From positions 124,001 through 188,000 of the forward strand of contig NZ_JABEQE010000005.1 in assembly GCF_014174375.1 (NCBI RefSeq): 64,000 nt of DNA. Direction: 5' to 3'. How positions within the stretch are numbered: the stretch's first letter is position 1; each line of letters begins with the position of its first letter. The position numbers and the translations under genes were made by a program. The notes beneath the pieces are model-generated. The model was not told the DNA's origin and did not search any database. It was given only the letters and a program-made list of their open reading frames with translations. This document shows, piece by piece, positions 1 through 64,000 of the stretch. This stretch comes from Gluconacetobacter asukensis (GTDB lineage Bacteria > Pseudomonadota > Alphaproteobacteria > Acetobacterales > Acetobacteraceae).

Positions 1-232
1 TCTGGTTGCGGACATTGAAGCGCCGGATGCCACCCAGCGCGTCCCGCGCCTCGGTCAGGTCCGCCTCGCGCACCATCTCGTCGACATGGGTCTGGAATTC
101 CGAGGCCATCTTGCGGGCCTTCTTGATCAGGCCGGTGATGGTGCGGATCGCCACCGGCATGTCCTTGGGCCCGATCAGCAGCAGGGCGACGACACCGATC
201 AGCGCCATCTCGGACCATGCGAAATCAAACAT
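1..232 (-). CDS. tatB: Twin-arginine translocase subunit TatB (5' part only)
   Basis: TatB recruits folded twin-arginine precursors to TatC in the inner membrane. The first 77 codons are visible, and the rest lies beyond the left edge. The protein begins MFDFAWSEMALIGVVALLLI, a short membrane segment ending in the Gly-Pro hinge (IGPKDMP) typical of TatA/TatB. A basic amphipathic helix (IKKARKMASEFQ) follows, which fits TatB better than TatA. The start is the ATG at 230-232. It lies downstream of scpB on the same strand. No tatA reading frame is present between the two; a palindromic repeat occupies that gap. Confidence 0.85.
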   Translation of the reverse strand, partial: MFDFAWSEMALIGVVALLLIGPKDMPVAIRTITGLIKKARKMASEFQTHVDEMVREADLTEARDALGGIRRFNVRNQ

Positions 233-245
233 GACCGATCCCTGG

Positions 246-415
246 CTCAGAGCCTGACTGGAAAATGCGGGCTGGCGAGCGAGAGCGGCCCGCAGGGCCG
301 CGCCCGGCGTGTGTTGCCGAGCATCGGAGCGGAGTGGCCTTGATGACAATGAGCACCGAAGCGCAGGCAACGCGCGCTGGATCGCCGCCAGCGCGTATTT
401 TCGGTCAGGCTCTCA
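246..415 (-). repeat. Palindromic dispersed element, copy A
   Basis: This is an imperfect palindrome of about 170 bp filling most of the scpB-tatB gap. The outer arms are AGAGCCTGAC at 249-258 and GTCAGGCTCT at 404-413. Further arm matches run inward to a conserved CTGGCG/CGCCAG pair. An inner hairpin is GCGGCCC (285-291), a GCA loop, then GGGCCGC (295-301). Read on the minus strand, the core (CTCCGCTCCGATGCTCGG) matches the copies near 32.1 kb and 39.8 kb. I see no protein-coding gene in 233-503. Confidence 0.8.
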
Positions 416-503
416 GACTTGGACATTAAAACGGACCCAGACATGGCATGACGCGAACCGCGCGCCGGCACGCGCCGACATGCGCGGAAAGGATGGACAC
501 CTA

Positions 504-1232
504 TCACGCCCCCGGCGGGCCGGAAACCGCTTCCGTTTTCGCCCCGTCCGTCTTGGCCTCCTCCGGCGCGGCAGCCCGCAGCGCCGGATTGTCCGGCACA
601 TCCACCAGCAGTTCCTCGCGGCGCGGCAGGTCGCGCAGGTCGCGCAGGCCGAAATGACGCAGGAAATCGGCCGACGTTCCCCACAGGATCGGCCGCCCCG
701 GCACCTCCTTGCGGCCACGCGGCACGATCAGCGACGCCTCCAGCAAATTATCCAGCACCTGCTGGCTGAGCGACACGCCGCGAATCTCCTCGATTTCCGC
801 GCGAGTGCAGGGCTGGTGATAGGCAATGATCGCCAGGCTCTCCAGCGTGGCCCGAGGCAGCCGCCGGGGCCGCTGCAACACGCGGGTCAGGCGCGGCGCC
901 AGATCGGCCGCCGTCCTGAACTGCCAGCCGCCCGCCACCAGAACGGGCGCCACCCCCCGGCCGGCATATTGCGTCACCACGCCGTCGATCACGCCGCGCA
1001 CATAGGCGGCCAGATCCTCCGCCTCGGGCGGCACCAGCCCCTGTGCCTCCAGCAGATCGGCAATCGCGCGTTCGGACACCGGGTCGGGGCTGGCGAAGAT
1101 CATCGCCTCCACCAGCCGGACCGCAAGCTCCACGACACCCGCGCCCGACTCCTCATGCGTTCCAGGAATCGCGGCGCGCGATTCGTCACCGGAAACCGGC
1201 GCGGCCGGAATCTGCTGGCTGTCGTCGGTCAT
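504..1232 (-). CDS. scpB: Segregation and condensation protein ScpB
   Basis: ScpB is the winged-helix kleisin-interacting subunit of the SMC-ScpA-ScpB complex that compacts and segregates the chromosome. The 242-residue protein starts at the ATG in MTDDSQQ and contains the family core (SLAIIAYHQPCTRAEIEEIR, followed by GVSLSQQVLDNLLE and GRPILWGTSADFLRHFGL). A low-complexity Ala/Glu tail follows. The start overlaps the scpA stop by 4 bp (ATGA), which indicates translational coupling. The frame stays open far upstream of this ATG, but that extension is antisense noise over scpA. Confidence 0.93.
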   Translation of the reverse strand: MTDDSQQIPAAPVSGDESRAAIPGTHEESGAGVVELAVRLVEAMIFASPDPVSERAIADLLEAQGLVPPEAEDLAAYVRGVIDGVVTQYAGRGVAPVLVAGGWQFRTAADLAPRLTRVLQRPRRLPRATLESLAIIAYHQPCTRAEIEEIRGVSLSQQVLDNLLEASLIVPRGRKEVPGRPILWGTSADFLRHFGLRDLRDLPRREELLVDVPDNPALRAAAPEEAKTDGAKTEAVSGPPGA

Positions 1233-2110
1233 TCCGCCGCGTCCATCCTGTCCATGTCCGGATCGTTGGCTGCCTCGCCCCCCACATGGGGGCGCAGCAT
1301 GATCCGGCCGAATTGTTCGTCCTGACGCAGCTCGATCGTACCGTTGCGCGCCAGTTCCAGCCCGGCGATCAGCGTGCCGGCCATGGCCGCCCGGCGCTGC
1401 TGGATGCGCTCTTCCGCATCCTCGCCCTCCATGGCCGGACCACCCTCGGGCAGGAAGGAGCCAAGCTCGCACCATTCCCCACCGCCGGGAATGCTGTCCG
1501 CCCCCAGCAGCCGGTGCAACCGGGCCAGCGCGTCCTGCACCGTCCAGAAATGCATCCGCCGGGGCTGGTAGACACGCTTGCGCGCCCCCCGCCGCATGGC
1601 CGCCATATAGGCACCCATCAATTGCGACAGATCCAGCGCCAGCCCCGAGCGGTCGATTTCCGTCAGATCCTCGCGCTCGCCACGGGCAAACACGTCGCGG
1701 CCCAATTGGGGGCGTGCCCCCAGCCATGCCGCCGCCTGCCCGATCCGCGCCAGTTCGACCAGCCGCGCCTGGAGCAGTTCGGCCGCCTCCTCGGCGTCCA
1801 CATCCTCGCCGTCCTCGGCCGGCAGCAGCAGGCGCGACTTCAGCCAGGCCAGCCATGCGGCCATCACCAGCCAGTCGGCCGCCAGCTCCAGGCGGATGCG
1901 GCGGGCGGATTCGACGATGGCCAGATATTGCTCGACCAGTTGCAGGATCGAAATCCGCGCCAGATCGACCTTCTGCGCCCGGGCCAGCTCCAGCAGCAGG
2001 TCCAGCGGCCCTTCGAACCCATCCAGATGCAACATGGGCGCGGTCAGCCCATCGGGCAGGTCCCCCTCCTGCCCTTCCCCCGGCATGCGCTCAACGGGCT
2101 CCGTCACCAA
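1229..2110 (-). CDS. scpA: Segregation and condensation protein ScpA
   Basis: ScpA is the kleisin subunit that bridges SMC heads. The sequence has the family signature FEGPLDLLLELARAQKVDLARISILQLVEQYL (shown here only as FEGPLDLLLELARAQ in the N-terminal third) and a C-terminal winged-helix region. The longest reading begins at TTG (2110), and a GTG one codon later (2107) is an equally good start. It follows the SPOR protein gene by about 10 bp and overlaps scpB by 4 bp, so argS-SPOR-scpA-scpB probably form one transcript. Confidence 0.93.
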   Translation of the reverse strand: MVTEPVERMPGEGQEGDLPDGLTAPMLHLDGFEGPLDLLLELARAQKVDLARISILQLVEQYLAIVESARRIRLELAADWLVMAAWLAWLKSRLLLPAEDGEDVDAEEAAELLQARLVELARIGQAAAWLGARPQLGRDVFARGEREDLTEIDRSGLALDLSQLMGAYMAAMRRGARKRVYQPRRMHFWTVQDALARLHRLLGADSIPGGGEWCELGSFLPEGGPAMEGEDAEERIQQRRAAMAGTLIAGLELARNGTIELRQDEQFGRIMLRPHVGGEAANDPDMDRMDAAE

Positions 2111-2120
2111 CGGCCCGGTC

Positions 2121-3059
2121 CTAGAACCCGGCCAGCGTGCAGGCCAGCCCGTTCAGCCGCACATGCTCGCAGAACGACGTGGCCTGGGCGATGCTGGCAA
2201 ACCCGCGCGTGCGCAGCCGGAAGAAGACCGCCCCGTTGCGCTCGGTCCGCTCGATGATCGGCGTATGGCTCCCGAACAGGTCCGGATAATGCTGCGCCAG
2301 CCGCGCCCATTCCTTCTCGGCGGCCTGCTGCGAATCCAGCGCCGCAAGCTGCACGCCATAACGCCCCCCCGCCACCGCAGCCGGCGCCGCCGCTGGCGCG
2401 GCACTCGCGGCCGGCGGCACAGGCGCGGCCGGTTCTTCGGCAGGCGGCGTTGCCACCGGCGCGGAAGGTGCCGGGGCAACCGGCGCCGGCGCGGCAGCAC
2501 TCGGCCCCGCCGGCACGGCGCTGGCAGCCGGAGCCTCGGCCACAGGCGGGCTGACGGATGCCGCCGCCGCCGTAGACGCCGCCGAGGGTCCGGGCGCCGT
2601 GGCGTCGGTGGCCGGTGCTTCCGGCGGCTGACCATATTGCTGGGCCAGACGATCGGGCCGCGGCTGTTCCGGCCCCGGCGCCAGGCGGGCAACCGCACCG
2701 TCATCGCCGCTCGGCGCCTCGGCCCCCAGAACCTGCATGCCACCCGGATCGACCGGCCGCACCCGCACCGGGCCGGGCGGCGGCCCGATAACGGGAATAC
2801 CCGTCTGCTGATGCCCCAGCAGCGCCCAGCCGCCGATGGCGATCACCAGCAGGCCACCCAACCCGGCCGCGCCATAGGCCAGGCGCCGCGTGGTGGGGTC
2901 GGCGCCCAGCAACCCATCCAGCATGCCGCCCGCCCGGCGGGCCGGGCGCGAACGCGGCGGCGGCGCATCGTCATCGCCATAATCCGCGCTCATGCGCTCA
3001 CGCACGCGGTTCAGGCGATCCTCATACGGGTCGCGGCCGGACGGATCGGTATCGCTCAT
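2121..3059 (-). CDS. SPOR-domain membrane protein
   Basis: This 312-residue protein is probably a peptidoglycan-binding cell-envelope protein. It has a charged cytoplasmic N-terminus, one membrane segment at about residues 61-81 (AYGAAGLGGLLVIAIGGWAL), and a long Ala/Pro-rich linker at about 100-230. The C-terminal SPOR domain (GRYGVQLAALDSQQAAEKEW ... GLACTLAGF) would bind denuded glycan strands at the septum. SPOR proteins between argS and scpA are common in Alphaproteobacteria. The start overlaps the argS stop by 4 bp. Confidence 0.85.
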   Translation of the reverse strand: MSDTDPSGRDPYEDRLNRVRERMSADYGDDDAPPPRSRPARRAGGMLDGLLGADPTTRRLAYGAAGLGGLLVIAIGGWALLGHQQTGIPVIGPPPGPVRVRPVDPGGMQVLGAEAPSGDDGAVARLAPGPEQPRPDRLAQQYGQPPEAPATDATAPGPSAASTAAAASVSPPVAEAPAASAVPAGPSAAAPAPVAPAPSAPVATPPAEEPAAPVPPAASAAPAAAPAAVAGGRYGVQLAALDSQQAAEKEWARLAQHYPDLFGSHTPIIERTERNGAVFFRLRTRGFASIAQATSFCEHVRLNGLACTLAGF

Positions 3060-4849
3060 CGCATTTCCTCAACCGGCTCGACACCCAGCACCGCCAGACC
3101 GGAACGGATGACGGTCGCCGTCGTCTCGACCAGCGCCAGCTTCGCACGGGTGGCAACCAGGTCGTCTTCCTGCAGGAACCGCAATGTCGCATCATCGCGG
3201 CCACGATTCCACAGCATATGGAAATCCCCCGCCAGTTCACCCAGATAGAAGGCAACCCGATGCGGTTCATGCGCCTGGGCAGCACCCTCCACCGTACGCG
3301 GCCACTGGGCGATTCGCCGCAGCAGCGCCAGCTCGGCATCCGACCCGATTCCATCGAGCCCGGCCTCGGCCAGCGCCACGGGAGCGATCGCGGCCTCGCC
3401 CAGCATCTCCTGCGCCGCCCGCAGGACGGAGCGGCAGCGCGCATGCGCGTACTGCACGTAAAAGACCGGATTGTCGCGCGTCTGCGCCACCACCTGGTCC
3501 AGGTCGAATTCCATCTGCGCGTCGGCCTTGCGCGTCAGCATGGTAAAGCGCACCGCATCGCGCCCCACCTCGTCGATCAGGTCGCGCAGCGTGACGAAGG
3601 TCCCCGCACGCTTGGACATGCGCACCGGCTCCCCATCGCGCACGATCCGCACGATCTGGCACAGCAGCACGTCGAACCCGACGCTCTCCCCCCCCACGGC
3701 CAGCGCCTGCACCGCCGCCTTCATCCGGGTGACGTAGCCGCCATGGTCGGCGCCCCAGACATCGATCAGCAGGTCCGCGCCGCGACGCACCTTGTCGTCG
3801 TGATAGCCGATATCGTTGGCGAAATAGGTGTTCGACCCATCCGACTTGCGCAGCGGCCGGTCCACGTCGTCGCCGAAGGCGGTGGAGCGGAACAGGGTCT
3901 GGGGCCGGGCCTCCCAATCGTCGGGCAGCTTGCCCTTCGGCGGCTCCAGCACGCCTTCATACAGCAGGCCCTGCGCATCCAGCCGGGCAATGGCCTGGTC
4001 GGTCACGCCATCGGCCAGAATCTTCGCCTCGCTGGTGAAGACGTCATGCCGCACGCCCAGCGCGTCCAGATCCTCGCGGATCATCGCCATCATCGCGGCC
4101 ACTACGAAGGGCTTGACCGTACCCATCCAGGTCTCGGGCGCGGCCGGATGCCCATCCGGACCGGCCAGGCCGGTGCCGTGCTGCTCGGCCAGCGCCTGCC
4201 CCACCGGCACCAGATAATCGCCACCATACTGGATGCCGCCGGGCACCAGGGCCGCGAAAGCCTCCCGGTCCATCGTCGTGCCGATGGCCTCCAGGTACCG
4301 CCAATAGGCCGCCCAGGCCAGGGCGATGACCTGCGCCCCGGCATCGTTGATGTAATATTCCTTGGTGACCGCATAGCCGGCCTTGGCCAGCAGATTGGCC
4401 AGCGCGTCACCCACGACCGCGCCCCGGCAATGGCCAACATGCATCGGCCCCGTCGGGTTGGCCGAAACATATTCGACATTCACCCGCACGCCCTCGCCCA
4501 GCGTGGCATCGCCATAGGATTCGCCGGCACGCAGCACGTCACCCACCACGGCACGCAGCACCGATTCGTCCAGCGTCACGTTGACGAAACCGGGCCCGGC
4601 GGGCTCGGCTCGGGCAATGCCCGACACCTCGACCAGCGCCGCCGCCAGCTCGGCCGCGATCTCGGCCGGGCGCCGCCGCGCCGGCTTGGCCGCCAGCAGG
4701 GCGGCGTTGGTCGCCATGTCGCCATGGGCCGGGTCGCGCGTCGGGGTCAGTTCCACGCGCGCCGCCACCTCCTCCGGCAGGTCCGGAACGATCCGTCGCA
4801 GGGCATCGCGCACATGCGAGAGATAGCGGACGTACAGGCTGTCGGACAT
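3056..4849 (-). CDS. argS: Arginyl-tRNA synthetase
   Basis: ArgS is a class I aminoacyl-tRNA synthetase that charges tRNA-Arg. It is 597 residues long, close to the family norm. Visible features are the N-terminal additional domain, the HIGH-type motif HVGH at residues 137-140 within NPTGPMHVGHCRGAVVGDAL, a KMSKS-type loop (VRMSKRAGTFV) and the C-terminal anticodon-binding domain. Downstream genes SPOR-scpA-scpB are closely coupled to it. A perfect 11-bp stem hairpin separates it from dgt upstream. Confidence 0.97.
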   Translation of the reverse strand: MSDSLYVRYLSHVRDALRRIVPDLPEEVAARVELTPTRDPAHGDMATNAALLAAKPARRRPAEIAAELAAALVEVSGIARAEPAGPGFVNVTLDESVLRAVVGDVLRAGESYGDATLGEGVRVNVEYVSANPTGPMHVGHCRGAVVGDALANLLAKAGYAVTKEYYINDAGAQVIALAWAAYWRYLEAIGTTMDREAFAALVPGGIQYGGDYLVPVGQALAEQHGTGLAGPDGHPAAPETWMGTVKPFVVAAMMAMIREDLDALGVRHDVFTSEAKILADGVTDQAIARLDAQGLLYEGVLEPPKGKLPDDWEARPQTLFRSTAFGDDVDRPLRKSDGSNTYFANDIGYHDDKVRRGADLLIDVWGADHGGYVTRMKAAVQALAVGGESVGFDVLLCQIVRIVRDGEPVRMSKRAGTFVTLRDLIDEVGRDAVRFTMLTRKADAQMEFDLDQVVAQTRDNPVFYVQYAHARCRSVLRAAQEMLGEAAIAPVALAEAGLDGIGSDAELALLRRIAQWPRTVEGAAQAHEPHRVAFYLGELAGDFHMLWNRGRDDATLRFLQEDDLVATRAKLALVETTATVIRSGLAVLGVEPVEEMR

Positions 4850-4876
4850 GCGATGCGGCTTCCCACTGAAATACCG

Positions 4877-4903
4877 GCGCCGGGCGGATGCCCCGCCCGG
4901 CGC
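4877..4903 (-). terminator. Hairpin terminator after dgt
   Basis: A perfect 11-bp stem lies here: GCGCCGGGCGG (4877-4887), a 5-nt loop and its complement (4893-4903). It sits between the dgt stop and the argS start. On the minus strand it is followed by a short T-rich stretch (GGTATTTC). The weak T tract keeps confidence moderate. Confidence 0.5.
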
Positions 4904-4930
4904 GTCAGAATGATGATCTGGTCGGGCGTT

Positions 4931-6112
4931 TCAGCCCGGCACGGACAGATCCGTCAACCGTCGATGTTCTTCCATCGCGAATCGATCCGTCATCCCGGCT
5001 ATATAATCGGCCACGATCCGCCGCGCACCCATCGCGTCGGTGGCCCGCGCCTCCTGCCGCCAGCCATCAGGCAGCAGCGAGATATCGTTGGCCAGAATCG
5101 AGAAGATCGATTCGACCGCGATCCGCGCCTTGCGCGTCATGCGGTTCACCCGCCAATGCCGATACATCCGCGCGTAAAGGAAAGTACGGATCGCCCCGTT
5201 ATCGCGCGCCATGGCCGGGCTGTAGGCCACGACCGGCATGGCGGCACGGCGCACATCATCAGCCGATTGCGGGGCCAGTTCAGCCAGGTTGCGTCTTGTC
5301 TGCTCCGTCAGGTCCACCGCCAGGGCATTGATGACCCGGCGGATGGTCTCATGCCGCATCCGGTCCTGCACATGCGCCTCCTCGGCAGCGTCACCCGACA
5401 TGGCGACCCCGCCCGCCATTTCCCGAACCTGCGCCAGCGCCGCGCCCACCACCGGCAGATCCGCCAGATCCGCCAGATCCAGCAGGCCGGCGCGCATCCC
5501 GTCATCCAGATCGTGGGCGTGATAGGCAATATCGTCGGCCATGGCGGCAATCTGCGCCTCGACCGAGGCGTAACTGCCCAGGTCCAGCCCCAGCCCATCC
5601 GCATAGCGGGCGACATAGCCGGTCGGGTGGTCCACCGGGCCGTTATGCTTGATCAGCCCTTCCAGCGTTTCCCAGGTCAGGTTCAGCCCGTCGAAGTCGA
5701 AATAGCGGCGCTCCAGCTTCGTCACCTGCCGCAGGGTCTGGGTATTGTGGTCGAAGCCGCCCCAATCCTTCATGGCCGCAGCCAGCGCATCCTCTCCCGC
5801 ATGGCCGAACGGGGTGTGGCCCAGATCGTGGGCCAGCGACAGCGTCTCGGTCAGGTCCTCGTCCACCGACAGGCTGCGGGCGATCGAGCGCGCGATCTGC
5901 GCCACTTCCAGCGAATGCGTCAGCCGGGTGCGAAAGAAATCGCCCTGATGATTGACGAAGACCTGCGTCTTGTATTGCAGCGTGCGGAAGCCGGCGGAAT
6001 GCAGCACCCGGTCGCGGTCGCGCTGCCAGGGCGAACGGCTGGGGGATTCCGGCTCGGCATACAGGCGCCCCCGGGCGGTGGCGGTCTGGACAGCATAGGG
6101 TGCGACGCTCAT
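4931..6112 (-). CDS. dgt: Deoxyguanosinetriphosphate triphosphohydrolase-like protein
   Basis: This is an HD-superfamily dNTP triphosphohydrolase (dGTPase-like), which splits dNTPs to deoxynucleoside and triphosphate. It has 393 residues. Metal ligands are recognisable in RTRLTHSLEVAQIAR (H66) and the HD doublet at 95-96 in LAHDLGHTPFGHAGEDAL. The start chosen is the ATG at 6110-6112 (MSVAPYAVQT). A longer upstream reading lacks family similarity. It is divergent from erpA, an arrangement common in Alphaproteobacteria. Confidence 0.93.
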   Translation of the reverse strand: MSVAPYAVQTATARGRLYAEPESPSRSPWQRDRDRVLHSAGFRTLQYKTQVFVNHQGDFFRTRLTHSLEVAQIARSIARSLSVDEDLTETLSLAHDLGHTPFGHAGEDALAAAMKDWGGFDHNTQTLRQVTKLERRYFDFDGLNLTWETLEGLIKHNGPVDHPTGYVARYADGLGLDLGSYASVEAQIAAMADDIAYHAHDLDDGMRAGLLDLADLADLPVVGAALAQVREMAGGVAMSGDAAEEAHVQDRMRHETIRRVINALAVDLTEQTRRNLAELAPQSADDVRRAAMPVVAYSPAMARDNGAIRTFLYARMYRHWRVNRMTRKARIAVESIFSILANDISLLPDGWRQEARATDAMGARRIVADYIAGMTDRFAMEEHRRLTDLSVPG

Positions 6113-6242
6113 ATATAACCCCAATCCCGGATGGGTGGCGGGCGCCCGGCGCCATAAGAACCGGACCGCCCCCTGTCGATAACCCGCCCGGCGCCGCAAG
6201 GCCAGCATGCTGGCTCAGCATGCCGACCCGGGCCGCGCGACG

Positions 6243-6629
6243 ATGGTGACCCCGATGGACATGCCGCTCCCTTCTTCCCCCTCGCCCGACACCGCCTTCC
6301 GTGTCTCGCCCGAGGCCGCAACCCGGCTTCAGGACATCATCGCCGCCCAGCCGGGCGTCGATGCCACCTCGACGGGGCTACGGGTCACGGTGCTGGCCGG
6401 CGGCTGCAACGGCTTTCAGTACAGCTTCGCCCTGGATGGCGAAGCCCGCCCCGACGACATCGTGGTGCCCGCCGGCAGCGCCCACGTGCGGGTCGACCCG
6501 GCGAGCCTGGACCTGCTGTCGGGTGCGGAACTGCATTTCAACGATTCGCTGATGGGCGCGCATTTCACCGTGCGCAATCCCAACGCCACCTCGTCCTGCG
6601 GGTGCGGCACCAGCTTCTCGATCGATTGA
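6243..6629 (+). CDS. erpA: Iron-sulfur cluster insertion protein, HesB/IscA (ErpA-like)
   Basis: This A-type carrier delivers Fe-S clusters to apoproteins. The three conserved cysteines are present: one in VLAGGCNGF and two in the C-terminal SSCGCGTSF. In-frame ATGs occur at 6207, 6243, 6255 and 6261. 6243 is a compromise and gives 128 residues with a short variable N-terminus before FRVSPEAATRL. It lies between divergent dgt and co-oriented xthA, a neighbourhood typical of alphaproteobacterial erpA. Confidence 0.88.
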   Translation: MVTPMDMPLPSSPSPDTAFRVSPEAATRLQDIIAAQPGVDATSTGLRVTVLAGGCNGFQYSFALDGEARPDDIVVPAGSAHVRVDPASLDLLSGAELHFNDSLMGAHFTVRNPNATSSCGCGTSFSID

Positions 6630-6647
6630 GCAGGCCGCCATTCCAAG

Positions 6648-7430
6648 ATGAAAATCGCAAGCTGGAACGTCAATTCCATCCGCCAGCGCCAGACCCATGT
6701 GCTGGACTGGCTGGAGCGCGAAAAACCCGACATCGTCGGTCTTCAGGAAATCAAGTGCGAGGAAGGCATCTTCCCCGCCGATACCTTCCGCGCCGCCGGC
6801 TACGAATCCGTCGTGGTCGGGCAGAAGAGCTATAACGGCGTCGCCATCCTGTCGCGCCTGCCCTTCTCCGTCAGGGCCCGATGCCTGCCCTTCCTGAACG
6901 ACGACGCCCCCCAGGCACGCTACCTCGAAATCGAGGCGAACGGCCTGATCTTCGGCAATCTCTACCTGCCCAACGGCAATTCCGGCGGCGAGGCGGGATA
7001 CGAGGCCAAGCTGGCATTCATGGAAGCCCTGGCCCTGCATGCGCGCGCGCTGCTGGATGCGGGGCGGGATTTCGTCCTGGCGGGCGATTACAATGTCTGC
7101 CCCACCGATGAAGATTGCGCCCCCGGCGCCCTGCCGCCCACCGATGCGCTGGTGCGGCCGGAAACACGCGCGGCCTTCCGCCGCCTGATCTGGCTGGGCC
7201 TGACCGACGCGGTGCGCGCCCTGCACCCGCACGGCAGATATTACACTTTCTGGGACTATCAGGCCGGCGCCTGGCCCCGCGATTGCGGCCTGCGGATCGA
7301 CCACGCCCTGCTGTCCCCGCGCCTGGCCGAACGCCTGCGTGACGCCCATCCCGACCGGGACGAGCGCGGACGCAACCAGCCGTCGGACCATGTGCCGCTG
7401 GTCGTCACCCTGGAAGACACGCACGCCTGA
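6648..7430 (+). CDS. xthA: Exodeoxyribonuclease III
   Basis: XthA is an AP endonuclease and 3'-5' exonuclease of base excision repair. Its 260 residues show the EEP-family active site: N7 in SWNVNSIR, E34 in GLQEIKCEE, D147 and N149 in LAGDYNVCPTDEDCA, and the C-terminal SDHVPLVV histidine. It begins 18 bp after erpA, so the two are probably co-transcribed. A strong hairpin follows the stop. Confidence 0.96.
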   Translation: MKIASWNVNSIRQRQTHVLDWLEREKPDIVGLQEIKCEEGIFPADTFRAAGYESVVVGQKSYNGVAILSRLPFSVRARCLPFLNDDAPQARYLEIEANGLIFGNLYLPNGNSGGEAGYEAKLAFMEALALHARALLDAGRDFVLAGDYNVCPTDEDCAPGALPPTDALVRPETRAAFRRLIWLGLTDAVRALHPHGRYYTFWDYQAGAWPRDCGLRIDHALLSPRLAERLRDAHPDRDERGRNQPSDHVPLVVTLEDTHA

Positions 7431-7436
7431 AGCCGC

Positions 7437-7464
7437 TCCCCGCCAGCGGTCACGCTGGCGGGGA
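7437..7464. terminator. Bidirectional hairpin between xthA and the YXWGXW gene
   Basis: A perfect 12-bp stem, TCCCCGCCAGCG, is followed by a GTCA loop and CGCTGGCGGGGA. It sits in the 52-bp gap between two convergent genes, where it can end transcription from both sides. There is no long T run. Confidence 0.6.
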
Positions 7465-7482
7465 CCTCGTTACATCATCCGG

Positions 7483-7821
7483 TCAGCGCCAGCCGGGCCG
7501 CACCCAGACCCAGCGCGGGCCGCGCTGCATCCAGCGTCCCGGTCCCCAGCCACCATGCCGGCCGCCGCGCACATAGCGCCCCGGAACCCACATATATCGG
7601 CCATTGACCCAGTCCCAGCCGCCGCCGACCCAGACCCAGCCAGGGCGCTGCGGGGGCATTCTTTCAAAACGCGGCGGCGGCATGGGCGGCGGCGCCCAGC
7701 CCGGCGTCACCGGGCCATAGCGATAGGCCTGCGCCTGGGCCGGGGCCGCATCCACCACCATGGCGCCCCCGGCAATGATGCCCAGCGCCAGAAGGGCACC
7801 CCTGACAATCTGCCTGTTCAT
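7483..7821 (-). CDS. Exported YXWGXW-repeat protein
   Basis: This small exported protein of 112 residues starts at the ATG at 7821. A good ribosome-binding site (AGGAG) lies 9 nt upstream. Residues 1-30 form a signal peptide ending AAPAQAQA. The rest is rich in Pro, Trp, Gly and Arg, with YXWGXW-like repeats (WVWVGGGWDWVNGRYMWVPG). Such repeats occur in alphaproteobacterial envelope proteins of unknown role. No function is assigned. Confidence 0.8.
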   Translation of the reverse strand: MNRQIVRGALLALGIIAGGAMVVDAAPAQAQAYRYGPVTPGWAPPPMPPPRFERMPPQRPGWVWVGGGWDWVNGRYMWVPGRYVRGGRHGGWGPGRWMQRGPRWVWVRPGWR

Positions 7822-7933
7822 TGCGAACCAACTCCTGTCTGCACACGGGATCTTCACGTCCCGTCAGCCTCAATATGGTCCGACCATCATGGCGCTGGAA
7901 TGGCGAAATATGACCGTATGGAACAGCGAGCCA

Positions 7934-9337
7934 TCACGATGGCGCACGGCCGCCCCGGCGCGGCGCAACCGCACCCAGCGCCACGATCAGGACCAATGTC
8001 AGGCTGCCCAGCTCGATCTGCACCCGCGTGTCCGGCGTCAGCATCATCGTCACCATCACCAGCAGAATGGCCCCCACCGTCAGCCAGGACAGATACGGAA
8101 ACAGCAGCATCGGAAAGGCCGGCTGCCGCCCCTCGCCATGCATCCTCCGGCGCAGCGCGATCTGGGCGAAGACCACCATCAGATAATCGAACAGGATGAT
8201 CGCCCCGGATGCATTGAGCAGAAAGCCGAAGACCTCGCCCGGGAAGGTCGCCGCAATCACCGTCAGCACAACGGCCACCAGGCTGCCGATGGCAATCGCC
8301 CGGCGCGGCGCCCCGCTGGGCCCGGTACGCACCAGCACCGCCGGCGCATCGCCATGCGCCGCCATCTCGAACAGGATGCGCGAGGTCACATACAGCGTGG
8401 AATTGAGGCACGACGCGATCGCCACCAGCACTACCACCGTCATCGCGGTCTCGGCCCCCGGAATGCCGATCCGGTGCAGCACGTCGAGAAACGGCGAATG
8501 GCCGATACGGATCTGGTTCCATGGGATCAGGCACAGGATCACCGCCAGCGAACCCATGTAGAACAGCATGACGCGCACCACGACGGTACGGATGGCCTGG
8601 ACGATATTATATCCGGGATTGTCCGTCTCCGCCGCCGCGACGGTCGCGATCTCCGCTCCGGCGAAGGTAAACAGGATCGCCGGCATCAGCGCCAGCGAAG
8701 CCCCGAAACCACGGGGCATGAATCCGCCCTGGTCCCACAGATGCGCGATGCCGCCATGCAGCGAAGACCCGATCACCCCGAACAGCGCCAGCCCGGCAAT
8801 GATCGTGAACACGCCGATCGCCGAGATCTTCATCAGCGAGAACCAGAATTCGAACTCGCCATACCCCCGGACCGACCCCATGTTCACGGCCGTCATCAGC
8901 CCGATCAGCGCCAGCGCCACCGGCAACTGGGCAACGCCCAGCATGGGCGCCACGATCAGCGCCGCCGCCTTGGCCTCGACCGAGGCCACCACCACCCAGA
9001 ACAGCCAGTACGACCAGCCGGTGACGAAGGCGGCCCGATGCCCCAGCCCCCGCCGCACATGCCCGACGAACGACCCCGCCTCCGGGCACTCGATCGCCAT
9101 CTCCCCCAGCATCCGCATGACCAGGAAGACGATCAGCCCGGCCATCAGATAGGACAGCAGCACCAGCGGCCCCGCCCCCTGGATCATGACCGACGTGTTC
9201 ACGAACAGCCCGGCCCCGACCATCCCGCCGATGGCAATCATCGAAACGTGGCGGGTCCGCAACGAATGGGCCAGGCCGCCCCCGTTGGCGGGCGCCGCGT
9301 CCGGCTGGCTGTCATCGATCGGTGTAGGGTTCAGCAT
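7934..9337 (-). CDS. Amino-acid permease, APC/AAT family (GabP/AnsP-like)
   Basis: This secondary transporter has 467 residues and about 12 membrane segments. The N-terminal consensus IAIGGMVGAGLFVNTS is the APC substrate-binding GxG loop, and the ETDNPGYNIVQAIRTVVVRV segment is typical of the amino-acid transporter (AAT) subfamily that includes GabP, AnsP and ProY. The substrate cannot be assigned. Its start overlaps the eipB stop by 7 bp, so it is the last gene of an aspS-eipB-permease run. Confidence 0.9.
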   Translation of the reverse strand: MLNPTPIDDSQPDAAPANGGGLAHSLRTRHVSMIAIGGMVGAGLFVNTSVMIQGAGPLVLLSYLMAGLIVFLVMRMLGEMAIECPEAGSFVGHVRRGLGHRAAFVTGWSYWLFWVVVASVEAKAAALIVAPMLGVAQLPVALALIGLMTAVNMGSVRGYGEFEFWFSLMKISAIGVFTIIAGLALFGVIGSSLHGGIAHLWDQGGFMPRGFGASLALMPAILFTFAGAEIATVAAAETDNPGYNIVQAIRTVVVRVMLFYMGSLAVILCLIPWNQIRIGHSPFLDVLHRIGIPGAETAMTVVVLVAIASCLNSTLYVTSRILFEMAAHGDAPAVLVRTGPSGAPRRAIAIGSLVAVVLTVIAATFPGEVFGFLLNASGAIILFDYLMVVFAQIALRRRMHGEGRQPAFPMLLFPYLSWLTVGAILLVMVTMMLTPDTRVQIELGSLTLVLIVALGAVAPRRGGRAPS

Positions 9338-10164
9338 CGGTGACCTTCCGGGGCCGGGGTGAAACTGTGCAGCGTGCCGTGCATGCGGAAATCTCCGAAA
9401 TCCATGTCCAGATCATCGGATACGCCATTGGCGAAATACCGCATCCCGATCTCGTAATCGGGACGCATGTCGTGCGACGAGGCGGTATAGAACGCCACAT
9501 GCACCCTGCCGGACGGCAGGCGGGCCAGTGCCGGAAACGGGCTGGCCGAAGGCGGACGGTTCCACCCCAGGATCATGATATACGTATCCTGCGCCCCATC
9601 ATCGCCCGTGCCGTCGAACAGGCTCGGCGCCAGCGACGCCTGTCCCTGCTCGCCGGCACTGATGATCGCCCTGGTATGGGCCATCGGGAATAGAACCCCG
9701 GCCGGAAGGCTGACCGTATGGGCGCGCGGCTGGGTATAGCGGATCTCGCCGCCGGTCGGCGTCATCGTCGCCTCGCCCATCACCCGGCTGGCCGGATGGC
9801 CATTCGCGGTCTGGACGGTCTGGAACACCAGATTATGCCCGTCCTTGGCTTCCAGCGTCGCATAATCCGACACCATCTCGGTCACGGCGCCCGAGCGCGA
9901 GACCGTCTGCAGCTTCAGCTGCTGCTGGGTCGACCATGCCGAACACGCATCGCTGACCGCATAAGTCATGGTTCCGCTGGCGGAAATCGTATCGCCTCCG
10001 GTCACGGCCGCCAGCGTCAGGTCATACACCGCGCGATGGGGCGCCAGCGCGACCGGCGCCTCCGCCCAGGCAGGGCTTCCCATCCCCGGCAGAGCCAGGA
10101 GGGCCGCCGCCAGCAGCGCCCTGCCCGGCCGCGCCATGGCGGCGCATCGGATGCTTGGTTTCAT
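9331..10164 (-). CDS. eipB: Periplasmic EipB family protein (DUF1849)
   Basis: This 277-residue exported protein begins with a signal peptide (about residues 1-34, cleavage near PAWA-EAP). The mature part shows the DUF1849 pattern: LAPHRAVYDLTL near the N-terminus, GTMTYAVSDACSAW with C74, and a last-residue Cys (HRC). In Brucella EipB the equivalent pair forms a disulfide in a spiral beta-barrel required for envelope integrity. The start used is the ATG at 10164, directly before the signal sequence; an upstream in-frame ATG is less likely. Confidence 0.85.
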   Translation of the reverse strand: MKPSIRCAAMARPGRALLAAALLALPGMGSPAWAEAPVALAPHRAVYDLTLAAVTGGDTISASGTMTYAVSDACSAWSTQQQLKLQTVSRSGAVTEMVSDYATLEAKDGHNLVFQTVQTANGHPASRVMGEATMTPTGGEIRYTQPRAHTVSLPAGVLFPMAHTRAIISAGEQGQASLAPSLFDGTGDDGAQDTYIMILGWNRPPSASPFPALARLPSGRVHVAFYTASSHDMRPDYEIGMRYFANGVSDDLDMDFGDFRMHGTLHSFTPAPEGHRC

Positions 10165-10231
10165 GACCGCAGCAGAGCCCATCGCGTCATTCCGCGCAAT
10201 GATGCTCCGCTGGCAATGCGCCATCTCCGGC

Positions 10232-12043
10232 CTATTCCGCCGGCTTGGCGTCCTTGCTGGCCGAAGGCTTGGGCCGTGGCAGGTCGAGTGCCAGCGACAG
10301 CTCCTTCAGCCGCTCGGGCGGCACCGGCGCCGGGGCCCCCATCATCAAATCCTCGCCCTGCTGGTTCAGCGGGAACAGGATCACCTCGCGGATATTCGGC
10401 TCATCGGCCAGCAGCATGACCATGCGGTCCACGCCCGGCGCCGAACCGCCATGCGGCGGCGCACCGTAGCGGAAGGCATTCAGCATGCCGCCGAACCGCG
10501 CCTCGACCTCGCTGGCCGGATACCCCGCCAGCTCGAACGCCCGGATCATCACATCCGGACGATGGTTGCGGATCGCGCCCGACGACAGTTCGATACCGTT
10601 GCAGACGATGTCGTACTGATAGGCCGTGATCGTCAGCGGGTCCTGGCTGTTCAGCGCCTCCAGCCCGCCCTGCGGCATCGAGAACGGGTTGTGCGAGAAA
10701 TCGATCTGCCCCGTTTCCTCGTTGCGCTCATACATCGGGAAATCGGTGATCCAGCAGAAGCGGAAGGCATTCTGCTCGATCAGCTCCAGCTCGGTCGCGA
10801 CGCGCGTGCGCACCTGGCCCGAGAATTTCACGACCTCGTCGCCCTTGCCCGCCGCGAAGAACACGGCATCGCCCGCCTTCAGCCCGGTCACGGCACGAAT
10901 CGCCTCCACGCGCTCGGGCTCCAGGTTCTTGGCAATCGGCCCCTTGCCACCTTCCTCGTCGAAGATGATGTAGCCCAGCCCACCGGCCCCGGCCTCGCGC
11001 GCCCAGGCGTTCAGCTTGTCGTAGAAGGCACGCGGACGGTCGCCCGCCCCCGGCGCGGGAATCGCGCGCACCTCGCCGCCCGCGGCGACGATGCGGGCAA
11101 ACAGGCCGAAGCCCGAATCGGCAAACGATTCGGTCACATCGCTGATCAGCAGCGGATTGCGCAGGTCCGGCTTGTCGCTGCCATACAGCTTCATCGCCGT
11201 AGCGTAAGGAATCCGCTCGAACGGCGCCGCGCTGACCGTGCGCCCACCGCCGAACTCGCGGAACACGCCTTCCATCACCGGCTCCAGGGTCGCGAACACG
11301 TCCTCCTGGGTGGCGAACGCCATCTCGAAATCAAGCTGATAGAACTCGCCCGGCGACCGGTCGGCACGCGCCGCCTCGTCACGGAAACAGGGCGCGATCT
11401 GGAAATACCGGTCGAACCCGGCAACCATCGCAAGCTGCTTGAACTGCTGCGGGGCCTGCGGCAGGGCATAGAACTTGCCCGGATGCATCCGCGCCGGCAC
11501 CAGGAAGTCGCGCGCGCCCTCGGGCGAAGAGGCCGTCAGGATCGGCGTCTGGAACTCGATGAACCCCTGGTCGGTCATGCGGCGGCGCAGGCTGGCGATC
11601 ACCTGCGAGCGCAGCAGGATGTTCCGATGCACCTTGTCCCGCCGCAGATCGATATAGCGGTAGGTCAGGCGCAGATCCTCGGGATAGTTCTCGTGGCCCG
11701 CGACCTGGAACGGCAGCACCTCGGCCGCCGACTGCACGTCCACCTCGCGGGCGCGCAGTTCGATATCGCCGGTCGGCAGGTTCGGGTTGCGCGTCGCGTC
11801 GTCGCGCAGCACGACCTCGCCCGTCACCGTCAGCACGCTTTCCACGCGCACGCGCTCGACCGCCTCCAGCACCGGCGAACCGGCGGGAATCACGATCTGG
11901 GTGATGCCGAAATGATCGCGCAGATCGATGAACAGCAGACCGCCATGATCGCGCTTGCTGTGCACCCAGCCGGAGAGGCGGGCGGTCTGCCCGGCGTCGC
12001 TGGCCCGAAGCGCGGCACAGCTATGGGTACGGTAGGGATGCAT
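10232..12043 (-). CDS. aspS: Aspartyl-tRNA synthetase
   Basis: AspS is a class IIb synthetase of about 603 residues, the long bacterial form with a GAD insertion. It shows the N-terminal OB-fold ([20 protein letters not shown]), motif 2 ([20 protein letters not shown]) and motif 3 ([14 protein letters not shown]). The start is the ATG at 12043 (MHPYRTH). In this lineage the enzyme may be the non-discriminating type that also charges tRNA-Asn, but whether asparaginyl-tRNA synthetase is absent cannot be judged here. eipB follows after 67 bp. Confidence 0.97.
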
Positions 12044-12172
12044 GGTCCGGTCCTGTGTCACCAAAAAACAAGGGACGGGACGCGACGCGCCCCGTTCGAT
12101 CGAAGGCGGAGGAAGCCGGGCCGGGCCGCCCCTGTCAAGGGTTGCCTGCGCCCACCAGCCTCCGCCCCGCCA

Positions 12173-13276
12173 TCACGCCTCGGCGTGTTCCGGAAACAGC
12201 CCGGCCAGCCCCAGTTGCGAGGCCGCGCACAGCCCGCGCTCGGTGATCAGCCCCGTCACCAGCCGCGCGGGTGTCACGTCGAACGCCGGATTGGCCGCCC
12301 GGCTGCCCGGCGGCGTCACCCGCACGGTCTCGACCCGCCCGTCTTCGGTCTGGCCGGTCACACTCGTCACCTCGGCGCCAGCGCGCTCCTCGATCGGGAT
12401 TTCGGTCAGCCCGTCGGTCACGCGCCAGTCGATGGTGGTCGACGGCAGCGCAACCCAGAACGGCACGCCATTGTCATGCGCCGCCAGCGCCTTCAGATAG
12501 GTGCCGATCTTGTTGGCCACGTCCCCGCCGCGCGTCACGCGGTCGGTGCCCACGATCACCAGATCCACCGATCCGTGCTGCATCAGGTGCCCGCCGGCAT
12601 TGTCGGCCACCACCGTATGCGGCACGCCATGGCTGCCCAGCTCCCACGCCGTCAGCGCGGCGCCCTGGTTGCGCGGCCGGGTTTCATCCACCCAGACATG
12701 CACCTTCAGCCCGCTGTCATGCGCCATATAGATCGGCGCCAGCGCGGTGCCCCAGTCGACGGTGGCAATCCATCCGGCATTGCAGTGGGTCAGGATATTG
12801 ACCGTCGCCCCCTCGCCCCGCCGCGCCGCGATCTCCTGGATCAGGCTCAGCCCATGCCGGCCGATCGCCTCGTTCTGCGCCGCATCCTCGTCGCAGATCC
12901 GCCCGGCCTCGTCATAGGCGGCGGCAACCCGCGCCTCGGCCGGCAGCGGGCGCAGCCGCGCCTGCATGCGCTCGATCGCCCAGCGCAGGTTGATCGCGGT
13001 CGGCCGCGTGTCCGCCAGCAGGGCGGCATCGCGCTCCATCGCGGCGTCGGAGGCATCGACGCGCAACGCCAGCGCCAGCCCATAGGCCGCCACCGCGCCG
13101 ATCAGCGGCGCACCGCGCACCTGCATGCTGCGGATCGCCTGCGCCACCTGGTCCCGCTCGGTCAGGCGCAGGATATCCAGCGCCCAGGGCAGGCGGGTCT
13201 GGTCGAAGATATGGACCGACCAGCCATCATCCTGGTCCACCCATACGCTGCGATAAGGGATGTTACCGATCTTCAT
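12173..13276 (-). CDS. mtnA: S-methyl-5-thioribose-1-phosphate isomerase
   Basis: MtnA converts methylthioribose 1-phosphate to methylthioribulose 1-phosphate in methionine salvage. It has 367 residues. Family motifs are [18 protein letters not shown], the catalytic-Cys segment [20 protein letters not shown] and the Asp region [24 protein letters not shown]. The ATG at 13276 ([10 protein letters not shown]) is preferred over the upstream ATG at 13291. No other salvage gene is adjacent. Confidence 0.95.
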
Positions 13277-13382
13277 GTCGCATGTTTCCAATGGCTGGGA
13301 AAAAGGCCGCGCAGGGAAGCACCCAAGCCCCGCGACATCAAGCCCGCAACCATCCGGCTGCGGGCTCCACGCGACAGAATAT

Positions 13383-13413
13383 CAGGTTCATGCGGCAGAT
13401 GCGCGTGAACCTG
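13383..13413 (-). terminator. Hairpin downstream of htpG
   Basis: CAGGTTCATGCG (13383-13394) pairs with the complementary arm ending TGAACCTG (13406-13413), including one G-T pair. This gives a stem of about 12 bp 13 nt after the htpG stop. The following T tract is poor. It may be an htpG terminator or a 3' stabilising structure. Confidence 0.35.
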
Positions 13414-13425
13414 TCATGGCAGGCT

Positions 13426-15306
13426 TTAAGCCGCGCCGCCCTGAATATGGGTCAGCGTCGCCGTCAGCCGGCTGGCAAACGCGGTCGGGTCCTTCAGGCT
13501 CTCGCCCTCCTGGATCCGCGCGATATCCAGCAGGATCAGCGCCGTGTCGGTCACCGATTCACCGCGCGCCACCCGCGCCGCCAGATCGCGGATCAGCGGA
13601 TGCGCCGGATTGACCTCCAGCACCGGCGCCAGGTCCGGCACGGCCTGGCCACTGCGGCGCAGCAGGCGCTGCAATTGCAGGTCGGGCCCCTGCCCGGCCG
13701 ACGCCAGCACTACCGCGCTGCTCACCAGCCGCGTGCTGCCGCGCACCTCGGATACCGCATCGCCCAGCGCGTCCTTCAGCGCCGGCAGCAGCGTGTCCAG
13801 CTCCGCCTTCTCGCCTTCCGACAGCGGGGCCTCGAACTTCTCCAGGTCGGCATGGCTCTGGCTGACGCTACGCAGGGATTTACCTTCGAACGTGCCCAGA
13901 CGATCGGGCCAGAAGGAATCGACCGGATCGGTCAGCAGCAGCACCTCGATCCCGCGTGCCTTGAACCCTTCCAGTTGCGCCGAGGCCGGCAGCGTGTCCG
14001 GATTGTCGCCGGTCAGGTAATAGATCGCCTCCTGCCCGTCCTTCATCCGCGCCACGTAATCGGCCAGCGTGGTCCAGCCCTCTTCGGTGCTGGGGAAACG
14101 GGCCAGACCCGCCAGGTCGGTGCGGTATTCCGCGTCGTCCCAGATCCCTTCCTTCACCACCGGGCCAAAATTGTCCCAGAAGCCGGCATAGGATTCGGCA
14201 TCCTTGGCACGGTTGCGCAGCTCGTTCAGCACCCGGTTGGTCACGGCCTTGCGGATCCGCTGCAACACCGGCGTCGCCTGCAACATCTCGCGCGAGACGT
14301 TCAGCGGCAGGTCCTCGGTATCCACCACGCCCTGCACAAAGCGCAGCCAGGGCGGCAGCAGCGCCGCATCGTCGGTGATGAACATGCGGCGGACATGCAG
14401 CCGCACCCGGCTCTCGCGCACCTGCTCGCCGAACTCGAACGGACGGCTGCCGGGGATGAACAGCAGGGCCGTGAAATCGATCGTGCCTTCGGCATGCCAG
14501 TGCAGCGTCGCCCAGGGCGTATCGAAATTATGGCTGACATGGCGATAGAATTCGGTGAGCTGCTCTTCGGTGACCTCACTGCGCGGCTTGCGCCACAGGG
14601 CCGTGCCCGCATTGGCCGCCTTGTCCTCGCCATCGCTGTGGATCGTGATCGGCCAGGCGATGTGATCGGCCCATTTCCGTACGATCGCTTCCAGGCGCCA
14701 TGCATCCAGAAACTCGTCGGCATCCTCCTTCATGTAGAGGATGATGTCGGTGCCGGGCTGCTCGCGCGTCGCGGGGCTGAGGGTGAAGCTGCCCTTGCCG
14801 TCCGACGACCAGCGCCACGCCTCGTCCGTACCGGCACGGCGCGACACCACGTCGACATGCTCCGCCACCATGAAGGCGGCATAGAAACCGACACCGAACT
14901 GCCCGATCAGGCCGGACCGTTCCTCCGGCTTGTGCTTGGCCAGCTCCTCGCCGAACGCACGGGTGCCCGAACGCGCAATGGTGCCCAGGTTGCGCGCCAG
15001 CTCGTCCTTGCTCATGCCCGCGCCATCGTCGCTAATGGTCAGGCGCCGCGCATCCTTGTCGGGCTCGATACGCACCTTCGCGCCCTCGGGCAGCGCCTGG
15101 GCGGCATCGGTCAGGGCCTCGAAGCGCCGCCGGTCGGTGGCGTCGGCGGCGTTGGCCACCAGTTCACGCAGGAAAATCTCGCGCTCGGAATACAGCGCAT
15201 GCACCACCAGATCGAGCAGCCGCCCGACCTCCGCGCTGAAAGCATGCTCCTCGCCACCCGTCGCAGCGGGGCGGCCCGCATCGGAGCCCGCAGCCTGATC
15301 GACCAT
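13426..15306 (-). CDS. htpG: Chaperone protein HtpG (Hsp90)
   Basis: HtpG is the cytosolic Hsp90 ATPase chaperone. It has 626 residues from the ATG at 15306 (MVDQAAGSD). The GHKL ATP-binding motifs are clear: [33 protein letters not shown] and [17 protein letters not shown]. The middle domain contains [19 protein letters not shown]-type sequence (seen as [20 protein letters not shown]). It follows the NUDIX gene by 95 bp and may have its own promoter. Confidence 0.96.
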
Positions 15307-15400
15307 GTCGGAAATCTCTCTGTTACGTAAAATCATCCAATGGCAGCATATGGGTCACGAACATCATGATTTCAACGCCCTGCGACCCATCCATCTTCCA

Positions 15401-16033
15401 TCACTCGAAATCGGCCGGCAGGCCGGGCGCGCGGTAATGCTCGAACATGCGCCGTATCTGCCCCGGCAGCACCCGACCCAGCGACAGGTCGGCCGGAATC
15501 TCGTCCGGGCCGAACCAGCCGATTTCCGAAGTCTCGATACTGGTGGCCGCTTCCCCACCCGCCAGATCGCACAGAAAGAAGAACTTGGCGCAGGAGAACG
15601 CCTTGTGCTCATGCCCCTGCCGGTCGCGGTCCCACACCGCCGCCAGCCTGCGCACCGTCACGATATAGCCGCTTTCCTCCTGCACTTCCTTCACAGCGTT
15701 CTCGGCCGGGGTCAGGTTCACATCCGCCCACCCACCGGGCAGCGTCCAGCGCCCGCCGTCCAGCACCTCGCGCACCATCAGGATACGGCCCGCCGCGTCG
15801 AACACGGCGGCACGCACTTCAACCTTGGGCGTCGCATAGCCTTCCTGCCCGGCAAACAGGCTCTCGATCCACGCCACCGGCGCGCCGGTCCCCACCGCCA
15901 TCATGCGCGCGGCGATCACCCGCAGCATCTCGTACCGCTCGCGGTCGAACGGGTCGCGGGTAAAGCTCAGGCCGGTCTGGGCAATGGCCTGGATCTCCCG
16001 CCCCCAGACCAGCCAGTCGGGCTCGCCGCTCAT
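15401..16033 (-). CDS. NUDIX hydrolase with N-terminal NUDIX-associated domain
   Basis: This 210-residue enzyme has an N-terminal helical domain (WLVWGREIQAIAQTGLSFTR) as in ADP-ribose or nucleotide-sugar NUDIX hydrolases. The NUDIX box follows at GGWADVNLTPAENAVKEVQE then ESGY. The KEVQEESG half carries the metal-binding glutamates. The GX5E position has Leu instead of Glu, and the usual Arg of REUXEE is Lys. The substrate is unknown. The start overlaps the upstream cupin gene by 4 bp. Confidence 0.85.
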   Translation of the reverse strand: MSGEPDWLVWGREIQAIAQTGLSFTRDPFDRERYEMLRVIAARMMAVGTGAPVAWIESLFAGQEGYATPKVEVRAAVFDAAGRILMVREVLDGGRWTLPGGWADVNLTPAENAVKEVQEESGYIVTVRRLAAVWDRDRQGHEHKAFSCAKFFFLCDLAGGEAATSIETSEIGWFGPDEIPADLSLGRVLPGQIRRMFEHYRAPGLPADFE

Positions 16034-16494
16034 GCCGCGGCTCCTTCCGGCACCCAGCCCGGCGGGGCAAGTTCGAAGCCCGAGAACTGGAAGGCCGGGG
16101 CGACGATGCAGCCCACCACGCTCCACGCCCCCAGCGATTCGGCCGCCTGCCAGCCCATCACCGGCACCACCGCCTGCTGAAGATGCCCTTCGCCCGGGCA
16201 CGGCCCCAGAATCACGATCTCTTCCACCCCGTCCCGCGCCATGCGCAGCCGCAGCGGTGCGCCACCCTGCCAGCACCAGATTTCAGCCGCATCGACCCGG
16301 TGCCAGTGCGACCGCTCGCCCCGCGCGAGCAGGAACTGGATGGTCGTAGCCGTCCCGCGCCCGCCATCCGGCGGCGTATCGCGCCACAATTCGCGATACC
16401 ACCCGCCCTCCGGGTGCGGCGACAGGGCCAGCGCCTCGCGCACGGCATCGGCCGGCAGGTCGGGATTACGCAGATCGATCGCAGGCCGGGTCAT
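16030..16494 (-). CDS. Cupin protein, DUF985 family
   Basis: This 154-residue cupin-type beta-barrel has DUF985 signatures: LSPHPEGGWYRELWRD near the N-terminus, then TTIQFLLARGERSHWHRVDA with candidate metal-binding His residues, and the C-terminal PVMGWQAAESLGAWSVVGCI with VAPAFQFSGFELAPPGW. The function is unknown, although related proteins include sugar-epimerase-like folds. It is coupled to the downstream NUDIX gene and follows the UbiC/UTRA-like gene by 9 bp. Confidence 0.85.
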   Translation of the reverse strand: MTRPAIDLRNPDLPADAVREALALSPHPEGGWYRELWRDTPPDGGRGTATTIQFLLARGERSHWHRVDAAEIWCWQGGAPLRLRMARDGVEEIVILGPCPGEGHLQQAVVPVMGWQAAESLGAWSVVGCIVAPAFQFSGFELAPPGWVPEGAAA

Positions 16495-16503
16495 GGCGTC
16501 TCC

Positions 16504-17190
16504 TCACTTCGACGGGCCGTCAGCGGGCGGCGGCGGAAAATCCAGCATGGCGCCGGTATAGGTCTCCACCACCTCGCTGAACGGCACACCGTCCTGACGA
16601 TATAACAGCGCACGATGGCGCAGGATTTCGGCCGGAATCACAATCCTGCCCGCGCCGGGCGGCGGCAGGCCCCGCCGCTCCCAATCGTCGGGCAGCGGCG
16701 CGAACAGGCGGGCGCTGTCCAGCGTCCGGCGGGTGAAATGCAGGTCCGCCACCACATGGCCGAATGCGGTGTCGGTGCGTGACAGAAGGTCATTCATCGC
16801 CGGGGTCAGGCGCGACGGCACATACCAATTATCCGCCACCGACAGCACGCGGCCCCCGCATGCCAGCTCCACCCGGCGATAGGCGATCGCCTCGTCCGGC
16901 CCCACGGCCAGTTCCTGCCGCTGTTCCGCACTCGGCACCCGCACCACGCCCGCTATGCGCCGCGCCACCACATGGGCCACCGGCGCCAGATCATGGTCGC
17001 GGCACCACCCTTCCAGCGTCAGGGTCGCGCTGGGGTGAGACAGCAGACGTGCATCCAGCGTCGCAATCAGGGTTTCCAGCTCCAGGCGCGCACGCGGCGT
17101 ATCGGGCCACATCGTCCCTCCTTCCGCCGCCGCGGCGGGCACCGCGCAGGACAGGCCCGACAGCAGCGTGAATGCGCGGAGCGCCTTCAC
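16504..17190 (-). CDS. Exported UbiC/UTRA-like (chorismate-lyase fold) protein
   Basis: This protein of about 228 residues starts at GTG 17190 and overlaps the NCS2 permease stop as GTGA. Residues 1-22 look like a signal peptide (ALRAFTLLSGLSCAVPAAAA). The rest resembles the chorismate lyase/UTRA fold: LTLEGWCRDHDLAP, then AIAYRRVELACGGRVLSVAD followed by NWYVPSRLTPAMNDLL, and FGHVVADLHFTRRTLDSARL. An exported location argues against a role in ubiquinone synthesis. No function is assigned. Confidence 0.7.
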   Translation of the reverse strand: MKALRAFTLLSGLSCAVPAAAAEGGTMWPDTPRARLELETLIATLDARLLSHPSATLTLEGWCRDHDLAPVAHVVARRIAGVVRVPSAEQRQELAVGPDEAIAYRRVELACGGRVLSVADNWYVPSRLTPAMNDLLSRTDTAFGHVVADLHFTRRTLDSARLFAPLPDDWERRGLPPPGAGRIVIPAEILRHRALLYRQDGVPFSEVVETYTGAMLDFPPPPADGPSK

Positions 17191-18551
17191 GTACCGCCCC
17201 CGATGCCGCTGGCCAGTACCAGATAGAAAATGAACACCCCATCCAGCAGCAGCAGGATCGGCGTGATCTCGCTCCAGCGCCGCGCCACGACTGCCAGAAC
17301 GGTATAGAGCAGCAGTCCCAGCGCCAGGCTGACCATGAAATTGCCGGTCATGACCGTCACCAGCACCATCAGCAGCGGCGCCAGGATTCCCCCGGCATCG
17401 TCCTGCTCCGCCCGCCCCATATCGGCCAGCATGCCCAACCCCACCAGGATCAGCACCGGCGCGGTCGCCACCGCCGGGACGGCGGTAATGATCGGCCACA
17501 GGACCGACGACAGCGCGAACAGCGCGGCCACCGTAATCCCCACCAGCCCCGTCCGCCCCCCGGCCTCGGCACCAACCAGCGATTCCAGATAGGCCGACAC
17601 GGTCGACGTCCCGAGTATCGACCCCACCACGCTGGCCGTCCCGTCGGCGACGAAGGCAGCCCGACCCAACACCGGCTGCCCGTCTTCCACCGACAGGCCG
17701 GCCTTGCGCGTCACCGCCATCATGGTGCCGGTCGCATCGAAGAAATCGCCAAGGAAGAAATACAGCGTCACCGGCAGCACGAGGCCGAAATGCGTGACGA
17801 ACCCATGGAAATCGAAGGGAAACAGCATGTGGACCGGATAATGCGGCCATTCCAGCCACGCCGACGGCCGGGCCGTGACCGGCTGCCCGCCGGGATGATG
17901 GACGAAACACCCCGCGATGGTGACGGCAATGATGCTCAGCAGCATCCCCGCCGGTACACGCAGCATCCGCAGCACCCCGGCCAGGAACAGTCCGCCCACC
18001 GCCAGCAGCACCGCCGGATCACGCAGCGAGCCAAAGGCGAAACCGTCCGCGCTCTTCACCGCCAGCCCGCCGCTGACCATGCCGATATGGGCGATAAAGG
18101 CACCGATCGCGCAATGAATGCCGGTGCGAACCGACACGGGAAAGCCCATCACGATCTTCTGCCGCCAGTGCGTCAGCGACAGCGCGACGAAGGCCAGCCC
18201 CCCGATGAAGACCATGGTGAAGGCCACCGGCGGCGCGATCCCCATCTGCACGACCACGACCTGCGCGAAGATGAGGTTGCTGCTCATGGCCGGCGCCAGG
18301 GCGATCGGCAGGTTGGCCAGCAGCGCCATCAGCAGCGATCCGATAACCGAGGCCGCGATGGTCGTCATGATCATGTCGTGCCGGTCCAGCCCCGCCAGGG
18401 CCAGGATCGCCGGATTGACGATCATGATATAGGCCATGGCCCCGAACGTGGTCAGCCCGGCGATCAATTCCCGCGACAGGGTCGAACCTCGGCGCGTCAC
18501 ATGGAAAAAACGGTCGATCCAGCCGGTTGCCCCGGCGCCGTCATGCGTCAC
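17187..18551 (-). CDS. NCS2-family purine permease (AzgA-like)
   Basis: This proton symporter is probably for adenine, guanine or hypoxanthine. It has 454 residues and about 13-14 membrane segments. The AzgA-type N-terminus is present (STLSRELIAGLTTFGAMAYI followed by MIVNPAIL), as are the conserved TATAPALILVG-like segment (here VATAPVLILVGLGML) and the FFDATGTMMAVTRKAG signature. The downstream UTRA-like gene is translationally coupled. Confidence 0.9.
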   Translation of the reverse strand: MTHDGAGATGWIDRFFHVTRRGSTLSRELIAGLTTFGAMAYIMIVNPAILALAGLDRHDMIMTTIAASVIGSLLMALLANLPIALAPAMSSNLIFAQVVVVQMGIAPPVAFTMVFIGGLAFVALSLTHWRQKIVMGFPVSVRTGIHCAIGAFIAHIGMVSGGLAVKSADGFAFGSLRDPAVLLAVGGLFLAGVLRMLRVPAGMLLSIIAVTIAGCFVHHPGGQPVTARPSAWLEWPHYPVHMLFPFDFHGFVTHFGLVLPVTLYFFLGDFFDATGTMMAVTRKAGLSVEDGQPVLGRAAFVADGTASVVGSILGTSTVSAYLESLVGAEAGGRTGLVGITVAALFALSSVLWPIITAVPAVATAPVLILVGLGMLADMGRAEQDDAGGILAPLLMVLVTVMTGNFMVSLALGLLLYTVLAVVARRWSEITPILLLLDGVFIFYLVLASGIGGGT

Positions 18552-18625
18552 TGCCAGTCTCTTCCCTCAACAAGATGAGGCGACTGTCCTACCGCTTCCG
18601 ATATGATGCAAGGGAGACCGGCCCG

Positions 18626-19594
18626 TTAATGGAACCGTTCCGCAAAGGCCGCCGCCGCCCCCAGCAGGCCGGGCTGCGGATGCGTGATCAGCTTCACCGG
18701 CATCCGCGCCATCATCGATTCGAATCGCCCCTTGGCCACGAATCGCTCTGCGAATCCCGATCGCGGCAGATGGTCCGCCAGCCGCAGCCCCACCCCACCC
18801 GCGATCACCACACCATTGGCGCCCTGTGCCAGGGCCAGATCACCCGCAACGCCGCCCAGCGCCAGGCAGAACCGCTCCACCGCCGCCGATGCCATCGGGT
18901 CACGCCTCTCCAGCCCCAGGGTCCATAATTCCTTGTCGTCGTGGATTCGGGTCGGCTGGCCCTCAAGCTCGGCAATCGTCTCGTACAGGTTCACCAGCCC
19001 CGGCCCGGAGACGATCCGCTCGGCCGAAACCCGGCGGTAACGCTGCCGCAGCCGCTGGAGAATCCGGTCATCGACACTGTCCAGCGGCGCGAAATCCACA
19101 TGCCCGCCCTCGGTCTCGCACACCAGGCAACGCCCGTCGCGCCGCACGACATAGGCCGAACCCAGCCCGGTGCCGGGGCCGACGATCGTCGTCACCCCGT
19201 TGGTCGGCAGGTCACGGTCGGGGCCGCACAGATGCCGCAGATGGCTCGCATCGACCTGGGCCACCGCATAGCCGATGGCGCCGAAATCATTGACCAGGAC
19301 GTGCTCGTCCACCCCAAGCTGCGCCCCAAGCTGGGCGGGCCGGATAACCCATGGGTTATTCGTCAGCTTCAGGATATCCCCCTGAACCGGACAGGCGACG
19401 GCAATGCCGGCGGCACGCGGCAGCGCGCGCCCGATCTGCCGGCCGAAGGCCTCCCACGCCAGTTGCAGGCTGGCATGCTCGGCGCATTTCAGGGTCAGCG
19501 CGTCCCCCAGCGCGGTCACGCGCCCGGCTTCCACCGTGGCAATCGCGAATCGGGCATGGGTTCCGCCGATATCCACGGCGACGATTTCTTTCAT
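18626..19594 (-). CDS. glk: Glucokinase
   Basis: Glk phosphorylates glucose with ATP in the cytosol. The 322-residue protein begins MKEIVAVDIGGTHARFAIAT, the phosphate-1 motif of the hexokinase fold. It also has the glucose-binding segment VNDFGAIGYAV, the GPGTGLGSAYV loop and a C-terminal LLGAAAAF. It is the Glk family rather than the ROK family. It precedes the purine permease by 75 bp and follows the SDR gene by 55 bp. Confidence 0.94.
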   Translation of the reverse strand: MKEIVAVDIGGTHARFAIATVEAGRVTALGDALTLKCAEHASLQLAWEAFGRQIGRALPRAAGIAVACPVQGDILKLTNNPWVIRPAQLGAQLGVDEHVLVNDFGAIGYAVAQVDASHLRHLCGPDRDLPTNGVTTIVGPGTGLGSAYVVRRDGRCLVCETEGGHVDFAPLDSVDDRILQRLRQRYRRVSAERIVSGPGLVNLYETIAELEGQPTRIHDDKELWTLGLERRDPMASAAVERFCLALGGVAGDLALAQGANGVVIAGGVGLRLADHLPRSGFAERFVAKGRFESMMARMPVKLITHPQPGLLGAAAAFAERFH

Positions 19595-19649
19595 GTCCAG
19601 GCCAGGCTCCCTGCGGGTGGTATGCCGGCGCACATCGTCGCCGGGGGAT

Positions 19650-20465
19650 TCATATCGTCGGTCGAGGCGCCTGTTCAGCCTTCAGGCGCCTCAGCACGAA
19701 ATCCCGTATCGGACGCGGCAGCACAATGTCCAGCAGGCGCAGCCCCGCGAAGATCCGGGGGAAGATCAGATGCGGCCGTTCCTCCTCCACTGCCCGCGCG
19801 ATCAGGCGCGCGGCCTGGGGCGCACTTTGCAGGAACGGCTTGGCACTGCTGACCCGGCGACTCATCGGCGTATCGACAAATCCCGGCGACACCAGCGTCA
19901 CGCCCACGCCATGCTCCAGCAGCCCATTGCGCAGCGCCTCGGAGAAACGCGCCAGCCCGGCTTTCGATCCCGAATAACCAGCCGCGAAGGGCAATGCATG
20001 AAAAGCCGCGACCGAGCCCAGCAGCACGATATGCCCCCGCCGCCGCGCCACCATCCGCTCGGCCCCGGCAGTGGCCAGCGCGGCCGGGGTCGCGAAATTC
20101 ACCAGCCCCAGTTCCAGCACCGTCTCCGCCCGTTCGGTCAGCGCGGTCTGCTGGCGCATGTCCCCCAGCCCGGCGGCAAGGATCAGCAGATCGACCGGGT
20201 GCGCGTCGTCATCCTCGCGAAAGGCCGCGATCGCGGCGGCTCCGTCGGCCAGGTTCAACGTGCGCGTCGCCACCGTGGCGCCCATGGTCCGGCAGTCGCG
20301 TGCCACCTGTTCCAGCCGGGCCGGATCACGCCCCCACAGCACCAGCCGGCGGCCAGACCGGGCATAGAAGCGAGCCAGTTCCGCCCCGATGCCGCTGGAA
20401 GCCCCGGTAATCAGGACGGTCGCCGGATCAAAACGGATTTCGCCACCCTGATGTGTCTTGGCCAT
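19650..20465 (-). CDS. Short-chain dehydrogenase/reductase
   Basis: This is a Rossmann-fold SDR of 271 residues. It has the cofactor motif TGASSGIGAELARF, the N-A-A-G-like LILAAGLGDM, the catalytic Ser in IVLLGSVAAFHALP and the Y-x-x-x-K pair in YSGSKAGLARFSEAL. An Arg after the first beta strand (RRLVLWGRD) hints at NADP preference. The C-terminal hydrophobic segment resembles membrane-associated acyl-reducing SDRs. The substrate is unknown. Confidence 0.85.
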   Translation of the reverse strand: MAKTHQGGEIRFDPATVLITGASSGIGAELARFYARSGRRLVLWGRDPARLEQVARDCRTMGATVATRTLNLADGAAAIAAFREDDDAHPVDLLILAAGLGDMRQQTALTERAETVLELGLVNFATPAALATAGAERMVARRRGHIVLLGSVAAFHALPFAAGYSGSKAGLARFSEALRNGLLEHGVGVTLVSPGFVDTPMSRRVSSAKPFLQSAPQAARLIARAVEEERPHLIFPRIFAGLRLLDIVLPRPIRDFVLRRLKAEQAPRPTI

Positions 20466-20572
20466 CGGGCCCCTTTCTTTGACTACCAATTCCATGTCAT
20501 CAGCACAGGCTGGCCGTCGCGGCCAATCCATTCAGCCACTTGCCTACCCCACCGCCAGAAAACGGACCGGTC

Positions 20573-21736
20573 ATGAACGAAGCGGATCAACTTGTCATCA
20601 CTCCCGTATCCGGCCTTCGTCAGCTGTCGCAGTTCATCCGCCTTCCCCGCCGGCTCTATGCCGGGCTGCCCGGCTATGTGCCGCCGCTGGACATGGAGCA
20701 GAAGGACCTGCTCCATCCGCGCAAGAGCGCCTTCTTCGGCCACGGGCGGGCGCAATATTTCCTGGCCCTGCGCGGCGGGCGGCCCGTCGGCCGGATTTCC
20801 GCACAGATCGACGATCTGGCCATCGAAAGACTCGGCGAAAATATTGGCTTTTTCGGGGCGCTGGACGCGATCGACGACGCTGCGGTGGTCTCGGCCCTGC
20901 TGGACGCCGCATGCAACTGGCTGCGCGAGCGGGGCATGGTCACCGCCCGCGGCCCCTTCACGCTGAATTCCAACGGTGAAACGGGCCTGATGATCGAGGG
21001 CCATGACGCCCCGCCGATGATCGCGATGCCCTGGCACCCGCGCTGGCTGCCGCCACTGATCGAAGCCTCCGGCTTCGCCAAGGCGATGGATTTCCTCGCC
21101 TACCAGATGGAAATCGGCCCGCAGGCCGAGCAGAAGCACTTGGTCCCCTCCAGCCTGCGACTGGGCGAAGGGCGACTGGGCACCGTGACCACGCGCACCA
21201 TGCGCAAGGACAGGATGGCGGAAGACGGCGAGATCCTGCGCGGCCTCTACAACGATGCCTGGCGCAACAATTGGGGCTCCCTGCCGCTGACCCAGGACGA
21301 GATGACGGCAATGGTCGCGCAGATGAAGCCGATCCTGAAGCCCGAGCATTTCGTCCTGATCGAACAGAAAGGCGAGCCCGTGGCCGTCGCCCTCGTGGTG
21401 CCGAACCTCTACGACGTCGCGAGCGACCTCGGCGGCGCCCCCTCGCCGCTGGGCTGGGTCAAGCTGGCCGCGCGACTGCTGCGCCACCAGTTCCATACCG
21501 CCCGCGTCATCCTGCTGGGCGTCAGTTCCAAGATGGAAGGAACGGCGCTGGGTGCCATCCTGCCCGCCCTGGCCATTACCGAACTGATGCGGCGCGGCCA
21601 TTCCCTGCCCTACCGCATGGTCGAAATGAGCTGGATCGTGGAAAACAACATGCCCATGCGGCGCCTCATCGAGCGCCTCGCCCCGGACCCCTGCAAGCGG
21701 TACCGCGTATATGACCGTTCGCTGACAACGAACTGA
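20573..21736 (+). CDS. GNAT-like acyltransferase family protein of unknown role
   Basis: This 387-residue cytosolic protein contains two regions resembling GNAT N-acyltransferase folds. The first is FIRLPRRLYAGLPGYVPPLD followed by YFLALRGGRPVGRISAQIDD. The second is the C-terminal EHFVLIEQKGEPVAVALVVP followed by GVSSKMEGTALGAILPALAI. Proteins of this type are widespread in Proteobacteria and often carry unsupported nucleotide-hydrolase names. It is alone on the plus strand and convergent with thiL, with a 9-bp gap. Confidence 0.75.
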   Translation: MNEADQLVITPVSGLRQLSQFIRLPRRLYAGLPGYVPPLDMEQKDLLHPRKSAFFGHGRAQYFLALRGGRPVGRISAQIDDLAIERLGENIGFFGALDAIDDAAVVSALLDAACNWLRERGMVTARGPFTLNSNGETGLMIEGHDAPPMIAMPWHPRWLPPLIEASGFAKAMDFLAYQMEIGPQAEQKHLVPSSLRLGEGRLGTVTTRTMRKDRMAEDGEILRGLYNDAWRNNWGSLPLTQDEMTAMVAQMKPILKPEHFVLIEQKGEPVAVALVVPNLYDVASDLGGAPSPLGWVKLAARLLRHQFHTARVILLGVSSKMEGTALGAILPALAITELMRRGHSLPYRMVEMSWIVENNMPMRRLIERLAPDPCKRYRVYDRSLTTN

Positions 21737-21745
21737 AATCCGGGG

Positions 21746-22699
21746 CTACAGGTGGCTCCAGCCGGTGCGATCCAGCGCCAGCGTGCCGCCCGCCCCGTCG
21801 CGCACTTCGACCCCTTGCAGCGCGCGGTCGAAGCGGCCGATCCGCGTGACCGGCACGCCGCCCTGTGCGGCGGCCTCGCGCAGGGCGTCCTCCCGTTCCG
21901 GCGGAACCGCCAGCAACAGCTCATAATCGTCACCGCCGGTCAGGCAGGTCGCCAGCCAGTCCGGCCCCGCCCGCCGCGCGGCATCCGACAGCGGCACGCA
22001 TGACGCATCGAGCCACGCGCCCAGCCCGCTTTCCCGCGCCAGATGGCCCAGATCCTGCACCAGCCCGTCCGACACATCCATCGCCGCCGAGGCAATCCCC
22101 CCCAGCCCCAGCCCCAACCTTGGTTCCGGCAGACGATAACGACGGGCCAGAAAGCCCGAGGCATCCGCCAGTTCGCCCCGCAGCACTCGCAACCCCAACG
22201 CCCCGTCACCAATCGTCCCGGTCACCCAGACATCATCCCCGTCACGCGCCCCGCTGCGCCGCAGGGCACAGCCGGGGCGGACATGGCCCAGAATGGTCAG
22301 GGACAGGACCAGCGGCCCCGCAGTCGCGGTGGTATCGCCCCCCAGCAGGGTCAGGCCGTAACGGGCCTGGTCATCGCCCAGCCCCGCCGCGAACGCGCCG
22401 AACCACGCCTCATCGCGCGATTGCGGCCGGGTAAGCGCCAGCAGATAGCCCAGCGGCGTCGCGTCCATCGCCGCCAGGTCGGACAGATTGCAGCGCAGCA
22501 GCTTGCGGCCCACCGTATCGGGCGGATCGTCCGGCAGGAAATGCACCGATTCGACCATCGTATCGACCGCGATCACCAGTTCGCGGCCTTCCGGCGGATG
22601 CACCAGCGCAGCGTCATCCGTCAGGCCAAGCGCCCCCTCACCCGCAAGGGCGCGGAAATGCCGCCGGATGAACCGGAATTCCGACGGAAGGGGCGCCAT
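21746..22699 (-). CDS. thiL: Thiamine-monophosphate kinase
   Basis: ThiL makes thiamine diphosphate from thiamine monophosphate and ATP. It has 317 residues and a PurM-like fold. Motifs include EFRFIRRHFRALAGEGALGL, LTDDAALVHP, the VDTMVESVHFLPDDPPDTVG metal-binding loop and a C-terminal GGDDYELLLAV. It is 16 bp after nusB; nrdR-nusB-thiL is a recurring bacterial operon order. Confidence 0.95.
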   Translation of the reverse strand: MAPLPSEFRFIRRHFRALAGEGALGLTDDAALVHPPEGRELVIAVDTMVESVHFLPDDPPDTVGRKLLRCNLSDLAAMDATPLGYLLALTRPQSRDEAWFGAFAAGLGDDQARYGLTLLGGDTTATAGPLVLSLTILGHVRPGCALRRSGARDGDDVWVTGTIGDGALGLRVLRGELADASGFLARRYRLPEPRLGLGLGGIASAAMDVSDGLVQDLGHLARESGLGAWLDASCVPLSDAARRAGPDWLATCLTGGDDYELLLAVPPEREDALREAAAQGGVPVTRIGRFDRALQGVEVRDGAGGTLALDRTGWSHL

Positions 22700-22715
22700 G
22701 CCGCGCCCCGCCGGA

Positions 22716-23297
22716 TCAGGCGCCTTCGGCCCCATGGGCGTCCTCGGGCGTCTCCTCGGCCACGGTCTCGGCTTCAGCCTCACTCGCCGACGCGGTATCG
22801 GATGCACGCAGCCGGCGCGCCAGCGTGTCGAGCACGCCATTGACCATCTTCGGCTCATCCCCGGAGAAGAAGCCGTGGGCGATGTCGAGATATTCGTTGA
22901 TGACCACCCGCGTCGGTACCCCACCAACCACCGCCAGTTCCCCACCGGCTGCGCGCAGCAGGGCACGCAGCACCGGGTCCAGGCGCCCGACCGGCCAGGA
23001 AGCCGGCAGCACATCCACAATCAGGGCGTCGATCTGCTCTCGCTGCGCCACAGCCGAGCGCACCACCTGCTCGAACAGGCGGATATCCGCCTCGGGCACG
23101 CGCCCGTCTTCATACTCGGCGCCATGGTCCGCGGCCGGTACCACGCCCAGCCGATGGCGCAGAAATTGATGGATCACCGCCTCGGGCGTATCGCCGGCCT
23201 GTTCGATCTGGAAAAGGGCCTGCACCACCGCCACGCGCGATGCGGTCCGCGAGCGGGTCCGCGCATGGGTCCTGTCTTCGTCCTGCGATCCGTTCAT
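22716..23297 (-). CDS. nusB: Transcription antitermination factor NusB
   Basis: NusB binds boxA RNA together with S10 in rRNA antitermination. It is an all-helical protein of 193 residues from the ATG at 23297 (MNGSQDEDR). The core spans SRVAVVQALFQIEQAGDTPE to the conserved VVINEYLDIAHGFFSGDEPK and MVNGVLDTLAR. It carries an acidic, Ala-rich tail of about 30 residues beyond the usual fold. Confidence 0.93.
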   Translation of the reverse strand: MNGSQDEDRTHARTRSRTASRVAVVQALFQIEQAGDTPEAVIHQFLRHRLGVVPAADHGAEYEDGRVPEADIRLFEQVVRSAVAQREQIDALIVDVLPASWPVGRLDPVLRALLRAAGGELAVVGGVPTRVVINEYLDIAHGFFSGDEPKMVNGVLDTLARRLRASDTASASEAEAETVAEETPEDAHGAEGA

Positions 23298-23337
23298 GCG
23301 CCTGTCTCCTGCTGCCACGATTCCGCGAGAGGCGGCT

Positions 23338-23877
23338 TCATCGCCTCTTTACGTCGCCAGGTCCATAGCCACCCTCCGCGGGCGCGTCGTTCTTCCGTCC
23401 CCCGGCCGCCGCCGCCCGGGCCTCGGCCGCTCCGGGGATCGAGTCCAGGATCGCCGCGAAATCCTTGGTTTCACGAAAATCCCAATGCACGCTGGCGAAA
23501 CGAATATAGGCCACGATATCGACCTCGCGCAGCGTGTCCATCACCAGCTTGCCGATATCGACCGACGGAATGTCGGTTTCCCCCGACGCTTCCAGCTTGC
23601 GGACCAGCCCGTTGACGATTCGCTCGATCCGCTCGTCATCCACCGGGCGCTTGCGCAGCGCGATGCGCACCGACCGCGCCAGCTTGTCCCGCTCGAACGG
23701 CACACGCCGGCTATCGGCCTTGACCACATACAGGTCCCGAAGCTGCACCCGCTCGATGGTCGTGAAACGCTGGCCGCATGACGCACAGATCCGCCGGCGA
23801 CGGATCGCCGCGCCGTCTTCATGCGGGCGGCTGTCCTTGACCTGGGTATCGTCATGACCACAAAAAGGGCATCTCAT
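23338..23877 (-). CDS. nrdR: Transcriptional repressor NrdR
   Basis: NrdR senses nucleotides and represses ribonucleotide reductase genes through NrdR boxes. It has 179 residues. The N-terminal zinc ribbon shows [15 protein letters not shown] and [16 protein letters not shown]. The ATP-cone domain follows ([20 protein letters not shown]). The tail after residue 150 is variable. It is the first gene of nrdR-nusB-thiL. The glyA gene often found upstream is absent. Confidence 0.95.
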
Positions 23878-24024
23878 GTGGGCTTCAGTCCTGCGCGGCG
23901 TGTTCCTGGCACGGGAAATGCGCACGAAATCAACCGGACGCAAGCCCGTGTGGACATGCCGGGTGCGCTTTGTCCCCACCCGGCATGCTGATAACCTCTC
24001 CGAAATGCCGAAGCCGAGGAGCCC

Positions 24025-24522
24025 ATGACGCGACACGCGCTGCTGATCGGATTACTGGTCCTCATGAGTCAGGCCGCCCTCTCGGCCGCCCGGGCCGCTC
24101 CCCTCACGCCCGATGACGACCAGGCCGCCGCCGGGCAGGATATCGATATCCGCGATGCCTCGATCCAGATCCTCCGCCCCGAACGCCGGATCGCGGCCGG
24201 ATATTTCACGATCGAGAACCGGGGCGAGGCCGTCCACCTGCTGGCAGGCGTCTCGTCACCCGCCTGCCGCAATCTGTTCGCCCACCATACTGAGCAGGAA
24301 AGCACGGGCGAAACCGCCGGCCTGTTCACGCATCTGGCCCTGCCGCCCGAAACAACCCTGGTCTTCCCGCCGGGCGGCTATCACCTCATCTGCGCCGGCT
24401 ATGACGACAGTGTGCGCCCCGGCCAGCAGATCACCATCACGTTCCGCTTCATGGGCGGCGCGACGCGCAACGTCCCCTTCGCCGTCCACCCCGCGGCGAA
24501 TACCGAGGAAACCACACCGTAG
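24025..24522 (+). CDS. PCu(A)C/DUF461-type periplasmic copper chaperone-like protein
   Basis: This 165-residue protein has a signal peptide (about 1-25, ending ARAA). The fold resembles PCu(A)C copper chaperones: [24 protein letters not shown], then a C-terminal [20 protein letters not shown]. The canonical Cu(I) ligands (H-M spaced before M, then H-x-M) are not conserved: the segment reads [10 protein letters not shown] and the second motif is HLIC. Copper binding is therefore doubtful. It is divergent from nrdR and convergent with glpK. Confidence 0.7.
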
Positions 24523-24538
24523 CCTCCCCGGACCGCGC

Positions 24539-26035
24539 TCAGGCCGCCTTCGGCGTCAGGGTCCGGCGCACCGCCTGGCGCCAGCCATCCAGCATCGTCT
24601 GGCGCTGCGCGCCGTCCATGCTGGCTTCGAACACGCGCCCGCGCGACCAGCGCGCGGCCACATCATCCAGGTCGCTCCAGACACCACAGGCCAGTCCGGC
24701 CAGGAAGGCGGCGCCCGTCGCCGTGGTCTCCAGATGCGCGGGCCGCTCCACGCCCGCCTGCAGAATGTCCGCCAGGAACTGGCAGAACCAGTCATTGGCC
24801 GCCATCCCGCCATCCACGCGCAGGGTGGTGACCAGCCCGCCCCCATCCTGCGCCATCGCCTCCATCAGGTCATAGGTCTGGTAGGCCACGGATTCCAGCG
24901 CGGCACGGGCGATATGCGCCGCCGTGGCATCCAGCGTCAGGCCGCAGATCAGGCCGCGCGCCTCCGGGTCCCAGTGCGGCGCGCCCAGCCCCACGAAGCC
25001 GGGCACCATATACACGCCATGGCTGTGCGGAATGCGCGTCGCCATGTCGTCGGTCTGCGAGGCATGGGTGATCAGGTGCAGCCCGTCGCGCAGCCATTTG
25101 ATCGCGGCCCCGGCGACGAAAATCGCGCCTTCAAGAGCATAAACCGTCCTGCCGCCGATCCGATAGCCGATCGTGGTCAGCATCCGGTTCGCCGAGGTCA
25201 CGGGCGCCTCGCCGGTATTCAGCAGCACGAAGCAGCCGGTGCCATAGGTCGCCTTGGCCATGCCGGGCGTAAAACAGGCCTGCCCGACCAGCGCCGCCTG
25301 CTGGTCGCCCGCCATGCCCGCCACCGGAATCGCACGACCCAGAAGCGCCGGATCGGTCTCGCCATAGATCTCGCTATTGCCCCGCACCTCGGGCAGCAGG
25401 CTCCGTGGGATATTGAACAGGCGCAGCAGATCGTCATCCCAGCACTGGCGATGGATGTCGAACAGCAGGGTGCGCGAAGCATTGGTCACGTCGGTGGCAT
25501 GCACCCGCCCACCCGTCAGGCGCCACAGCAGGAAACTGTCGATCGTGCCGAAGGCCAGCCGCCCGGCCTCGGCATCCCGCCGGGCACCGGCCACATTGTC
25601 CAGGATCCAGGCGAGCTTGCTGGCCGAGAAATACGGGTCCAGCAGCAGCCCCGTCCGTTCGCGCACCAGCCCCTCATACCCCTCCTGCCGCATGCGGGCG
25701 CAAAGCGGGGCGGTACGACGATCCTGCCAGACAATGGCCCGATGGACCGGCTTGCCGGTCTCCCGGTCCCACACCACGATCGTCTCGCGCTGGTTGGTAA
25801 TGCCGATCGCCGCCACGCTGTCCCTGGCGCCGCTCTGCTCCAGCGCATCGCGCGCGGTCGATACCACATCACGCCAGATCTCCTCCGCATCATGCTCGAC
25901 CCAGCCATGGTCGGGATAATGCTGGGCGAATTCTGCACGCGCCGTCGCCAGGGGCCGCGCGTCATGGTCGAAGACGATGCTGCGGGTCGAGGTCGTGCCC
26001 TGGTCGATCGCCAGGATGGTGTTCTTCTTGCTCAT
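24539..26035 (-). CDS. glpK: Glycerol kinase
   Basis: GlpK phosphorylates glycerol to sn-glycerol 3-phosphate. It has 498 residues, the normal length, and belongs to the FGGY family. Motifs include the N-terminal [40 protein letters not shown], and the FGGY signature region [20 protein letters not shown]. It is the last gene of glpD-glpF-glpK, 29 bp after glpF. Confidence 0.97.
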
Positions 26036-26064
26036 GGTCGTTCCTCCCGAGTCTCCGCTCGATA

Positions 26065-26928
26065 TCAGGGCTGGCCGGCAACGCGGCCATCGGTCGTCGG
26101 TCCATCCGCCAGGGGGCCGACGTCCGATGGCACCCGGTCGCGCAGACGCGGCATATAGGGGCGCACAAGGCATTCATAGGCACCGGCACCGATCACGCCG
26201 CCTGCCAGCGGGCCCACGATGGGCACCCACCAGTAATGGCCCGGCGACGGCAGCGCGGACGGCCCCCAGCCCGCGAAATAACAGAACAGGCGCGGCCCGA
26301 AATCGCGCGCCGGGTTAATCGCCCACGCTTCCAGATAGCCCGCACATCCACCGATCGCCGCCACCAGCAACCCGATGATCAACGCGCCCCCATTGGCCTG
26401 CGGCGCCTGGGTATTGTACTCGCACGTCACGGCGAAAATCCCGAACAGCAGCATCGCCGTCAGAATGGTCTCATCCATCAGCGCATGAATCGGCGTCACG
26501 AAATCACCGGGATGGGTAAAGAACACCCCGGCCGCCCCACCGTCATGCAGACGGTCCAGATGATGCGCCAGATTGAAATGATCGATCACCGGCGCATACA
26601 GCGCATAAACGATCGCCGCCCCGGCCAGACCGCCCAGCACCTGCGCGGCGGCATAGGGCACGACCTTGCGCCACGAAAAGCCGCGAAACAGCGCAAGCGC
26701 CAATGTCACGGCAGGATTGGCATGGGTGCCCGAAACCGCGCCCGTGACATAGATGGCAATGGTGACACCCAGCCCCCAGACGATGCACACGCCCCAATAG
26801 GCGTTCCGATAGGGGCTAGGATCGTACAGCGAATACATCGCCGCCACCGAATCACCGAACAGGATGATGATAAAGACTGCGATGAATTCGGAGATCAGTT
26901 CTCCGACAAACTGCTTGTTCCTGAACAT
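26065..26928 (-). CDS. glpF: Glycerol uptake facilitator (aquaglyceroporin)
   Basis: GlpF is a MIP-family channel for glycerol diffusion across the inner membrane. It has 287 residues and six membrane spans. The two pore motifs are intact: NPA at 71-73 ([12 protein letters not shown]) and NPA at 205-207 ([13 protein letters not shown]), the latter with the Arg of the selectivity filter and the glycerol-type Asp. It lies between glpD and glpK in one operon. Confidence 0.95.
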
Positions 26929-27014
26929 GGTCCCGTTTCTTCTCTTTATTGATTTTCGGGTTATTGCTCTTGGGGCCCCTGAACCCGCCGCCATGCCCTA
27001 CCGGGCAGCCGGTC

Positions 27015-28577
27015 CTAACCCGCCATGGCGGGCCAGCTGTCGGGCACATTCTCACGCCGGGCCTCGAGATAGCGTTCCAGCCGCTCCCGGCCCGCCTGGC
27101 CGACATGCAGCCCAAGGCGCGAACGGCGCCACAGGATATCGTCGGCAGTCACGGCCCATTCCTGCGCGATCAGATACTCGACCTCGCGCACGGTCAGCCC
27201 GCCGCCGAAATCCTCACCCAGATCGGAACGTCGCTGCGCCTTCCCCACGATTTCCCACGCCAGCGTCCCGTAATTGCGGACCAGCCGCCACGCCTCGTCG
27301 GCCAAGACAAACGGCACATCGGCACGCAGCCGCGCCACAGCCGCATCGAACCCACCCGCCCCCAGATCGCCGCCCGGCAATGCCCGGCTGGCGGTCCATC
27401 CCGGCCCACCCAGCACCGGCAGGCTGGGCGCCAGCTTTTCCAGCGCATGCTCGGCCAGGCGGCGATAGGTCGTGATCTTGCCGCCGAAGATCGACAGCAG
27501 CACCCCCTCGCCCGGCGGCGCGTCGACATCCAGCACATAATCGCGCGTCACCGCCGAGGCATTCTGCGCCGCATCGTCATAGAGCGGCCGGACCCCGGCA
27601 TAGGACCACACGACATCCGCGGGCGTCACCGGATTGCGGAAATACCGGTTCACGCTCTCGCACAGATAGCGCACCTCATCCTCGGCAATCCGGACCTCGC
27701 CCGGATCGGCAGCCCACGGAATGTCGGTGGTTCCGATCAGCGTGAAATCCCGCTCGTACGGAATCGCGAACACGATCCTCTTGTCAGGATTCTGGAAAAT
27801 ATAGGCCTGTTCGCCTTCGAACTGCCGGGGCACCACGATATGGCTGCCCTTGACCAGCCGAACCTGCTTGGAGGTCCTGATCGCCAGCGTATTCCGCAAC
27901 ACGCGCTCGACCCACGGCCCAGCGGCATTCACCAGCCCGCGCGCCCGCACAACCCGCTGCCCGGCCGCATCCTCGATCGTCGCTTCCCACACACCATCGA
28001 CCCGGCGGGCGCCGATCAACGCGGTGCGGGTCCGGATATCGGCCCCCTTCGCCTGCGCATCCATGGCGTTCAGCACCACCAGCCGGCTGTCCAGCACCCG
28101 CCCGTCGGAATAGATGAAGCCCCGCCGATAGTCCGGCCGCAACGGGCTGCCGACCGGGTCCCGGTCCAGCCGCACCCCGCGCGAGCGCGGCAGCGTCATC
28201 CGCCCGCCCAGATGATCGTACAGGAACAATCCCATCCGCAGCATCCAGGCCGGCCGCACCAGCCTGGAATGCGGCAGCACGAACGAGAGCGGCCAGATGA
28301 TATGCGGCGCGATCGCCAACAGCCGCTCACGCTCGATCAGCGCCTCGCGCACCAGGCGGAATTCGTAATATTCCAGATACCGCAAGCCGCCATGGATCAG
28401 CTTGGTGCTGGCGGACGAGGTATGGGACGCCAGATCATGCTGCTCCACCAGCAGCACCGACGCCCCGCGCCCGGCGGCGTCCCGCGCAATGCCGACGCCG
28501 TTGATACCGCCACCGACAATCAGCAGGTCATAGGGTTCCCGCGCGGCATTCGCCCCGCGCGATGGATCGGACAGCAT
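27015..28577 (-). CDS. glpD: Aerobic glycerol-3-phosphate dehydrogenase
   Basis: GlpD is a membrane-associated FAD enzyme that oxidises glycerol 3-phosphate to dihydroxyacetone phosphate and feeds electrons to ubiquinone. It has 520 residues. The FAD dinucleotide motif is GGGINGVGIARDAAGRG from residue 22. HDLASHTSSASTKLIHGGLR and DIPWAADPGEVRIAEDE are family signatures. Start 28577 has a strong AGGAGG ribosome-binding site. It heads the glpD-glpF-glpK unit, with GlpR-type operators upstream. Confidence 0.96.
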   Translation of the reverse strand: MLSDPSRGANAAREPYDLLIVGGGINGVGIARDAAGRGASVLLVEQHDLASHTSSASTKLIHGGLRYLEYYEFRLVREALIERERLLAIAPHIIWPLSFVLPHSRLVRPAWMLRMGLFLYDHLGGRMTLPRSRGVRLDRDPVGSPLRPDYRRGFIYSDGRVLDSRLVVLNAMDAQAKGADIRTRTALIGARRVDGVWEATIEDAAGQRVVRARGLVNAAGPWVERVLRNTLAIRTSKQVRLVKGSHIVVPRQFEGEQAYIFQNPDKRIVFAIPYERDFTLIGTTDIPWAADPGEVRIAEDEVRYLCESVNRYFRNPVTPADVVWSYAGVRPLYDDAAQNASAVTRDYVLDVDAPPGEGVLLSIFGGKITTYRRLAEHALEKLAPSLPVLGGPGWTASRALPGGDLGAGGFDAAVARLRADVPFVLADEAWRLVRNYGTLAWEIVGKAQRRSDLGEDFGGGLTVREVEYLIAQEWAVTADDILWRRSRLGLHVGQAGRERLERYLEARRENVPDSWPAMAG

Positions 28578-28596
28578 GACTCGTTCCTCCTGACGA

Positions 28597-28612
28597 TGTT
28601 CGTAAACGAACA
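28597..28612. promoter_or_regulatory. GlpR-type operator O1 upstream of glpD
   Basis: TGTTCGTAAACGAACA has perfect 7-bp arms (TGTTCGT/ACGAACA) and an AA centre. It closely matches the E. coli GlpR consensus (TGTTCG, A/T centre, CGAACA). It lies 20 bp upstream of the glpD start and just upstream of its ribosome-binding site, a position suited to repression. Confidence 0.75.
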
Positions 28613-28696
28613 CAAAAGGAAGAATCAACGCAAAACGAAGCAGAGAAGCGCGGTTACGAACTCTTGATGCCCGGCAAAGGCGTTGCCCTTGACCCA

Positions 28697-28718
28697 CCAA
28701 AGGGCAGTCGCCCTTTGG
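28697..28718. terminator. Hairpin in the glpR-glpD gap
   Basis: CCAAAGGGC, an AGTC loop and GCCCTTTGG form a perfect 9-bp stem with no T tract on either side. It could end glpR transcription or be a remnant of an intergenic palindrome. It lies in the 334-bp glpR-glpD gap, which otherwise holds the three GlpR-like sites and no gene. Confidence 0.35.
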
Positions 28719-28723
28719 AAACC

Positions 28724-28739
28724 CATTCGTTACCGAATG
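28724..28739. promoter_or_regulatory. GlpR-like operator O2
   Basis: CATTCGTTACCGAATG has 6-bp arms around TTAC. It keeps the TTCG/CGAA half-site core of O1 and lies 127 bp further from glpD, next to a 9-bp hairpin. Confidence 0.5.
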
Positions 28740-28883
28740 ATTGGGGCGCAGAGCCTCAGGCACTGCCGAGTCATAGGTGGAGTTGGCCAAGGCTTCTTCG
28801 GCCGGAACGGCCGATGGAATACCCACGGAGAGAACCCGTATTATGCGTCAATCTCAAAGCGAGTTGACATAAAACCCGGCCAC

Positions 28884-28903
28884 TATGTTCGTTTTAGAAC
28901 ATA
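28884..28903. promoter_or_regulatory. GlpR-like operator O3
   Basis: This site contains TATGTTC, a GTTTTA centre and GAACATA. The palindrome shares the TATGTTCG start of E. coli GlpR operators and lies 9-28 bp after the glpR stop. A promoter for the glpD operon may lie near it. With O1 and O2 it could support DNA looping. Confidence 0.55.
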
Positions 28904-28911
28904 CCGGACAT

Positions 28912-29691
28912 TTACGCGCCGACACCCGCAATATGCAGGGCAATCTGATGCTGCTCCAGCACCGCACGCACCGATGGCGGCGGCGGCCGATCGGTGAACA
29001 GCGCCTGCACCTCGGACAGATGCCCCACCCGCCCCATCGGCCGCCGCCCGAACTTGGTGTGATCGGCCAGCAGGAACACGGTGCGCGCATTGCGCATGAT
29101 GGCACGCGCCAGATCGATCTCATCGAGGTCGAAATCCAGCAGCGTACCGTCTTCCTCAATGCCGCTGATCCCGATCACCCCGAAATCGGCCCGATACTGG
29201 TCGATCATCGCGGTCGCGGTCGGGCCGGTAATCCCCCCATCATGCGAGCGCACTGTCCCCCCCGCCACCACAACGCGAAAGCTGGATTCCGGCGCAAGGG
29301 TCGAGGCCACATGCAGGTTGTTGGTAATGACCCGCAGCCCCTGATGATGCCGCAAGGCACGCGCAAAAGCTTCGGTCGTCGTGCCGATATTGATGAACAG
29401 CGACGAATGGTCCGGAATTTCCCGGGCCGCGATCTGGCCGATCGCCTCCTTCTCCCGCCGGTTGAGGATCTGCCGCTCGGCATAGGCAATGTTCTCGATC
29501 GACGAGACCAGCCCCGCCCCGCCATGATGCCGGGCCAACTGCCCGATGCTGGCCAGATGGTTCACGTCGCGGCGGATCGTCTGCACCGCCACGCGCAGGC
29601 GCTGCGCCAGTTCCTCGTTCGCCACATAGCCACGCGCGCGCACCAACGACAGGATCTCGCGATAGCGTTCCTCGGTCGGGACCCCCGCCAT
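28912..29691 (-). CDS. glpR: DeoR-family repressor of glycerol metabolism (GlpR)
   Basis: This 259-residue DeoR-family protein has an N-terminal helix-turn-helix (YVANEELAQRLRVAVQTIRR DV region) and a sugar-phosphate-sensing domain (SSLFINIGTTTEAFARALRH, then DFGVIGISGIEEDGTLLDFD). It is encoded directly upstream of glpD on the same strand, with GlpR-type palindromes between them. Glycerol 3-phosphate is the expected inducer. The start is the ATG at 29691, 5 bp after the recQ stop. Confidence 0.9.
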   Translation of the reverse strand: MAGVPTEERYREILSLVRARGYVANEELAQRLRVAVQTIRRDVNHLASIGQLARHHGGAGLVSSIENIAYAERQILNRREKEAIGQIAAREIPDHSSLFINIGTTTEAFARALRHHQGLRVITNNLHVASTLAPESSFRVVVAGGTVRSHDGGITGPTATAMIDQYRADFGVIGISGIEEDGTLLDFDLDEIDLARAIMRNARTVFLLADHTKFGRRPMGRVGHLSEVQALFTDRPPPPSVRAVLEQHQIALHIAGVGA

Positions 29692-29695
29692 GGAA

Positions 29696-31549
29696 TCAGC
29701 CCGCCTCGGCCAGAACCTGCAGCACGGCGTCGCCGTAGCGGTCCAGCTTGGACGCCCCCACCCCCTTGATCCGCCCCAGCTCGTCCAGCGTCGCCGGACG
29801 TTCGATCGCGATGTCATGCAGCACCGCGTCATGGAAGATCACATAGGGCGGAATTTCCTGTTCCCGCGCCTCCCCCAGCCGCCAGGCACGCAGGGCGGCA
29901 AACGGGCCCTCGGCCTCCGGTGGCAGGACAATTGCCGGCCGGGCGGTGCCCGCAGGTTTCGCACCGCGCGTCGTCTTCAGTTCCTCAACCGGATCGTCGC
30001 GCAGCAGCACCTTTTCCTCGCCCCGCAGGATCGGGCGCGCCAGCGGCTCGTTCAGCGCCAGCGCATTGTAATCCCCGGTCACCCGAATGGCCCCGCGCGC
30101 GATCAACTGCCGGATCACCCCGCGCCAGAACTGCTCCGGCCTGTCCTTGCCGATCCCGAACACGCTCAGCCGATCATGGCTGTAGCGCGCCCCCATCTCG
30201 TTCACCTTGCCGCGCAACACCGCCGCCACATGCACGGCGCCGAATTTCTGGCCGATGCGATAAATCGTCGACAACACCTTCTGCGCCTCGACGGTACCGT
30301 CAAACGAAGCGACCGGATTGCGGCAATTGTCGCAATGCCCGCACGGCGTCGCCAGCGTCTCGCCAAAACAGCCCAGCAGCGCCTGCGTGCGGCACCCCGT
30401 GGTCTCGGTCAGGGTGATCATCGCCTCCAGCCGGGCGCTCATGATCCGCTTCTGCGCCTCGGGCGCGGCCGATTGCTCCAGCCAGTGCCGCGCCCGCGCG
30501 ATATCGTCACCGCCATACAGCAGGACGGTCTCCGATTTCTCGCCATCACGGCCGGCGCGGCCAATCTGCTGGTAATAGGCTTCGGGCGACGAGGGCATGT
30601 CCAGATGCACCACCGTCCGCACGTCCGGCCGGTCGATCCCCATCCCGAACGCCACGGTCGCGACAATCACCACCGGCTCGCCGGAGCGGAAACGGGCCAG
30701 GGCCGCGCGCTTCTCGATCGGCGACAATCCGGCATGGAACGGCAGCGCCGGCCAGTCACGTTCGGACAGCGACTTCGCCACCCGCTCGGTCTTGTTGCGA
30801 CTGCCGCAATAGACAATCGCCGCCTCGCCCGCATGCCGCCCCAGCACTTCCAGCACCTGCCGCAGCTCCGACGTCTTCGCCCGCACGGCGATATCAAGGT
30901 TCGGCCGATGGAAGCTGGCGCGCAGGACCAGCGCCTCGGGCATCGCCAACGCGCCCAGGATGTCGGTCTGGGTGCGCGGATCGGCCGTGGCCGTCAGCGC
31001 AATGCGCGGCACACCGGGGAAATGCTCGGGCAGGCTGGCCAGCGCCCGATATTCGGGCCGGAATTCATGCCCCCAGGCCGAAATGCAATGCGCCTCGTCG
31101 ATCGCAATCACCGAGATCGTCAGCCGCGACAGCCGATCCAGCGTGCCGGGCGACAGCAGCCGCTCGGGCGAGACATACAGGATATCCAGCCGGCCGGCCG
31201 CCAGGTCGGCCCGCACCCGCGCCGCATCATCGGGTTCCAGCTCCGAATGCAGCGCCCCGGCATTCACCCCGACCTGCCGCAGCGCCGCCACCTGATCGTC
31301 CATCAGCGCGATCAGCGGCGAAATCACCAGCCCGGTGCCCGGACGCGCCAGGGCCGGCACCTGGTAGCAGATGCTCTTGCCGCCGCCGGTCGGCATCAGC
31401 ACCAGGCAATCACGCCCGGCCATCACCGCATCCACCGCCTGCTCCTGCAGGCCGCGGAAATCCGGGAATCCGAACACGCGCGACAGGATCGCCCGGGGCG
31501 TATCCTCCGCCTCGGTACCCGTCATGCCGGCAAGGGGCGACCCCATCAT
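29696..31549 (-). CDS. recQ: ATP-dependent DNA helicase RecQ
   Basis: RecQ is a 3'-5' helicase in recombination and repair. It has about 617 residues from the ATG at 31549; an ATG at 31525 is also possible. The helicase core shows LMPTGGGKSICYQVPAL (Walker A), AIDEAHCISAWGHEFRP (DEAH box) and QQIGRAGRDG (motif VI). A zinc-binding segment with four Cys (CGHCDNC region), the RQC winged helix and a C-terminal HRDC domain (LDELGRIKGVGASKLDRYGD) complete the usual architecture. Confidence 0.95.
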   Translation of the reverse strand: MMGSPLAGMTGTEAEDTPRAILSRVFGFPDFRGLQEQAVDAVMAGRDCLVLMPTGGGKSICYQVPALARPGTGLVISPLIALMDDQVAALRQVGVNAGALHSELEPDDAARVRADLAAGRLDILYVSPERLLSPGTLDRLSRLTISVIAIDEAHCISAWGHEFRPEYRALASLPEHFPGVPRIALTATADPRTQTDILGALAMPEALVLRASFHRPNLDIAVRAKTSELRQVLEVLGRHAGEAAIVYCGSRNKTERVAKSLSERDWPALPFHAGLSPIEKRAALARFRSGEPVVIVATVAFGMGIDRPDVRTVVHLDMPSSPEAYYQQIGRAGRDGEKSETVLLYGGDDIARARHWLEQSAAPEAQKRIMSARLEAMITLTETTGCRTQALLGCFGETLATPCGHCDNCRNPVASFDGTVEAQKVLSTIYRIGQKFGAVHVAAVLRGKVNEMGARYSHDRLSVFGIGKDRPEQFWRGVIRQLIARGAIRVTGDYNALALNEPLARPILRGEEKVLLRDDPVEELKTTRGAKPAGTARPAIVLPPEAEGPFAALRAWRLGEAREQEIPPYVIFHDAVLHDIAIERPATLDELGRIKGVGASKLDRYGDAVLQVLAEAG

Positions 31550-31568
31550 GCGGTCCGCAACCGGGGCG

Positions 31569-31943
31569 TCAGGGTGCTGCAATCTCAATCTCGACCCGGC
31601 GCGATCCAACAGCGCCGTCCTCGTTCGAGGGCGCACGCGGCCGCTGCCGGATACGGTCGGCCTTCACCCCGTCAGCCACCAATTGACCCGAAACCTTCTT
31701 CACCCGATCAATGGCCAGCAGGGCATCGGCCGACAGGTCACCATGCGCCGAGGCATATCCCTCGACCGTCACGACCGAGAGCGGATACTGCCCGGCCTGC
31801 TCCGCCGCATGCTGCACCACCCACAGGGCCGGTTCTTCCAGCGCCGTGGAATCACGCGTGAAAAACACGACATATTTCCGTGACGGACCGTCGGCGCATC
31901 CCGCCAGCAGGCACAACCCCAGGACCAGAGAGAGGCGACGCAT
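31569..31943 (-). CDS. OmpA-like lipoprotein, small
   Basis: This 124-residue protein has a lipoprotein signal (LVLGLCLLAGC, lipidated Cys at 16) and a compact OmpA-like domain (VVFFTRDSTALEEPALWVVQ, then VTVEGYASAHGDLSADALLA and a C-terminal GSRRVEIEI). Such domains bind peptidoglycan. The usual NxxLSxxRA helix is replaced by DLSADALLAIDRVKKV. It lies 20 bp upstream of recQ. The role is unknown. Confidence 0.75.
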   Translation of the reverse strand: MRRLSLVLGLCLLAGCADGPSRKYVVFFTRDSTALEEPALWVVQHAAEQAGQYPLSVVTVEGYASAHGDLSADALLAIDRVKKVSGQLVADGVKADRIRQRPRAPSNEDGAVGSRRVEIEIAAP

Positions 31944-32061
31944 CGGCAGATCCCCTTGCTTGAACGGCTTACGGATGAATCCGCCGCTAACAATGCGGGA
32001 AAGTCAGCGACATATGGACAGGGGACCTTGGTGCCTCCTCCCCACCCCCACGTCAACCTCA

Positions 32062-32225
32062 GTTTCTGCCCGGAAAGGCGCGCTGGCGGCGATCCGACGC
32101 GCGTTTCCTGCGCTTCGGTGCTCACGGCCATCAAGGCCGCTCCGCTCCGATGCTCGGAAACACACGCCGGGCGCGGCCCGTTCCGGACCGCTCTCGCTCA
32201 CCAGCACACCTTTCCGGGCAGAAAC
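32062..32225 (+). repeat. Palindromic dispersed element, copy B1
   Basis: This is a 164-bp element with 17-bp perfect terminal inverted repeats: GTTTCTGCCCGGAAAGG at 32062-32078 and its complement at 32209-32225. The inner hairpin GCGGCCCG-TTC-CGGACCGC (32173-32191) has one mismatch. The core is homologous to copies A and C. The rest of 31944-32419 holds no recognisable gene. Confidence 0.85.
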
Positions 32226-32389
32226 CCGTGCGCCTTGGAAGACATTTGCATCGGCAATCCGACGCCGTTTTCCGCGCTTCGCGGCGGGCGGCCATCAAGG
32301 CCGCTCCGCTTCGATGCTCGGAAACACACGACGAGCGTGCCGCTGCGCGGCACTCTCGCTCACCAGAACCCCGTTTCCGAGCAGAAACT
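32226..32389 (+). repeat. Palindromic dispersed element, copy B2 (tandem unit)
   Basis: This is a second unit in direct tandem with B1 at a 164-bp period (GCCATCAAGG at 32127 and 32291). It is diverged in its left half. Its right end (GTTTCCGAGCAGAAAC) matches the B1 right arm. Its inner hairpin is GTGCCGC-TGC-GCGGCAC (32337-32353), where both arms differ from the other copies yet still pair perfectly. Confidence 0.8.
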
Positions 32390-32419
32390 CCATACATCTT
32401 TGTTGGAGAAGCCCCCGTT

Positions 32420-34117
32420 TCAAACAGCGGCGGCGACGGCCTTTCCGTCCGACAGGCGCCAGACGCGGTCCAGTTTTTCCACGCCGACCAGTCGATGCGC
32501 GATCAGGATCACCGTGCGGCCGGCCGTCACGTCATAGAGCGTGGTCAGGAATTCGCGCTCGGTCTCGGCATCCAGCCCGGTCGCCGGCTCGTCCAGGATC
32601 AGGATCGGCGCGTCGGAGAGCAGGGTCCGGGCCAGCGCGATCCGCCGCCCCTGGCCACCCGAGAGCGACGCTCCGCCCTCGCCCAGCCATGCATCCAGCC
32701 CCTCGGGCAGCGCGCGGACCACATCGCCCACCTGGGCACGATCCAGCGCCGTCCACAGATCGGCCTCGGTCGCATCAGGCCGGCCCAACAACAGATTGGC
32801 GCGGATCGTATCGGCAAACAGATGCGTGGCCTGAGACAGCCATGCCATCCGCTGGCGCACCGACCCACTTTCCAACGTCGCCAGATCCTCGCCACCCAGC
32901 ATGATCCGCCCCGATGACGGCGACGCAACCTTCAGCAGCAGCGCCGCGAGCGAGGATTTGCCAATCCCCGACGGCCCCAGGATCGCAACTCGCGCTCCCT
33001 GCCGGATCTCCAGATTCAACCCGTCGAATACGGCAGCCCGATCCGCCTGCCAGCGGAACGAGACCTGCTCAAAGCGGATATCGGTGCCCACCGGCGCCGG
33101 CCGCGTACCCACGCTGACCGCCGGCCCGTCACTCTCGCCGACAGCAACCACCCGCGCCGCCGCACGGCTGATCCCACCGGCCAGCGCCCCGGCCCGCGTC
33201 AGGCCACCGGCACTCTCGAACCCCGCGATCACAAGAAACAGCAGCCCTACCCCACGCGCCGCCGGGATCGGCCCCAGCCCGACACCCAGGATCGCAGCCA
33301 GCACCGCCAGCACCGCCGCCTGACCGCACAGATAGGACACCCCGCCCATCACCGCCAGCAACCGCGCCTGCCGCGCCTGCCCCCGCAGCAACGCGGCGTC
33401 GCGCGCCCGCGCGTGCGACAACATGCGTCCTTCAGCCCCAAAGGCACGGATCTCGCGCAGCCCGGTGACCAGATCCAGCACCCCGATCCGCAGATCGGCC
33501 AGACGATGCGTCAGGATCGCGGCCTCGCGCCGCCCCATCAGCGCCGCCGCCAGCGGCAGCACAAAGGCGCCAACCACGAACAGCCCGCCGACAAGCACCG
33601 CCAGCACCGGATCGACAGGCCCAATCGCCAGTACCAGAAACGGCAGGACCAGACACGCCCCAGCCAGCGGAACCATGATCCGCAGATACAGCCCGTCCAG
33701 CGCCTCGACATCCGACACCAGGCGCGACAGCAGGTCGCCCGCGCGGCGGAACCCCAGCCCGGCCGCCGCCCCACCGGCAAGGCGGCGAAAGAACCAGACG
33801 CGGATATCGGCCAGCGCCCGGAACATCGCATCATGCGTGACCAGACGCTCGACATAGCGCAGCACCACGCGCGCCACACCCGATGCACGCAGCACCACCA
33901 GCCCCGCCACAGCGCCGCCGAAGGCCAGCCCGGCCATGCGCGCGCCGGCCCCACGCATCAGCACCAGCCCGGCCAGCAACGCCAGCAGCGACAATACGGC
34001 ACCCGCAGCCAGTCGCGGCGCGCGGCGCTTCCACAACCCCATAATGCACAGCACCGGCACCAGACCATCACGATCCTCGGCCGCCCGGCCGGACAGGGAT
34101 CTGTCAGACATGGACAT
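32420..34117 (-). CDS. cydC: Heterodimeric thiol/heme ABC exporter subunit CydC
   Basis: CydDC exports cysteine and glutathione to the periplasm, and is needed to assemble cytochrome bd and c-type cytochromes. This subunit has 565 residues: six membrane spans (about 25-310) and an ABC domain with Walker A GPSGIGKSSLAALLL, signature LSGGQGRRIALARTLL and Walker B/D-loop LILDEPATGLDAETE. The start at 34117 overlaps cydD by 14 bp; an in-frame ATG 6 nt downstream is possible. No cydAB genes occur in the window. Confidence 0.88.
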   Translation of the reverse strand: MSMSDRSLSGRAAEDRDGLVPVLCIMGLWKRRAPRLAAGAVLSLLALLAGLVLMRGAGARMAGLAFGGAVAGLVVLRASGVARVVLRYVERLVTHDAMFRALADIRVWFFRRLAGGAAAGLGFRRAGDLLSRLVSDVEALDGLYLRIMVPLAGACLVLPFLVLAIGPVDPVLAVLVGGLFVVGAFVLPLAAALMGRREAAILTHRLADLRIGVLDLVTGLREIRAFGAEGRMLSHARARDAALLRGQARQARLLAVMGGVSYLCGQAAVLAVLAAILGVGLGPIPAARGVGLLFLVIAGFESAGGLTRAGALAGGISRAAARVVAVGESDGPAVSVGTRPAPVGTDIRFEQVSFRWQADRAAVFDGLNLEIRQGARVAILGPSGIGKSSLAALLLKVASPSSGRIMLGGEDLATLESGSVRQRMAWLSQATHLFADTIRANLLLGRPDATEADLWTALDRAQVGDVVRALPEGLDAWLGEGGASLSGGQGRRIALARTLLSDAPILILDEPATGLDAETEREFLTTLYDVTAGRTVILIAHRLVGVEKLDRVWRLSDGKAVAAAV

Positions 34118-35858
34118 GCCCCTCCTCGACAGGCGCCATCAGGCCCGCACCAGGCTGCGAACAGCGCATTTTTCCCAGATCGAGGCACGGACCGGCAAAC
34201 GCCCGCACCCCCGCCGCATGGCTGGACAGGATCACCGTCCGCCCCCGCGCCAGAATGCGCAGGCTGGCGAAGATCTCGCTCTCGGTCTCCGGGTCCAGAT
34301 GCGCCGTCGGCTCATCCAGCAGCAGCAGCGGCGCGTCCTTCAGATAGGCCCGCGCAATCGCCACCCGCTGCGCCTGCCCGCCCGACAGGCCGAACCCGCC
34401 TTCACCGATCGGCGTATCCAGCCCCTCGGGCAGATCCGCGGCAAAGCGGTCGACCGCCGCCGCGTGCAGGGCCGCGCGCAATGCATCCTCGTCGGCATCG
34501 GGCCGGGCGAACAGAATATTCTCGCGCAGCGTGCCGGCAAACAGCACCGGTTTCTGCCCGATCCACGATATCAGCCCCGATTGGGTCGCCGGCGCCATGG
34601 TGGCCAGGTCCACCCCGCCAACCAGCACGCGGCCGCTATCCGGTACGATAAAGCCCAGCAGCATCTCGATGATCGTCGATTTGCCGGCGCCGGAGGGCCC
34701 GACCAGCGTCAGGATCTCCCCGGCCGGGACGGTGAAGCTCAACGCTTCGAAGACCGGCCCGCGCGCGGCATCCCACGCAAAGGTGACGTTCTCGAAAGCC
34801 ACCGATACCCCGCCCTCCGAGAGGACAGGCACCGCACCCCGTGCCGTAGCGGCCGATACCGTCCCGTCCGGCAGGTCCCCCATCGCCGACGCGGCACCGG
34901 ACGCATGGGCGCGATCCTGATAGGCCAGGGCCAGCGCGCGCAGGGGGGCGAAGAATTCCGGCACCAGCAGCAGCACGAACAGGCTGCGCGCCACCGCATC
35001 GGCCAGCGCGGCCGATGCGCCGCCATGCCGCAGAACCTGCACCATCCCGCCGTCACGCACCACGATCAGCACCAGCGCCACCACCATCGCGCAATCGATC
35101 GACGCCGAGGACAGAAACGCCACCCGCAGCACCTTCATGGTCCGCCGGCGCAGTTCGTCGGCGGCATCGGCCAGCCGCCCTGCCTCGTCATCGGCCCGGT
35201 TCAGCAGGACGATGGTGGCAATGCCGCGCACCCGGTCGAGGAACCGGGCCTGCAACCGGGTCATGGCCAGAAACTGGTTGCGCGACGCCACGGCGGCACC
35301 GATGCCGAAGACGGCCTGCCCCACCGGCACGGCCAGGCCGCACACGATCATGATCAGCCCCGCGCCCGGCTGCATCAGCGCGGCCAGCGCCGCGATCAGC
35401 CCCGGAACCGCGATCCACAGAACCGAGGCCGGAATCCAACGCGCGAAGAACCCGTCCAGGGCCTCGATCCGGTCGACGGCCAGCGCCGTCAGCTCCGCAC
35501 TGTGCCGACGCCGCAACAGCGCCGGCCCGCCCCGCAGGATGGCCCCCAGTACCTCGTCGCGCAGCCGCGCGCGGGCACCACGCCCGGCCCGGGCCGCCGA
35601 AACGTCACCCAGGGCCAGCAGCAGGGCGCGCAGCAAGGCCAGCCCCGCCAGGGCGGCCAGCAACTGGCCGGCACCGGGCCATGCGGCCGTACCGGGCCCG
35701 ACCAGCCCCCGCGCGAGGATGGATGCCACACACCATGCCTGGCCGACGGCCACCAGCCCTGCCAGCATGCCGCAGCCCATGACGGGCATCGCCTGCCTTC
35801 GTCCCAGGCGCGACTGCGCCCGTGTCCAGGCACGCATCACCATTTTGTCACCGCTCAT
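34104..35858 (-). CDS. cydD: Heterodimeric thiol/heme ABC exporter subunit CydD
   Basis: This is the partner of CydC, an ABC exporter half of 584 residues. The N-terminal membrane domain contains GRGARARLRDEVLGAILRGG, a CydD-like coupling region. The ATPase domain shows Walker A GPSGAGKSTIIEMLLG, signature LSGGQAQRVAIARAYL and LLLLDEPTAHLDPETE. It overlaps cydC by 14 bp, so the two are made together. It ends the co-directional block before the stress-response locus. Confidence 0.88.
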   Translation of the reverse strand: MSGDKMVMRAWTRAQSRLGRRQAMPVMGCGMLAGLVAVGQAWCVASILARGLVGPGTAAWPGAGQLLAALAGLALLRALLLALGDVSAARAGRGARARLRDEVLGAILRGGPALLRRRHSAELTALAVDRIEALDGFFARWIPASVLWIAVPGLIAALAALMQPGAGLIMIVCGLAVPVGQAVFGIGAAVASRNQFLAMTRLQARFLDRVRGIATIVLLNRADDEAGRLADAADELRRRTMKVLRVAFLSSASIDCAMVVALVLIVVRDGGMVQVLRHGGASAALADAVARSLFVLLLVPEFFAPLRALALAYQDRAHASGAASAMGDLPDGTVSAATARGAVPVLSEGGVSVAFENVTFAWDAARGPVFEALSFTVPAGEILTLVGPSGAGKSTIIEMLLGFIVPDSGRVLVGGVDLATMAPATQSGLISWIGQKPVLFAGTLRENILFARPDADEDALRAALHAAAVDRFAADLPEGLDTPIGEGGFGLSGGQAQRVAIARAYLKDAPLLLLDEPTAHLDPETESEIFASLRILARGRTVILSSHAAGVRAFAGPCLDLGKMRCSQPGAGLMAPVEEGHVHV

Positions 35859-35946
35859 GACCGCGACCTATAATCGAAGCGCCCAGCCAGGGACACCCAT
35901 TCCCGATCGTGAATCGCCCCGTCATATGGCCACCCGCCATGCGGAT

Positions 35947-37749
35947 TCAGCGGACGAGATCGCCCGTTTCATCCGCTTTCAGAGGGAACAGAAGGATATA
36001 GCGCGTCCCGTTCTCCTCGATGATCTTCAGGCTTCCACCCAATTGCCGCGCGAAACCGCGGATCAGCTGCATGCCGATCCCGCTTCGCTCCTCGCCCGAC
36101 AGCCGGTATCCACCGGCCAGCCCGATCCCGTCATCGGCAATGTCCAGCCGCGCCTGGCTGGGCTCCACCCGCTCCAGCCTGACGGAAATGGTGCCGCGCC
36201 GCCCGTCGGCAAAGGCATGCTTGATGGCATTGCTGACAATCTCGGTGATGATCAGCGCCAGCGGCACCGCCTGGTCGGGCTCCAGCTCCAGCGTCGCCGC
36301 ATGGACCGAAAGGTCGAGGCGCCCGCTGCCCGCATGCCCCGCCGCCTGCATGATCTGGCTGCACAGCTCGGTGACGAAATGCTCCATGTTCATGCTGAAC
36401 AGCTCGCCTTCGGCGTACAGGTAACGATGCAGGGTCGCCAGCGCCCGCACCCGGTCGCGGGCCTGGGCGAATTCCTCGCGCGCCTCGGTCTGGCGGATGC
36501 GGTTGGCCTGCAGGTTCAGAAGCGAGGCGACGATCTGCAGGTTGTTCTTGACCCTGTGATGCATCTCCTTCAGCAGCAGCTCCTGCCTCACCGCCGCCCG
36601 TGCCAGGCGCCGCTCGTCGCGGGCCAGGCTGCGGGTCGCCTGCGTGAAGGCCCGCGCCAGCTGGCGGATCTCGATCGGCACCACCCAGTTCGAACGCGCA
36701 TTGAACACGCCGTCGCCCGCCTGCCACCGCTCGACCGAATCGGTCAGCCGACGCAAGGGCGCGATCAGCAGCGCATTGGCGCTCTGCGTCACCATGATCA
36801 GGCAGAATCCCAGCAGGCTGACGATGACGAACAGCCAGATCACGAACATGACCAGCGCCTGGGTTTCGGCCGGGTTGCGGCGGGTCATCGTCAGGGCCGC
36901 GACACCGCCTTCGATCGGGCCATACGCGAATGCGGCATCCCCGACGCTCAGGGTCTGCCGGGTATCGCGCTGTACGGACGTCATGCCTCCAAGCCAGCGC
37001 ACGACATCCGGCGGCGGCGGCCCCGGAGAGGCGCAATCGTCGCACAAGGGGGAAAGCGTGCGGTCACGACCGATGATCCACGCATCGATCGCGCCATTCT
37101 TCTGCATGAAATCCAGCCGCGGATCGCCGATCTGCAAATGATGCCGGCTCCAGACCACAGGCATGACAGCGGTCAGGAAGCCGGATCGCACCGTCCCCAA
37201 TGAATCGGCGATCGGCGTGGAAAGCGTGACCCGTATATAGGAATGCCGGACCGTATCTGGCGACGGGATATCCAGTTGCACCACCCGCACATCCCCGCTG
37301 AAGCGCGGCAGGTCCTCATACGGCACCTGGTCGGGCAGAGGCAGCGGCGTGTCGCCATTGACCGCCAGCAGCACGCGCCCCTCATCATCCAGCAACGCCA
37401 GCCGATAGAATTCCCCGGTCAGCGAGCGGGCCATCTGCAGGGTCCGCACAAACCCATTCTCGTCCAGCGACATGCGACTGACGGAAGACAGCAGGGCGCC
37501 GATGTGATCGACATCGTGGCGCACCTCCAGATCGATCCGGCTGATGGCCATGTCCGCCCGAAAGGCCGGCGCCTGAAGCGTATGACGATAGCTGTTCCAT
37601 GCCTGAAAGCCGGCGATAATCGCCATCGGACCGGCCGCGCAGAAGATGATGGCGATCATCCGCGCGCTCACCGTCCCGAACAGCTGCAGAAACCATCCGC
37701 TATAGGGCACGCCCCACCCCGGCTGCCTCCGCTCGCCACCCTTGTCCAT
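35947..37749 (-). CDS. Membrane histidine kinase, HisKA_2/HWE-type (general stress response)
   Basis: This 600-residue sensor kinase has a membrane segment at about 30-52 and another at about 305-325, enclosing a periplasmic sensor region. HAMP-like sequence then leads to the HisKA_2 dimerisation motif MHHRVKNNLQIVASLLNLQA with the phospho-His. A GHKL ATPase domain follows (LIITEIVSNAIKHAFADGRR, then DDGIGLAGGYRLSGEERSGI). Its ATG directly abuts the nepR stop. Kinases of this class feed PhyR in Alphaproteobacteria, so a PhyK-like role is inferred. Confidence 0.88.
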   Translation of the reverse strand: MDKGGERRQPGWGVPYSGWFLQLFGTVSARMIAIIFCAAGPMAIIAGFQAWNSYRHTLQAPAFRADMAISRIDLEVRHDVDHIGALLSSVSRMSLDENGFVRTLQMARSLTGEFYRLALLDDEGRVLLAVNGDTPLPLPDQVPYEDLPRFSGDVRVVQLDIPSPDTVRHSYIRVTLSTPIADSLGTVRSGFLTAVMPVVWSRHHLQIGDPRLDFMQKNGAIDAWIIGRDRTLSPLCDDCASPGPPPPDVVRWLGGMTSVQRDTRQTLSVGDAAFAYGPIEGGVAALTMTRRNPAETQALVMFVIWLFVIVSLLGFCLIMVTQSANALLIAPLRRLTDSVERWQAGDGVFNARSNWVVPIEIRQLARAFTQATRSLARDERRLARAAVRQELLLKEMHHRVKNNLQIVASLLNLQANRIRQTEAREEFAQARDRVRALATLHRYLYAEGELFSMNMEHFVTELCSQIMQAAGHAGSGRLDLSVHAATLELEPDQAVPLALIITEIVSNAIKHAFADGRRGTISVRLERVEPSQARLDIADDGIGLAGGYRLSGEERSGIGMQLIRGFARQLGGSLKIIEENGTRYILLFPLKADETGDLVR

Positions 37750-37935
37750 CTAGCCCCTGGTCTTGCGGTCTTCCTCGATCAGGCGCAACAGCTCCTCGGG
37801 AAGAGGCTCGGAAGCGACTTCATCGAAAAGCTCATGCAGCCCGCGCTTGAGCCATAGCTCGAACGGATCGTCTCGCTGGGTGGTCTTGCTGGCTTTCAAC
37901 GGCCGCGTCGGACGGGAATCCTTGCGGGACGTCAT
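37750..37935 (-). CDS. nepR: Anti-sigma factor NepR
   Basis: NepR holds EcfG inactive until phosphorylated PhyR captures it. It is 61 residues, the typical size. The core DDPFELWLKRGLHELFDEVA followed by EPLPEELLRLIEED matches the two short helices that contact EcfG or PhyR. The start is the ATG at 37935. The stop TAG directly precedes the kinase ATG with no gap, and ecfG lies 158 bp upstream on the same strand. Confidence 0.9.
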   Translation of the reverse strand: MTSRKDSRPTRPLKASKTTQRDDPFELWLKRGLHELFDEVASEPLPEELLRLIEEDRKTRG

Positions 37936-38093
37936 CGGTGATCCCTGAGATCCACTAATACCCCGCCAACCCTCTGAAACCTGCATCCCGATCGTGTCGA
38001 TGTCGGCGGACAGTAAAACAGCCTGCGACCTACCGTCCAGCCGTCCGACTCAGGATTTAACCGCCAGGCAAGCGAAGGGTTGCGGGGCGTGGA

Positions 38094-38669
38094 TCAGGGA
38101 CGTGTCGCTTCAGCCTCGCGTGTCCCCATCCGTGCGCCCAGCAGGCCACGCATGCGGGCCACCCGCGCCTTGATCTGCGGCGATTCCTGGTCCTCCCCGA
38201 TCATCCAGCTTTCCAGCTGGCGACGGGCACGGAAGACCCGGCTCTTGGCCGTGCCGACCGCGCAGCCGGTCGCCTCGGCCAGATGTTCGTAGCTCATGCC
38301 GTGCAGGACCACCATGATCAGGGCCTCGCGCTGGTCTTCGGGCAGGCGGTCCAGTGCCATCGCCAGGTCCTTCAGCGCCAGCCGGTCCTCATGCGGGGCC
38401 GTGGTCGCCAGCACCGACGCGGGAATATCCTCGATATCGGTGGTCTCCCGCCGCTTGCGCAGGTCGGAAATGAAGCGGTTACGGAGGATGCGGTGCATCC
38501 AGGCAGAAAAATTGGTCCCGGGGATGAAACTGTCCTGGGCGGCCAGCGCATTGCACACGGCATCCTGCACCAGGTCCTCAGCCATCGTTCGGTTCCGTGT
38601 CAGGGCAAGTGCCTGAACGCGCAGACGCGGGAGGATCGCGATGACCTGGTCATGGAAATTATTTGCCAT
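38094..38669 (-). CDS. ecfG: General stress ECF sigma factor EcfG
   Basis: EcfG (ECF15) directs general stress transcription. It is 191 residues, starting at the ATG at 38669 (MANNFHDQV). Region 2 is LTRNRTMAEDLVQDAVCNAL then TNFSAWMHRILRNRFISDLR. Region 4 is LPEDQREALIMVVLHGMSYE then AVGTAKSRVFRARRQLESWM. It is divergent from phyR across a 363-bp gap and upstream of nepR and the kinase. Confidence 0.93.
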   Translation of the reverse strand: MANNFHDQVIAILPRLRVQALALTRNRTMAEDLVQDAVCNALAAQDSFIPGTNFSAWMHRILRNRFISDLRKRRETTDIEDIPASVLATTAPHEDRLALKDLAMALDRLPEDQREALIMVVLHGMSYEHLAEATGCAVGTAKSRVFRARRQLESWMIGEDQESPQIKARVARMRGLLGARMGTREAEATRP

Positions 38670-39032
38670 TGTTCTGTTCCTCGCTTGCCGAACTTGCATC
38701 AGTGTAATGGCAGGAGTGTGTTTTAATCATGACGAAGACGTGAGAAGCGTTTAGAAAACCCCAATCTCCCGTGAAAATCCCGTCATGGCCCCAATCCGAT
38801 ACTTTGAAATCAGCATCTGCCGCCGTTTGTGCACATATCCTGCCGGTCGCCACCCGCGGGCGGGGCGAAGCGTTCCATCCGCCGTCCGTATGTCGCGATA
38901 GCGACACGACCGTCCGGCGAAGGGCAAGCCTACTCCCTAGTTCCTCTTGCGGACAATTTTAACGCTGTCATGATCAACAACGTAACGTGTTTCTTGTTAA
39001 CGTAACGTGTTCCTTGCGGAGTTGACCGTTCA
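38670..39032. promoter_or_regulatory. Divergent ecfG/phyR control region
   Basis: This 363-bp region has no credible gene. It contains a palindrome TGTCGCGATAGCGACA (38891-38906; 6-bp arms, GATA centre). It also holds a tandem direct repeat just before phyR: AACGTAACGTGTTTCTTG at 38979-38996 and the same sequence with one change at 38999-39016 (20-bp period). A GGAAC exists on the minus strand but has no GTT-type -10 at 16-17 bp, so I cannot assign an EcfG promoter. Confidence 0.45.
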
Positions 39033-40178
39033 ATGCCCCTCTCACGGCGGCAGGATCTGATCCGGGCCCTTCCCTATGCCAGGCGATACGCCCGTGCCCT
39101 GACCGGCAGTCAGCCACGCGGCGATCTCCTGGTGGCCGAAAGCCTGCGGGGCCTGGCGGTGGCGGAAGCCGGGCCATTGCCGGCACGGCAGTGCCTGTAC
39201 CAGTGGATCTCGCGGCAGTTCAGGCCCGGACCGGCCTCGGAGGCCGAAGCCCTGAACATTCTGGAGCGCAAGCTCCTGCTTCTGACATCGCTGGAAGAAC
39301 TCACGATCGCCGACGCCGCGCAGGTCCTGGACCTGGGCGAGGCCGAAGCCGCCGAGATCCTCGCCCGCGCCCATGCCGGCCTGCGCAAGGTCGCCCAGAC
39401 CTCCATCCTGATCATCGAGGATGAGCCGATCATCGCGATGGATATCGAGGATCTGGTCCGCTGGTGCGGCCATCAGGTCGCCGGCGTGGCCGCGACCGAG
39501 GCCGACGCGATCGAACTGGCCCGCCAGACCAAGCCGGGCCTGATCCTCGCGGACATCAATCTGGGCACGGGCGGCGACGGCGCGAACGCCGTAGCCAGCA
39601 TCCTGCGCCATCACATGGCACCGGTCATCTTCGTCACCGCCTACCCCGAACGCCTGCTGACGGGCGAGGCCATCGAACCCGCCTTCGTCATCACCAAACC
39701 GTTCGAGCCGATGACCCTCGTACCAAGCAGTCACCGGCGGCCCCCAAAACCTGCCTTGAGAGCCGGTCTGGCGGCGGTCCGACGCGTGTTCCCTGCGCGC
39801 CGGTGCTCACGGCCATCAAAGGCCGCTCCGCTCCGGTGCTCGGGAACACACGCCGGCCGCGGCCCCTTGGGCCGCTCCCGCTCGCCAGACCGGCCCTCAA
39901 GGCAGGTTTCCACCTCACGTCACGCGCTTCTGACCCGGCGCGGTCGATGCCGCCCCGATACCCGGGAAACACACACCGGCCGCGGCCCCTTGGGCCGCTC
40001 CCGCTCGCCAGACCGGCTCTCAAGGCAGGTTTCCCCCTCACGTCACGCGCTTCTGACCCGGCGCGGTCGATGCCGCCCCGATACCCGGGAGACGCACGCC
40101 GGCCGCGGCCCCTTGGGCCGCTCCCGCTCGCCAGACCGGCTCTCAAGGCAGGTTTCCCCCCACGTCACGCGCTTCTGA
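39033..40178 (+). CDS. phyR: Stress response regulator PhyR, C-terminus frameshifted into repeats
   Basis: Phosphorylated PhyR sequesters NepR and frees EcfG. Residues 1-120 form the sigma-like domain (LPYARRYARALTGSQPRGDL, then LEELTIADAAQVLDLGEAEA). Residues 124-229 form a receiver with acidic pocket E129/D130, phospho-acceptor D174 (ILADINLG), T202 and K222 (ITKPFEPMTL). The open frame continues to 40178, but residues after L229 are Arg/Pro-rich translation of the repeat. The +1 frame from 39721 reads YQAVTGGPQNLP and stops at 39757-39759, which resembles a normal PhyR end. The natural end is therefore probably near 39759, with a frameshift at about 39720. Confidence 0.85.
   Translation: MPLSRRQDLIRALPYARRYARALTGSQPRGDLLVAESLRGLAVAEAGPLPARQCLYQWISRQFRPGPASEAEALNILERKLLLLTSLEELTIADAAQVLDLGEAEAAEILARAHAGLRKVAQTSILIIEDEPIIAMDIEDLVRWCGHQVAGVAATEADAIELARQTKPGLILADINLGTGGDGANAVASILRHHMAPVIFVTAYPERLLTGEAIEPAFVITKPFEPMTLVPSSHRRPPKPALRAGLAAVRRVFPARRCSRPSKAAPLRCSGTHAGRGPLGRSRSPDRPSRQVSTSRHALLTRRGRCRPDTRETHTGRGPLGRSRSPDRLSRQVSPSRHALLTRRGRCRPDTRETHAGRGPLGRSRSPDRLSRQVSPHVTRF
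39747..39909 (+). repeat. Palindromic dispersed element, copy C1
   Basis: This is a 163-bp element whose outer arms are AAACCTGCCTTGAG (39747-39760) and the perfect complement CTCAAGGCAGGTTT (39896-39909). The arms extend inward to about 27 bp with one mismatch. The inner hairpin is GCGGCCC-CTT-GGGCCGC (39859-39875). The left arm supplies the likely stop of phyR (TGA at 39757). The core matches copies A and B. Confidence 0.85.
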
Positions 40179-40277
40179 CCCGGCGCGGTCGATGCCGCCC
40201 CGATACCCGGGAAACACACACCGGCCGCGGCCCTTTGGGCCGCTCCCGCTCGCCAGACCGGCTCTCAAGGCAGGTTT
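39898..40277 (+). repeat. Tandem 122-123 bp repeats, partial copies of element C
   Basis: Three head-to-tail units have periods of 123, 123 and 122 bp (CAAGGCAGGTTT at 39898, 40021, 40144 and 40266). Each unit repeats the right half of C1 (from CCCGGGAAACACACACCGG to GCTCGCCAGACCGGCTCTC). About 55 bp not found in C1 (TCACGTCACGCGCTTCTGAC onward) precedes that half in each unit. Because 123 is divisible by three, long spurious frames cross the array on both strands. Nothing else is seen between 39760 and 40344. Confidence 0.88.
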
Positions 40278-40344
40278 TCTCGCTTAACAGGGATTTGGCC
40301 CTTTCCCCTTGCGTGCCGCCCTTGCCATGGTCCAGAACCCGGTC

Positions 40345-42156
40345 ATGTCGCCTCCTCTCCTTCTTCTTCAGGACATCGTCCTGACCCTCGGCGGCGCTCC
40401 GCTGCTCAACGGCGCCGGTTTCGGCGTCTCGGCCGGCGAACGGATCTGCCTCGTCGGGCGCAATGGCAGCGGGAAATCCACCCTGTTGCGCATCGCGGCC
40501 GGCGAACTGGCGGCCGATGACGGCACGCGATTCCTCCAGCCCGGTACCACCGTCCGATACCTGCTTCAGGAGCCCGACCTGTCGGGCTTTGCCACGACAC
40601 TGGATTACGTCCGCTCCGGCATACCCGCCGACGGGCCCGATTACCGCGCCGCCCTGCTGCTGGGTGAACTGGGCCTGACGGGCGAAGAGAATCCGGCGAA
40701 CCTTTCGGGGGGCGAGGCCCGCCGCTGCGCCCTCGCCTGGGCACTGGCGCCCGAACCCGACCTGCTGCTGCTGGACGAGCCCACCAACCATCTCGACATG
40801 CCGACCATCGAGTGGCTGGAACGCGAATTGCTGTCCCTGTCCTCGGCCATGGTCATCATCAGCCATGACCGCCGCCTGCTGGAAACCCTGTCCCGCAGCG
40901 TCGTCTGGCTGGATCGCGGCGTCACGCGGCGCCTGGACCAGGGCTTCGCCCGCTTCGAATCCTGGCGCGAAGAAATCCTGGAACAGGAAGAACGCGACGC
41001 CCACAAGCTGGACCGCCAGATCGCGCGCGAAGAAGACTGGATGCGCTACGGCGTCACCGCCCGGCGCAAGCGCAACGTGCGCCGCGTGGGCGAACTCGCA
41101 GCCCTCCGCCAGGCACGGCGCGAGGCCGTGCGTGCCCCCGGCGGCGTGAAGATGCAGGCCAACGAAGACGGATTGTCCGGCAAGCTGGTCGCCGTGGCCG
41201 AAGACGTACACAAGGCCTACGGCCCCCGCACGGTCATCGACGGGCTGGATTTGCGCGTGCTGCGCGGCGACCGGCTGGGCATCGTCGGCGCCAACGGCGC
41301 GGGCAAGAGTACCCTGCTCCGCCTGCTGACCGGGCAGGACCAGCCCGATTCGGGCGAAATCCGCATCGGCACCGCCCTGTCGGTCGTCACCCTCGACCAG
41401 CAGCGCCGCACGCTCGACCCCACCCGCACGCTGGCCGATACGCTGACCGGCGGCGGCGGCGACATGGTCCAGGTCGGCAGCGAGAAGCGCCACGTCATCG
41501 GCTACATGAAGGATTTCCTGTTCCGCCCGGAACAGGCGCGCACCCCGGTCAGCGCCCTGTCGGGCGGCGAACGCGGGCGGCTGATGCTGGCCTGCGCCCT
41601 CGCCCGCCCGTCCAACCTGCTGGTGCTGGACGAACCGACCAACGACCTCGATCTGGAAACCCTCGACCTGCTGCAGGAGATGCTGGACGCCTATGCCGGC
41701 ACAGTGCTGCTCGTCAGCCACGATCGCGATTTCCTCGACCGGGTGGCCACGTCAGTGCTGCTGGCGGAAGGCGCCGGACGATGGGTTGAATATGCCGGCG
41801 GCTATAGCGACATGCTGGCCCAGCGTGGGGGCATCGCCCCGGCGGGCCGGGGTGACCGGCGCGCCGAAGCCGCCACGCCTTCGGCGCCACAGAAACGGGC
41901 GGAAAAGGGCCCGGCGCGCAAACTATCCTACAAGGACCAGCACGCGCTGGACCGCCTGCCCGGCCAGATCGCGACCCTGGAGGAGCAGATCGGCCAGTTG
42001 CGGACGATCCTGTCGGATGGCGGCCTCTACGCCCGCGATCCGGCTTCCTTCACCGCAACGACGGAAAAACTGGACCGCGCCGAGGCCGAACTGACAGCGG
42101 CCGAGGAACGTTGGCTGGAACTGGAAATGCTGCGCGAGTCGCTGGGTTCATCCTGA
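40345..42156 (+). CDS. uup: ABC-F family ATPase (Uup-like)
   Basis: This soluble duplicated ABC ATPase has 603 residues. The first nucleotide-binding domain has GRNGSGKSTLLRIAAG, NLSGGEARRCALAWAL and LLLLDEPTNHLDMPTIEWLE. The second has GANGAGKSTLLRLLTG, ALSGGERGRLMLACALARPS and VLDEPTNDLDLETLDLL. A C-terminal coiled coil (LPGQIATLEEQIGQLRTILS) fits Uup, linked to ribosome function and replication-intermediate tolerance. ATG 40345 is chosen because the frame begins just before the conserved PPLLLLQDIVL; 40327 and 40309 are alternatives. Confidence 0.88.
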   Translation: MSPPLLLLQDIVLTLGGAPLLNGAGFGVSAGERICLVGRNGSGKSTLLRIAAGELAADDGTRFLQPGTTVRYLLQEPDLSGFATTLDYVRSGIPADGPDYRAALLLGELGLTGEENPANLSGGEARRCALAWALAPEPDLLLLDEPTNHLDMPTIEWLERELLSLSSAMVIISHDRRLLETLSRSVVWLDRGVTRRLDQGFARFESWREEILEQEERDAHKLDRQIAREEDWMRYGVTARRKRNVRRVGELAALRQARREAVRAPGGVKMQANEDGLSGKLVAVAEDVHKAYGPRTVIDGLDLRVLRGDRLGIVGANGAGKSTLLRLLTGQDQPDSGEIRIGTALSVVTLDQQRRTLDPTRTLADTLTGGGGDMVQVGSEKRHVIGYMKDFLFRPEQARTPVSALSGGERGRLMLACALARPSNLLVLDEPTNDLDLETLDLLQEMLDAYAGTVLLVSHDRDFLDRVATSVLLAEGAGRWVEYAGGYSDMLAQRGGIAPAGRGDRRAEAATPSAPQKRAEKGPARKLSYKDQHALDRLPGQIATLEEQIGQLRTILSDGGLYARDPASFTATTEKLDRAEAELTAAEERWLELEMLRESLGSS

Positions 42157-42193
42157 CCCAGCCCGCGCGCGGCCGGCTGAAGGATAATAGCCC

Positions 42194-42541
42194 ATGCCCC
42201 TATCCGCCGCCGCAACCCTCGCGCGCGAGGTCATCGCCCCGTGCCCCCGCAACACACCGGCCCTGACGCGCGCCGAGGCCGAAACCCTGCTGGCCCAGAT
42301 CCCCAACTGGACCCTGTCGCCGGACGCAACGATGCTGATGCGCTCCTGCGTCCTGCCCGATTTCGCCAACGCCTACGCGCTGGTCGAACGCATCGCGGCC
42401 CTGGCGGAGGCCGCCGACCACCACCCGGATATCGCCTTCGGCTGGGGTTATGTGCGCCTGACGCTGCAAACCCACAGCATCGGCGGCCTGCACCGCAACG
42501 ATTTCATCATGGCGGCCCGCATCGAGACGCTGCCCCACTAG
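42194..42541 (+). CDS. phhB: Pterin-4a-carbinolamine dehydratase
   Basis: This enzyme dehydrates 4a-hydroxytetrahydropterin and recycles the cofactor of aromatic hydroxylases. It has 115 residues. The active-site signature is AEAADHHPDIAFGWGYVRLT followed by LQTHSIGGLHRNDF, with the paired His. No phenylalanine hydroxylase gene is adjacent, so it may serve another pterin pathway or molybdopterin-related chemistry. It follows the ABC-F gene by 37 bp. Confidence 0.88.
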   Translation: MPLSAAATLAREVIAPCPRNTPALTRAEAETLLAQIPNWTLSPDATMLMRSCVLPDFANAYALVERIAALAEAADHHPDIAFGWGYVRLTLQTHSIGGLHRNDFIMAARIETLPH

Positions 42542-42581
42542 AGCATTTCCACCGAACACAGGTTCGGTAGAAATGCTCTAG
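42538..42581. terminator. Strong hairpin after phhB
   Basis: CTAGAGCATTTC (42538-42549) pairs perfectly with GAAATGCTCTAG (42570-42581). The inner ACCGAAC/GTTCGGT arms (42551-42557, 42562-42568) are separated from it by one mismatch. It overlaps the phhB stop region and is followed by a T-rich run (TTTATTGTTTTT), so it is a good terminator on the plus strand. Confidence 0.8.
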
Positions 42582-42595
42582 TTTATTGTTTTTAC

Positions 42596-42642
42596 GAGCA
42601 TCTTCACCTGTTCGAACGCACACGTTCAAACAGGATCTGCTC
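42596..42642. terminator. Second hairpin between convergent phhB and the Gfo/Idh gene
   Basis: CCTGTTCGAACG (42607-42618) pairs with CGTTCAAACAGG (42623-42634) with one mismatch. Outer GAGCA/TGCTC arms pair as well. On the minus strand it is followed by the A/T-rich spacer between the two hairpins, so it probably ends transcription of the minus-strand oxidoreductase gene. Confidence 0.65.
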
Positions 42643-42652
42643 TAGCCACCCG

Positions 42653-43672
42653 TCAGCCGGGGCTGACCAGCCCCGACTTCTCCCACAGGGCCCGCACCGA
42701 GGCGATACTGTCCGTCACCGCCAACGCCGCCGCCAGCGCGCGCCGGCCGGCCTGTGCATCCACCAGCACAGGCGCCCCATCCAGGCACGCGGCAGCGAAG
42801 GCCACATGCTCGGCGGCCAGCGTGTCATGGTCGTCCCAGCTCACGACCTCGCGGCGGAAGCCCCCGGTACCGGGCAGCGGAAGCCCCTTCTTTCGGCCGA
42901 TCATCGTCAGCTCGCGCTTCACGAAATCGGCTGAGAGATACCCTTCTTCCGAAAACAGGCGCATCCGCCGCTCCGTCTTCAGCGAGATCCGGCTGGCGGT
43001 GATGGTGGTCACGCACCCGTTCGCAAAACGCACACGGGCATTGGCAATGTCCTCATGCTGCGAACTTACCGCCGCCCCCAGCGCATCGACATCCACGATT
43101 TCGCTGTCCACGATCGCCAGCACCAGGTCCAGATCATGGATCATCAGGTCCAGAATTACCGAGACATCGGTGCCGCGCGGCTTGAAGGGGGCGATGCGCG
43201 TCGCCTCGATATAAAGCGGGCGCGTGATCCGCCCCGTGATGGCATGGTGCTCGGCCGAATAGCGCAGCAGATGCCCCACCTGCAGCACCAGCCCCGTCTC
43301 CACGGCCAGCGCCGCCAGCCGGTCGGCCTGCTCCAGGGTCGAGGCGATCGGCTTCTCCACCAGCACATGCCGGCCGTCCCGCAACGCGCGGTCGGCCAGG
43401 GCAAAATGATGTTCGGCCGGGGCCGCGATCACCACCGCTTCGCAACATTCCAGCAGCGCGTCCAGCGCCAGCGCCGGCGCGCCGCCGGCCTCGGCCCCGA
43501 CAGCGGCCGCCCGTGCCTGGTCCGGATCGTGGATGCCCACCAGGCACTCGCGCGGCGACGCCGCCACCTTCAGCGCATGGAACCGTCCGAAATGCCCGGC
43601 ACCGATGACGCCCACGCGCAATTGCCGTGCCGCCTCACCCCGTCCCGCTCCGCCACCGAACAGCCCCGCCAT
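42653..43672 (-). CDS. Gfo/Idh/MocA family oxidoreductase
   Basis: This NAD(P)-dependent oxidoreductase has 339 residues. The Rossmann motif is LRVGVIGAGHFGRFHALKVA and the conserved Lys-Pro is in HVLVEKPIAS. The C-terminal domain includes ATRIAPFKPRGTDVSVILDL then MIHDLDLVL. This last segment resembles UDP-GlcNAc 3-dehydrogenases (GnnA) that prepare GlcN3N for lipid A. Acetobacter lipid A is reported to contain such sugars, but no gnnB-like aminotransferase is adjacent, so this is only a possibility. Confidence 0.82.
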   Translation of the reverse strand: MAGLFGGGAGRGEAARQLRVGVIGAGHFGRFHALKVAASPRECLVGIHDPDQARAAAVGAEAGGAPALALDALLECCEAVVIAAPAEHHFALADRALRDGRHVLVEKPIASTLEQADRLAALAVETGLVLQVGHLLRYSAEHHAITGRITRPLYIEATRIAPFKPRGTDVSVILDLMIHDLDLVLAIVDSEIVDVDALGAAVSSQHEDIANARVRFANGCVTTITASRISLKTERRMRLFSEEGYLSADFVKRELTMIGRKKGLPLPGTGGFRREVVSWDDHDTLAAEHVAFAAACLDGAPVLVDAQAGRRALAAALAVTDSIASVRALWEKSGLVSPG

Positions 43673-43850
43673 CGCATCCTCTCCGTATCCAGGATGACGA
43701 AGGGTTAGAGCACCGGCGCCCGATCGGCCAGAGGCCCCAGCCGTACGGGACAGGTGCAAGGCCGAATGTTCCCTTTTTGTTCTTGATGACGCAAAACCGG
43801 CCTGCCATCATGCCGCCCGCCCCCACCGGGCGCGTTACGCCGGAGCCCCC

Positions 43851-44999
43851 ATGTCCGACTCTTCACCCATCCGTATCGGCCCCGGCCGGCCGACCCGTGA
43901 CGCATCGCGCACACTGGCGGGCGAATCGTCCAGCCTGGCCGGCATCCGCCACGGGCGCGGCGCCACCCTCTCACCGCCCGACCGCTTCGCCCGGCACCAA
44001 CCCTCCCCGGTCGATGATGGATGGGAGAGCCTGGCGGAGGACGAATCCGCCTCGCGCACCGAACTGACATTCGAGCCCGCGCGCACCATCATCACCCGTA
44101 ACGAGAGCCCGGATCTGGGTTTCGACCGGTCGATCAACGCCTATCGCGGCTGCGAACATGGCTGCATCTATTGCTTCGCCCGCCCCACCCACGCCTGGAT
44201 CGGCCTGTCCCCGGGGCTGGATTTCGAAACCCGCCTGACCTGCAAGCCCGACGCCGCCCGCCTGCTGGAGCGCGAATTGCGCCACCCCGCCTACCGGGTG
44301 CGCCCGATCGCGCTGGGCACCAATACCGACCCCTACCAGCCCGTGGAACGCCAGATGGGCCTCACCCGCGCCATCCTGACGGTGCTGGACCGGTTTTCCC
44401 ACCCCGTCACCATCGTCACCAAATCGGCCGGCGTGCTGCGCGACCTCGACGTGCTGAAGGCTCTGGCGGCGCGCAACCTGGTGCGCGTCAGCCTGTCGGT
44501 GACGACGCTCGATACCGACCTGGCCCGCAGGATGGAGCCGCGCGCCTCCACCCCCGCCCGGCGGCTGGAGGCCATATCCGCCCTGGCCGCCGCCGGCATT
44601 CCCGCCAGCGTCCTGGCCGCACCGATGATCCCGGCCCTGAACGATCATGAACTGGAAGCGATTCTCACCGCCGCCGCCGGGGCCGGCGCCTGCGATGCCG
44701 GCTACGCCCTGCTGCGCCTGCCGCTGGAAGTCGCGCCGCTGTTCGAGGACTGGCTGGCGCGCCATTACCCCGATCGCGCACACCACGTCCTGCAGCGCAT
44801 CCGCGCGGTGCGCGGCGGCAGGCTGAACGATTCGGCCTTCGGCCAGCGCGGCCGCGGCCAGGGAGTACACGCCGACCTGTTGGCCCAACGTTTCGCCCGC
44901 GCCCGCCGGGCGCTGGGCCTGACCCGCGGGCGGCCCCTGGACTGCACGCGCTTCGCCCCGCCACCGCCCCCACCCGAGGCACAACTGTCACTGTTCTGA
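43851..44999 (+). CDS. PA0069-family radical SAM protein
   Basis: This is a radical SAM enzyme of 382 residues. The cluster motif CEHGCIYC (C101, C105, C108) follows DRSINAYRG and precedes FARPTHAWIGLSPGLDFETR. This arrangement is typical of the PA0069 group, distant relatives of spore photoproduct lyase. The N-terminal 70 residues are a variable basic region. The substrate is unknown. No partner gene is adjacent, and the 163-bp gap before secD shows no clear feature. Confidence 0.88.
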   Translation: MSDSSPIRIGPGRPTRDASRTLAGESSSLAGIRHGRGATLSPPDRFARHQPSPVDDGWESLAEDESASRTELTFEPARTIITRNESPDLGFDRSINAYRGCEHGCIYCFARPTHAWIGLSPGLDFETRLTCKPDAARLLERELRHPAYRVRPIALGTNTDPYQPVERQMGLTRAILTVLDRFSHPVTIVTKSAGVLRDLDVLKALAARNLVRVSLSVTTLDTDLARRMEPRASTPARRLEAISALAAAGIPASVLAAPMIPALNDHELEAILTAAAGAGACDAGYALLRLPLEVAPLFEDWLARHYPDRAHHVLQRIRAVRGGRLNDSAFGQRGRGQGVHADLLAQRFARARRALGLTRGRPLDCTRFAPPPPPPEAQLSLF

Positions 45000-45162
45000 C
45001 GAGTACGGCTGCGAAACGGACGGATTCCGCACCGCCAGCGCCCGCCAGCGGTTGCATCCCGCGCGCCGGCCCGGCATGTTCCCGCGTCGCCGGCCGTCCG
45101 GCGGCATCGACACGCGAACAGGGAGCCGGCTGGGCCGGGCGTAAGGAGCACCCTTTTCAGTC

Positions 45163-46719
45163 ATGATGTATTACAGCCGGCTCAAATTGGCCTCGGTCGT
45201 CGCCGTTTGCCTTCTGGGAGTGCTGCTCTGCCTTCCCAATGCCCTGCGCCAGCCCGCGCCGACGGTGCCGTGGCGGCAGATCCATCTGGGGCTCGACCTG
45301 CGGGGCGGCTCGTACCTGCTGATGCAGGTGGACATGAACAGCGTCACCGCCGACCGCCTGCGCACGCTGGCCGACGGCACCCGCCAGGCGCTGCTGGGCG
45401 CGGGTCTCGGCTATCGGGACATCGCGACCGACGCACATGCCGGCACCGTGACCTTCACGCCGCGCACGCCGTCCGAAACCGAGGCCGACCTCAAGACCCT
45501 GCGCGCCATGCCGATGGCGGTGGCCAATGAATTCGCGGTCGCCCAGCGGCCCGACGGCGCCATCGCCATCACGCTCTCGCCCGAGGCCATGCGCCTGCGC
45601 GCGACCGAGGCCGTCACCCAGTCGATCGAGATAGTCCGCCGCCGCATCGACGCGACCGGCGCGGTCGATCCCGAGATCACCCGCCAGGGCGACGACCGCA
45701 TCGTGGTCGAACTGCCGGGCATCAGCGACCCGGAACGCGTCAAGCACCTGCTGGGCACCACGGCGAAGATGACCTTCCACATGGTGCAGGACAGCGCGCT
45801 CGGCGCCACACCGGGCCCCGGCGTCAGCCTGCTGCCGATGATGAACGCGCCGGACCAGAAACTGCCGATCGCGGATCATGTCGATGTCGATGGCTCCGAC
45901 CTGACCAACGCCTCCGCCGCCATCGACCAGCAGACCGGCGAATGGGCCGTCGATTTCACCTTCGATTCCGTGGGCGCCCGCGCCTTCGCCACGACCACAA
46001 AGGCCAATGTCGGCCGCCGCTTCGCCATCGTGCTCGACAACAAGGTGGTGCAGGCCCCGGTCATCCGCAGCGCCATCACCGGCGGCAACGGCCAGATCAG
46101 CGGCGGGTTCGACGCGCAATCGGCCACCGACCTCGCCCTGCTGCTGCGCGCCGGCGCCCTGCCCGCCCCGCTGTCGGTCATCGAACAGCGTTCCATCGGC
46201 CCGTCCCTGGGCGCTGACTCGATCCGCGCCGGCATGATCAGCCTGGGCGTCGGCTTCGGGCTGGTGATCGTCTTCATGGCCCTGTTCTATGGCCGGTTCG
46301 GCTGGTACGCGAACGTCTCCCTGCTGGCCAACCTGGTGCTGATGGTCGCCATCCTGTCGCTGTTCCAGGCCACGCTGACCCTGCCCGGCATGGCCGGCAT
46401 GCTGCTGACCCTGGGCATGGCGGTCGATGCCAACATCCTGATCAACGAACGCATCCGCGAGGAAATCGCCCGCAACCGCACCCCCCTGGCCGCAATGCAG
46501 GCGGGCTTCGAGCGCGCGACCTCCACCATCCTGGACAGCAACGCCACGGCCCTGCTGGCGCACATCATGCTGTTCGCCTTCGGTACCGGCCCGGTGCAGA
46601 ACTTCGCCCTGACGATCATGATCGGCATCGTCACGACGCTGTTCACCACGCTGCTGCTGTCGCGGATGCTGATGGTGCGCTGGTACGCGCGCACCCGTCC
46701 CACTGTCCTGCCGGTCTGA
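45163..46719 (+). CDS. secD: Protein translocase subunit SecD
   Basis: SecD drives late protein export with SecF using the proton motive force. It has 518 residues. The first membrane segment is at about 9-25, the periplasmic P1 domain begins LGLDLRGGSYLLMQVD, and a C-terminal five-helix bundle contains GMAVDANILINERIREEIAR. Two ATGs begin the frame (45163 and 45166). secF follows after 11 bp. A yajC gene, often upstream, is not seen. Confidence 0.95.
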   Translation: MMYYSRLKLASVVAVCLLGVLLCLPNALRQPAPTVPWRQIHLGLDLRGGSYLLMQVDMNSVTADRLRTLADGTRQALLGAGLGYRDIATDAHAGTVTFTPRTPSETEADLKTLRAMPMAVANEFAVAQRPDGAIAITLSPEAMRLRATEAVTQSIEIVRRRIDATGAVDPEITRQGDDRIVVELPGISDPERVKHLLGTTAKMTFHMVQDSALGATPGPGVSLLPMMNAPDQKLPIADHVDVDGSDLTNASAAIDQQTGEWAVDFTFDSVGARAFATTTKANVGRRFAIVLDNKVVQAPVIRSAITGGNGQISGGFDAQSATDLALLLRAGALPAPLSVIEQRSIGPSLGADSIRAGMISLGVGFGLVIVFMALFYGRFGWYANVSLLANLVLMVAILSLFQATLTLPGMAGMLLTLGMAVDANILINERIREEIARNRTPLAAMQAGFERATSTILDSNATALLAHIMLFAFGTGPVQNFALTIMIGIVTTLFTTLLLSRMLMVRWYARTRPTVLPV

Positions 46720-46730
46720 GGCGCAACGCC

Positions 46731-47672
46731 ATGTTCTCTCGCCCCCTCCTGCGCTTCGTGCCCAATGGCACCCGTATCAACTTCATGCGCGGCCGGTTCA
46801 TCGGCCTGGCCACCTCCGCCGTGCTGTCGATCGCATCCGTCATCCTGTTCCTCCATCCCGGCCTGACGCTGGGGCTGGATTTCCGCGGCGGCATCGTCGT
46901 CGAGGTCCGCACCCAGGGCCCGGCCGATTTCGGCCAGGTCCGCGCGGCCCTGGCGGCCCAGCATGTCGATGCCGCCGGCGTCCAGTCCTTCGGGGCCCCC
47001 AACGACGTGCTGATCCGCCTGGATGCCCCCCCGGCCGCCAGCGCCGATCACGAGGCCCGCACCCAGGCGCTGGTCGATTCGGTCCGCCACGCGGTTGCCA
47101 CCCTGCCGGGTGCGCAGGTGCTGCGCGCCGATGCGGTCGGCGCTTCAGTCTCGGCCGAACTGTTCCGCGACGGCATGCTGGCGCTCGGCATCAGCCTGCT
47201 GATGATCCTGGGCTATATCTGGTTCCGCTTCGAGTGGGAGTTCGCGGTCAGCGCCGTGATCACCCTCATCCTCGACCTGACCAAGGCCGTCGGCTTCCTG
47301 GTCGTGACGCATTTCGAGTTCGACCTGGTGATGGTCGCGGCCATCCTCACGATCTTGGGCTATTCCACCAACGACAAGGTGGTGGTCTATGACCGTGTGC
47401 GCGAGAATTTGCGCAAATACCGCACCATGCCCCTGGCCGAACTGATCGACCTGTCGATCAACGAAACGCTCAGCCGTACGCTGGGCACATCCATGACCGT
47501 GTTCCTGGCCGCCCTGCCGCTGGCCCTGTTCGGCGCCAGCCTGTCCAGCTTCGCATGGGTGATGCTGTTCGGGATCGTGGTCGGAACCTCGTCCTCGATC
47601 TTTATCGCGGCGCCGATTCTGCTGTTGCTGGGCGAGAAGCGTCTGCGGCGGGACGCCCGGCCTCCCCGCTGA
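46731..47672 (+). CDS. secF: Protein translocase subunit SecF
   Basis: SecF is the partner of SecD in the Sec translocon accessory complex. It has 313 residues: an N-terminal membrane segment, periplasmic domain starting LGLDFRGGIVVEVRTQG, and five further helices with ILGYSTNDKVVVYDRVRENL and NETLSRTLGTSMTVFLAALP. The 3' end overlaps the convergent lipoprotein gene by 71 bp. Confidence 0.95.
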   Translation: MFSRPLLRFVPNGTRINFMRGRFIGLATSAVLSIASVILFLHPGLTLGLDFRGGIVVEVRTQGPADFGQVRAALAAQHVDAAGVQSFGAPNDVLIRLDAPPAASADHEARTQALVDSVRHAVATLPGAQVLRADAVGASVSAELFRDGMLALGISLLMILGYIWFRFEWEFAVSAVITLILDLTKAVGFLVVTHFEFDLVMVAAILTILGYSTNDKVVVYDRVRENLRKYRTMPLAELIDLSINETLSRTLGTSMTVFLAALPLALFGASLSSFAWVMLFGIVVGTSSSIFIAAPILLLLGEKRLRRDARPPR

Positions 47673-48051
47673 CCGGCGACGGCCCCAGGCAGGCAGCGGT
47701 CGACCCGCTGTTTGCCTGCTGGACACAGGCCAGCATCGTCTCGATGGCCAGTTGCACCCGGCGCTGGCCATCCGCCGTCGGGTGCAGCAGGTTCCCGGCG
47801 GTCAATTGCCTTGCATAGAGCGTACTGGCCACCAGGTCCCGCGCCTGGTCATGCATCAGCCGCCCATCCGACAACCGCCCCCGAACCATTCCCTGGGCGA
47901 TGAAATAGGCATCCACGCTCAGATACGCCTGCAACGGCAGCGGCAACGTGTCCACCGGCTGAATGGTCTCGGCCGGCACTCCGGCATGGCACCCCGCCAG
48001 CCCGATAAAACCCGCCACCAGCAAGGCCACGGGCTTCCGCCGTCCGATCAT
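47602..48051 (-). CDS. Small predicted lipoprotein of unknown function
   Basis: This protein of about 149 residues begins MIGRRKPVALLVAGFIGLAG with a lipobox ending GLAGC. The rest is helical with no recognised domain. A conserved-looking stretch (LSVDAYFIAQGMVRGRLSDG, then DLVASTLYARQLTAGNLL) precedes an Ala/Pro-rich tail. An upstream ATG at 48069 would add six residues. The last 71 bp overlap the end of secF on the other strand, so the tail may be poorly conserved. Confidence 0.65.
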   Translation of the reverse strand: MIGRRKPVALLVAGFIGLAGCHAGVPAETIQPVDTLPLPLQAYLSVDAYFIAQGMVRGRLSDGRLMHDQARDLVASTLYARQLTAGNLLHPTADGQRRVQLAIETMLACVQQANSGSTAACLGPSPVSGEAGRPAADASRPATAESAPR

Positions 48052-48318
48052 GTTCCAGCTCTTCGTCATGGCCGAAGCCTAGAGCAGAATCGACCCCGAT
48101 CAAAACCTCTCGTGCCGACCGGTGCGGATGGCGACATCCCTGTCAATTCCCGGCCGCACATACCGCGCCCGCACCATCCCTGCCGCCCAATTCCTTGTGG
48201 CCCGGCGGAACCCGCTGCATAGAGGATGAAGGCGCCTTGCCGGCTCGGCAACGGACATGTCCAGCGGCCCCAGGCAAGTCGGCACCTCAGCCTCCACCAG
48301 AAGCCAAGGATGAAATCC

Positions 48319-49050
48319 ATGACCCAGCGTGTCGCCCTCGTGACCGGCGGAAGCCGTGGAATCGGCGCCGCCATCGCCGCGAAACTGGCTGAAGACGGTT
48401 TCGACGTCGCCGTGACCTATGCCAGCAACGCCACGGCGGCCACCCAGGTCGTGACCAGGATTCAGGCCCTCGGCCGCCACGCCGTGGCCATCCAGGCCGA
48501 CGGCGCCACCACCGAAGGTAACACCGCTGCCATCACCCGGACCGTGGCGGCACTCGGCCGGCTCGACGTCCTGGTGTGCAACGCCGGGATGTATCCCTAC
48601 GGCCCGATCGGCGAAATGAGCGTGGAACAGATCGACCGCACGCTGCACCTGAACGTGCGTGCAGTGATGGTCGAAACCATGGAAGCCGTGAAGCATATGG
48701 GCGAAGGCGGCCGGCTGATCTATATCGGCTCGGCTTTCGGCCAGCGCGCCCCCTTTCCCGGCATCTCGCTCTATTCCGCCACCAAGGCGGCGCTGGGCGG
48801 CTTCGCGCGCGGCGTGGCGCGCGACCTGGGCGAGCGCGGCATTACCGCCAACGTGGTGGAACCCGGCCCGATCGACACCGACCTGAACCCGGCGCACGGC
48901 GACGGAGCGGCGACCATCCGCAGCTTCACCGCCACCGACAGCTACGGCAAGGTCTCCGATATCGCGGATATGGTGTCGTTCCTGGCCAGCCCCCGCGCCG
49001 GCTACATCACCGGCACCTGCCTCGCCGTCGACGGTGGCCTGACGGCGTAA
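48319..49050 (+). CDS. SDR-family oxidoreductase (FabG-like)
   Basis: This NAD(P)-dependent reductase of the classical SDR type has 243 residues. The cofactor motif is VTGGSRGIGAAIAAKL, NAG is in VLVCNAGMYPYGP, the catalytic Ser in LIYIGSAFGQRAPFPG and YxxxK in YSATKAALGGFARG. The C-terminus GTCLAVDGGLTA is standard. The start used (MTQRVALV) has AAGGA 9 nt upstream. The substrate is unknown. Confidence 0.88.
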   Translation: MTQRVALVTGGSRGIGAAIAAKLAEDGFDVAVTYASNATAATQVVTRIQALGRHAVAIQADGATTEGNTAAITRTVAALGRLDVLVCNAGMYPYGPIGEMSVEQIDRTLHLNVRAVMVETMEAVKHMGEGGRLIYIGSAFGQRAPFPGISLYSATKAALGGFARGVARDLGERGITANVVEPGPIDTDLNPAHGDGAATIRSFTATDSYGKVSDIADMVSFLASPRAGYITGTCLAVDGGLTA

Positions 49051-49066
49051 GAATCGCAGAAACAAG

Positions 49067-49114
49067 GGCCTGGAATGCCATGGTCGGGCTCGCCCGATCA
49101 CGGCACTCCAGGCC
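49067..49114. terminator. Long bidirectional hairpin between the SDR gene and mscL
   Basis: GGCCTGGA (49067-49074) pairs with TCCAGGCC (49107-49114). Most of the interior also pairs, ending in GTCGGGC-TC-GCCCGAT. This 48-bp near-palindrome fills the gap between two convergent genes. No T run is present. Confidence 0.6.
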
Positions 49115-49122
49115 GTGTCGGC

Positions 49123-49587
49123 TCAGGGTACGGTCTTCTTCGCGGCCAGCAGGTCGCGAATGTCTTCCAGCAGCACTTCGCTGCGCGGCGGCGGCGGAGG
49201 CGCGGCCGGTGCTTCTTCACGCTTCGCGGTCAGCTTGTTCACGGCCTTGACCACCCAGAAGATCACGAAGCCGATGATGACGAACTGGATCAGCGCATTC
49301 AGGAACAGCCCGACATTGATCGTCACCGCCCCGGCCTTCTGCGCGTCTGCCAGGGTCGGCAGGTGCGGCCCGCGCAGGGTAAAGAAGACGTTGGTGAAAT
49401 CGAAGCCACCGATCAGCAGCCCGATGAACGGGGTAAAGATATCCTTGACCAGACTGTTGACGATCGCGGTAAAGGCCGCGCCGATGATGACACCGACCGC
49501 CAGGTCGACGACGTTCCCGCGCATGAGAAAGGTGCGGAATTCCAAAATCCATCCCGGAGTGTGGATGGACGGGGCCTTGACGGACAT
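49123..49587 (-). CDS. mscL: Large-conductance mechanosensitive channel
   Basis: MscL releases solutes during hypo-osmotic shock. It has 154 residues. The amphipathic N-terminus and TM1 are FRTFLMRGNVVDLAVGVIIG then AAFTAIVNSLVKDI, and TM2 is NALIQFVIIGFVIFWVVKAV. A Pro-rich linker (APAAPPPPPRSE) precedes the C-terminal helical bundle LLEDIRDLLA. The N-terminal MSVKAPSIHTPGWILEF extension before the conserved FRTF is slightly longer than in E. coli. Confidence 0.94.
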   Translation of the reverse strand: MSVKAPSIHTPGWILEFRTFLMRGNVVDLAVGVIIGAAFTAIVNSLVKDIFTPFIGLLIGGFDFTNVFFTLRGPHLPTLADAQKAGAVTINVGLFLNALIQFVIIGFVIFWVVKAVNKLTAKREEAPAAPPPPPRSEVLLEDIRDLLAAKKTVP

Positions 49588-49726
49588 GAAGCCTCCTTGC
49601 GCATTGCCGACAGACAGTTGATAGCAACCCGGTTGATACCGCGTGAACAGGAAAACGCAGCTTCCACATGCCCGTTGCGGCCGTACCACCGCGGATCGAC
49701 TGCCTCGCCCGTCCGGCAGATAGGCG

Positions 49727-49755
49727 TTGATCCCGCACCGAGCCTCATCTATACG
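49727..49755 (+). promoter_or_regulatory. Candidate sigma-70 promoter of rpmE
   Basis: TTGATC (49727-49732) and TATACG (49750-49755) are separated by 17 bp, about 50 bp upstream of the rpmE start. Each hexamer matches the consensus only partly. This is a sequence-based guess. Confidence 0.35.
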
Positions 49756-49808
49756 GCCATGCAAACGCCCCCGGTCGGCATCGGCGGGCCCAGCATGAAG
49801 GTTTGACG

Positions 49809-50039
49809 ATGAAATCCGGCATTCACCCCGACTATCACGAAATCAATGTCATCATGACCGATGGCACCGAATACAAGACCCGTTCCTGCTACGGGCAGGC
49901 CGGCGCAACACTGCGCCTGGACATCGACCCCAAGTCGCATCCGGCGTGGACGGGCGTGCAGCGCATGCTCGACACCGGGGGCCAGGTGGCGAAGTTCAAC
50001 AAGAAGTTCGGCGGTCTGGGCCGCCGCGCCAAGGCGTAA
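49809..50039 (+). CDS. rpmE: 50S ribosomal protein L31
   Basis: This large-subunit ribosomal protein has 76 residues. The family pattern is [33 protein letters not shown] and the C-terminal [10 protein letters not shown]. Only one Cys is present (RSCYGQ), so it is the zinc-free type. The ATG at 49809 is used; the in-frame ATG two codons earlier is unlikely. Confidence 0.93.
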
Positions 50040-50087
50040 AAGGCTGCGGGGGCATCGCTCCCGCCCGCCACATTGTCATGTTTGCAG

Positions 50088-50118
50088 AACCCTGCCCCTT
50101 GAACCGGGGGGCGGGGTT
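50088..50118 (+). terminator. Intrinsic terminator of rpmE
   Basis: AACCCTGCCCC (50088-50098) pairs with GGGGCGGGGTT (50108-50118) through one G-U pair. A TTCTC tract follows, about 50 nt after the rpmE stop. Its downstream half overlaps a possible heat-shock promoter for the next gene. Confidence 0.65.
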
Positions 50119-50129
50119 TCTCACATCAG
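50098..50129 (+). promoter_or_regulatory. Candidate RpoH (sigma-32) promoter for the small heat-shock gene
   Basis: CTTG (50098-50101) is followed, 18 bp later, by CTCACATCAG (50120-50129). The alphaproteobacterial RpoH pattern is CTTG, 17-18 bp, CYTATNTNNG; two -10 positions deviate. Transcription from here would give a leader of about 100 nt ending in the ROSE-like hairpin. It overlaps the rpmE terminator stem, which weakens the call. Confidence 0.3.
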
Positions 50130-50235
50130 GGCTACGGAAACGCCATCCGGGTTTCCGCCAGTCAGGCACCGATCCGCTCCATGAGGGGTCACCATCCCGC
50201 CTGCTGAATTGAACCTTGCTGTCGAGGAGGTTGAC
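50120..50235 (+). ncRNA. ROSE-like RNA thermometer in the hsp20 leader
   Basis: The 3' hairpin is textbook ROSE. AACC (50212-50215) pairs with GGTT (50229-50232). Between them UUGCU (50216-50220) faces AGGA of the Shine-Dalgarno (50225-50228) with a bulged G, closed by a GUCG loop. The start codon follows at 50236. ROSE elements melt on heating and release the ribosome-binding site of small heat-shock genes. Only the 3' hairpin is traced in detail; the upstream limits are approximate. Confidence 0.75.
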
Positions 50236-50733
50236 ATGACCTATGATTTCGCACCGCTGTTCCGCACCGCCATCGGCTTCGACCGTCTGGCGCGCCTTGT
50301 GGACAATGCGGCCCAGAACCCGGCGGGCCCGTCCTATCCCCCCTACAACATCGAAAAGCTTGGCGAGGACAGCTACGTCCTGACCATGGCCGTCGCCGGT
50401 TTCGGGCCCGAAGATATCGAGCTGACGGTCCAGGACAACACGCTGGTGGTGGCAGGCCGTCTGGCCAATGTCGCGCCGGCTGGTGAAGTCCTGCATCGCG
50501 GCATCGCCACGCGGGCATTCGAACGCCGTTTCGTTCTTGCCGACCATATCGTGGTCGACAATGCGGACCTCACCAATGGCCTGCTGCGCGTCGCCGTCAG
50601 GCATTTCGTGCCGGAGGCCCTGAAGCCGCGCCGCATTCCGATCGGCACCGGCGCGCCCACGATCCCGGCCCAGGCCGCGCCGGAAGTGGCAAATGACGGC
50701 ACCGCCGCGCCCACGGCCGAACACGCGGCCTGA
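50236..50733 (+). CDS. Small heat-shock protein, Hsp20/IbpA-like
   Basis: This ATP-independent holdase chaperone has 165 residues. The N-terminal region (MTYDFAPLFRTAIGFDRLAR) and the alpha-crystallin domain (YPPYNIEKLGEDSYVLTMAV, then LVVAGRL and the FERRFVLADHIVVDNADLTN block) match alphaproteobacterial class A small heat-shock proteins. The C-terminal I-x-I-like RRIPIG is present, followed by an Ala/Pro-rich tail. The start has GGAGG 6 nt upstream, masked in the ROSE-like hairpin. Confidence 0.93.
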   Translation: MTYDFAPLFRTAIGFDRLARLVDNAAQNPAGPSYPPYNIEKLGEDSYVLTMAVAGFGPEDIELTVQDNTLVVAGRLANVAPAGEVLHRGIATRAFERRFVLADHIVVDNADLTNGLLRVAVRHFVPEALKPRRIPIGTGAPTIPAQAAPEVANDGTAAPTAEHAA

Positions 50734-50768
50734 GAGTCGCGCAGGTCCAAGGTACCGTTCAGAAACAG

Positions 50769-50797
50769 GGGGCCGGACGCAAGTCCGGCCCCTTTTT
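50769..50797 (+). terminator. Intrinsic terminator of the small heat-shock gene
   Basis: GGGGCCGGAC (50769-50778), a GCAA tetraloop and GTCCGGCCCC (50783-50792) form a perfect 10-bp stem followed by TTTTT (50793-50797). It lies 36 bp after the stop codon and is the clearest Rho-independent terminator in the window. Confidence 0.92.
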
Positions 50798-50967
50798 CAT
50801 GGCCCGAAGGCCCCGCCTGCCCTTGACCCCTCCCCCCGAACGGCCCCATATCGGTAGTCAAGTCATTGCGCGTCTGCAGGCACGCAGGGGTGGACCGGGT
50901 TCCGGGACGCTGACATGGATCGGGTGCCTGCGCGGCGCCACCCATTGCGCAGTTAGGACCCGTTATC

Positions 50968-51546
50968 ATGAACGCACTGCCCCTGATGCCGAAGGCCACC
51001 GCCGTGTGGCTCATCGAAAAGACGGCATTGACCTTCACCCAGATCGCGGAATTCTGCGGCATGCATCCGCTGGAAGTCCAGGCCATCGCCGATGGCGAGG
51101 TCGCGCAGGGCATCGTCGGTTACGACCCGGTCGCCAACCATCAGGTCCGCCAGGAAGACATCACCCGCTGCGAGGCCAATCCCGATCTGCGGCTGAAAGT
51201 CCTGTCGACGCCCAACCCGATCCATCGCCGCGCGAAGGGCGCGCGCTACACGCCCGTCGCCAAGCGCAACGACCGTCCGGACGCAATCGCCTTCATCCTG
51301 CGCAATTTCCCGCAACTTTCCGAGCCGCAGATCGTCAAGCTGCTGGGCACCACCAAGGACACGATCGCCAAGGTCCGCGACCGCCAGCACTGGAACAGCG
51401 CTAACATCAAGCCGCGCGACCCGGTCATTCTCGGCCTGTGCAGCCAGACGGACCTCAACGCGATGGTCCAGGCAGCCAACGACCGCCTGACCCGCGAAGG
51501 CCATTCCGTTCCCGTGCCGCTGGAAATCGGCGAAGACGCCACCTGA
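50968..51546 (+). CDS. trcR: Cell-cycle transcriptional regulator TrcR (DUF1013)
   Basis: This 192-residue protein of the alphaproteobacterial DUF1013 family is known as TrcR in Caulobacter. It has two helix-turn-helix-like parts: the N-terminal MPKATAVWLIEKTALTFTQI then AEFCGMHPLEVQAIADGEVA, and a C-terminal LSEPQIVKLLGTTKDTIAKV. The central GYDPVANHQVRQEDITRCEA segment is strongly conserved in the family. It is a single gene with a 234-bp gap upstream. Confidence 0.88.
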   Translation: MNALPLMPKATAVWLIEKTALTFTQIAEFCGMHPLEVQAIADGEVAQGIVGYDPVANHQVRQEDITRCEANPDLRLKVLSTPNPIHRRAKGARYTPVAKRNDRPDAIAFILRNFPQLSEPQIVKLLGTTKDTIAKVRDRQHWNSANIKPRDPVILGLCSQTDLNAMVQAANDRLTREGHSVPVPLEIGEDAT

Positions 51547-51592
51547 TCCGCGCGGGCGGGCTCATGCCCGCCCCCGGCCAGCCCGCGTCCCG

Positions 51593-51760
51593 TCAGGGCT
51601 GGGACAGCCGTTCGATCTCTTCCTTGATCCGCAGCTTCTCCACCTTCAGCCGGCGCAGCACGCTGTGATCAGGCGATGGGCGATGGTCTTCGTCGAAGAT
51701 CCTGTCATCAAGACGGGCATGGCGCAGGCGCAGACTACGAATTCTGGGTTCGTGGGACAT
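51593..51760 (-). CDS. DUF465 (YdcH-like) small protein
   Basis: This 55-residue protein reads MSHEPRIRSLRLRHARLDDR, then EDHRPSPDHSVLRRLKVEKL and RIKEEIERLSQP. It is a short helical-hairpin family with the typical H-x-x-L-D and L-K-x-x-K-L-x-x-K-E-E pattern. The function is unknown. A good GGAGG-like site precedes it on the minus strand. It is divergent from a second DUF465 gene 175 bp away. Confidence 0.85.
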   Translation of the reverse strand: MSHEPRIRSLRLRHARLDDRIFDEDHRPSPDHSVLRRLKVEKLRIKEEIERLSQP

Positions 51761-51935
51761 GATGCCTCCAGCGAGTTTGCGTTTCCGACACCAGACAGCC
51801 TAAGCCAGCGGTGCCGACGCGGCGCATGCTAAAATTGCAGGACTCGTCGGGGCGGCCATGCGCGCTATCGGGGATCTCGCCATCGCTGCGGGAATCGATA
51901 GAATGGGCTGCCGACCACATGCCAGACGGGGTACA

Positions 51936-52136
51936 ATGCTGACTGACCGGGATACCGTGCTCCGCAAGCTGCACGAACTGCGCAGCGAACACCGCGACCT
52001 TGACACCGTCATCAGCCGGCTGGCGCTGCATCCGATGGATCAGCTCCAGCTCCAGCGGCTGAAGAAGCGCAAGCTGCTGCTGAAAGACGAGATCTCGTGG
52101 CTGGAAAGCCGCCTGATCCCCGACAGCATCGCCTGA
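51936..52136 (+). CDS. DUF465 (YdcH-like) small protein, second copy
   Basis: This 66-residue protein starts [20 protein letters not shown] and ends [25 protein letters not shown]. It has the same helical-hairpin pattern as its divergent neighbour, with low identity outside the motif. It is 43 bp upstream of purE and could be co-transcribed. The function is unknown. Confidence 0.85.
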
Positions 52137-52179
52137 AATCACCCCTCATCCCTCTCCGCAGTCCCGAAAGCCGACCAGC

Positions 52180-52707
52180 GTGACCGATACGCCTCCCCCC
52201 CCTTCCCCCCATTCCGCCTCCCAGACCCCTCCCCGGGTCGGGCTGATCATGGGCAGCCAGTCCGACTGGGAAACCATGCGGCACGCCGTATCGGTGCTGG
52301 AGGCGCTGGACATCGCGCATGAGGTCCGGATCGTCTCCGCCCACCGCACACCCGATCGCCTGGCCGAATATGCCCGCACCGCCGCCGCGCGCGGGCTCTC
52401 GGTCATCATCGCCGGCGCGGGCGGGGCCGCCCATCTGCCCGGCATGTGCGCCGCCTGGACCATCCTGCCGGTGCTGGGCGTGCCGGTGGAATCCCATGCC
52501 CTGAAGGGCATGGACAGCCTGCTGTCGATCGTCCAGATGCCCGGCGGCGTGCCCGTGGGCACGCTGGCCATCGGCAAGGCAGGCGCGACCAACGCCGGCC
52601 TGATGGCGGCCTCGATCCTGGCCCTGAACGATTCCGCCCTGTCCGACCGGCTGTCAGCCTGGCGTCAGGCACAGACGGACGCGGTCGCGGACAGCCCGTC
52701 TCGATGA
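52180..52707 (+). CDS. purE: N5-carboxyaminoimidazole ribonucleotide mutase
   Basis: PurE converts N5-CAIR to CAIR in purine synthesis. It has 175 residues. Motifs are [38 protein letters not shown] (catalytic His) and [21 protein letters not shown] Pro/Ser-rich N-terminal extension of about 18 residues precedes the conserved core. Its stop overlaps the purK start (ATGA), the normal purEK coupling of class I PurE organisms. Confidence 0.96.
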
Positions 52708-53858
52708 GCACGCTCGCTCCCCTGCCGCCCGGCGCAGTCCTGGGCATCGTCGGCGGTGGCCAGCTCGGCCGGATGTCCGCCGTCGCGGCCGCCCGCCTGG
52801 GCTATCGGGCCCACATCCTGACCGACGAGCCGGACGGCCCGGCGGCGCAGGTCGCCCACGCCGTCACCATCGGCGCCTATGACGACCCGGACGCCCTGCG
52901 CCGCTTCGCCATGGCGGTCGATGTCGTCACCTTCGAGTTCGAGAATGTCAGCGCCGATGGGCTGGAACTGCTGGCGGCCCTCCGCCCGGTGCGCCCGTCC
53001 GGCCACATCCTGCGCATCAGCCAGGATCGCGTGGCCGAAAAGCGCTTCCTGACCGAAGCCGGCATCCCGGTCGCGCCATGGCGCGAAATCCGCACGCTGG
53101 ACGACCTGTCCTCCGCCCGGACCGAACTCGGCTTGCCCTTCATCCTCAAGACCACTCGCCTGGGCTATGACGGCAAGGGGCAGAGCCGCATCCATCGCGA
53201 CGAGGATATGCAGGCCGCCTTCGACACCCTGGCCCCCCACCCGCTGGTCGCGGAAGGGATGGTCGATTTCGCATGCGAAGTCAGCGTGATGGTCGCCCGC
53301 GGCCTGGACGGCACGGCGGTGACCTTCGATGTGACGGAAAACCGCCACCGGAACGGCATCCTCGATCTCAGCCTTGCTCCTGCCCGCGTGCCGGAGACGG
53401 TCCGAGACGACGCACGCGCGATCGCCCTGCGTATCGCCACGGCTCTGGACCTCGTCGGACTGCTGGGCGTGGAAATGTTCGTCGATCGCGACGGGCAGGT
53501 CCTGGTCAACGAGATCGCGCCGCGCCCGCACAATTCCGGCCACTGGACCATGGACGCCTGCCCGGTCGACCAGTTCGCCATGCATGTCCGCGCTGTGGCC
53601 GGCCTGCCCCTGCCACCGGCTGTCCGGCATTCCGACGCGGTCATGAAAAACTTGGTCGGTCCCGACGACATGGCGCTCTGGCCGGCCATCCTGGCAACGC
53701 CCGGCCTGCTGCCGCATCATTACGGCAAGACCGAGGCCCGGCCCGGCCGCAAGATGGGTCACGTCAACGTGCTGTTCCCCCCCGGCGCACTACCGGGGGA
53801 GTTCGGCGTCGACGCCGCCCTGGGCCCGCTGGCCGAAGACAGGGGAAAACCCGCCTAG
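52704..53858 (+). CDS. purK: N5-carboxyaminoimidazole ribonucleotide synthase
   Basis: PurK is an ATP-grasp enzyme that carboxylates AIR with bicarbonate. It has 384 residues. It has the N-terminal [23 protein letters not shown]-grasp segments ([20 protein letters not shown]) and the metal-binding [20 protein letters not shown]. It overlaps purE by 4 bp, and its stop overlaps the convergent acoR stop by 4 bp. Confidence 0.95.
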
Positions 53859-54802
53859 GCTTCGGCCTCGATCGACAGGGCCTTGATCTTCCGGTGCAGG
53901 GTCGAGCGGCTGATCCCCAGTTGCCGCGCCGCCGCGCTGACATTGCCCCGCGCGGAGGCCAGGGCGGCCTCGACCACCGCCTTCTCGGCGGCGCGGAAAC
54001 CGTCCCTGCCGGGGCCCCGTTCGTCCATCAGGCAGAATTGCAGCTCATCGCCGTCCTTCAGCCCCATGTCCCGGCGCGCCGCATGGGTCGCGCCCACCAC
54101 GCGGCGGTCGGCATCCAGCGCCAGCAGCGGGGCCGAGCTGCCATCATCCGCCCCCATCGTCACAATCATCTGCCCGCGATACAGGTCACTGAAACAGCGC
54201 GCCTCGATCCGCCGCGCCGCCTCGGTGATCGTGTTGCGGATCAGCGCAACATCGCGCGCATCCGGATCAGGATGGTACGAACTGGCATCCAATGCCCCTG
54301 CCAGACGCCCCAGCGCGTCATAGACCGGCACCGCGGTGCAGGTCAGATAGCGCAGGTTCACCCGCCAGTGCTGGTTCATATGCACGGTGACGGGCCGCTG
54401 CTCCGCCAGACAGGTCCCGATGCCGTTGGTGCCTTCCTCACGCTCATTCCACCGCGCGCCCGGCCATAAATGCCAGCGCCGGCATCCGCGCTCACTGTCC
54501 CGCACGGTCCGGCGGGTCAGGACAGTGCCGGTCCGATCAGCCAGCAGAACCGCGTATTCCATGTCGCGCACGATCGCATGCAGCCGGTCCAGTTCGGCAT
54601 CGGCAAACCGCAGCAGCGGCCCGGCCTCGTCACAGGATTGGCGCAGTTCGAAGCATGACAGCAGGTCCGACAGCCCCGATTGCGCCGGGTCCAGGGCGTA
54701 ATCGCCCTCGCAGCGTTGCCAGGACGCCGCCAGCAGCATCCGGGCAGCATTGCCGGCCGGGACAGGGCCAGCCACCCATGGTGATGGTATCTGCAACATC
54801 AT
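53855..54802 (-). CDS. acoR: AcoR-like regulator (GAF plus Fis-type HTH) lacking the AAA+ domain
   Basis: This 315-residue protein is related to acetoin regulator AcoR. The N-terminal part (SWQRCEGDYALDPAQ) and GAF domain (VLLADRTGTVLTRRTVRDSE, then EEGTNGIGTCLAEQRPVTVH) are present, as is a linker sensor (LLALDADRRVVGATHAARRD). A Fis-type helix-turn-helix (GNVSAAARQLGISRSTLHRK) follows directly. The about 230-residue sigma-54 AAA+ domain, with its GAFTGA loop and Walker motifs, is missing. It is divergent from acoABC. Start is one of two adjacent ATGs (54802 or 54799). Confidence 0.85.
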   Translation of the reverse strand: MMLQIPSPWVAGPVPAGNAARMLLAASWQRCEGDYALDPAQSGLSDLLSCFELRQSCDEAGPLLRFADAELDRLHAIVRDMEYAVLLADRTGTVLTRRTVRDSERGCRRWHLWPGARWNEREEGTNGIGTCLAEQRPVTVHMNQHWRVNLRYLTCTAVPVYDALGRLAGALDASSYHPDPDARDVALIRNTITEAARRIEARCFSDLYRGQMIVTMGADDGSSAPLLALDADRRVVGATHAARRDMGLKDGDELQFCLMDERGPGRDGFRAAEKAVVEAALASARGNVSAAARQLGISRSTLHRKIKALSIEAEA

Positions 54803-54850
54803 CCGTCTCTTTCGAACGGTTATGGCCTACCCTTATTTAACTCGCCCGCC

Positions 54851-54870
54851 CTGTCGCAGGAACGCGACAG
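54851..54870. promoter_or_regulatory. Inverted repeat, candidate AcoR operator
   Basis: CTGTCGC and GCGACAG are separated by AGGAAC, in the acoR/acoA divergent gap. The TGTCGC...GCGACA half-sites are suited to a dimeric helix-turn-helix regulator. Assignment to AcoR is inference from position. Confidence 0.45.
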
Positions 54871-54895
54871 ACCGGACAGACAGCGTCACATATTC

Positions 54896-54909
54896 GTTAT
54901 TCGAATAAC
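54896..54909. promoter_or_regulatory. Perfect 14-bp palindrome upstream of acoA
   Basis: GTTATTCGAATAAC lies 91 bp upstream of the acoA start. A further inverted repeat, GGATATC and GATATCC with a 7-bp spacer, lies at 54955-54975. No -24/-12 (TGGC-N-TTGC) element was found in this gap. Confidence 0.4.
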
Positions 54910-54999
54910 AGTCTTTCTTGTCGTCAGGGTCAATCGGCGCTCCCCTGCGGTGACGGATATCGGGATTCGATATCCCCGGAATAACAGGGAAGATTTCCA

Positions 55000-55965
55000 A
55001 TGCAGATCGCACGGGAAACATTGCTTCGCTCCTATCGGGCCATGCGCACGATCCGCGATTTCGAGGAGCGGCTGCATGTCGAATTCGCCACGGGTGAGAT
55101 CCCTGGCTTCGTCCATCTCTATTGTGGCGAGGAAGCCTCAGGGGTCGGCGTCTGCGCCAACCTGACGGACAACGACACCATTTCCAGCACCCATCGCGGC
55201 CACGGCCACTGCATCGCCAAGGGCGTCGAGGTCTCGGGCATGATGGCCGAGATCTATGGCAAGAGCACCGGCGTCTGCCGGGGCAAGGGCGGATCGATGC
55301 ATATCGCCGATCTCTCGCGCGGCATGCTGGGCGCCAACGGCATCGTCGGCGGCGGCCCGCCGCTGATGTGCGGCGCGGCCCTGTCGCACAAGCTTCTGAA
55401 AGACGGCGGCGTCGCGGTCGCCTTCTACGGCGATGGCGCGTCGAACGAGGGCAGCACGCTGGAAAGCCTCAACCTCGCCACGGTGTGGAAACTGCCGGTG
55501 GTCTTCGTGGTGGAAGATAACGGCTACGGCGAAGCCACGGGTTCATCCTTCGCCGTCGCGGGCACCCAGAAGGCGCGCGCAGAAGGGTTCGGCATGCCGT
55601 ACATGGAATGCGACGGCTCGGACTTCTTCGCGGTCTACCAGACGGCCGGCGAGGCCATCGCCCACGCCCGCGCCGGCAACGGGCCGGTCATGCTGCATGT
55701 ACATCTGGCCCGCTGGTACGGCCATTTCGAAGGCGACGCCATGACCTATCGCGCCGCCGGCGAGGTCGCCGAGGCCAAGCGTGACCATGATTGCCTGGAG
55801 CTGTTCCGCAAGAAGGTGACCGAAGCCGGCCTGCTGGAGCATTCGGAACTGGACGCGATCGACGAAGCCGTCCGCGACGAGATCGAAAGCTCGGTCATCG
55901 CCGCCAAGGCCGCCCCGCTGCCCGGGCCGGCCGACCTGCTGGCCGACGTCTATGTCCGGTACTGA
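55000..55965 (+). CDS. acoA: Acetoin dehydrogenase E1 alpha subunit (TPP-dependent)
   Basis: AcoA forms the thiamine-diphosphate E1 with AcoB that cleaves acetoin to acetaldehyde and an acetyl unit. It has 321 residues. The TPP motif is FYGDGASNEGSTLESLNLAT through VEDNGYGEATGSS. STHRGHGHCIAKGVEVSGMM and CRGKGGSMHIADLSRGMLGA are conserved in E1 alpha subunits. It is the first gene of acoABC, divergent from the acoR-like gene, with acoB starting 42 bp later. Confidence 0.92.
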   Translation: MQIARETLLRSYRAMRTIRDFEERLHVEFATGEIPGFVHLYCGEEASGVGVCANLTDNDTISSTHRGHGHCIAKGVEVSGMMAEIYGKSTGVCRGKGGSMHIADLSRGMLGANGIVGGGPPLMCGAALSHKLLKDGGVAVAFYGDGASNEGSTLESLNLATVWKLPVVFVVEDNGYGEATGSSFAVAGTQKARAEGFGMPYMECDGSDFFAVYQTAGEAIAHARAGNGPVMLHVHLARWYGHFEGDAMTYRAAGEVAEAKRDHDCLELFRKKVTEAGLLEHSELDAIDEAVRDEIESSVIAAKAAPLPGPADLLADVYVRY

Positions 55966-56007
55966 CCGCCCCGCCGTCTCATCCCGCGAGCCAGAAAAGA
56001 GACCATC

Positions 56008-57036
56008 ATGAGCAAGAAGAGCTATCGGCAGGCCATCAACGAGGCCCTGCGACTGGAAATGCGCCGCGATCCGCGCGTGATCATCATGGGCGAGGACGTG
56101 GCCGGCGGCCAGGGCGGTACCTCCGGCGTCGTCGACGCCTGGGGCGGCGTGCTGGGTGTCACCAAGGGACTGTATACGGAATTCGGCCCCGAGCGCGTCC
56201 TCGACACCCCGATCACCGAGGCATCCTATATCGGCGCCGCCGCCGGTGCCGCCGCCACAGGCCTGCGCCCGGTGGCCGAACTGATGTTCGTCGATTTCGT
56301 CGGGTGCTGCCTCGACCAGATCATGAACCAGGCCGCCAAGTTCCGCTACATGTTCGGCGGCAAGGCCCGCACCCCGCTGGTGATCCGCGCCATGTTCGGC
56401 GCCGGCTTCAACGCCGCCGCCCAGCACAGCCAGGCCCTCTATCCGCTGTTCACCCACATTCCAGGCCTGAAGGTCGTCATCCCCTCCTCGCCCTACGAGG
56501 CCAAGGGCCTGCTGATCGAAGCGATCCGCGACGACGACCCGGTGATCTTCCTCGAACACAAGGTCATGTATGATGACGAAGAGGATGTTCCCGACGAATC
56601 CTACACCATCCCCTTCGGCGAGGCGAACCTGACCCGAGAGGGTGACGACGTGACCATCGTGGCCTTCGGCCGGATGGTGAAGCTGGCGAACGAGGCCGCC
56701 GACAAGCTGGAGCGGCAGGGCATCAGCTGCACCGTGATCGACCCGCGCACCACCTCACCGCTCGATCGCGACACCATCCTGGACTGCGTGGCCGATACAG
56801 GCCGGCTGGTGATCGTCGATGAATCCAGCCCGCGCTGCAACATGGCCGCCGATGTCTCGGCCCTGGTGGCGGAAGAGGCCTTCGACGCCCTGAAGGCGCC
56901 GATCCGGCGGGTGATCCCGCCCCATACCCCGGTGCCCTTCGCGTCGGTGCTGGAAGCCCTCTATCTGCCCGACGCCGCGAAGATCGAGGCCGCCGTGAAG
57001 GCCGTCATGAACCATAAAGTCACCGAGGCAGCCTGA
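56008..57036 (+). CDS. acoB: Acetoin dehydrogenase E1 beta subunit
   Basis: This is the partner of AcoA, a transketolase-like beta subunit of 342 residues. Motifs include RDPRVIIMGEDVAGGQGGTS, PITEASYIGAAAGAAATGLR and PVAELMFVDFVGCCLDQIMN. The C-terminal transketolase domain includes VIDPRTTSPLDRDTILDCVA. It is 3 bp upstream of acoC, so acoB-acoC are tightly coupled. Confidence 0.93.
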   Translation: MSKKSYRQAINEALRLEMRRDPRVIIMGEDVAGGQGGTSGVVDAWGGVLGVTKGLYTEFGPERVLDTPITEASYIGAAAGAAATGLRPVAELMFVDFVGCCLDQIMNQAAKFRYMFGGKARTPLVIRAMFGAGFNAAAQHSQALYPLFTHIPGLKVVIPSSPYEAKGLLIEAIRDDDPVIFLEHKVMYDDEEDVPDESYTIPFGEANLTREGDDVTIVAFGRMVKLANEAADKLERQGISCTVIDPRTTSPLDRDTILDCVADTGRLVIVDESSPRCNMAADVSALVAEEAFDALKAPIRRVIPPHTPVPFASVLEALYLPDAAKIEAAVKAVMNHKVTEAA

Positions 57037-57039
57037 ACC

Positions 57040-58161
57040 ATGAACGCTTCCATCACCCCCATCACCATGCCCAAATTCGGTCTGGCGATGACCGAGGGCA
57101 AACTGGCCGGCTGGATGGTCCGCCCCGGCGCGACCGTCCGCGCCGGTGACGATTTGGCGGATATCGAAACCAGCAAGATCACCAACGCCTACGAAAGCCC
57201 GGCCGCCGGGGTGCTACGCCGCCAGGTGGCGCAGGAAGGCGAAATGCTGGCCGTCGGCGCGCTGATCGGCGTGCTGGCCGACGCCGACACGTCCGACGCC
57301 GACATCGATGCCTTCATCGCGCAGTTCAACGCCGAATTTTCGGCCGGAGCGGCCGAGGAAGCCGATGATACCCCGCCCGAGCCAAGCGTGATGGACGTCA
57401 AGGGCCGCTCGCTGCGGGTCCTGGATATCGGACATGGCGAGGGCGACCCGATCGTGCTGATCCACGGTTTCGGCGGCGATATCGGCAACTGGCTGTTCAA
57501 TCACGCCGCCCTCGCGACAGGCCGGCGCGTCATTGCCTTCGACCTGCCCGGCCATGGTGGCTCGACCAAGGATGTCGGCCCCGGATCGCTGGAATTCTTC
57601 TCCTCGGTCGTCGTGGACCTGCTGGACACGCTGGGCATCGACCGTGCCCATCTGGTGGCCCATTCGCTCGGTGGTGCGGTGGCGCTGACCACGGTCAAGA
57701 ATGCCCCGTCCCGCGTGACCTCGCTGGCCCTGGTCGCGCCGGCCGGCCTGGGTCCAGACATCAATATGGAATTCATCGACGGTTTCATCACCGCCGACCG
57801 GCAGAAGACCCTGATCCCGGTCCTGTCCTATCTGGTCCATGACAAGGGCCTGATCGGGCGCAAGATGGCGGACGACGTGCTGCGCTACAAGCGGCTGGAC
57901 GGCGCGGTCGATGCCCTGCGTCAGGTGGCGGCAGCAAACTTCACCGACGGCCGCCAGACCGACAATCTACGACCGGTGCTGGAGACGGCCCCGCCCACCC
58001 TGATCATCTGGGGCAAGGATGACGAAATCCTGCCTTCCAGTCACGCAGCGAACCTGCCCGACGCAATCACGGTCGAGATCCTGCCCGATACCGGCCATAT
58101 GCCCCAGATGGAACGGTCGGAAGAAGTCAACACCAAGATCCGAGCCTTCCTGGCCCACTGA
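57040..58161 (+). CDS. acoC: Acetoin dehydrogenase E2 (lipoyl domain plus alpha/beta hydrolase)
   Basis: AcoC accepts the acetyl unit on lipoate and passes it to CoA. It has 373 residues. The lipoyl domain at 8-82 has the lipoylation site DIETSKI (K46). A flexible acidic linker (about 95-118) leads to an alpha/beta-hydrolase domain with HGFGGDIGNW, nucleophile S209 in VAHSLGGAV, an Asp in IIWGKDDEILP and His in DTGHMPQME. This architecture is specific to acetoin systems; pyruvate E2s have a CAT-like domain. No E3 (lipoamide dehydrogenase) gene follows. Confidence 0.93.
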   Translation: MNASITPITMPKFGLAMTEGKLAGWMVRPGATVRAGDDLADIETSKITNAYESPAAGVLRRQVAQEGEMLAVGALIGVLADADTSDADIDAFIAQFNAEFSAGAAEEADDTPPEPSVMDVKGRSLRVLDIGHGEGDPIVLIHGFGGDIGNWLFNHAALATGRRVIAFDLPGHGGSTKDVGPGSLEFFSSVVVDLLDTLGIDRAHLVAHSLGGAVALTTVKNAPSRVTSLALVAPAGLGPDINMEFIDGFITADRQKTLIPVLSYLVHDKGLIGRKMADDVLRYKRLDGAVDALRQVAAANFTDGRQTDNLRPVLETAPPTLIIWGKDDEILPSSHAANLPDAITVEILPDTGHMPQMERSEEVNTKIRAFLAH

Positions 58162-58174
58162 CGCTCAAGAAAAA

Positions 58175-58207
58175 GGGGCGTCACCTTCTCTAGGAAGGTG
58201 GCGCCCC
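58175..58207. terminator. Terminator between acoC and the Tad cluster
   Basis: GGGGCGTCACCTTC (58175-58188) pairs with the complement ending CGCCCC (58207), with one mismatch. On the minus strand it is followed by TTTTTCTTG, so it is a good intrinsic terminator for the tad operon. On the plus strand it may also end acoABC, though without a T run. Confidence 0.8.
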
Positions 58208-58208
58208 A

Positions 58209-58622
58209 TCACGACGCCCGCGGATAGCAGGCCGAAACCGACAACGACGACGCAAAGAACGGGAACGGCAAACCTGACCAGAAATCCGAACGGATCTGCA
58301 CGATGACGAACCGCCCGCCCTGGACGCCCATGCCATGACAGGATGAGGCATTATCGTCGACCAACAATGAAGCGACCGCCCCCGGCAACGCCCAGTCGGT
58401 GGCCTGCCCTTTCGCGAAACCAACCGGATCGTCGCTGCACGCGCCCAGCGCGACGCAGCGTGCCGTCAGGTCGGCCGTCATCTGCAGGCAATCGCGCGTC
58501 CACCATTGCAGCCCCAGTTCGATCGCGCCCACCAGCATCACCAGAAACATGCCGGCCACGACGGCGAATTCGACTGCGGCGGCAGCCCGCGTGTCATGCG
58601 TCAGATCATGCCGACGGCTCAT
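58209..58622 (-). CDS. TadE-like pseudopilin family protein, last gene of the Tad cluster
   Basis: This 137-residue protein has the TadE-like N-terminus: a basic start then RAAAAVEFAVVAGMFLVMLV GAIELG, a type IV-like hydrophobic helix with Glu at position 5 of the helix. The rest is periplasmic with four Cys that could form disulfides. It overlaps the preceding TadE gene by 4 bp. It is a minor pilin-like component of the Tad/Flp system. Confidence 0.8.
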   Translation of the reverse strand: MSRRHDLTHDTRAAAAVEFAVVAGMFLVMLVGAIELGLQWWTRDCLQMTADLTARCVALGACSDDPVGFAKGQATDWALPGAVASLLVDDNASSCHGMGVQGGRFVIVQIRSDFWSGLPFPFFASSLSVSACYPRAS

Positions 58623-59101
58623 TGCAGCCTTACCGTGGCCATGTCGGTCAGGCTCGTCGGGGCCACCATCGCATAGAACGGCATGACCGGAGCATAACGG
58701 TAGGATGCCGCGATGGTCATGTACGTTCCCGGCATGGTCCCATCCGCACAGGTACCATCCGCCGGCACCGCGATCAGGCTACTGACAGGTCCCGACTGAA
58801 TGCAGTTCGTGCTGGCAGAACCAACGGTGACATTCATATCCGACAGACCACCCGCAGCCAGCACCACGTTCCTGACATCGCCCGGCGAGAGCGAGCCATG
58901 TGTGCCCGACGCATTCTGCTCGACAGCGAAAGCGTAATTCGCTCCGCCTTCAACCGCCGAAATCACGACCATCCGATACCAGAAGGCCAAAGGGAAATCC
59001 GCCAGCCCCGCCAGAATCGCGAGCAGGAAAGGCGTCACCAGCGCGAATTCCAATGCGGCCACGCCAGCCTTGCCCGGTCGGCACCGGCGCTTGCCCATCA
59101 T
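58619..59101 (-). CDS. tadE: TadE-family pilus assembly protein
   Basis: This 160-residue pseudopilin has the N-terminus RPGKAGVAALEFALVTPFLL followed by AILAGLADF, the TadE signature with the conserved Glu. The periplasmic part ends YRYAPVMPFYAMVAPTSLTD, similar to TadE-like tails. It overlaps both neighbours by 4 bp, so tadG-tadE-tadE2 are coupled. Confidence 0.85.
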   Translation of the reverse strand: MMGKRRCRPGKAGVAALEFALVTPFLLAILAGLADFPLAFWYRMVVISAVEGGANYAFAVEQNASGTHGSLSPGDVRNVVLAAGGLSDMNVTVGSASTNCIQSGPVSSLIAVPADGTCADGTMPGTYMTIAASYRYAPVMPFYAMVAPTSLTDMATVRLQ

Positions 59102-60343
59102 TCCACCAGGCTCGCAACACCCGACAGGTCATGAATCGGCATCATCCCCACCGCCTCGCAGTCACCATCGGCAAACCGGGCGCTCCCCTTTAGTGTCACG
59201 AATGCGGCGACGGCATAGACACAATCGCCCGCCGCCCCATTATCCCCATCGATGATCAGATTGGCATCCGGCGCATAAATCGCGCCGGTCAAGGTGGTCG
59301 TCGCCCCGCCAGTGAACTGGAACAGCCCACCGGTCGAGGCAAACAACAGCCCGGCCGAAGCCCCAGTCGTCGGCGCCGTGAGATGGAGCGAGGCAGCGCC
59401 GTCAATGACAACATTGCCGTTGGCGATGATTGTCACCCCCGTCCCGCTCAACGTCGTGCCCGCGTTCACGCGGAAATCCCCATTGATGTAATAGACTCCC
59501 GGCGCAAGCGTATACGCCCCGCCATCCGGCTGCCACGCATAGGCCACCCCCGTCGGCGGGGGCCCAAGCATCGTCTGCCCCAGCGGCAGTGTCACACTGT
59601 GCGGCGGCACACCCAGCAGCGCACCGTAGAGATCCGCATAGGGATCGGCCGCCTGCGCCGCATGCTGCACGCATGTGAGTGCCGAACAGACACTATTGCC
59701 ATCCGGCCCAATCGTTCCGCCCGCGACCAGGTTCGCAACGTCGATTGCGGCCTCGGTGCCCAGGGTCAGCATGCCGTTGGTGCGCAGGTCGCATCCCGGC
59801 ATGCTCAGGCTGGCGCCATCGTCCAGAACCGTTTCGCCCATGCCCGAAAGGGCGAGGATACAGGCGGTTCCACCGTGGGCACGTGGCATCAGCCGCGCCA
59901 CGGCGCGGGCGGACACCGGCTGGGTGCCCGAGGTCAGGAACAACGCGCTGAACAGACGCGGCGCCTCCTTGACGATCGTCACGGTAAGGATGGCCGGCGG
60001 GGCGAATGTGATCGTCGCCACATAGGCGCCGGCACTGTCCGTCAGGGTTGTCGCCCCGTCCCCGCTACGCGTCCCGGCCGGCAGGCCGTTCAGTTCGGCA
60101 ACAGCCGCCGCCGTGTCCAGCGCGTCAGCAGCCTGCCCCCTGGCCCCGTAGCGCGCAACCCCCTGCCACCGCGGCGATATCGGCCACACGCTGCAATTCC
60201 AGGCGTGTCATCGCCCAATAGCTGACATCGATCCCGAGACCCAGCACGCCCATCAGCACTGGCAGGGCCAAGGCAACCAACAGTGCCACCGCCCCACGCC
60301 GGTCGGACGCTATCCATCTGCTCCCGTCCGCCGCGCCCGGCAT
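59098..60343 (-). pseudogene. tadG: TadG-like Flp pilus protein, frameshifted
   Basis: The N-terminal part (ATG 60343) reads SDRRGAVALLVALALPVLMG then LGLGIDVSYWAMTRLELQRV and ADIAAVAGG, the TadG hydrophobic helix, and stops at 60125. The continuation lies in another frame from about 60163 (VARYGARGQAADALDTAAAV AELNGL) and runs to 59098. Removing one G from the G5 run (C5 on plus, 60159-60163) joins them as RVADIAAVAGVARYGARGQA. The C-terminal half is Gly/Thr-rich with repeated beta-strand-like pieces (GVTIIANGNVVIDGAASLHL). The shift could be a real mutation, phase variation or a sequencing error. Confidence 0.8.
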
Positions 60344-60345
60344 AT

Positions 60346-61125
60346 CTATGGCGCGGCAATCTGGGGCGCCACGTTCCCAAGCCCCGCACTCTGCGGTGAT
60401 AGCCCCGTGTCGCGCGCCGCCATATAGACCGACAGAGCCTCGGCGACCTGCTGTGGCGATAGATCGGACGACAGGATACGCGCGGCTTCGTCCCGCTGGC
60501 CGCCCATCGCCAGCACCGCTGCCAGATCGTGACGCAATTTGACGCTCGCCGCGGCCTCGTCCGCAAGGGGACGAACCATGCGCTCTGCCGCGCCTGCCTC
60601 GCCGCTCATCGCCAGGGACAGCGCCAGATTAACCTGCGCGCCGATCATCTGCGGGTTCGCCGCCAGCGCGCGGCGATATGCCATCTGGGCATCGTCATGC
60701 CGGCGCAGCAGATCCCGCGCCACGCCAAGATCGTTCCATGCGGCGGCATTGCCCGGCTCCCGATCAACCGAGAACTGGAACTGTCGCTCGGCCTCGGCCG
60801 GGTGCGTCGCCAGCAGGCATCGTCCCAGCCCCAGATGGGCGGCCGCCAGGCCCGGGCGCCCACGCAGAGCCGCGCGATAACTCCATTCCGCCTGCTCCAG
60901 CCGCCCAAGCGCCGTCAGCGCGTCGCCCTGGAGCAGCGCGGCCTCCACATCCGTCGGATCATCAGCCAGACGGGCCGTCGTGGCGCGTAGAGCGATCTGC
61001 GGCGCACCACCACGCAACGCTGCCCGCGCGACCTCCAGATTCCTGCTCTCACCATGATCCTTGCCACCGCCGACGGCACAGGCGGACAGAACCCCTGCCA
61101 GCACGACGAATGCCCATCTCGTCAT
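60346..61125 (-). CDS. tadD: TPR lipoprotein TadD
   Basis: This is a predicted outer-membrane-associated lipoprotein of the Tad pilus. It has 259 residues, starting MTRWAFVVLAGVLSACAVGG with lipobox LSAC. About five TPR-like repeats follow (LLQGDALTALGRLEQAEWSY, HLGLGRCLLATHPAEAERQF, AWNDLGVARDLLRRHDDAQM). TadD-type proteins act like pilotins for secretin assembly. It lies between tadC and tadG with the stop 2 bp from the tadG start. Confidence 0.85.
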   Translation of the reverse strand: MTRWAFVVLAGVLSACAVGGGKDHGESRNLEVARAALRGGAPQIALRATTARLADDPTDVEAALLQGDALTALGRLEQAEWSYRAALRGRPGLAAAHLGLGRCLLATHPAEAERQFQFSVDREPGNAAAWNDLGVARDLLRRHDDAQMAYRRALAANPQMIGAQVNLALSLAMSGEAGAAERMVRPLADEAAASVKLRHDLAAVLAMGGQRDEAARILSSDLSPQQVAEALSVYMAARDTGLSPQSAGLGNVAPQIAAP

Positions 61126-61162
61126 CACGACCAATCTCACAAATGATATCCCGTCCACTGCA

Positions 61163-62113
61163 TCAGGGGTGGCGATGGTGAAGAACATGCATCACCTGAA
61201 TCCCGGCGGGGCCGCCGGCAATCAGGAACACGCAGGGCATGATGAACAGCAGCGTCGGCAGCGTCAGCAGAACCGCCAGCCGCGCGGCCCCGGCCTCGTA
61301 GCGCGTCAGGGTTTCCTGCCGCAGTTCTGCCGACAATCCGCGCAGCGCGCCCGTAATCGGCGTTCCATATTGCTGCGTCTGCAACAGGGTCGTCGTCAGC
61401 CGCTTCAGCCCCTCGACCCCGGTGCGCGCGCCGAGATTGACCAGCACCTGCCTTGTGTCGGCGATCACGCTCAGTTCGCTGGCCGTCTGGGCGAACTCGC
61501 CGGCAATCGCGGGACACATCTTCTGCAACTCGACGCTGACCTGGACAATGGCCGGCCCCAGCCCGATCCCGGCCTGGGTGCAGATCACCATCACATCCAG
61601 CGCGTCGGGCAGGCCACGCTCGACCTGCCGCAGATAGCGGTTGCGCCGTGCCCGCAGGATGAAATCCGGCAACAGCAGCCCCCCGATCGCGGCCGCCGCC
61701 GCAAGCGCCCGGTGCAGCAAGGGCGGCAGGTCACCCCCAAACCGGGACAGGAGGACGACCACCAGCAGCGGCAAAAGAGTCGCCAGCAGGATCTTGACCC
61801 CGATGAACAGGCTGACGGCGCTGGCACCTCGCACCCCCGTCGTGGCCAGGGATGCTCGGAGTTCGTCCAGCGTGCCAATGGACAACAACCCCCGCCTGAC
61901 GATCCATTGGCCCAGGGCGGCGATCAGGCGCAGCGACGACGTGCCCAATCCCCTGACCCCGACCGACGATGCCGCGCGCGTCATCGGTTCCGCTTGCAGG
62001 TCGCGCAATCGTCGCCGTATCCGCCGCTGCCGTACCGTCAGCGGCACCAGCATCGCCGCCGCCAGCAGCGTCGCCCCCGTCGCCACACCCAGCACGGGCA
62101 TCAGGCCTGTCAT
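61163..62113 (-). CDS. tadC: Tad pilus inner-membrane protein TadC
   Basis: TadC is a GspF-like platform protein of 316 residues. The T2SSF domain is LPDALDVMVICTQAGIGLGP AIVQVSVEL, with membrane segments near both ends and the C-terminal LAVLLTLPTLLFIMPCVFLI. It overlaps the tadB stop by 4 bp (ATGA). Confidence 0.9.
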   Translation of the reverse strand: MTGLMPVLGVATGATLLAAAMLVPLTVRQRRIRRRLRDLQAEPMTRAASSVGVRGLGTSSLRLIAALGQWIVRRGLLSIGTLDELRASLATTGVRGASAVSLFIGVKILLATLLPLLVVVLLSRFGGDLPPLLHRALAAAAAIGGLLLPDFILRARRNRYLRQVERGLPDALDVMVICTQAGIGLGPAIVQVSVELQKMCPAIAGEFAQTASELSVIADTRQVLVNLGARTGVEGLKRLTTTLLQTQQYGTPITGALRGLSAELRQETLTRYEAGAARLAVLLTLPTLLFIMPCVFLIAGGPAGIQVMHVLHHRHP

Positions 62114-63078
62114 GTCAGCGTCCTGCGGATGATCGCGCGCATCATGAGAATACCCATCGTCAGCGACCCGGCAGCCAGCACCAGAATCGCATGCCCCGCC
62201 GGGTCCGAGAACAGCAGACGGATGTAGGCCCGGTTCGTCAGCCACAGCATCAGACCCAGCACCAGGGGCAGTACGGCCAGCACCGCCGCGCTGGCCCGCG
62301 CCTCGGACGCCAGAGCATAGCCACGGGCCTTCAGGGCCAGCCTCCTGCGGATGACATCGGCCAGTCCTTCCAATGTGGCGCGGGGCGAACCGCCGGTCTG
62401 GGCTTGCAACGCCAGGGCGGTGGCAAAGAACCGGTATTCCGGCAGGCCCGACCGGGCCGCCAGCTCGCGCAGCCCGTCTTCCAGCGAAACCCCGATGGAA
62501 AGCTGCTCCAGCATGCGGGAAAATTCCGACCCTGTCGGCTCCGGCGCCTCGCGGGCCACCCCTCGCATCGCCTCCAGCACCGGAATACCCACACTGACCG
62601 ATCGGACGATTGTCGACAACACATCGGGAAATTGGCGAAGCTGCCGCCCCTGCCGCCTTTCCATCATCCAGCCGAATGTCGCGCGGCACAGGCAGATCCC
62701 GCCGGCAATCATGACCGGAATCGCAAGAAGGCCCAGGGCCTGTTCCGTCATGACCATAAAGGCGCCCGCCGCGATGAATGCCCCGATCGGCACCATCCAC
62801 CACGGCACAGGATATAGAGCCGCCCCAGCCATATCGACGCCCAGAAGCCCGACAGCGCTTACGGCCAACGGACGCCGCACACGTTGCTGCCGCCTGAACG
62901 CCGACAGCTCGACATGCGGCGCCGGGCGATGGGGTTGCGCCACAGCCGCCAACCTTGCGTCGCGCTTACGGCTCCTCTTATGCGTCCGCTCGGCCAGCAG
63001 GCCGGTGGCGCTCATGGCCAACAGCCACAGGCCGGACAGAACCAGCAACACCATCGGCGAGACCCCGCCCATCAACAT
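62110..63078 (-). CDS. tadB: Tad pilus inner-membrane protein TadB
   Basis: TadB is a GspF-like platform protein partnering TadC. It has 322 residues. The T2SSF core is [32 protein letters not shown], with [20 protein letters not shown] and a C-terminal pair of membrane segments. It overlaps tadA by 7 bp and tadC by 4 bp. Confidence 0.9.
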
Positions 63079-64000
63079 TCGCCGGCGGCCTGTTCAAGGG
63101 CGGCATGCCATTCGCGTTCCAGGCCGAAACAGACCAGCCGGCGCATGAACGCCGGCGGCATGCGGCTGACCGCATAGTGCCCGATCAGGCGTCCATCCGC
63201 CCCTTCGCCGCGGATCTCAAAGCGGAAGATGTCATTGAGTGTGACGACATCGCCATCCATGCCGCAGATTTCCGTAACCTGGACAATGCGCCGGCTGCCA
63301 TCGCGCTGGCGCTGCACCTGGATGATCAAGTCGATGGCACCGACGATCTGGGTACGAATCGCGTGCAAAGGCAGAGCCATATTGCCCATCTGCACCATGT
63401 TCTCGATGCGTGTCAGCGCATCCCGGGTGGTATTTGCATGTACCGTGGACATGCTGCCGTCATGACCCGTATTCATCGCTTGCAGCATGTCAAAGGCTTC
63501 CTGCCCCCGGCATTCCCCGATGATGATACGGTCGGGGCGCATACGCAGCGCGTTGCGCATCAGTTCGCGCTGCGCGATTTCCCCGCCCCCCTCTAGGTTT
63601 GCCGGCCGCGTTTCCAGGCGCACTACATGCGGCTGCTGCAATTGCAGTTCCGCCGCGTCCTCGATGGTAATCACCCGCTCCCCGGAATCGATCAACCGCG
63701 AGAGGGCGTTCAGCAACGTCGTCTTTCCGGCCCCGGTGCCACCGGAAACGATGATGTTCAGCCGCGCCTGGGCGGCGATGCGCAGCACGCGCGCGACCGG
63801 CGCGCTCAGCGAACCGAAGGCGAGCAGCCGCTCGAAATCGATGATCTGCCGCCCGAATTTCCGGATCGTCAGATACGGGCCGTCGAGGGCCAGTGGTGGG
63901 AAGACAATATTGACGCGCGACCCGTCCCGCAGCCGCGCATCCGTCATCGGGTTGGATTCATCGATCCGTCGCCCGACGGCAGACGCGATCCGCTGGCAGA
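63072..64000 (-). CDS. tadA: Tad pilus assembly ATPase TadA/CpaF (3' part)
   Basis: This secretion ATPase powers Flp pilus assembly. The visible 309 codons contain [20 protein letters not shown], Walker [38 protein letters not shown] (Asp box), [20 protein letters not shown] (Walker B) and the His box [16 protein letters not shown]. The frame is open to the right edge, so the N-terminal domain lies outside the window. It overlaps tadB by 7 bp. Confidence 0.93.

What the first reader, a model, noticed from the sequence alone, without database searches (positions are those of the whole stretch)
246..40277. Dispersed palindromic element with self-compensating arms at three intergenic loci
Elements of about 163-170 bp occur at 246-415 (A), 32062-32389 (B1, B2) and 39747-39909 (C1). 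All share a core containing CTCCGCTCCGATGCTCGG or a close variant. The outer arms differ between loci (A AGAGCCTGAC, B GTTTCTGCCCGGAAAGG, C AAACCTGCCTTGAG), yet in each full copy the left arm is perfectly complementary to its own right arm. The inner hairpin also covaries: GCGGCCC/GGGCCGC in A and C, but GTGCCGC/GCGGCAC in B2. Compensatory change suggests selection for, or a mechanism maintaining, a long hairpin in RNA or single-stranded DNA. Alternatively the core may insert into existing palindromes and inherit their arms. All three loci lie just 3' of a gene (scpB, cydC, phyR).
Basis: partly seen in the sequence, partly recalled or inferred. Interest (0 to 1): 0.8.

Follow-up and report, generated by a model that had tools for sequence, protein, structure and literature searches.

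The report
Mobile hairpin sitting at stop codons
A short mobile DNA hairpin, present in more than a hundred copies in this acetic-acid bacterium and in scattered related bacteria, sits mostly right at the stop codons of genes and keeps its two arms matching each other although the arm sequence differs from copy to copy.

Summary
The window copies belong to a palindromic repeat of about 162 bp with 144 places (partial and tandem units included) in this Gluconacetobacter genome. Relatives are scattered over Alphaproteobacteria (21 of 385 genomes), with weak hits beyond.

It is mobile: some orthologous sites are empty, with a 3-bp, TNA-type duplication. Arms covary (415 two-sided cells against 102 shuffled), also between orthologs (34 two-sided changes, 3.6 expected). 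Copies with near-identical cores carry different, self-matching arms.

Best reading: a non-autonomous mobile palindrome whose insertion into a stop codon is silent, whose arms are kept paired at the DNA level, and whose constrained strand is not the mRNA strand. The enzyme is unknown. Empty sites do not support insertion of the core into existing palindromes. No match in Rfam.

The parts
250..412 (-). Copy A, full element; arms GAGCCTGAC/GTCAGGCTC; not at a stop codon (91 bp past scpB, 18 bp before the next gene start)
   Evidence: present in G000 and G007, empty in G004, G001, G005, G006, G010
247..249 (.). 3-bp target duplication, one side (TCA on +, TGA in element orientation)
   Evidence: sequence and single copy in empty sites
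413..415 (.). 3-bp target duplication, other side (TCA on +)
   Evidence: sequence
32062..32225 (+). Copy B1, full element, 17-bp perfect outer arm
   Evidence: orthologous copies with other matched arms in G001, G004, G005, G007, G010
32252..32388 (+). B2, tandem unit without its own left arm; ends 31 bp past the stop of cydC (32420, minus strand)
   Evidence: G007 has four such units
39747..39909 (+). Copy C1, full element at the 3' end of phyR; in G004 the phyR stop TGA lies inside the left arm
39910..40277 (+). Three partial tandem units of about 123 bp (3' part of the core plus right arm)
   Evidence: (family D1)
   Evidence: gene call

Best explanation
These are copies of a non-autonomous mobile palindrome (MITE-like). 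SHOWN: a unit of about 162 bp with matched outer arms, a conserved core and usually a side hairpin inserts with a 3-bp, TNA-type duplication; arms and inner helices covary; arms change as pairs and are largely decoupled from the core; three quarters of the matched-arm copies abut a stop codon in one orientation; the strand opposite to that gene folds best. INFERRED: a transposase supplied in trans cuts at TNA. Insertion into a stop codon is silent, because TGA is duplicated and TA plus the element's first purine is again TAG or TAA. Copies elsewhere, or with the strongly folding strand in the mRNA next to the stop, are mostly lost by selection. Arm pairing is kept by template-switch-like correction between the two arms during DNA synthesis and by exchange between copies, probably with selection for folding of the strand opposite to the gene, for example as a single-stranded DNA form used in mobility.
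For: Empty sites and duplication: A and C19:44926 exact; flanking trimers equal in 17 of 71 copies (8.4 by permutation, maximum 15 in 5000); of 19 copies with TNA on both sides 15 repeat the middle base and 2 are complementary. Stop adjacency: 52 of 69 left, 2 of 69 right, against 230 of 12030 point-orientations and 38 of 466 TNA-preceded non-coding points in the window; six of nine annotated plasmid loci have a gene stop within 4 nt of the arm. Paired arm change: 34 two-sided and 19 one-sided among 527 outer-arm pairs in 31 loci, 3.6 two-sided expected, while unpaired columns differ at 119 of 1993. Strand: opposite strand more stable in 76 of 77 copies, z -11.0 against -8.2 in 24 sampled copies, 47 of 50 distant copies by energy. 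Precedent for template-switch compensation: PMC8794818 (passages).
Against: No enzyme was found: 10 PF01609 loci show no matching ends, no Y1 transposase, no candidate with matching ends in 1.2 Mb of G004. Outer arms vary more than known transposon ends usually do. CTGA-preceded non-coding points lie at stops in 22 of 57 cases, so target preference alone explains part of the adjacency. Three copies outside Alphaproteobacteria have the stop on the other side, as has one plasmid copy (5-6 bp). A T-C mismatch shared by 10 of 67 copies (column 12/155) shows that correction is not immediate. One-sided ortholog differences favour wobble on the opposite strand only weakly (24 against 17). The harm of the other orientation is not tested.
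Confidence: 0.5

Rival explanations
1. Domesticated 3'-end element: hosts keep copies at stop codons because the structure next to the stop helps the upstream gene (mRNA stability, ribosome behaviour, termination).
For: Orientation and stop adjacency in several orders; REPs within 15 nt of a stop are reported to stall ribosomes (PMC12306157 passages).
Against: The better-folding strand is not the mRNA strand; sites are gained, lost and internally deleted between close species.
Confidence: 0.17
2. Oriented targeting: the insertion machinery itself chooses stop codons in one orientation, for example by inserting one folded DNA strand.
For: 52 of 69 against 2 of 69; two arm types at the same stop in different species; strand-specific fold.
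Against: Matched-arm copies away from stops exist (16 of 69 abut no stop on either side) and show no preferred orientation by my reading; only translation can read a stop as in frame.
Confidence: 0.15
3. A structured RNA gene on the strand opposite to the abutting gene.
For: Covariation and stronger fold of that strand, G-U far above A-C.
Against: Target duplications lie directly outside the arms, so no promoter travels with the unit on the outside (inference); no Rfam family; same effect expected for single-stranded DNA.
Confidence: 0.1
4. Arms covary only because whole elements are replaced by other copies or re-inserted at the same site; there is no correction or selection within a copy.
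For: Locus L028 carries arms ATGTTGGCCCGG in G000 and G001 but GAGGCTGGCCGT in G004, G005 and G010; inner modules are shuffled between copies.
Against: At locus B outermost arm bases stay with the locus while inner arm pairs change two-sidedly between species; ortholog pairs with at most 3 two-sided outer-arm changes still show 23, 1.8 expected (39 pairs).
Confidence: 0.15

Closest known systems
YPAL / RU-2 of Yersinia (PMC2229807, passages and section 11)
   Same: About 168 bp, not A+T-rich, target duplications, empty and filled sites, associated with upstream genes
   Different: Duplications of 3-26 bp and targets next to dyad symmetry there; here TNA of 3 bp, arms brought along, stop-abutting. 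Sequences not compared.
ERIC, RUP, Correia/NEMIS, RPE (PMC2229807, passages)
   Same: Small non-autonomous palindromic repeats; ERIC effect is orientation-dependent
   Different: Fixed terminal repeats and mostly TA duplications there; here arms vary freely but match within each copy
REP / REPIN and RAYT (PMC12306157 and PMC5082802, passages)
   Same: Palindromic, some within 15 nt of a stop codon
   Different: 20-40 bp (abstract of PMC3733652 in the listing) and moved by a Y1 transposase; none found here
RIME and A/B/C palindromes of rhizobia (PMC2573895, PMC2245857, passages)
   Same: Intergenic structured repeats in Alphaproteobacteria
   Different: Identity untested.
IS5 family, IS1031 group (recalled, from no call)
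   Same: TNA duplication and ends like GAGCCTG
   Different: No transposase with such ends found
Integron attC sites (recalled, from no call)
   Same: Hairpin of one strand recognised by fold, variable sequence
   Different: No integron features looked for or seen; no conserved terminal boxes

Membership tests
MITE (miniature inverted-repeat element) | short, terminal inverted repeats, no coding capacity of its own | tested here: met
   about 162 bp, matched arms; no conserved protein sought, frames shown
MITE (miniature inverted-repeat element) | target-site duplication and empty sites | tested here: met
MITE (miniature inverted-repeat element) | terminal repeats shared with an autonomous element | tested here: inconclusive
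   none among 10 PF01609 loci or in 1.2 Mb of G004; other families not searched
REP/REPIN with RAYT | Y1 (RAYT) transposase in the genome | tested here: not met
   PF01797: 0 in the own genome, controls ring in 5 of 14
Rfam RNA family | match to a curated family | tested here: not met
   0 at gathering in the window; none over the elements at E <= 1 in L106 and L010
RIME | sequence identity to published RIME1/RIME2 | not testable with these tools
   sequence not in the papers read
YPAL / RU-2 | sequence identity; targets with dyad symmetry | tested here: inconclusive
   no sequence compared; empty sites at A, C19:44926, C2:124884 and C11:25038 show no palindrome by eye
IS1031-group derivative | TNA duplication of 3 bp | tested here: met
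   (the group's rule is recalled)
attC-like single-strand site | recombination of one folded strand | not testable with these tools
   only the fold asymmetry is shown

The most novel reading that the evidence does not exclude
A class of mobile element spread over the Proteobacteria that is recognised by the fold of one DNA strand (conserved junction core, arms that only have to pair) and inserts in a fixed orientation into stop codons, so that each insertion is silent for the protein.
Probability: 0.2. Interest if true: 0.88.

Novelty: new variant of a known kind. Interest (0 to 1): 0.65.

Why it matters
It is a widespread repeat for which I found no description (Rfam; open-access papers; most subscription papers are not in that library). 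Two of its features make open questions testable: how palindromes keep their arms matched (correction or selection, with more than a hundred natural replicates per genome and ortholog sets), and how a mobile element comes to lie at the one place in a gene where insertion is silent. It could also mislead predictions of small RNAs, terminators and small ORFs.

Tried and rejected
Core insertion into existing palindromes: not supported by four empty sites. RAYT: no Y1 transposase. Rfam RNA: none. IS5-type partner with matching ends: none among 10 PF01609 loci (the scan covered about 1.7 kb on each side) or in 1.2 Mb of G004. One reverse-transcriptase ORF (L408) was not followed up. My first gene caller had learned wrong-strand ORFs and was replaced. 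A first null for stop adjacency (0.3%) is too low, because genes cut at locus ends counted as non-coding; I use. RNAalifold's local helix 2 on the gene strand is probably wrong; a long inner stem is better supported. Phage records: no match. Alignment A3 holds both strands of some loci and was not used.

Rows dropped: A2 holds 67 of the 71 copies chosen for arm match out of 89 whole copies (98 places), so its arm counts lean towards pairing; the less selected figure is (193 copies). The core-against-arm table uses only copies with at most 2 non-Watson-Crick arm pairs, which limits one-sided differences, and its lowest bin is 12 non-independent pairs. One search keeps 49 of 58 ortholog pairs (9 dropped for unmatched arms), then one pair per locus (31). 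One search uses 69 of 71 matched-arm copies (2 near contig ends); of the 17 other copies 6 are left-adjacent and 0 right. samples 24 of 77 copies.
Full report
OBSERVATION. The window shows the three loci as described. A is an inverted relative of B1 (arms 295-408 and 32066-32179, 89% complementary; alignment). Single-strand folds of A, B1 and C1 have z-scores of -5.8, -6.4 and -10.7. B2 is a tandem unit without a left arm and C1 is followed by three partial tandem units.

COPY NUMBER AND HOST. The genome that holds the window (G000, 4.39 Mb, 64 contigs) has 51 BLAST places for B1, 83 places for a 32-base core pattern at up to 3 mismatches, 0 in the reversed control, and 144 covariance-model places at E <= 0.001 among 150 scored, tandem and partial units included. 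All 14 genomes of the genus that were searched match. The genus is Gluconacetobacter by record titles; contig lengths identify G004 as G. aggeris LMG 27801, G007 as G. tumulicola LMG 27725, G001 as G. takamatsuzukensis LMG 27800, G005 as G. liquefaciens DSM 5603 and G010 as G. dulcium LMG 1728.

WIDER DISTRIBUTION. With a model from 30 more diverse copies (A4, R2), 21 of 385 genomes of the class match at E <= 1e-5, in 20 genera, and 30 of 398 in a draw from the phylum: 21 Alphaproteobacteria and 9 others, the latter with best E of 4.5e-9 to 6.4e-6 (the two draws overlap). Ten loci from eight of the nine other genomes were read: the motif TGCTCA is in all ten and identical TNA on both sides in three (L426, L427, L428). 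Plasmid relatives (28 records) are from Sphingobium, Shinella, Agrobacterium, Phyllobacterium, Bosea, Mesorhizobium, Allorhizobium, Novosphingobium, Aminobacter and Ensifer (a Sphingobium plasmid already). No phage record matches B1. No Rfam family.

MOBILITY. Of 89 whole copies, 40 could be placed in the 1.2 Mb of G004 that I fetched; 20 were printed. Sites are precisely empty at A and C19:44926 (one TGA where G000 has TGA-element-TGA) and nearly so at C2:124884, C11:25038, C1:428350 and C1:442409, where one flank has changed. At A the element is in G000 and G007 and absent from G004, G001, G005, G010 and G006; six further species show no element but an unalignable spacer. Among 71 matched-arm copies the flanking trimers are TGA/TGA in 13 and equal in 17 (8.4 by permutation, maximum 15 of 5000); of 19 with TNA on both sides 15 repeat the middle base directly and 2 palindromically, which separates target duplication from mere extension of the arms. 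G004 has internally deleted hairpins of 57-62 bp where G000 has full copies at C19:2158, C4:117702 and C23:24314.

ANATOMY. On the strand opposite to the abutting gene the consensus is a three-way junction: outer arms, a side hairpin and a long stem with conserved purine-rich internal loops around GAGCANCGNAGCG and TGAGCANCGNAGCG; 62 pairs at -108 kcal/mol, against 46 pairs at -68 on the gene strand. Some relatives lack the side hairpin.

COVARIATION. On A2 (67 arm-matched copies) 34 of 46 pairs show a change on both sides; 415 two-sided cells, 102 in shuffles and 40-82 with slid partners. In the less selected set of 193 copies from six genomes, 160 have at most 2 non-Watson-Crick pairs of 17 outer-arm pairs. 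Between orthologs, one pair per locus (31 loci; flanks on average 95.3% and 93.7% identical), the outer arms show 34 two-sided compensated and 19 one-sided changes among 527 pairs, with 3.6 two-sided expected under independence; unpaired columns differ at 119 of 1993. The two-sided rate (6.5% of pairs) is close to the unpaired rate (6.0%), as expected if a change in either arm is about as often copied to the other arm as erased. Template switching as a source of compensatory change is described in PMC8794818 (passages). At locus B, by eye, the arms of G004, G005 and G001 differ from each other and are perfectly matched over 25-26 bp, while those of G010 and G000 have a few mismatches. Against immediate correction: a T-C mismatch at columns 12/155 is shared by 10 of 67 copies.

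DECOUPLING OF ARMS AND CORE. Among non-orthologous copies with at most 2 mismatched arm pairs, those whose cores differ by less than 2% (12 pairs of copies, not independent) still differ at 3.67 of 17 arm pairs two-sided and 0.42 one-sided; at 10-13% core divergence the figures are 5.18 and 1.06. At one stop codon (L028) two unrelated arm types occur in five species and do not follow relatedness. So copies exchange cores or are replaced. The recent A copy shares its arm type with copies of the same core type, so arms are not rewritten at each insertion.

STOP CODONS. With gene calls retrained from six clear genes, 76 of 86 copies with an upstream gene have it on the element's own strand. Of 69 matched-arm copies 52 have the stop of a coding-scored ORF between -4 and +14 of the left arm edge (26 exactly at 0; TGA 39, TAG 7, TAA 6) and 2 have the mirrored arrangement; of 17 other copies 6 and 0. 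Background in the window: 230 of 12030 point-orientations, 38 of 466 TNA-preceded and 22 of 57 CTGA-preceded non-coding points lie at a stop. A preference for CTGA thus explains part of the adjacency but not the orientation. In other alphaproteobacterial genomes an ORF of at least 100 codons ends within 16 nt of the left edge in 30 of 47 loci and of the right edge in 10 of 47; among 21 loci under 55% G+C, 13 and 2. Of nine plasmid loci read with their annotation, six have a gene stop within 4 nt of the left arm (Sphingobium dmpG, Bosea, Allorhizobium, Novosphingobium, Agrobacterium vitis, Shinella), one has a gene ending 5-6 bp from the right side and two neither. Not universal: outside Alphaproteobacteria G585, G654 and one G427 copy have the stop on the right side.

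STRAND. The strand opposite to the gene folds better in 76 of 77 G000 copies (RNA -115.4 against -96.7 kcal/mol); z-scores are -11.0 against -8.2 with RNA and -9.7 against -7.4 with DNA parameters, lower in 21 of 24 sampled copies each; in 50 distant copies 47 by energy and 37 by z. On the gene strand A-C mismatches exceed G-T at 26 column pairs and fall short at 8 (169 copies); on the opposite strand these are wobble pairs. Between orthologs the trend is weak (A-C 24, G-T 17, other 23). The constrained strand is therefore probably the one opposite to the gene; whether as single-stranded DNA or as antisense RNA is open.

MECHANISM. I favour a transposase-moved palindrome with TNA targets, for which stop codons are silent landing sites: TGA is duplicated, and TA followed by the element's first purine is again a stop. 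Orientation would follow if the strongly folding strand in the mRNA directly after the stop is harmful; REPs within 15 nt of a stop are reported to stall ribosomes (PMC12306157, passages). This last step is inference, and no enzyme was identified.

COMPARISON. The nearest by description is YPAL/RU-2 (PMC2229807); ERIC, RUP and Correia are the same kind of thing (passages); REP differs in size and enzyme; RIME could not be tested. I file it as a new variant of bacterial MITE-like palindromic repeats, not as a member of any of these families.

Noticed in passing
window 39711-39770: phyR in G000 is 11 nt shorter than in G004 just before copy C1, which shifts the frame: G004 ends ...MTLAIATYQAVTGGPQNLP* inside the left arm, G000 reads on through the element.
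   Followed up: partly
G000 C1:276606 (L071): The left arm contains the last codons and stop of the host gene, also present in the G004 site without the element; either the right arm copied host sequence or G004 lost the element.
   Followed up: partly
G000 C1:525329 (L049): A copy with two different ends: left GAGCCTGAGCG-like... type, right GAGGCTGTCTGAAAAG type.
   Followed up: no
L028 and orthologs L244, L253, L264, G004 C7: Same stop codon, two unrelated arm types in five species, not following relatedness.
   Followed up: partly
G000 contig ends C3, C13, C21, C24: Elements lie at or near contig ends; the copies at the starts of C13 and C21 share the same left flank, so the draft assembly probably breaks there.
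   Followed up: no
L119 (G007, locus B): Four tandem units at locus B where G000 has two and G004 one.
   Followed up: no
L408, G000:C13:14169-14585: The only reverse-transcriptase domain match (PF00078) in the genome, in an open frame of 548 codons.
   Followed up: no
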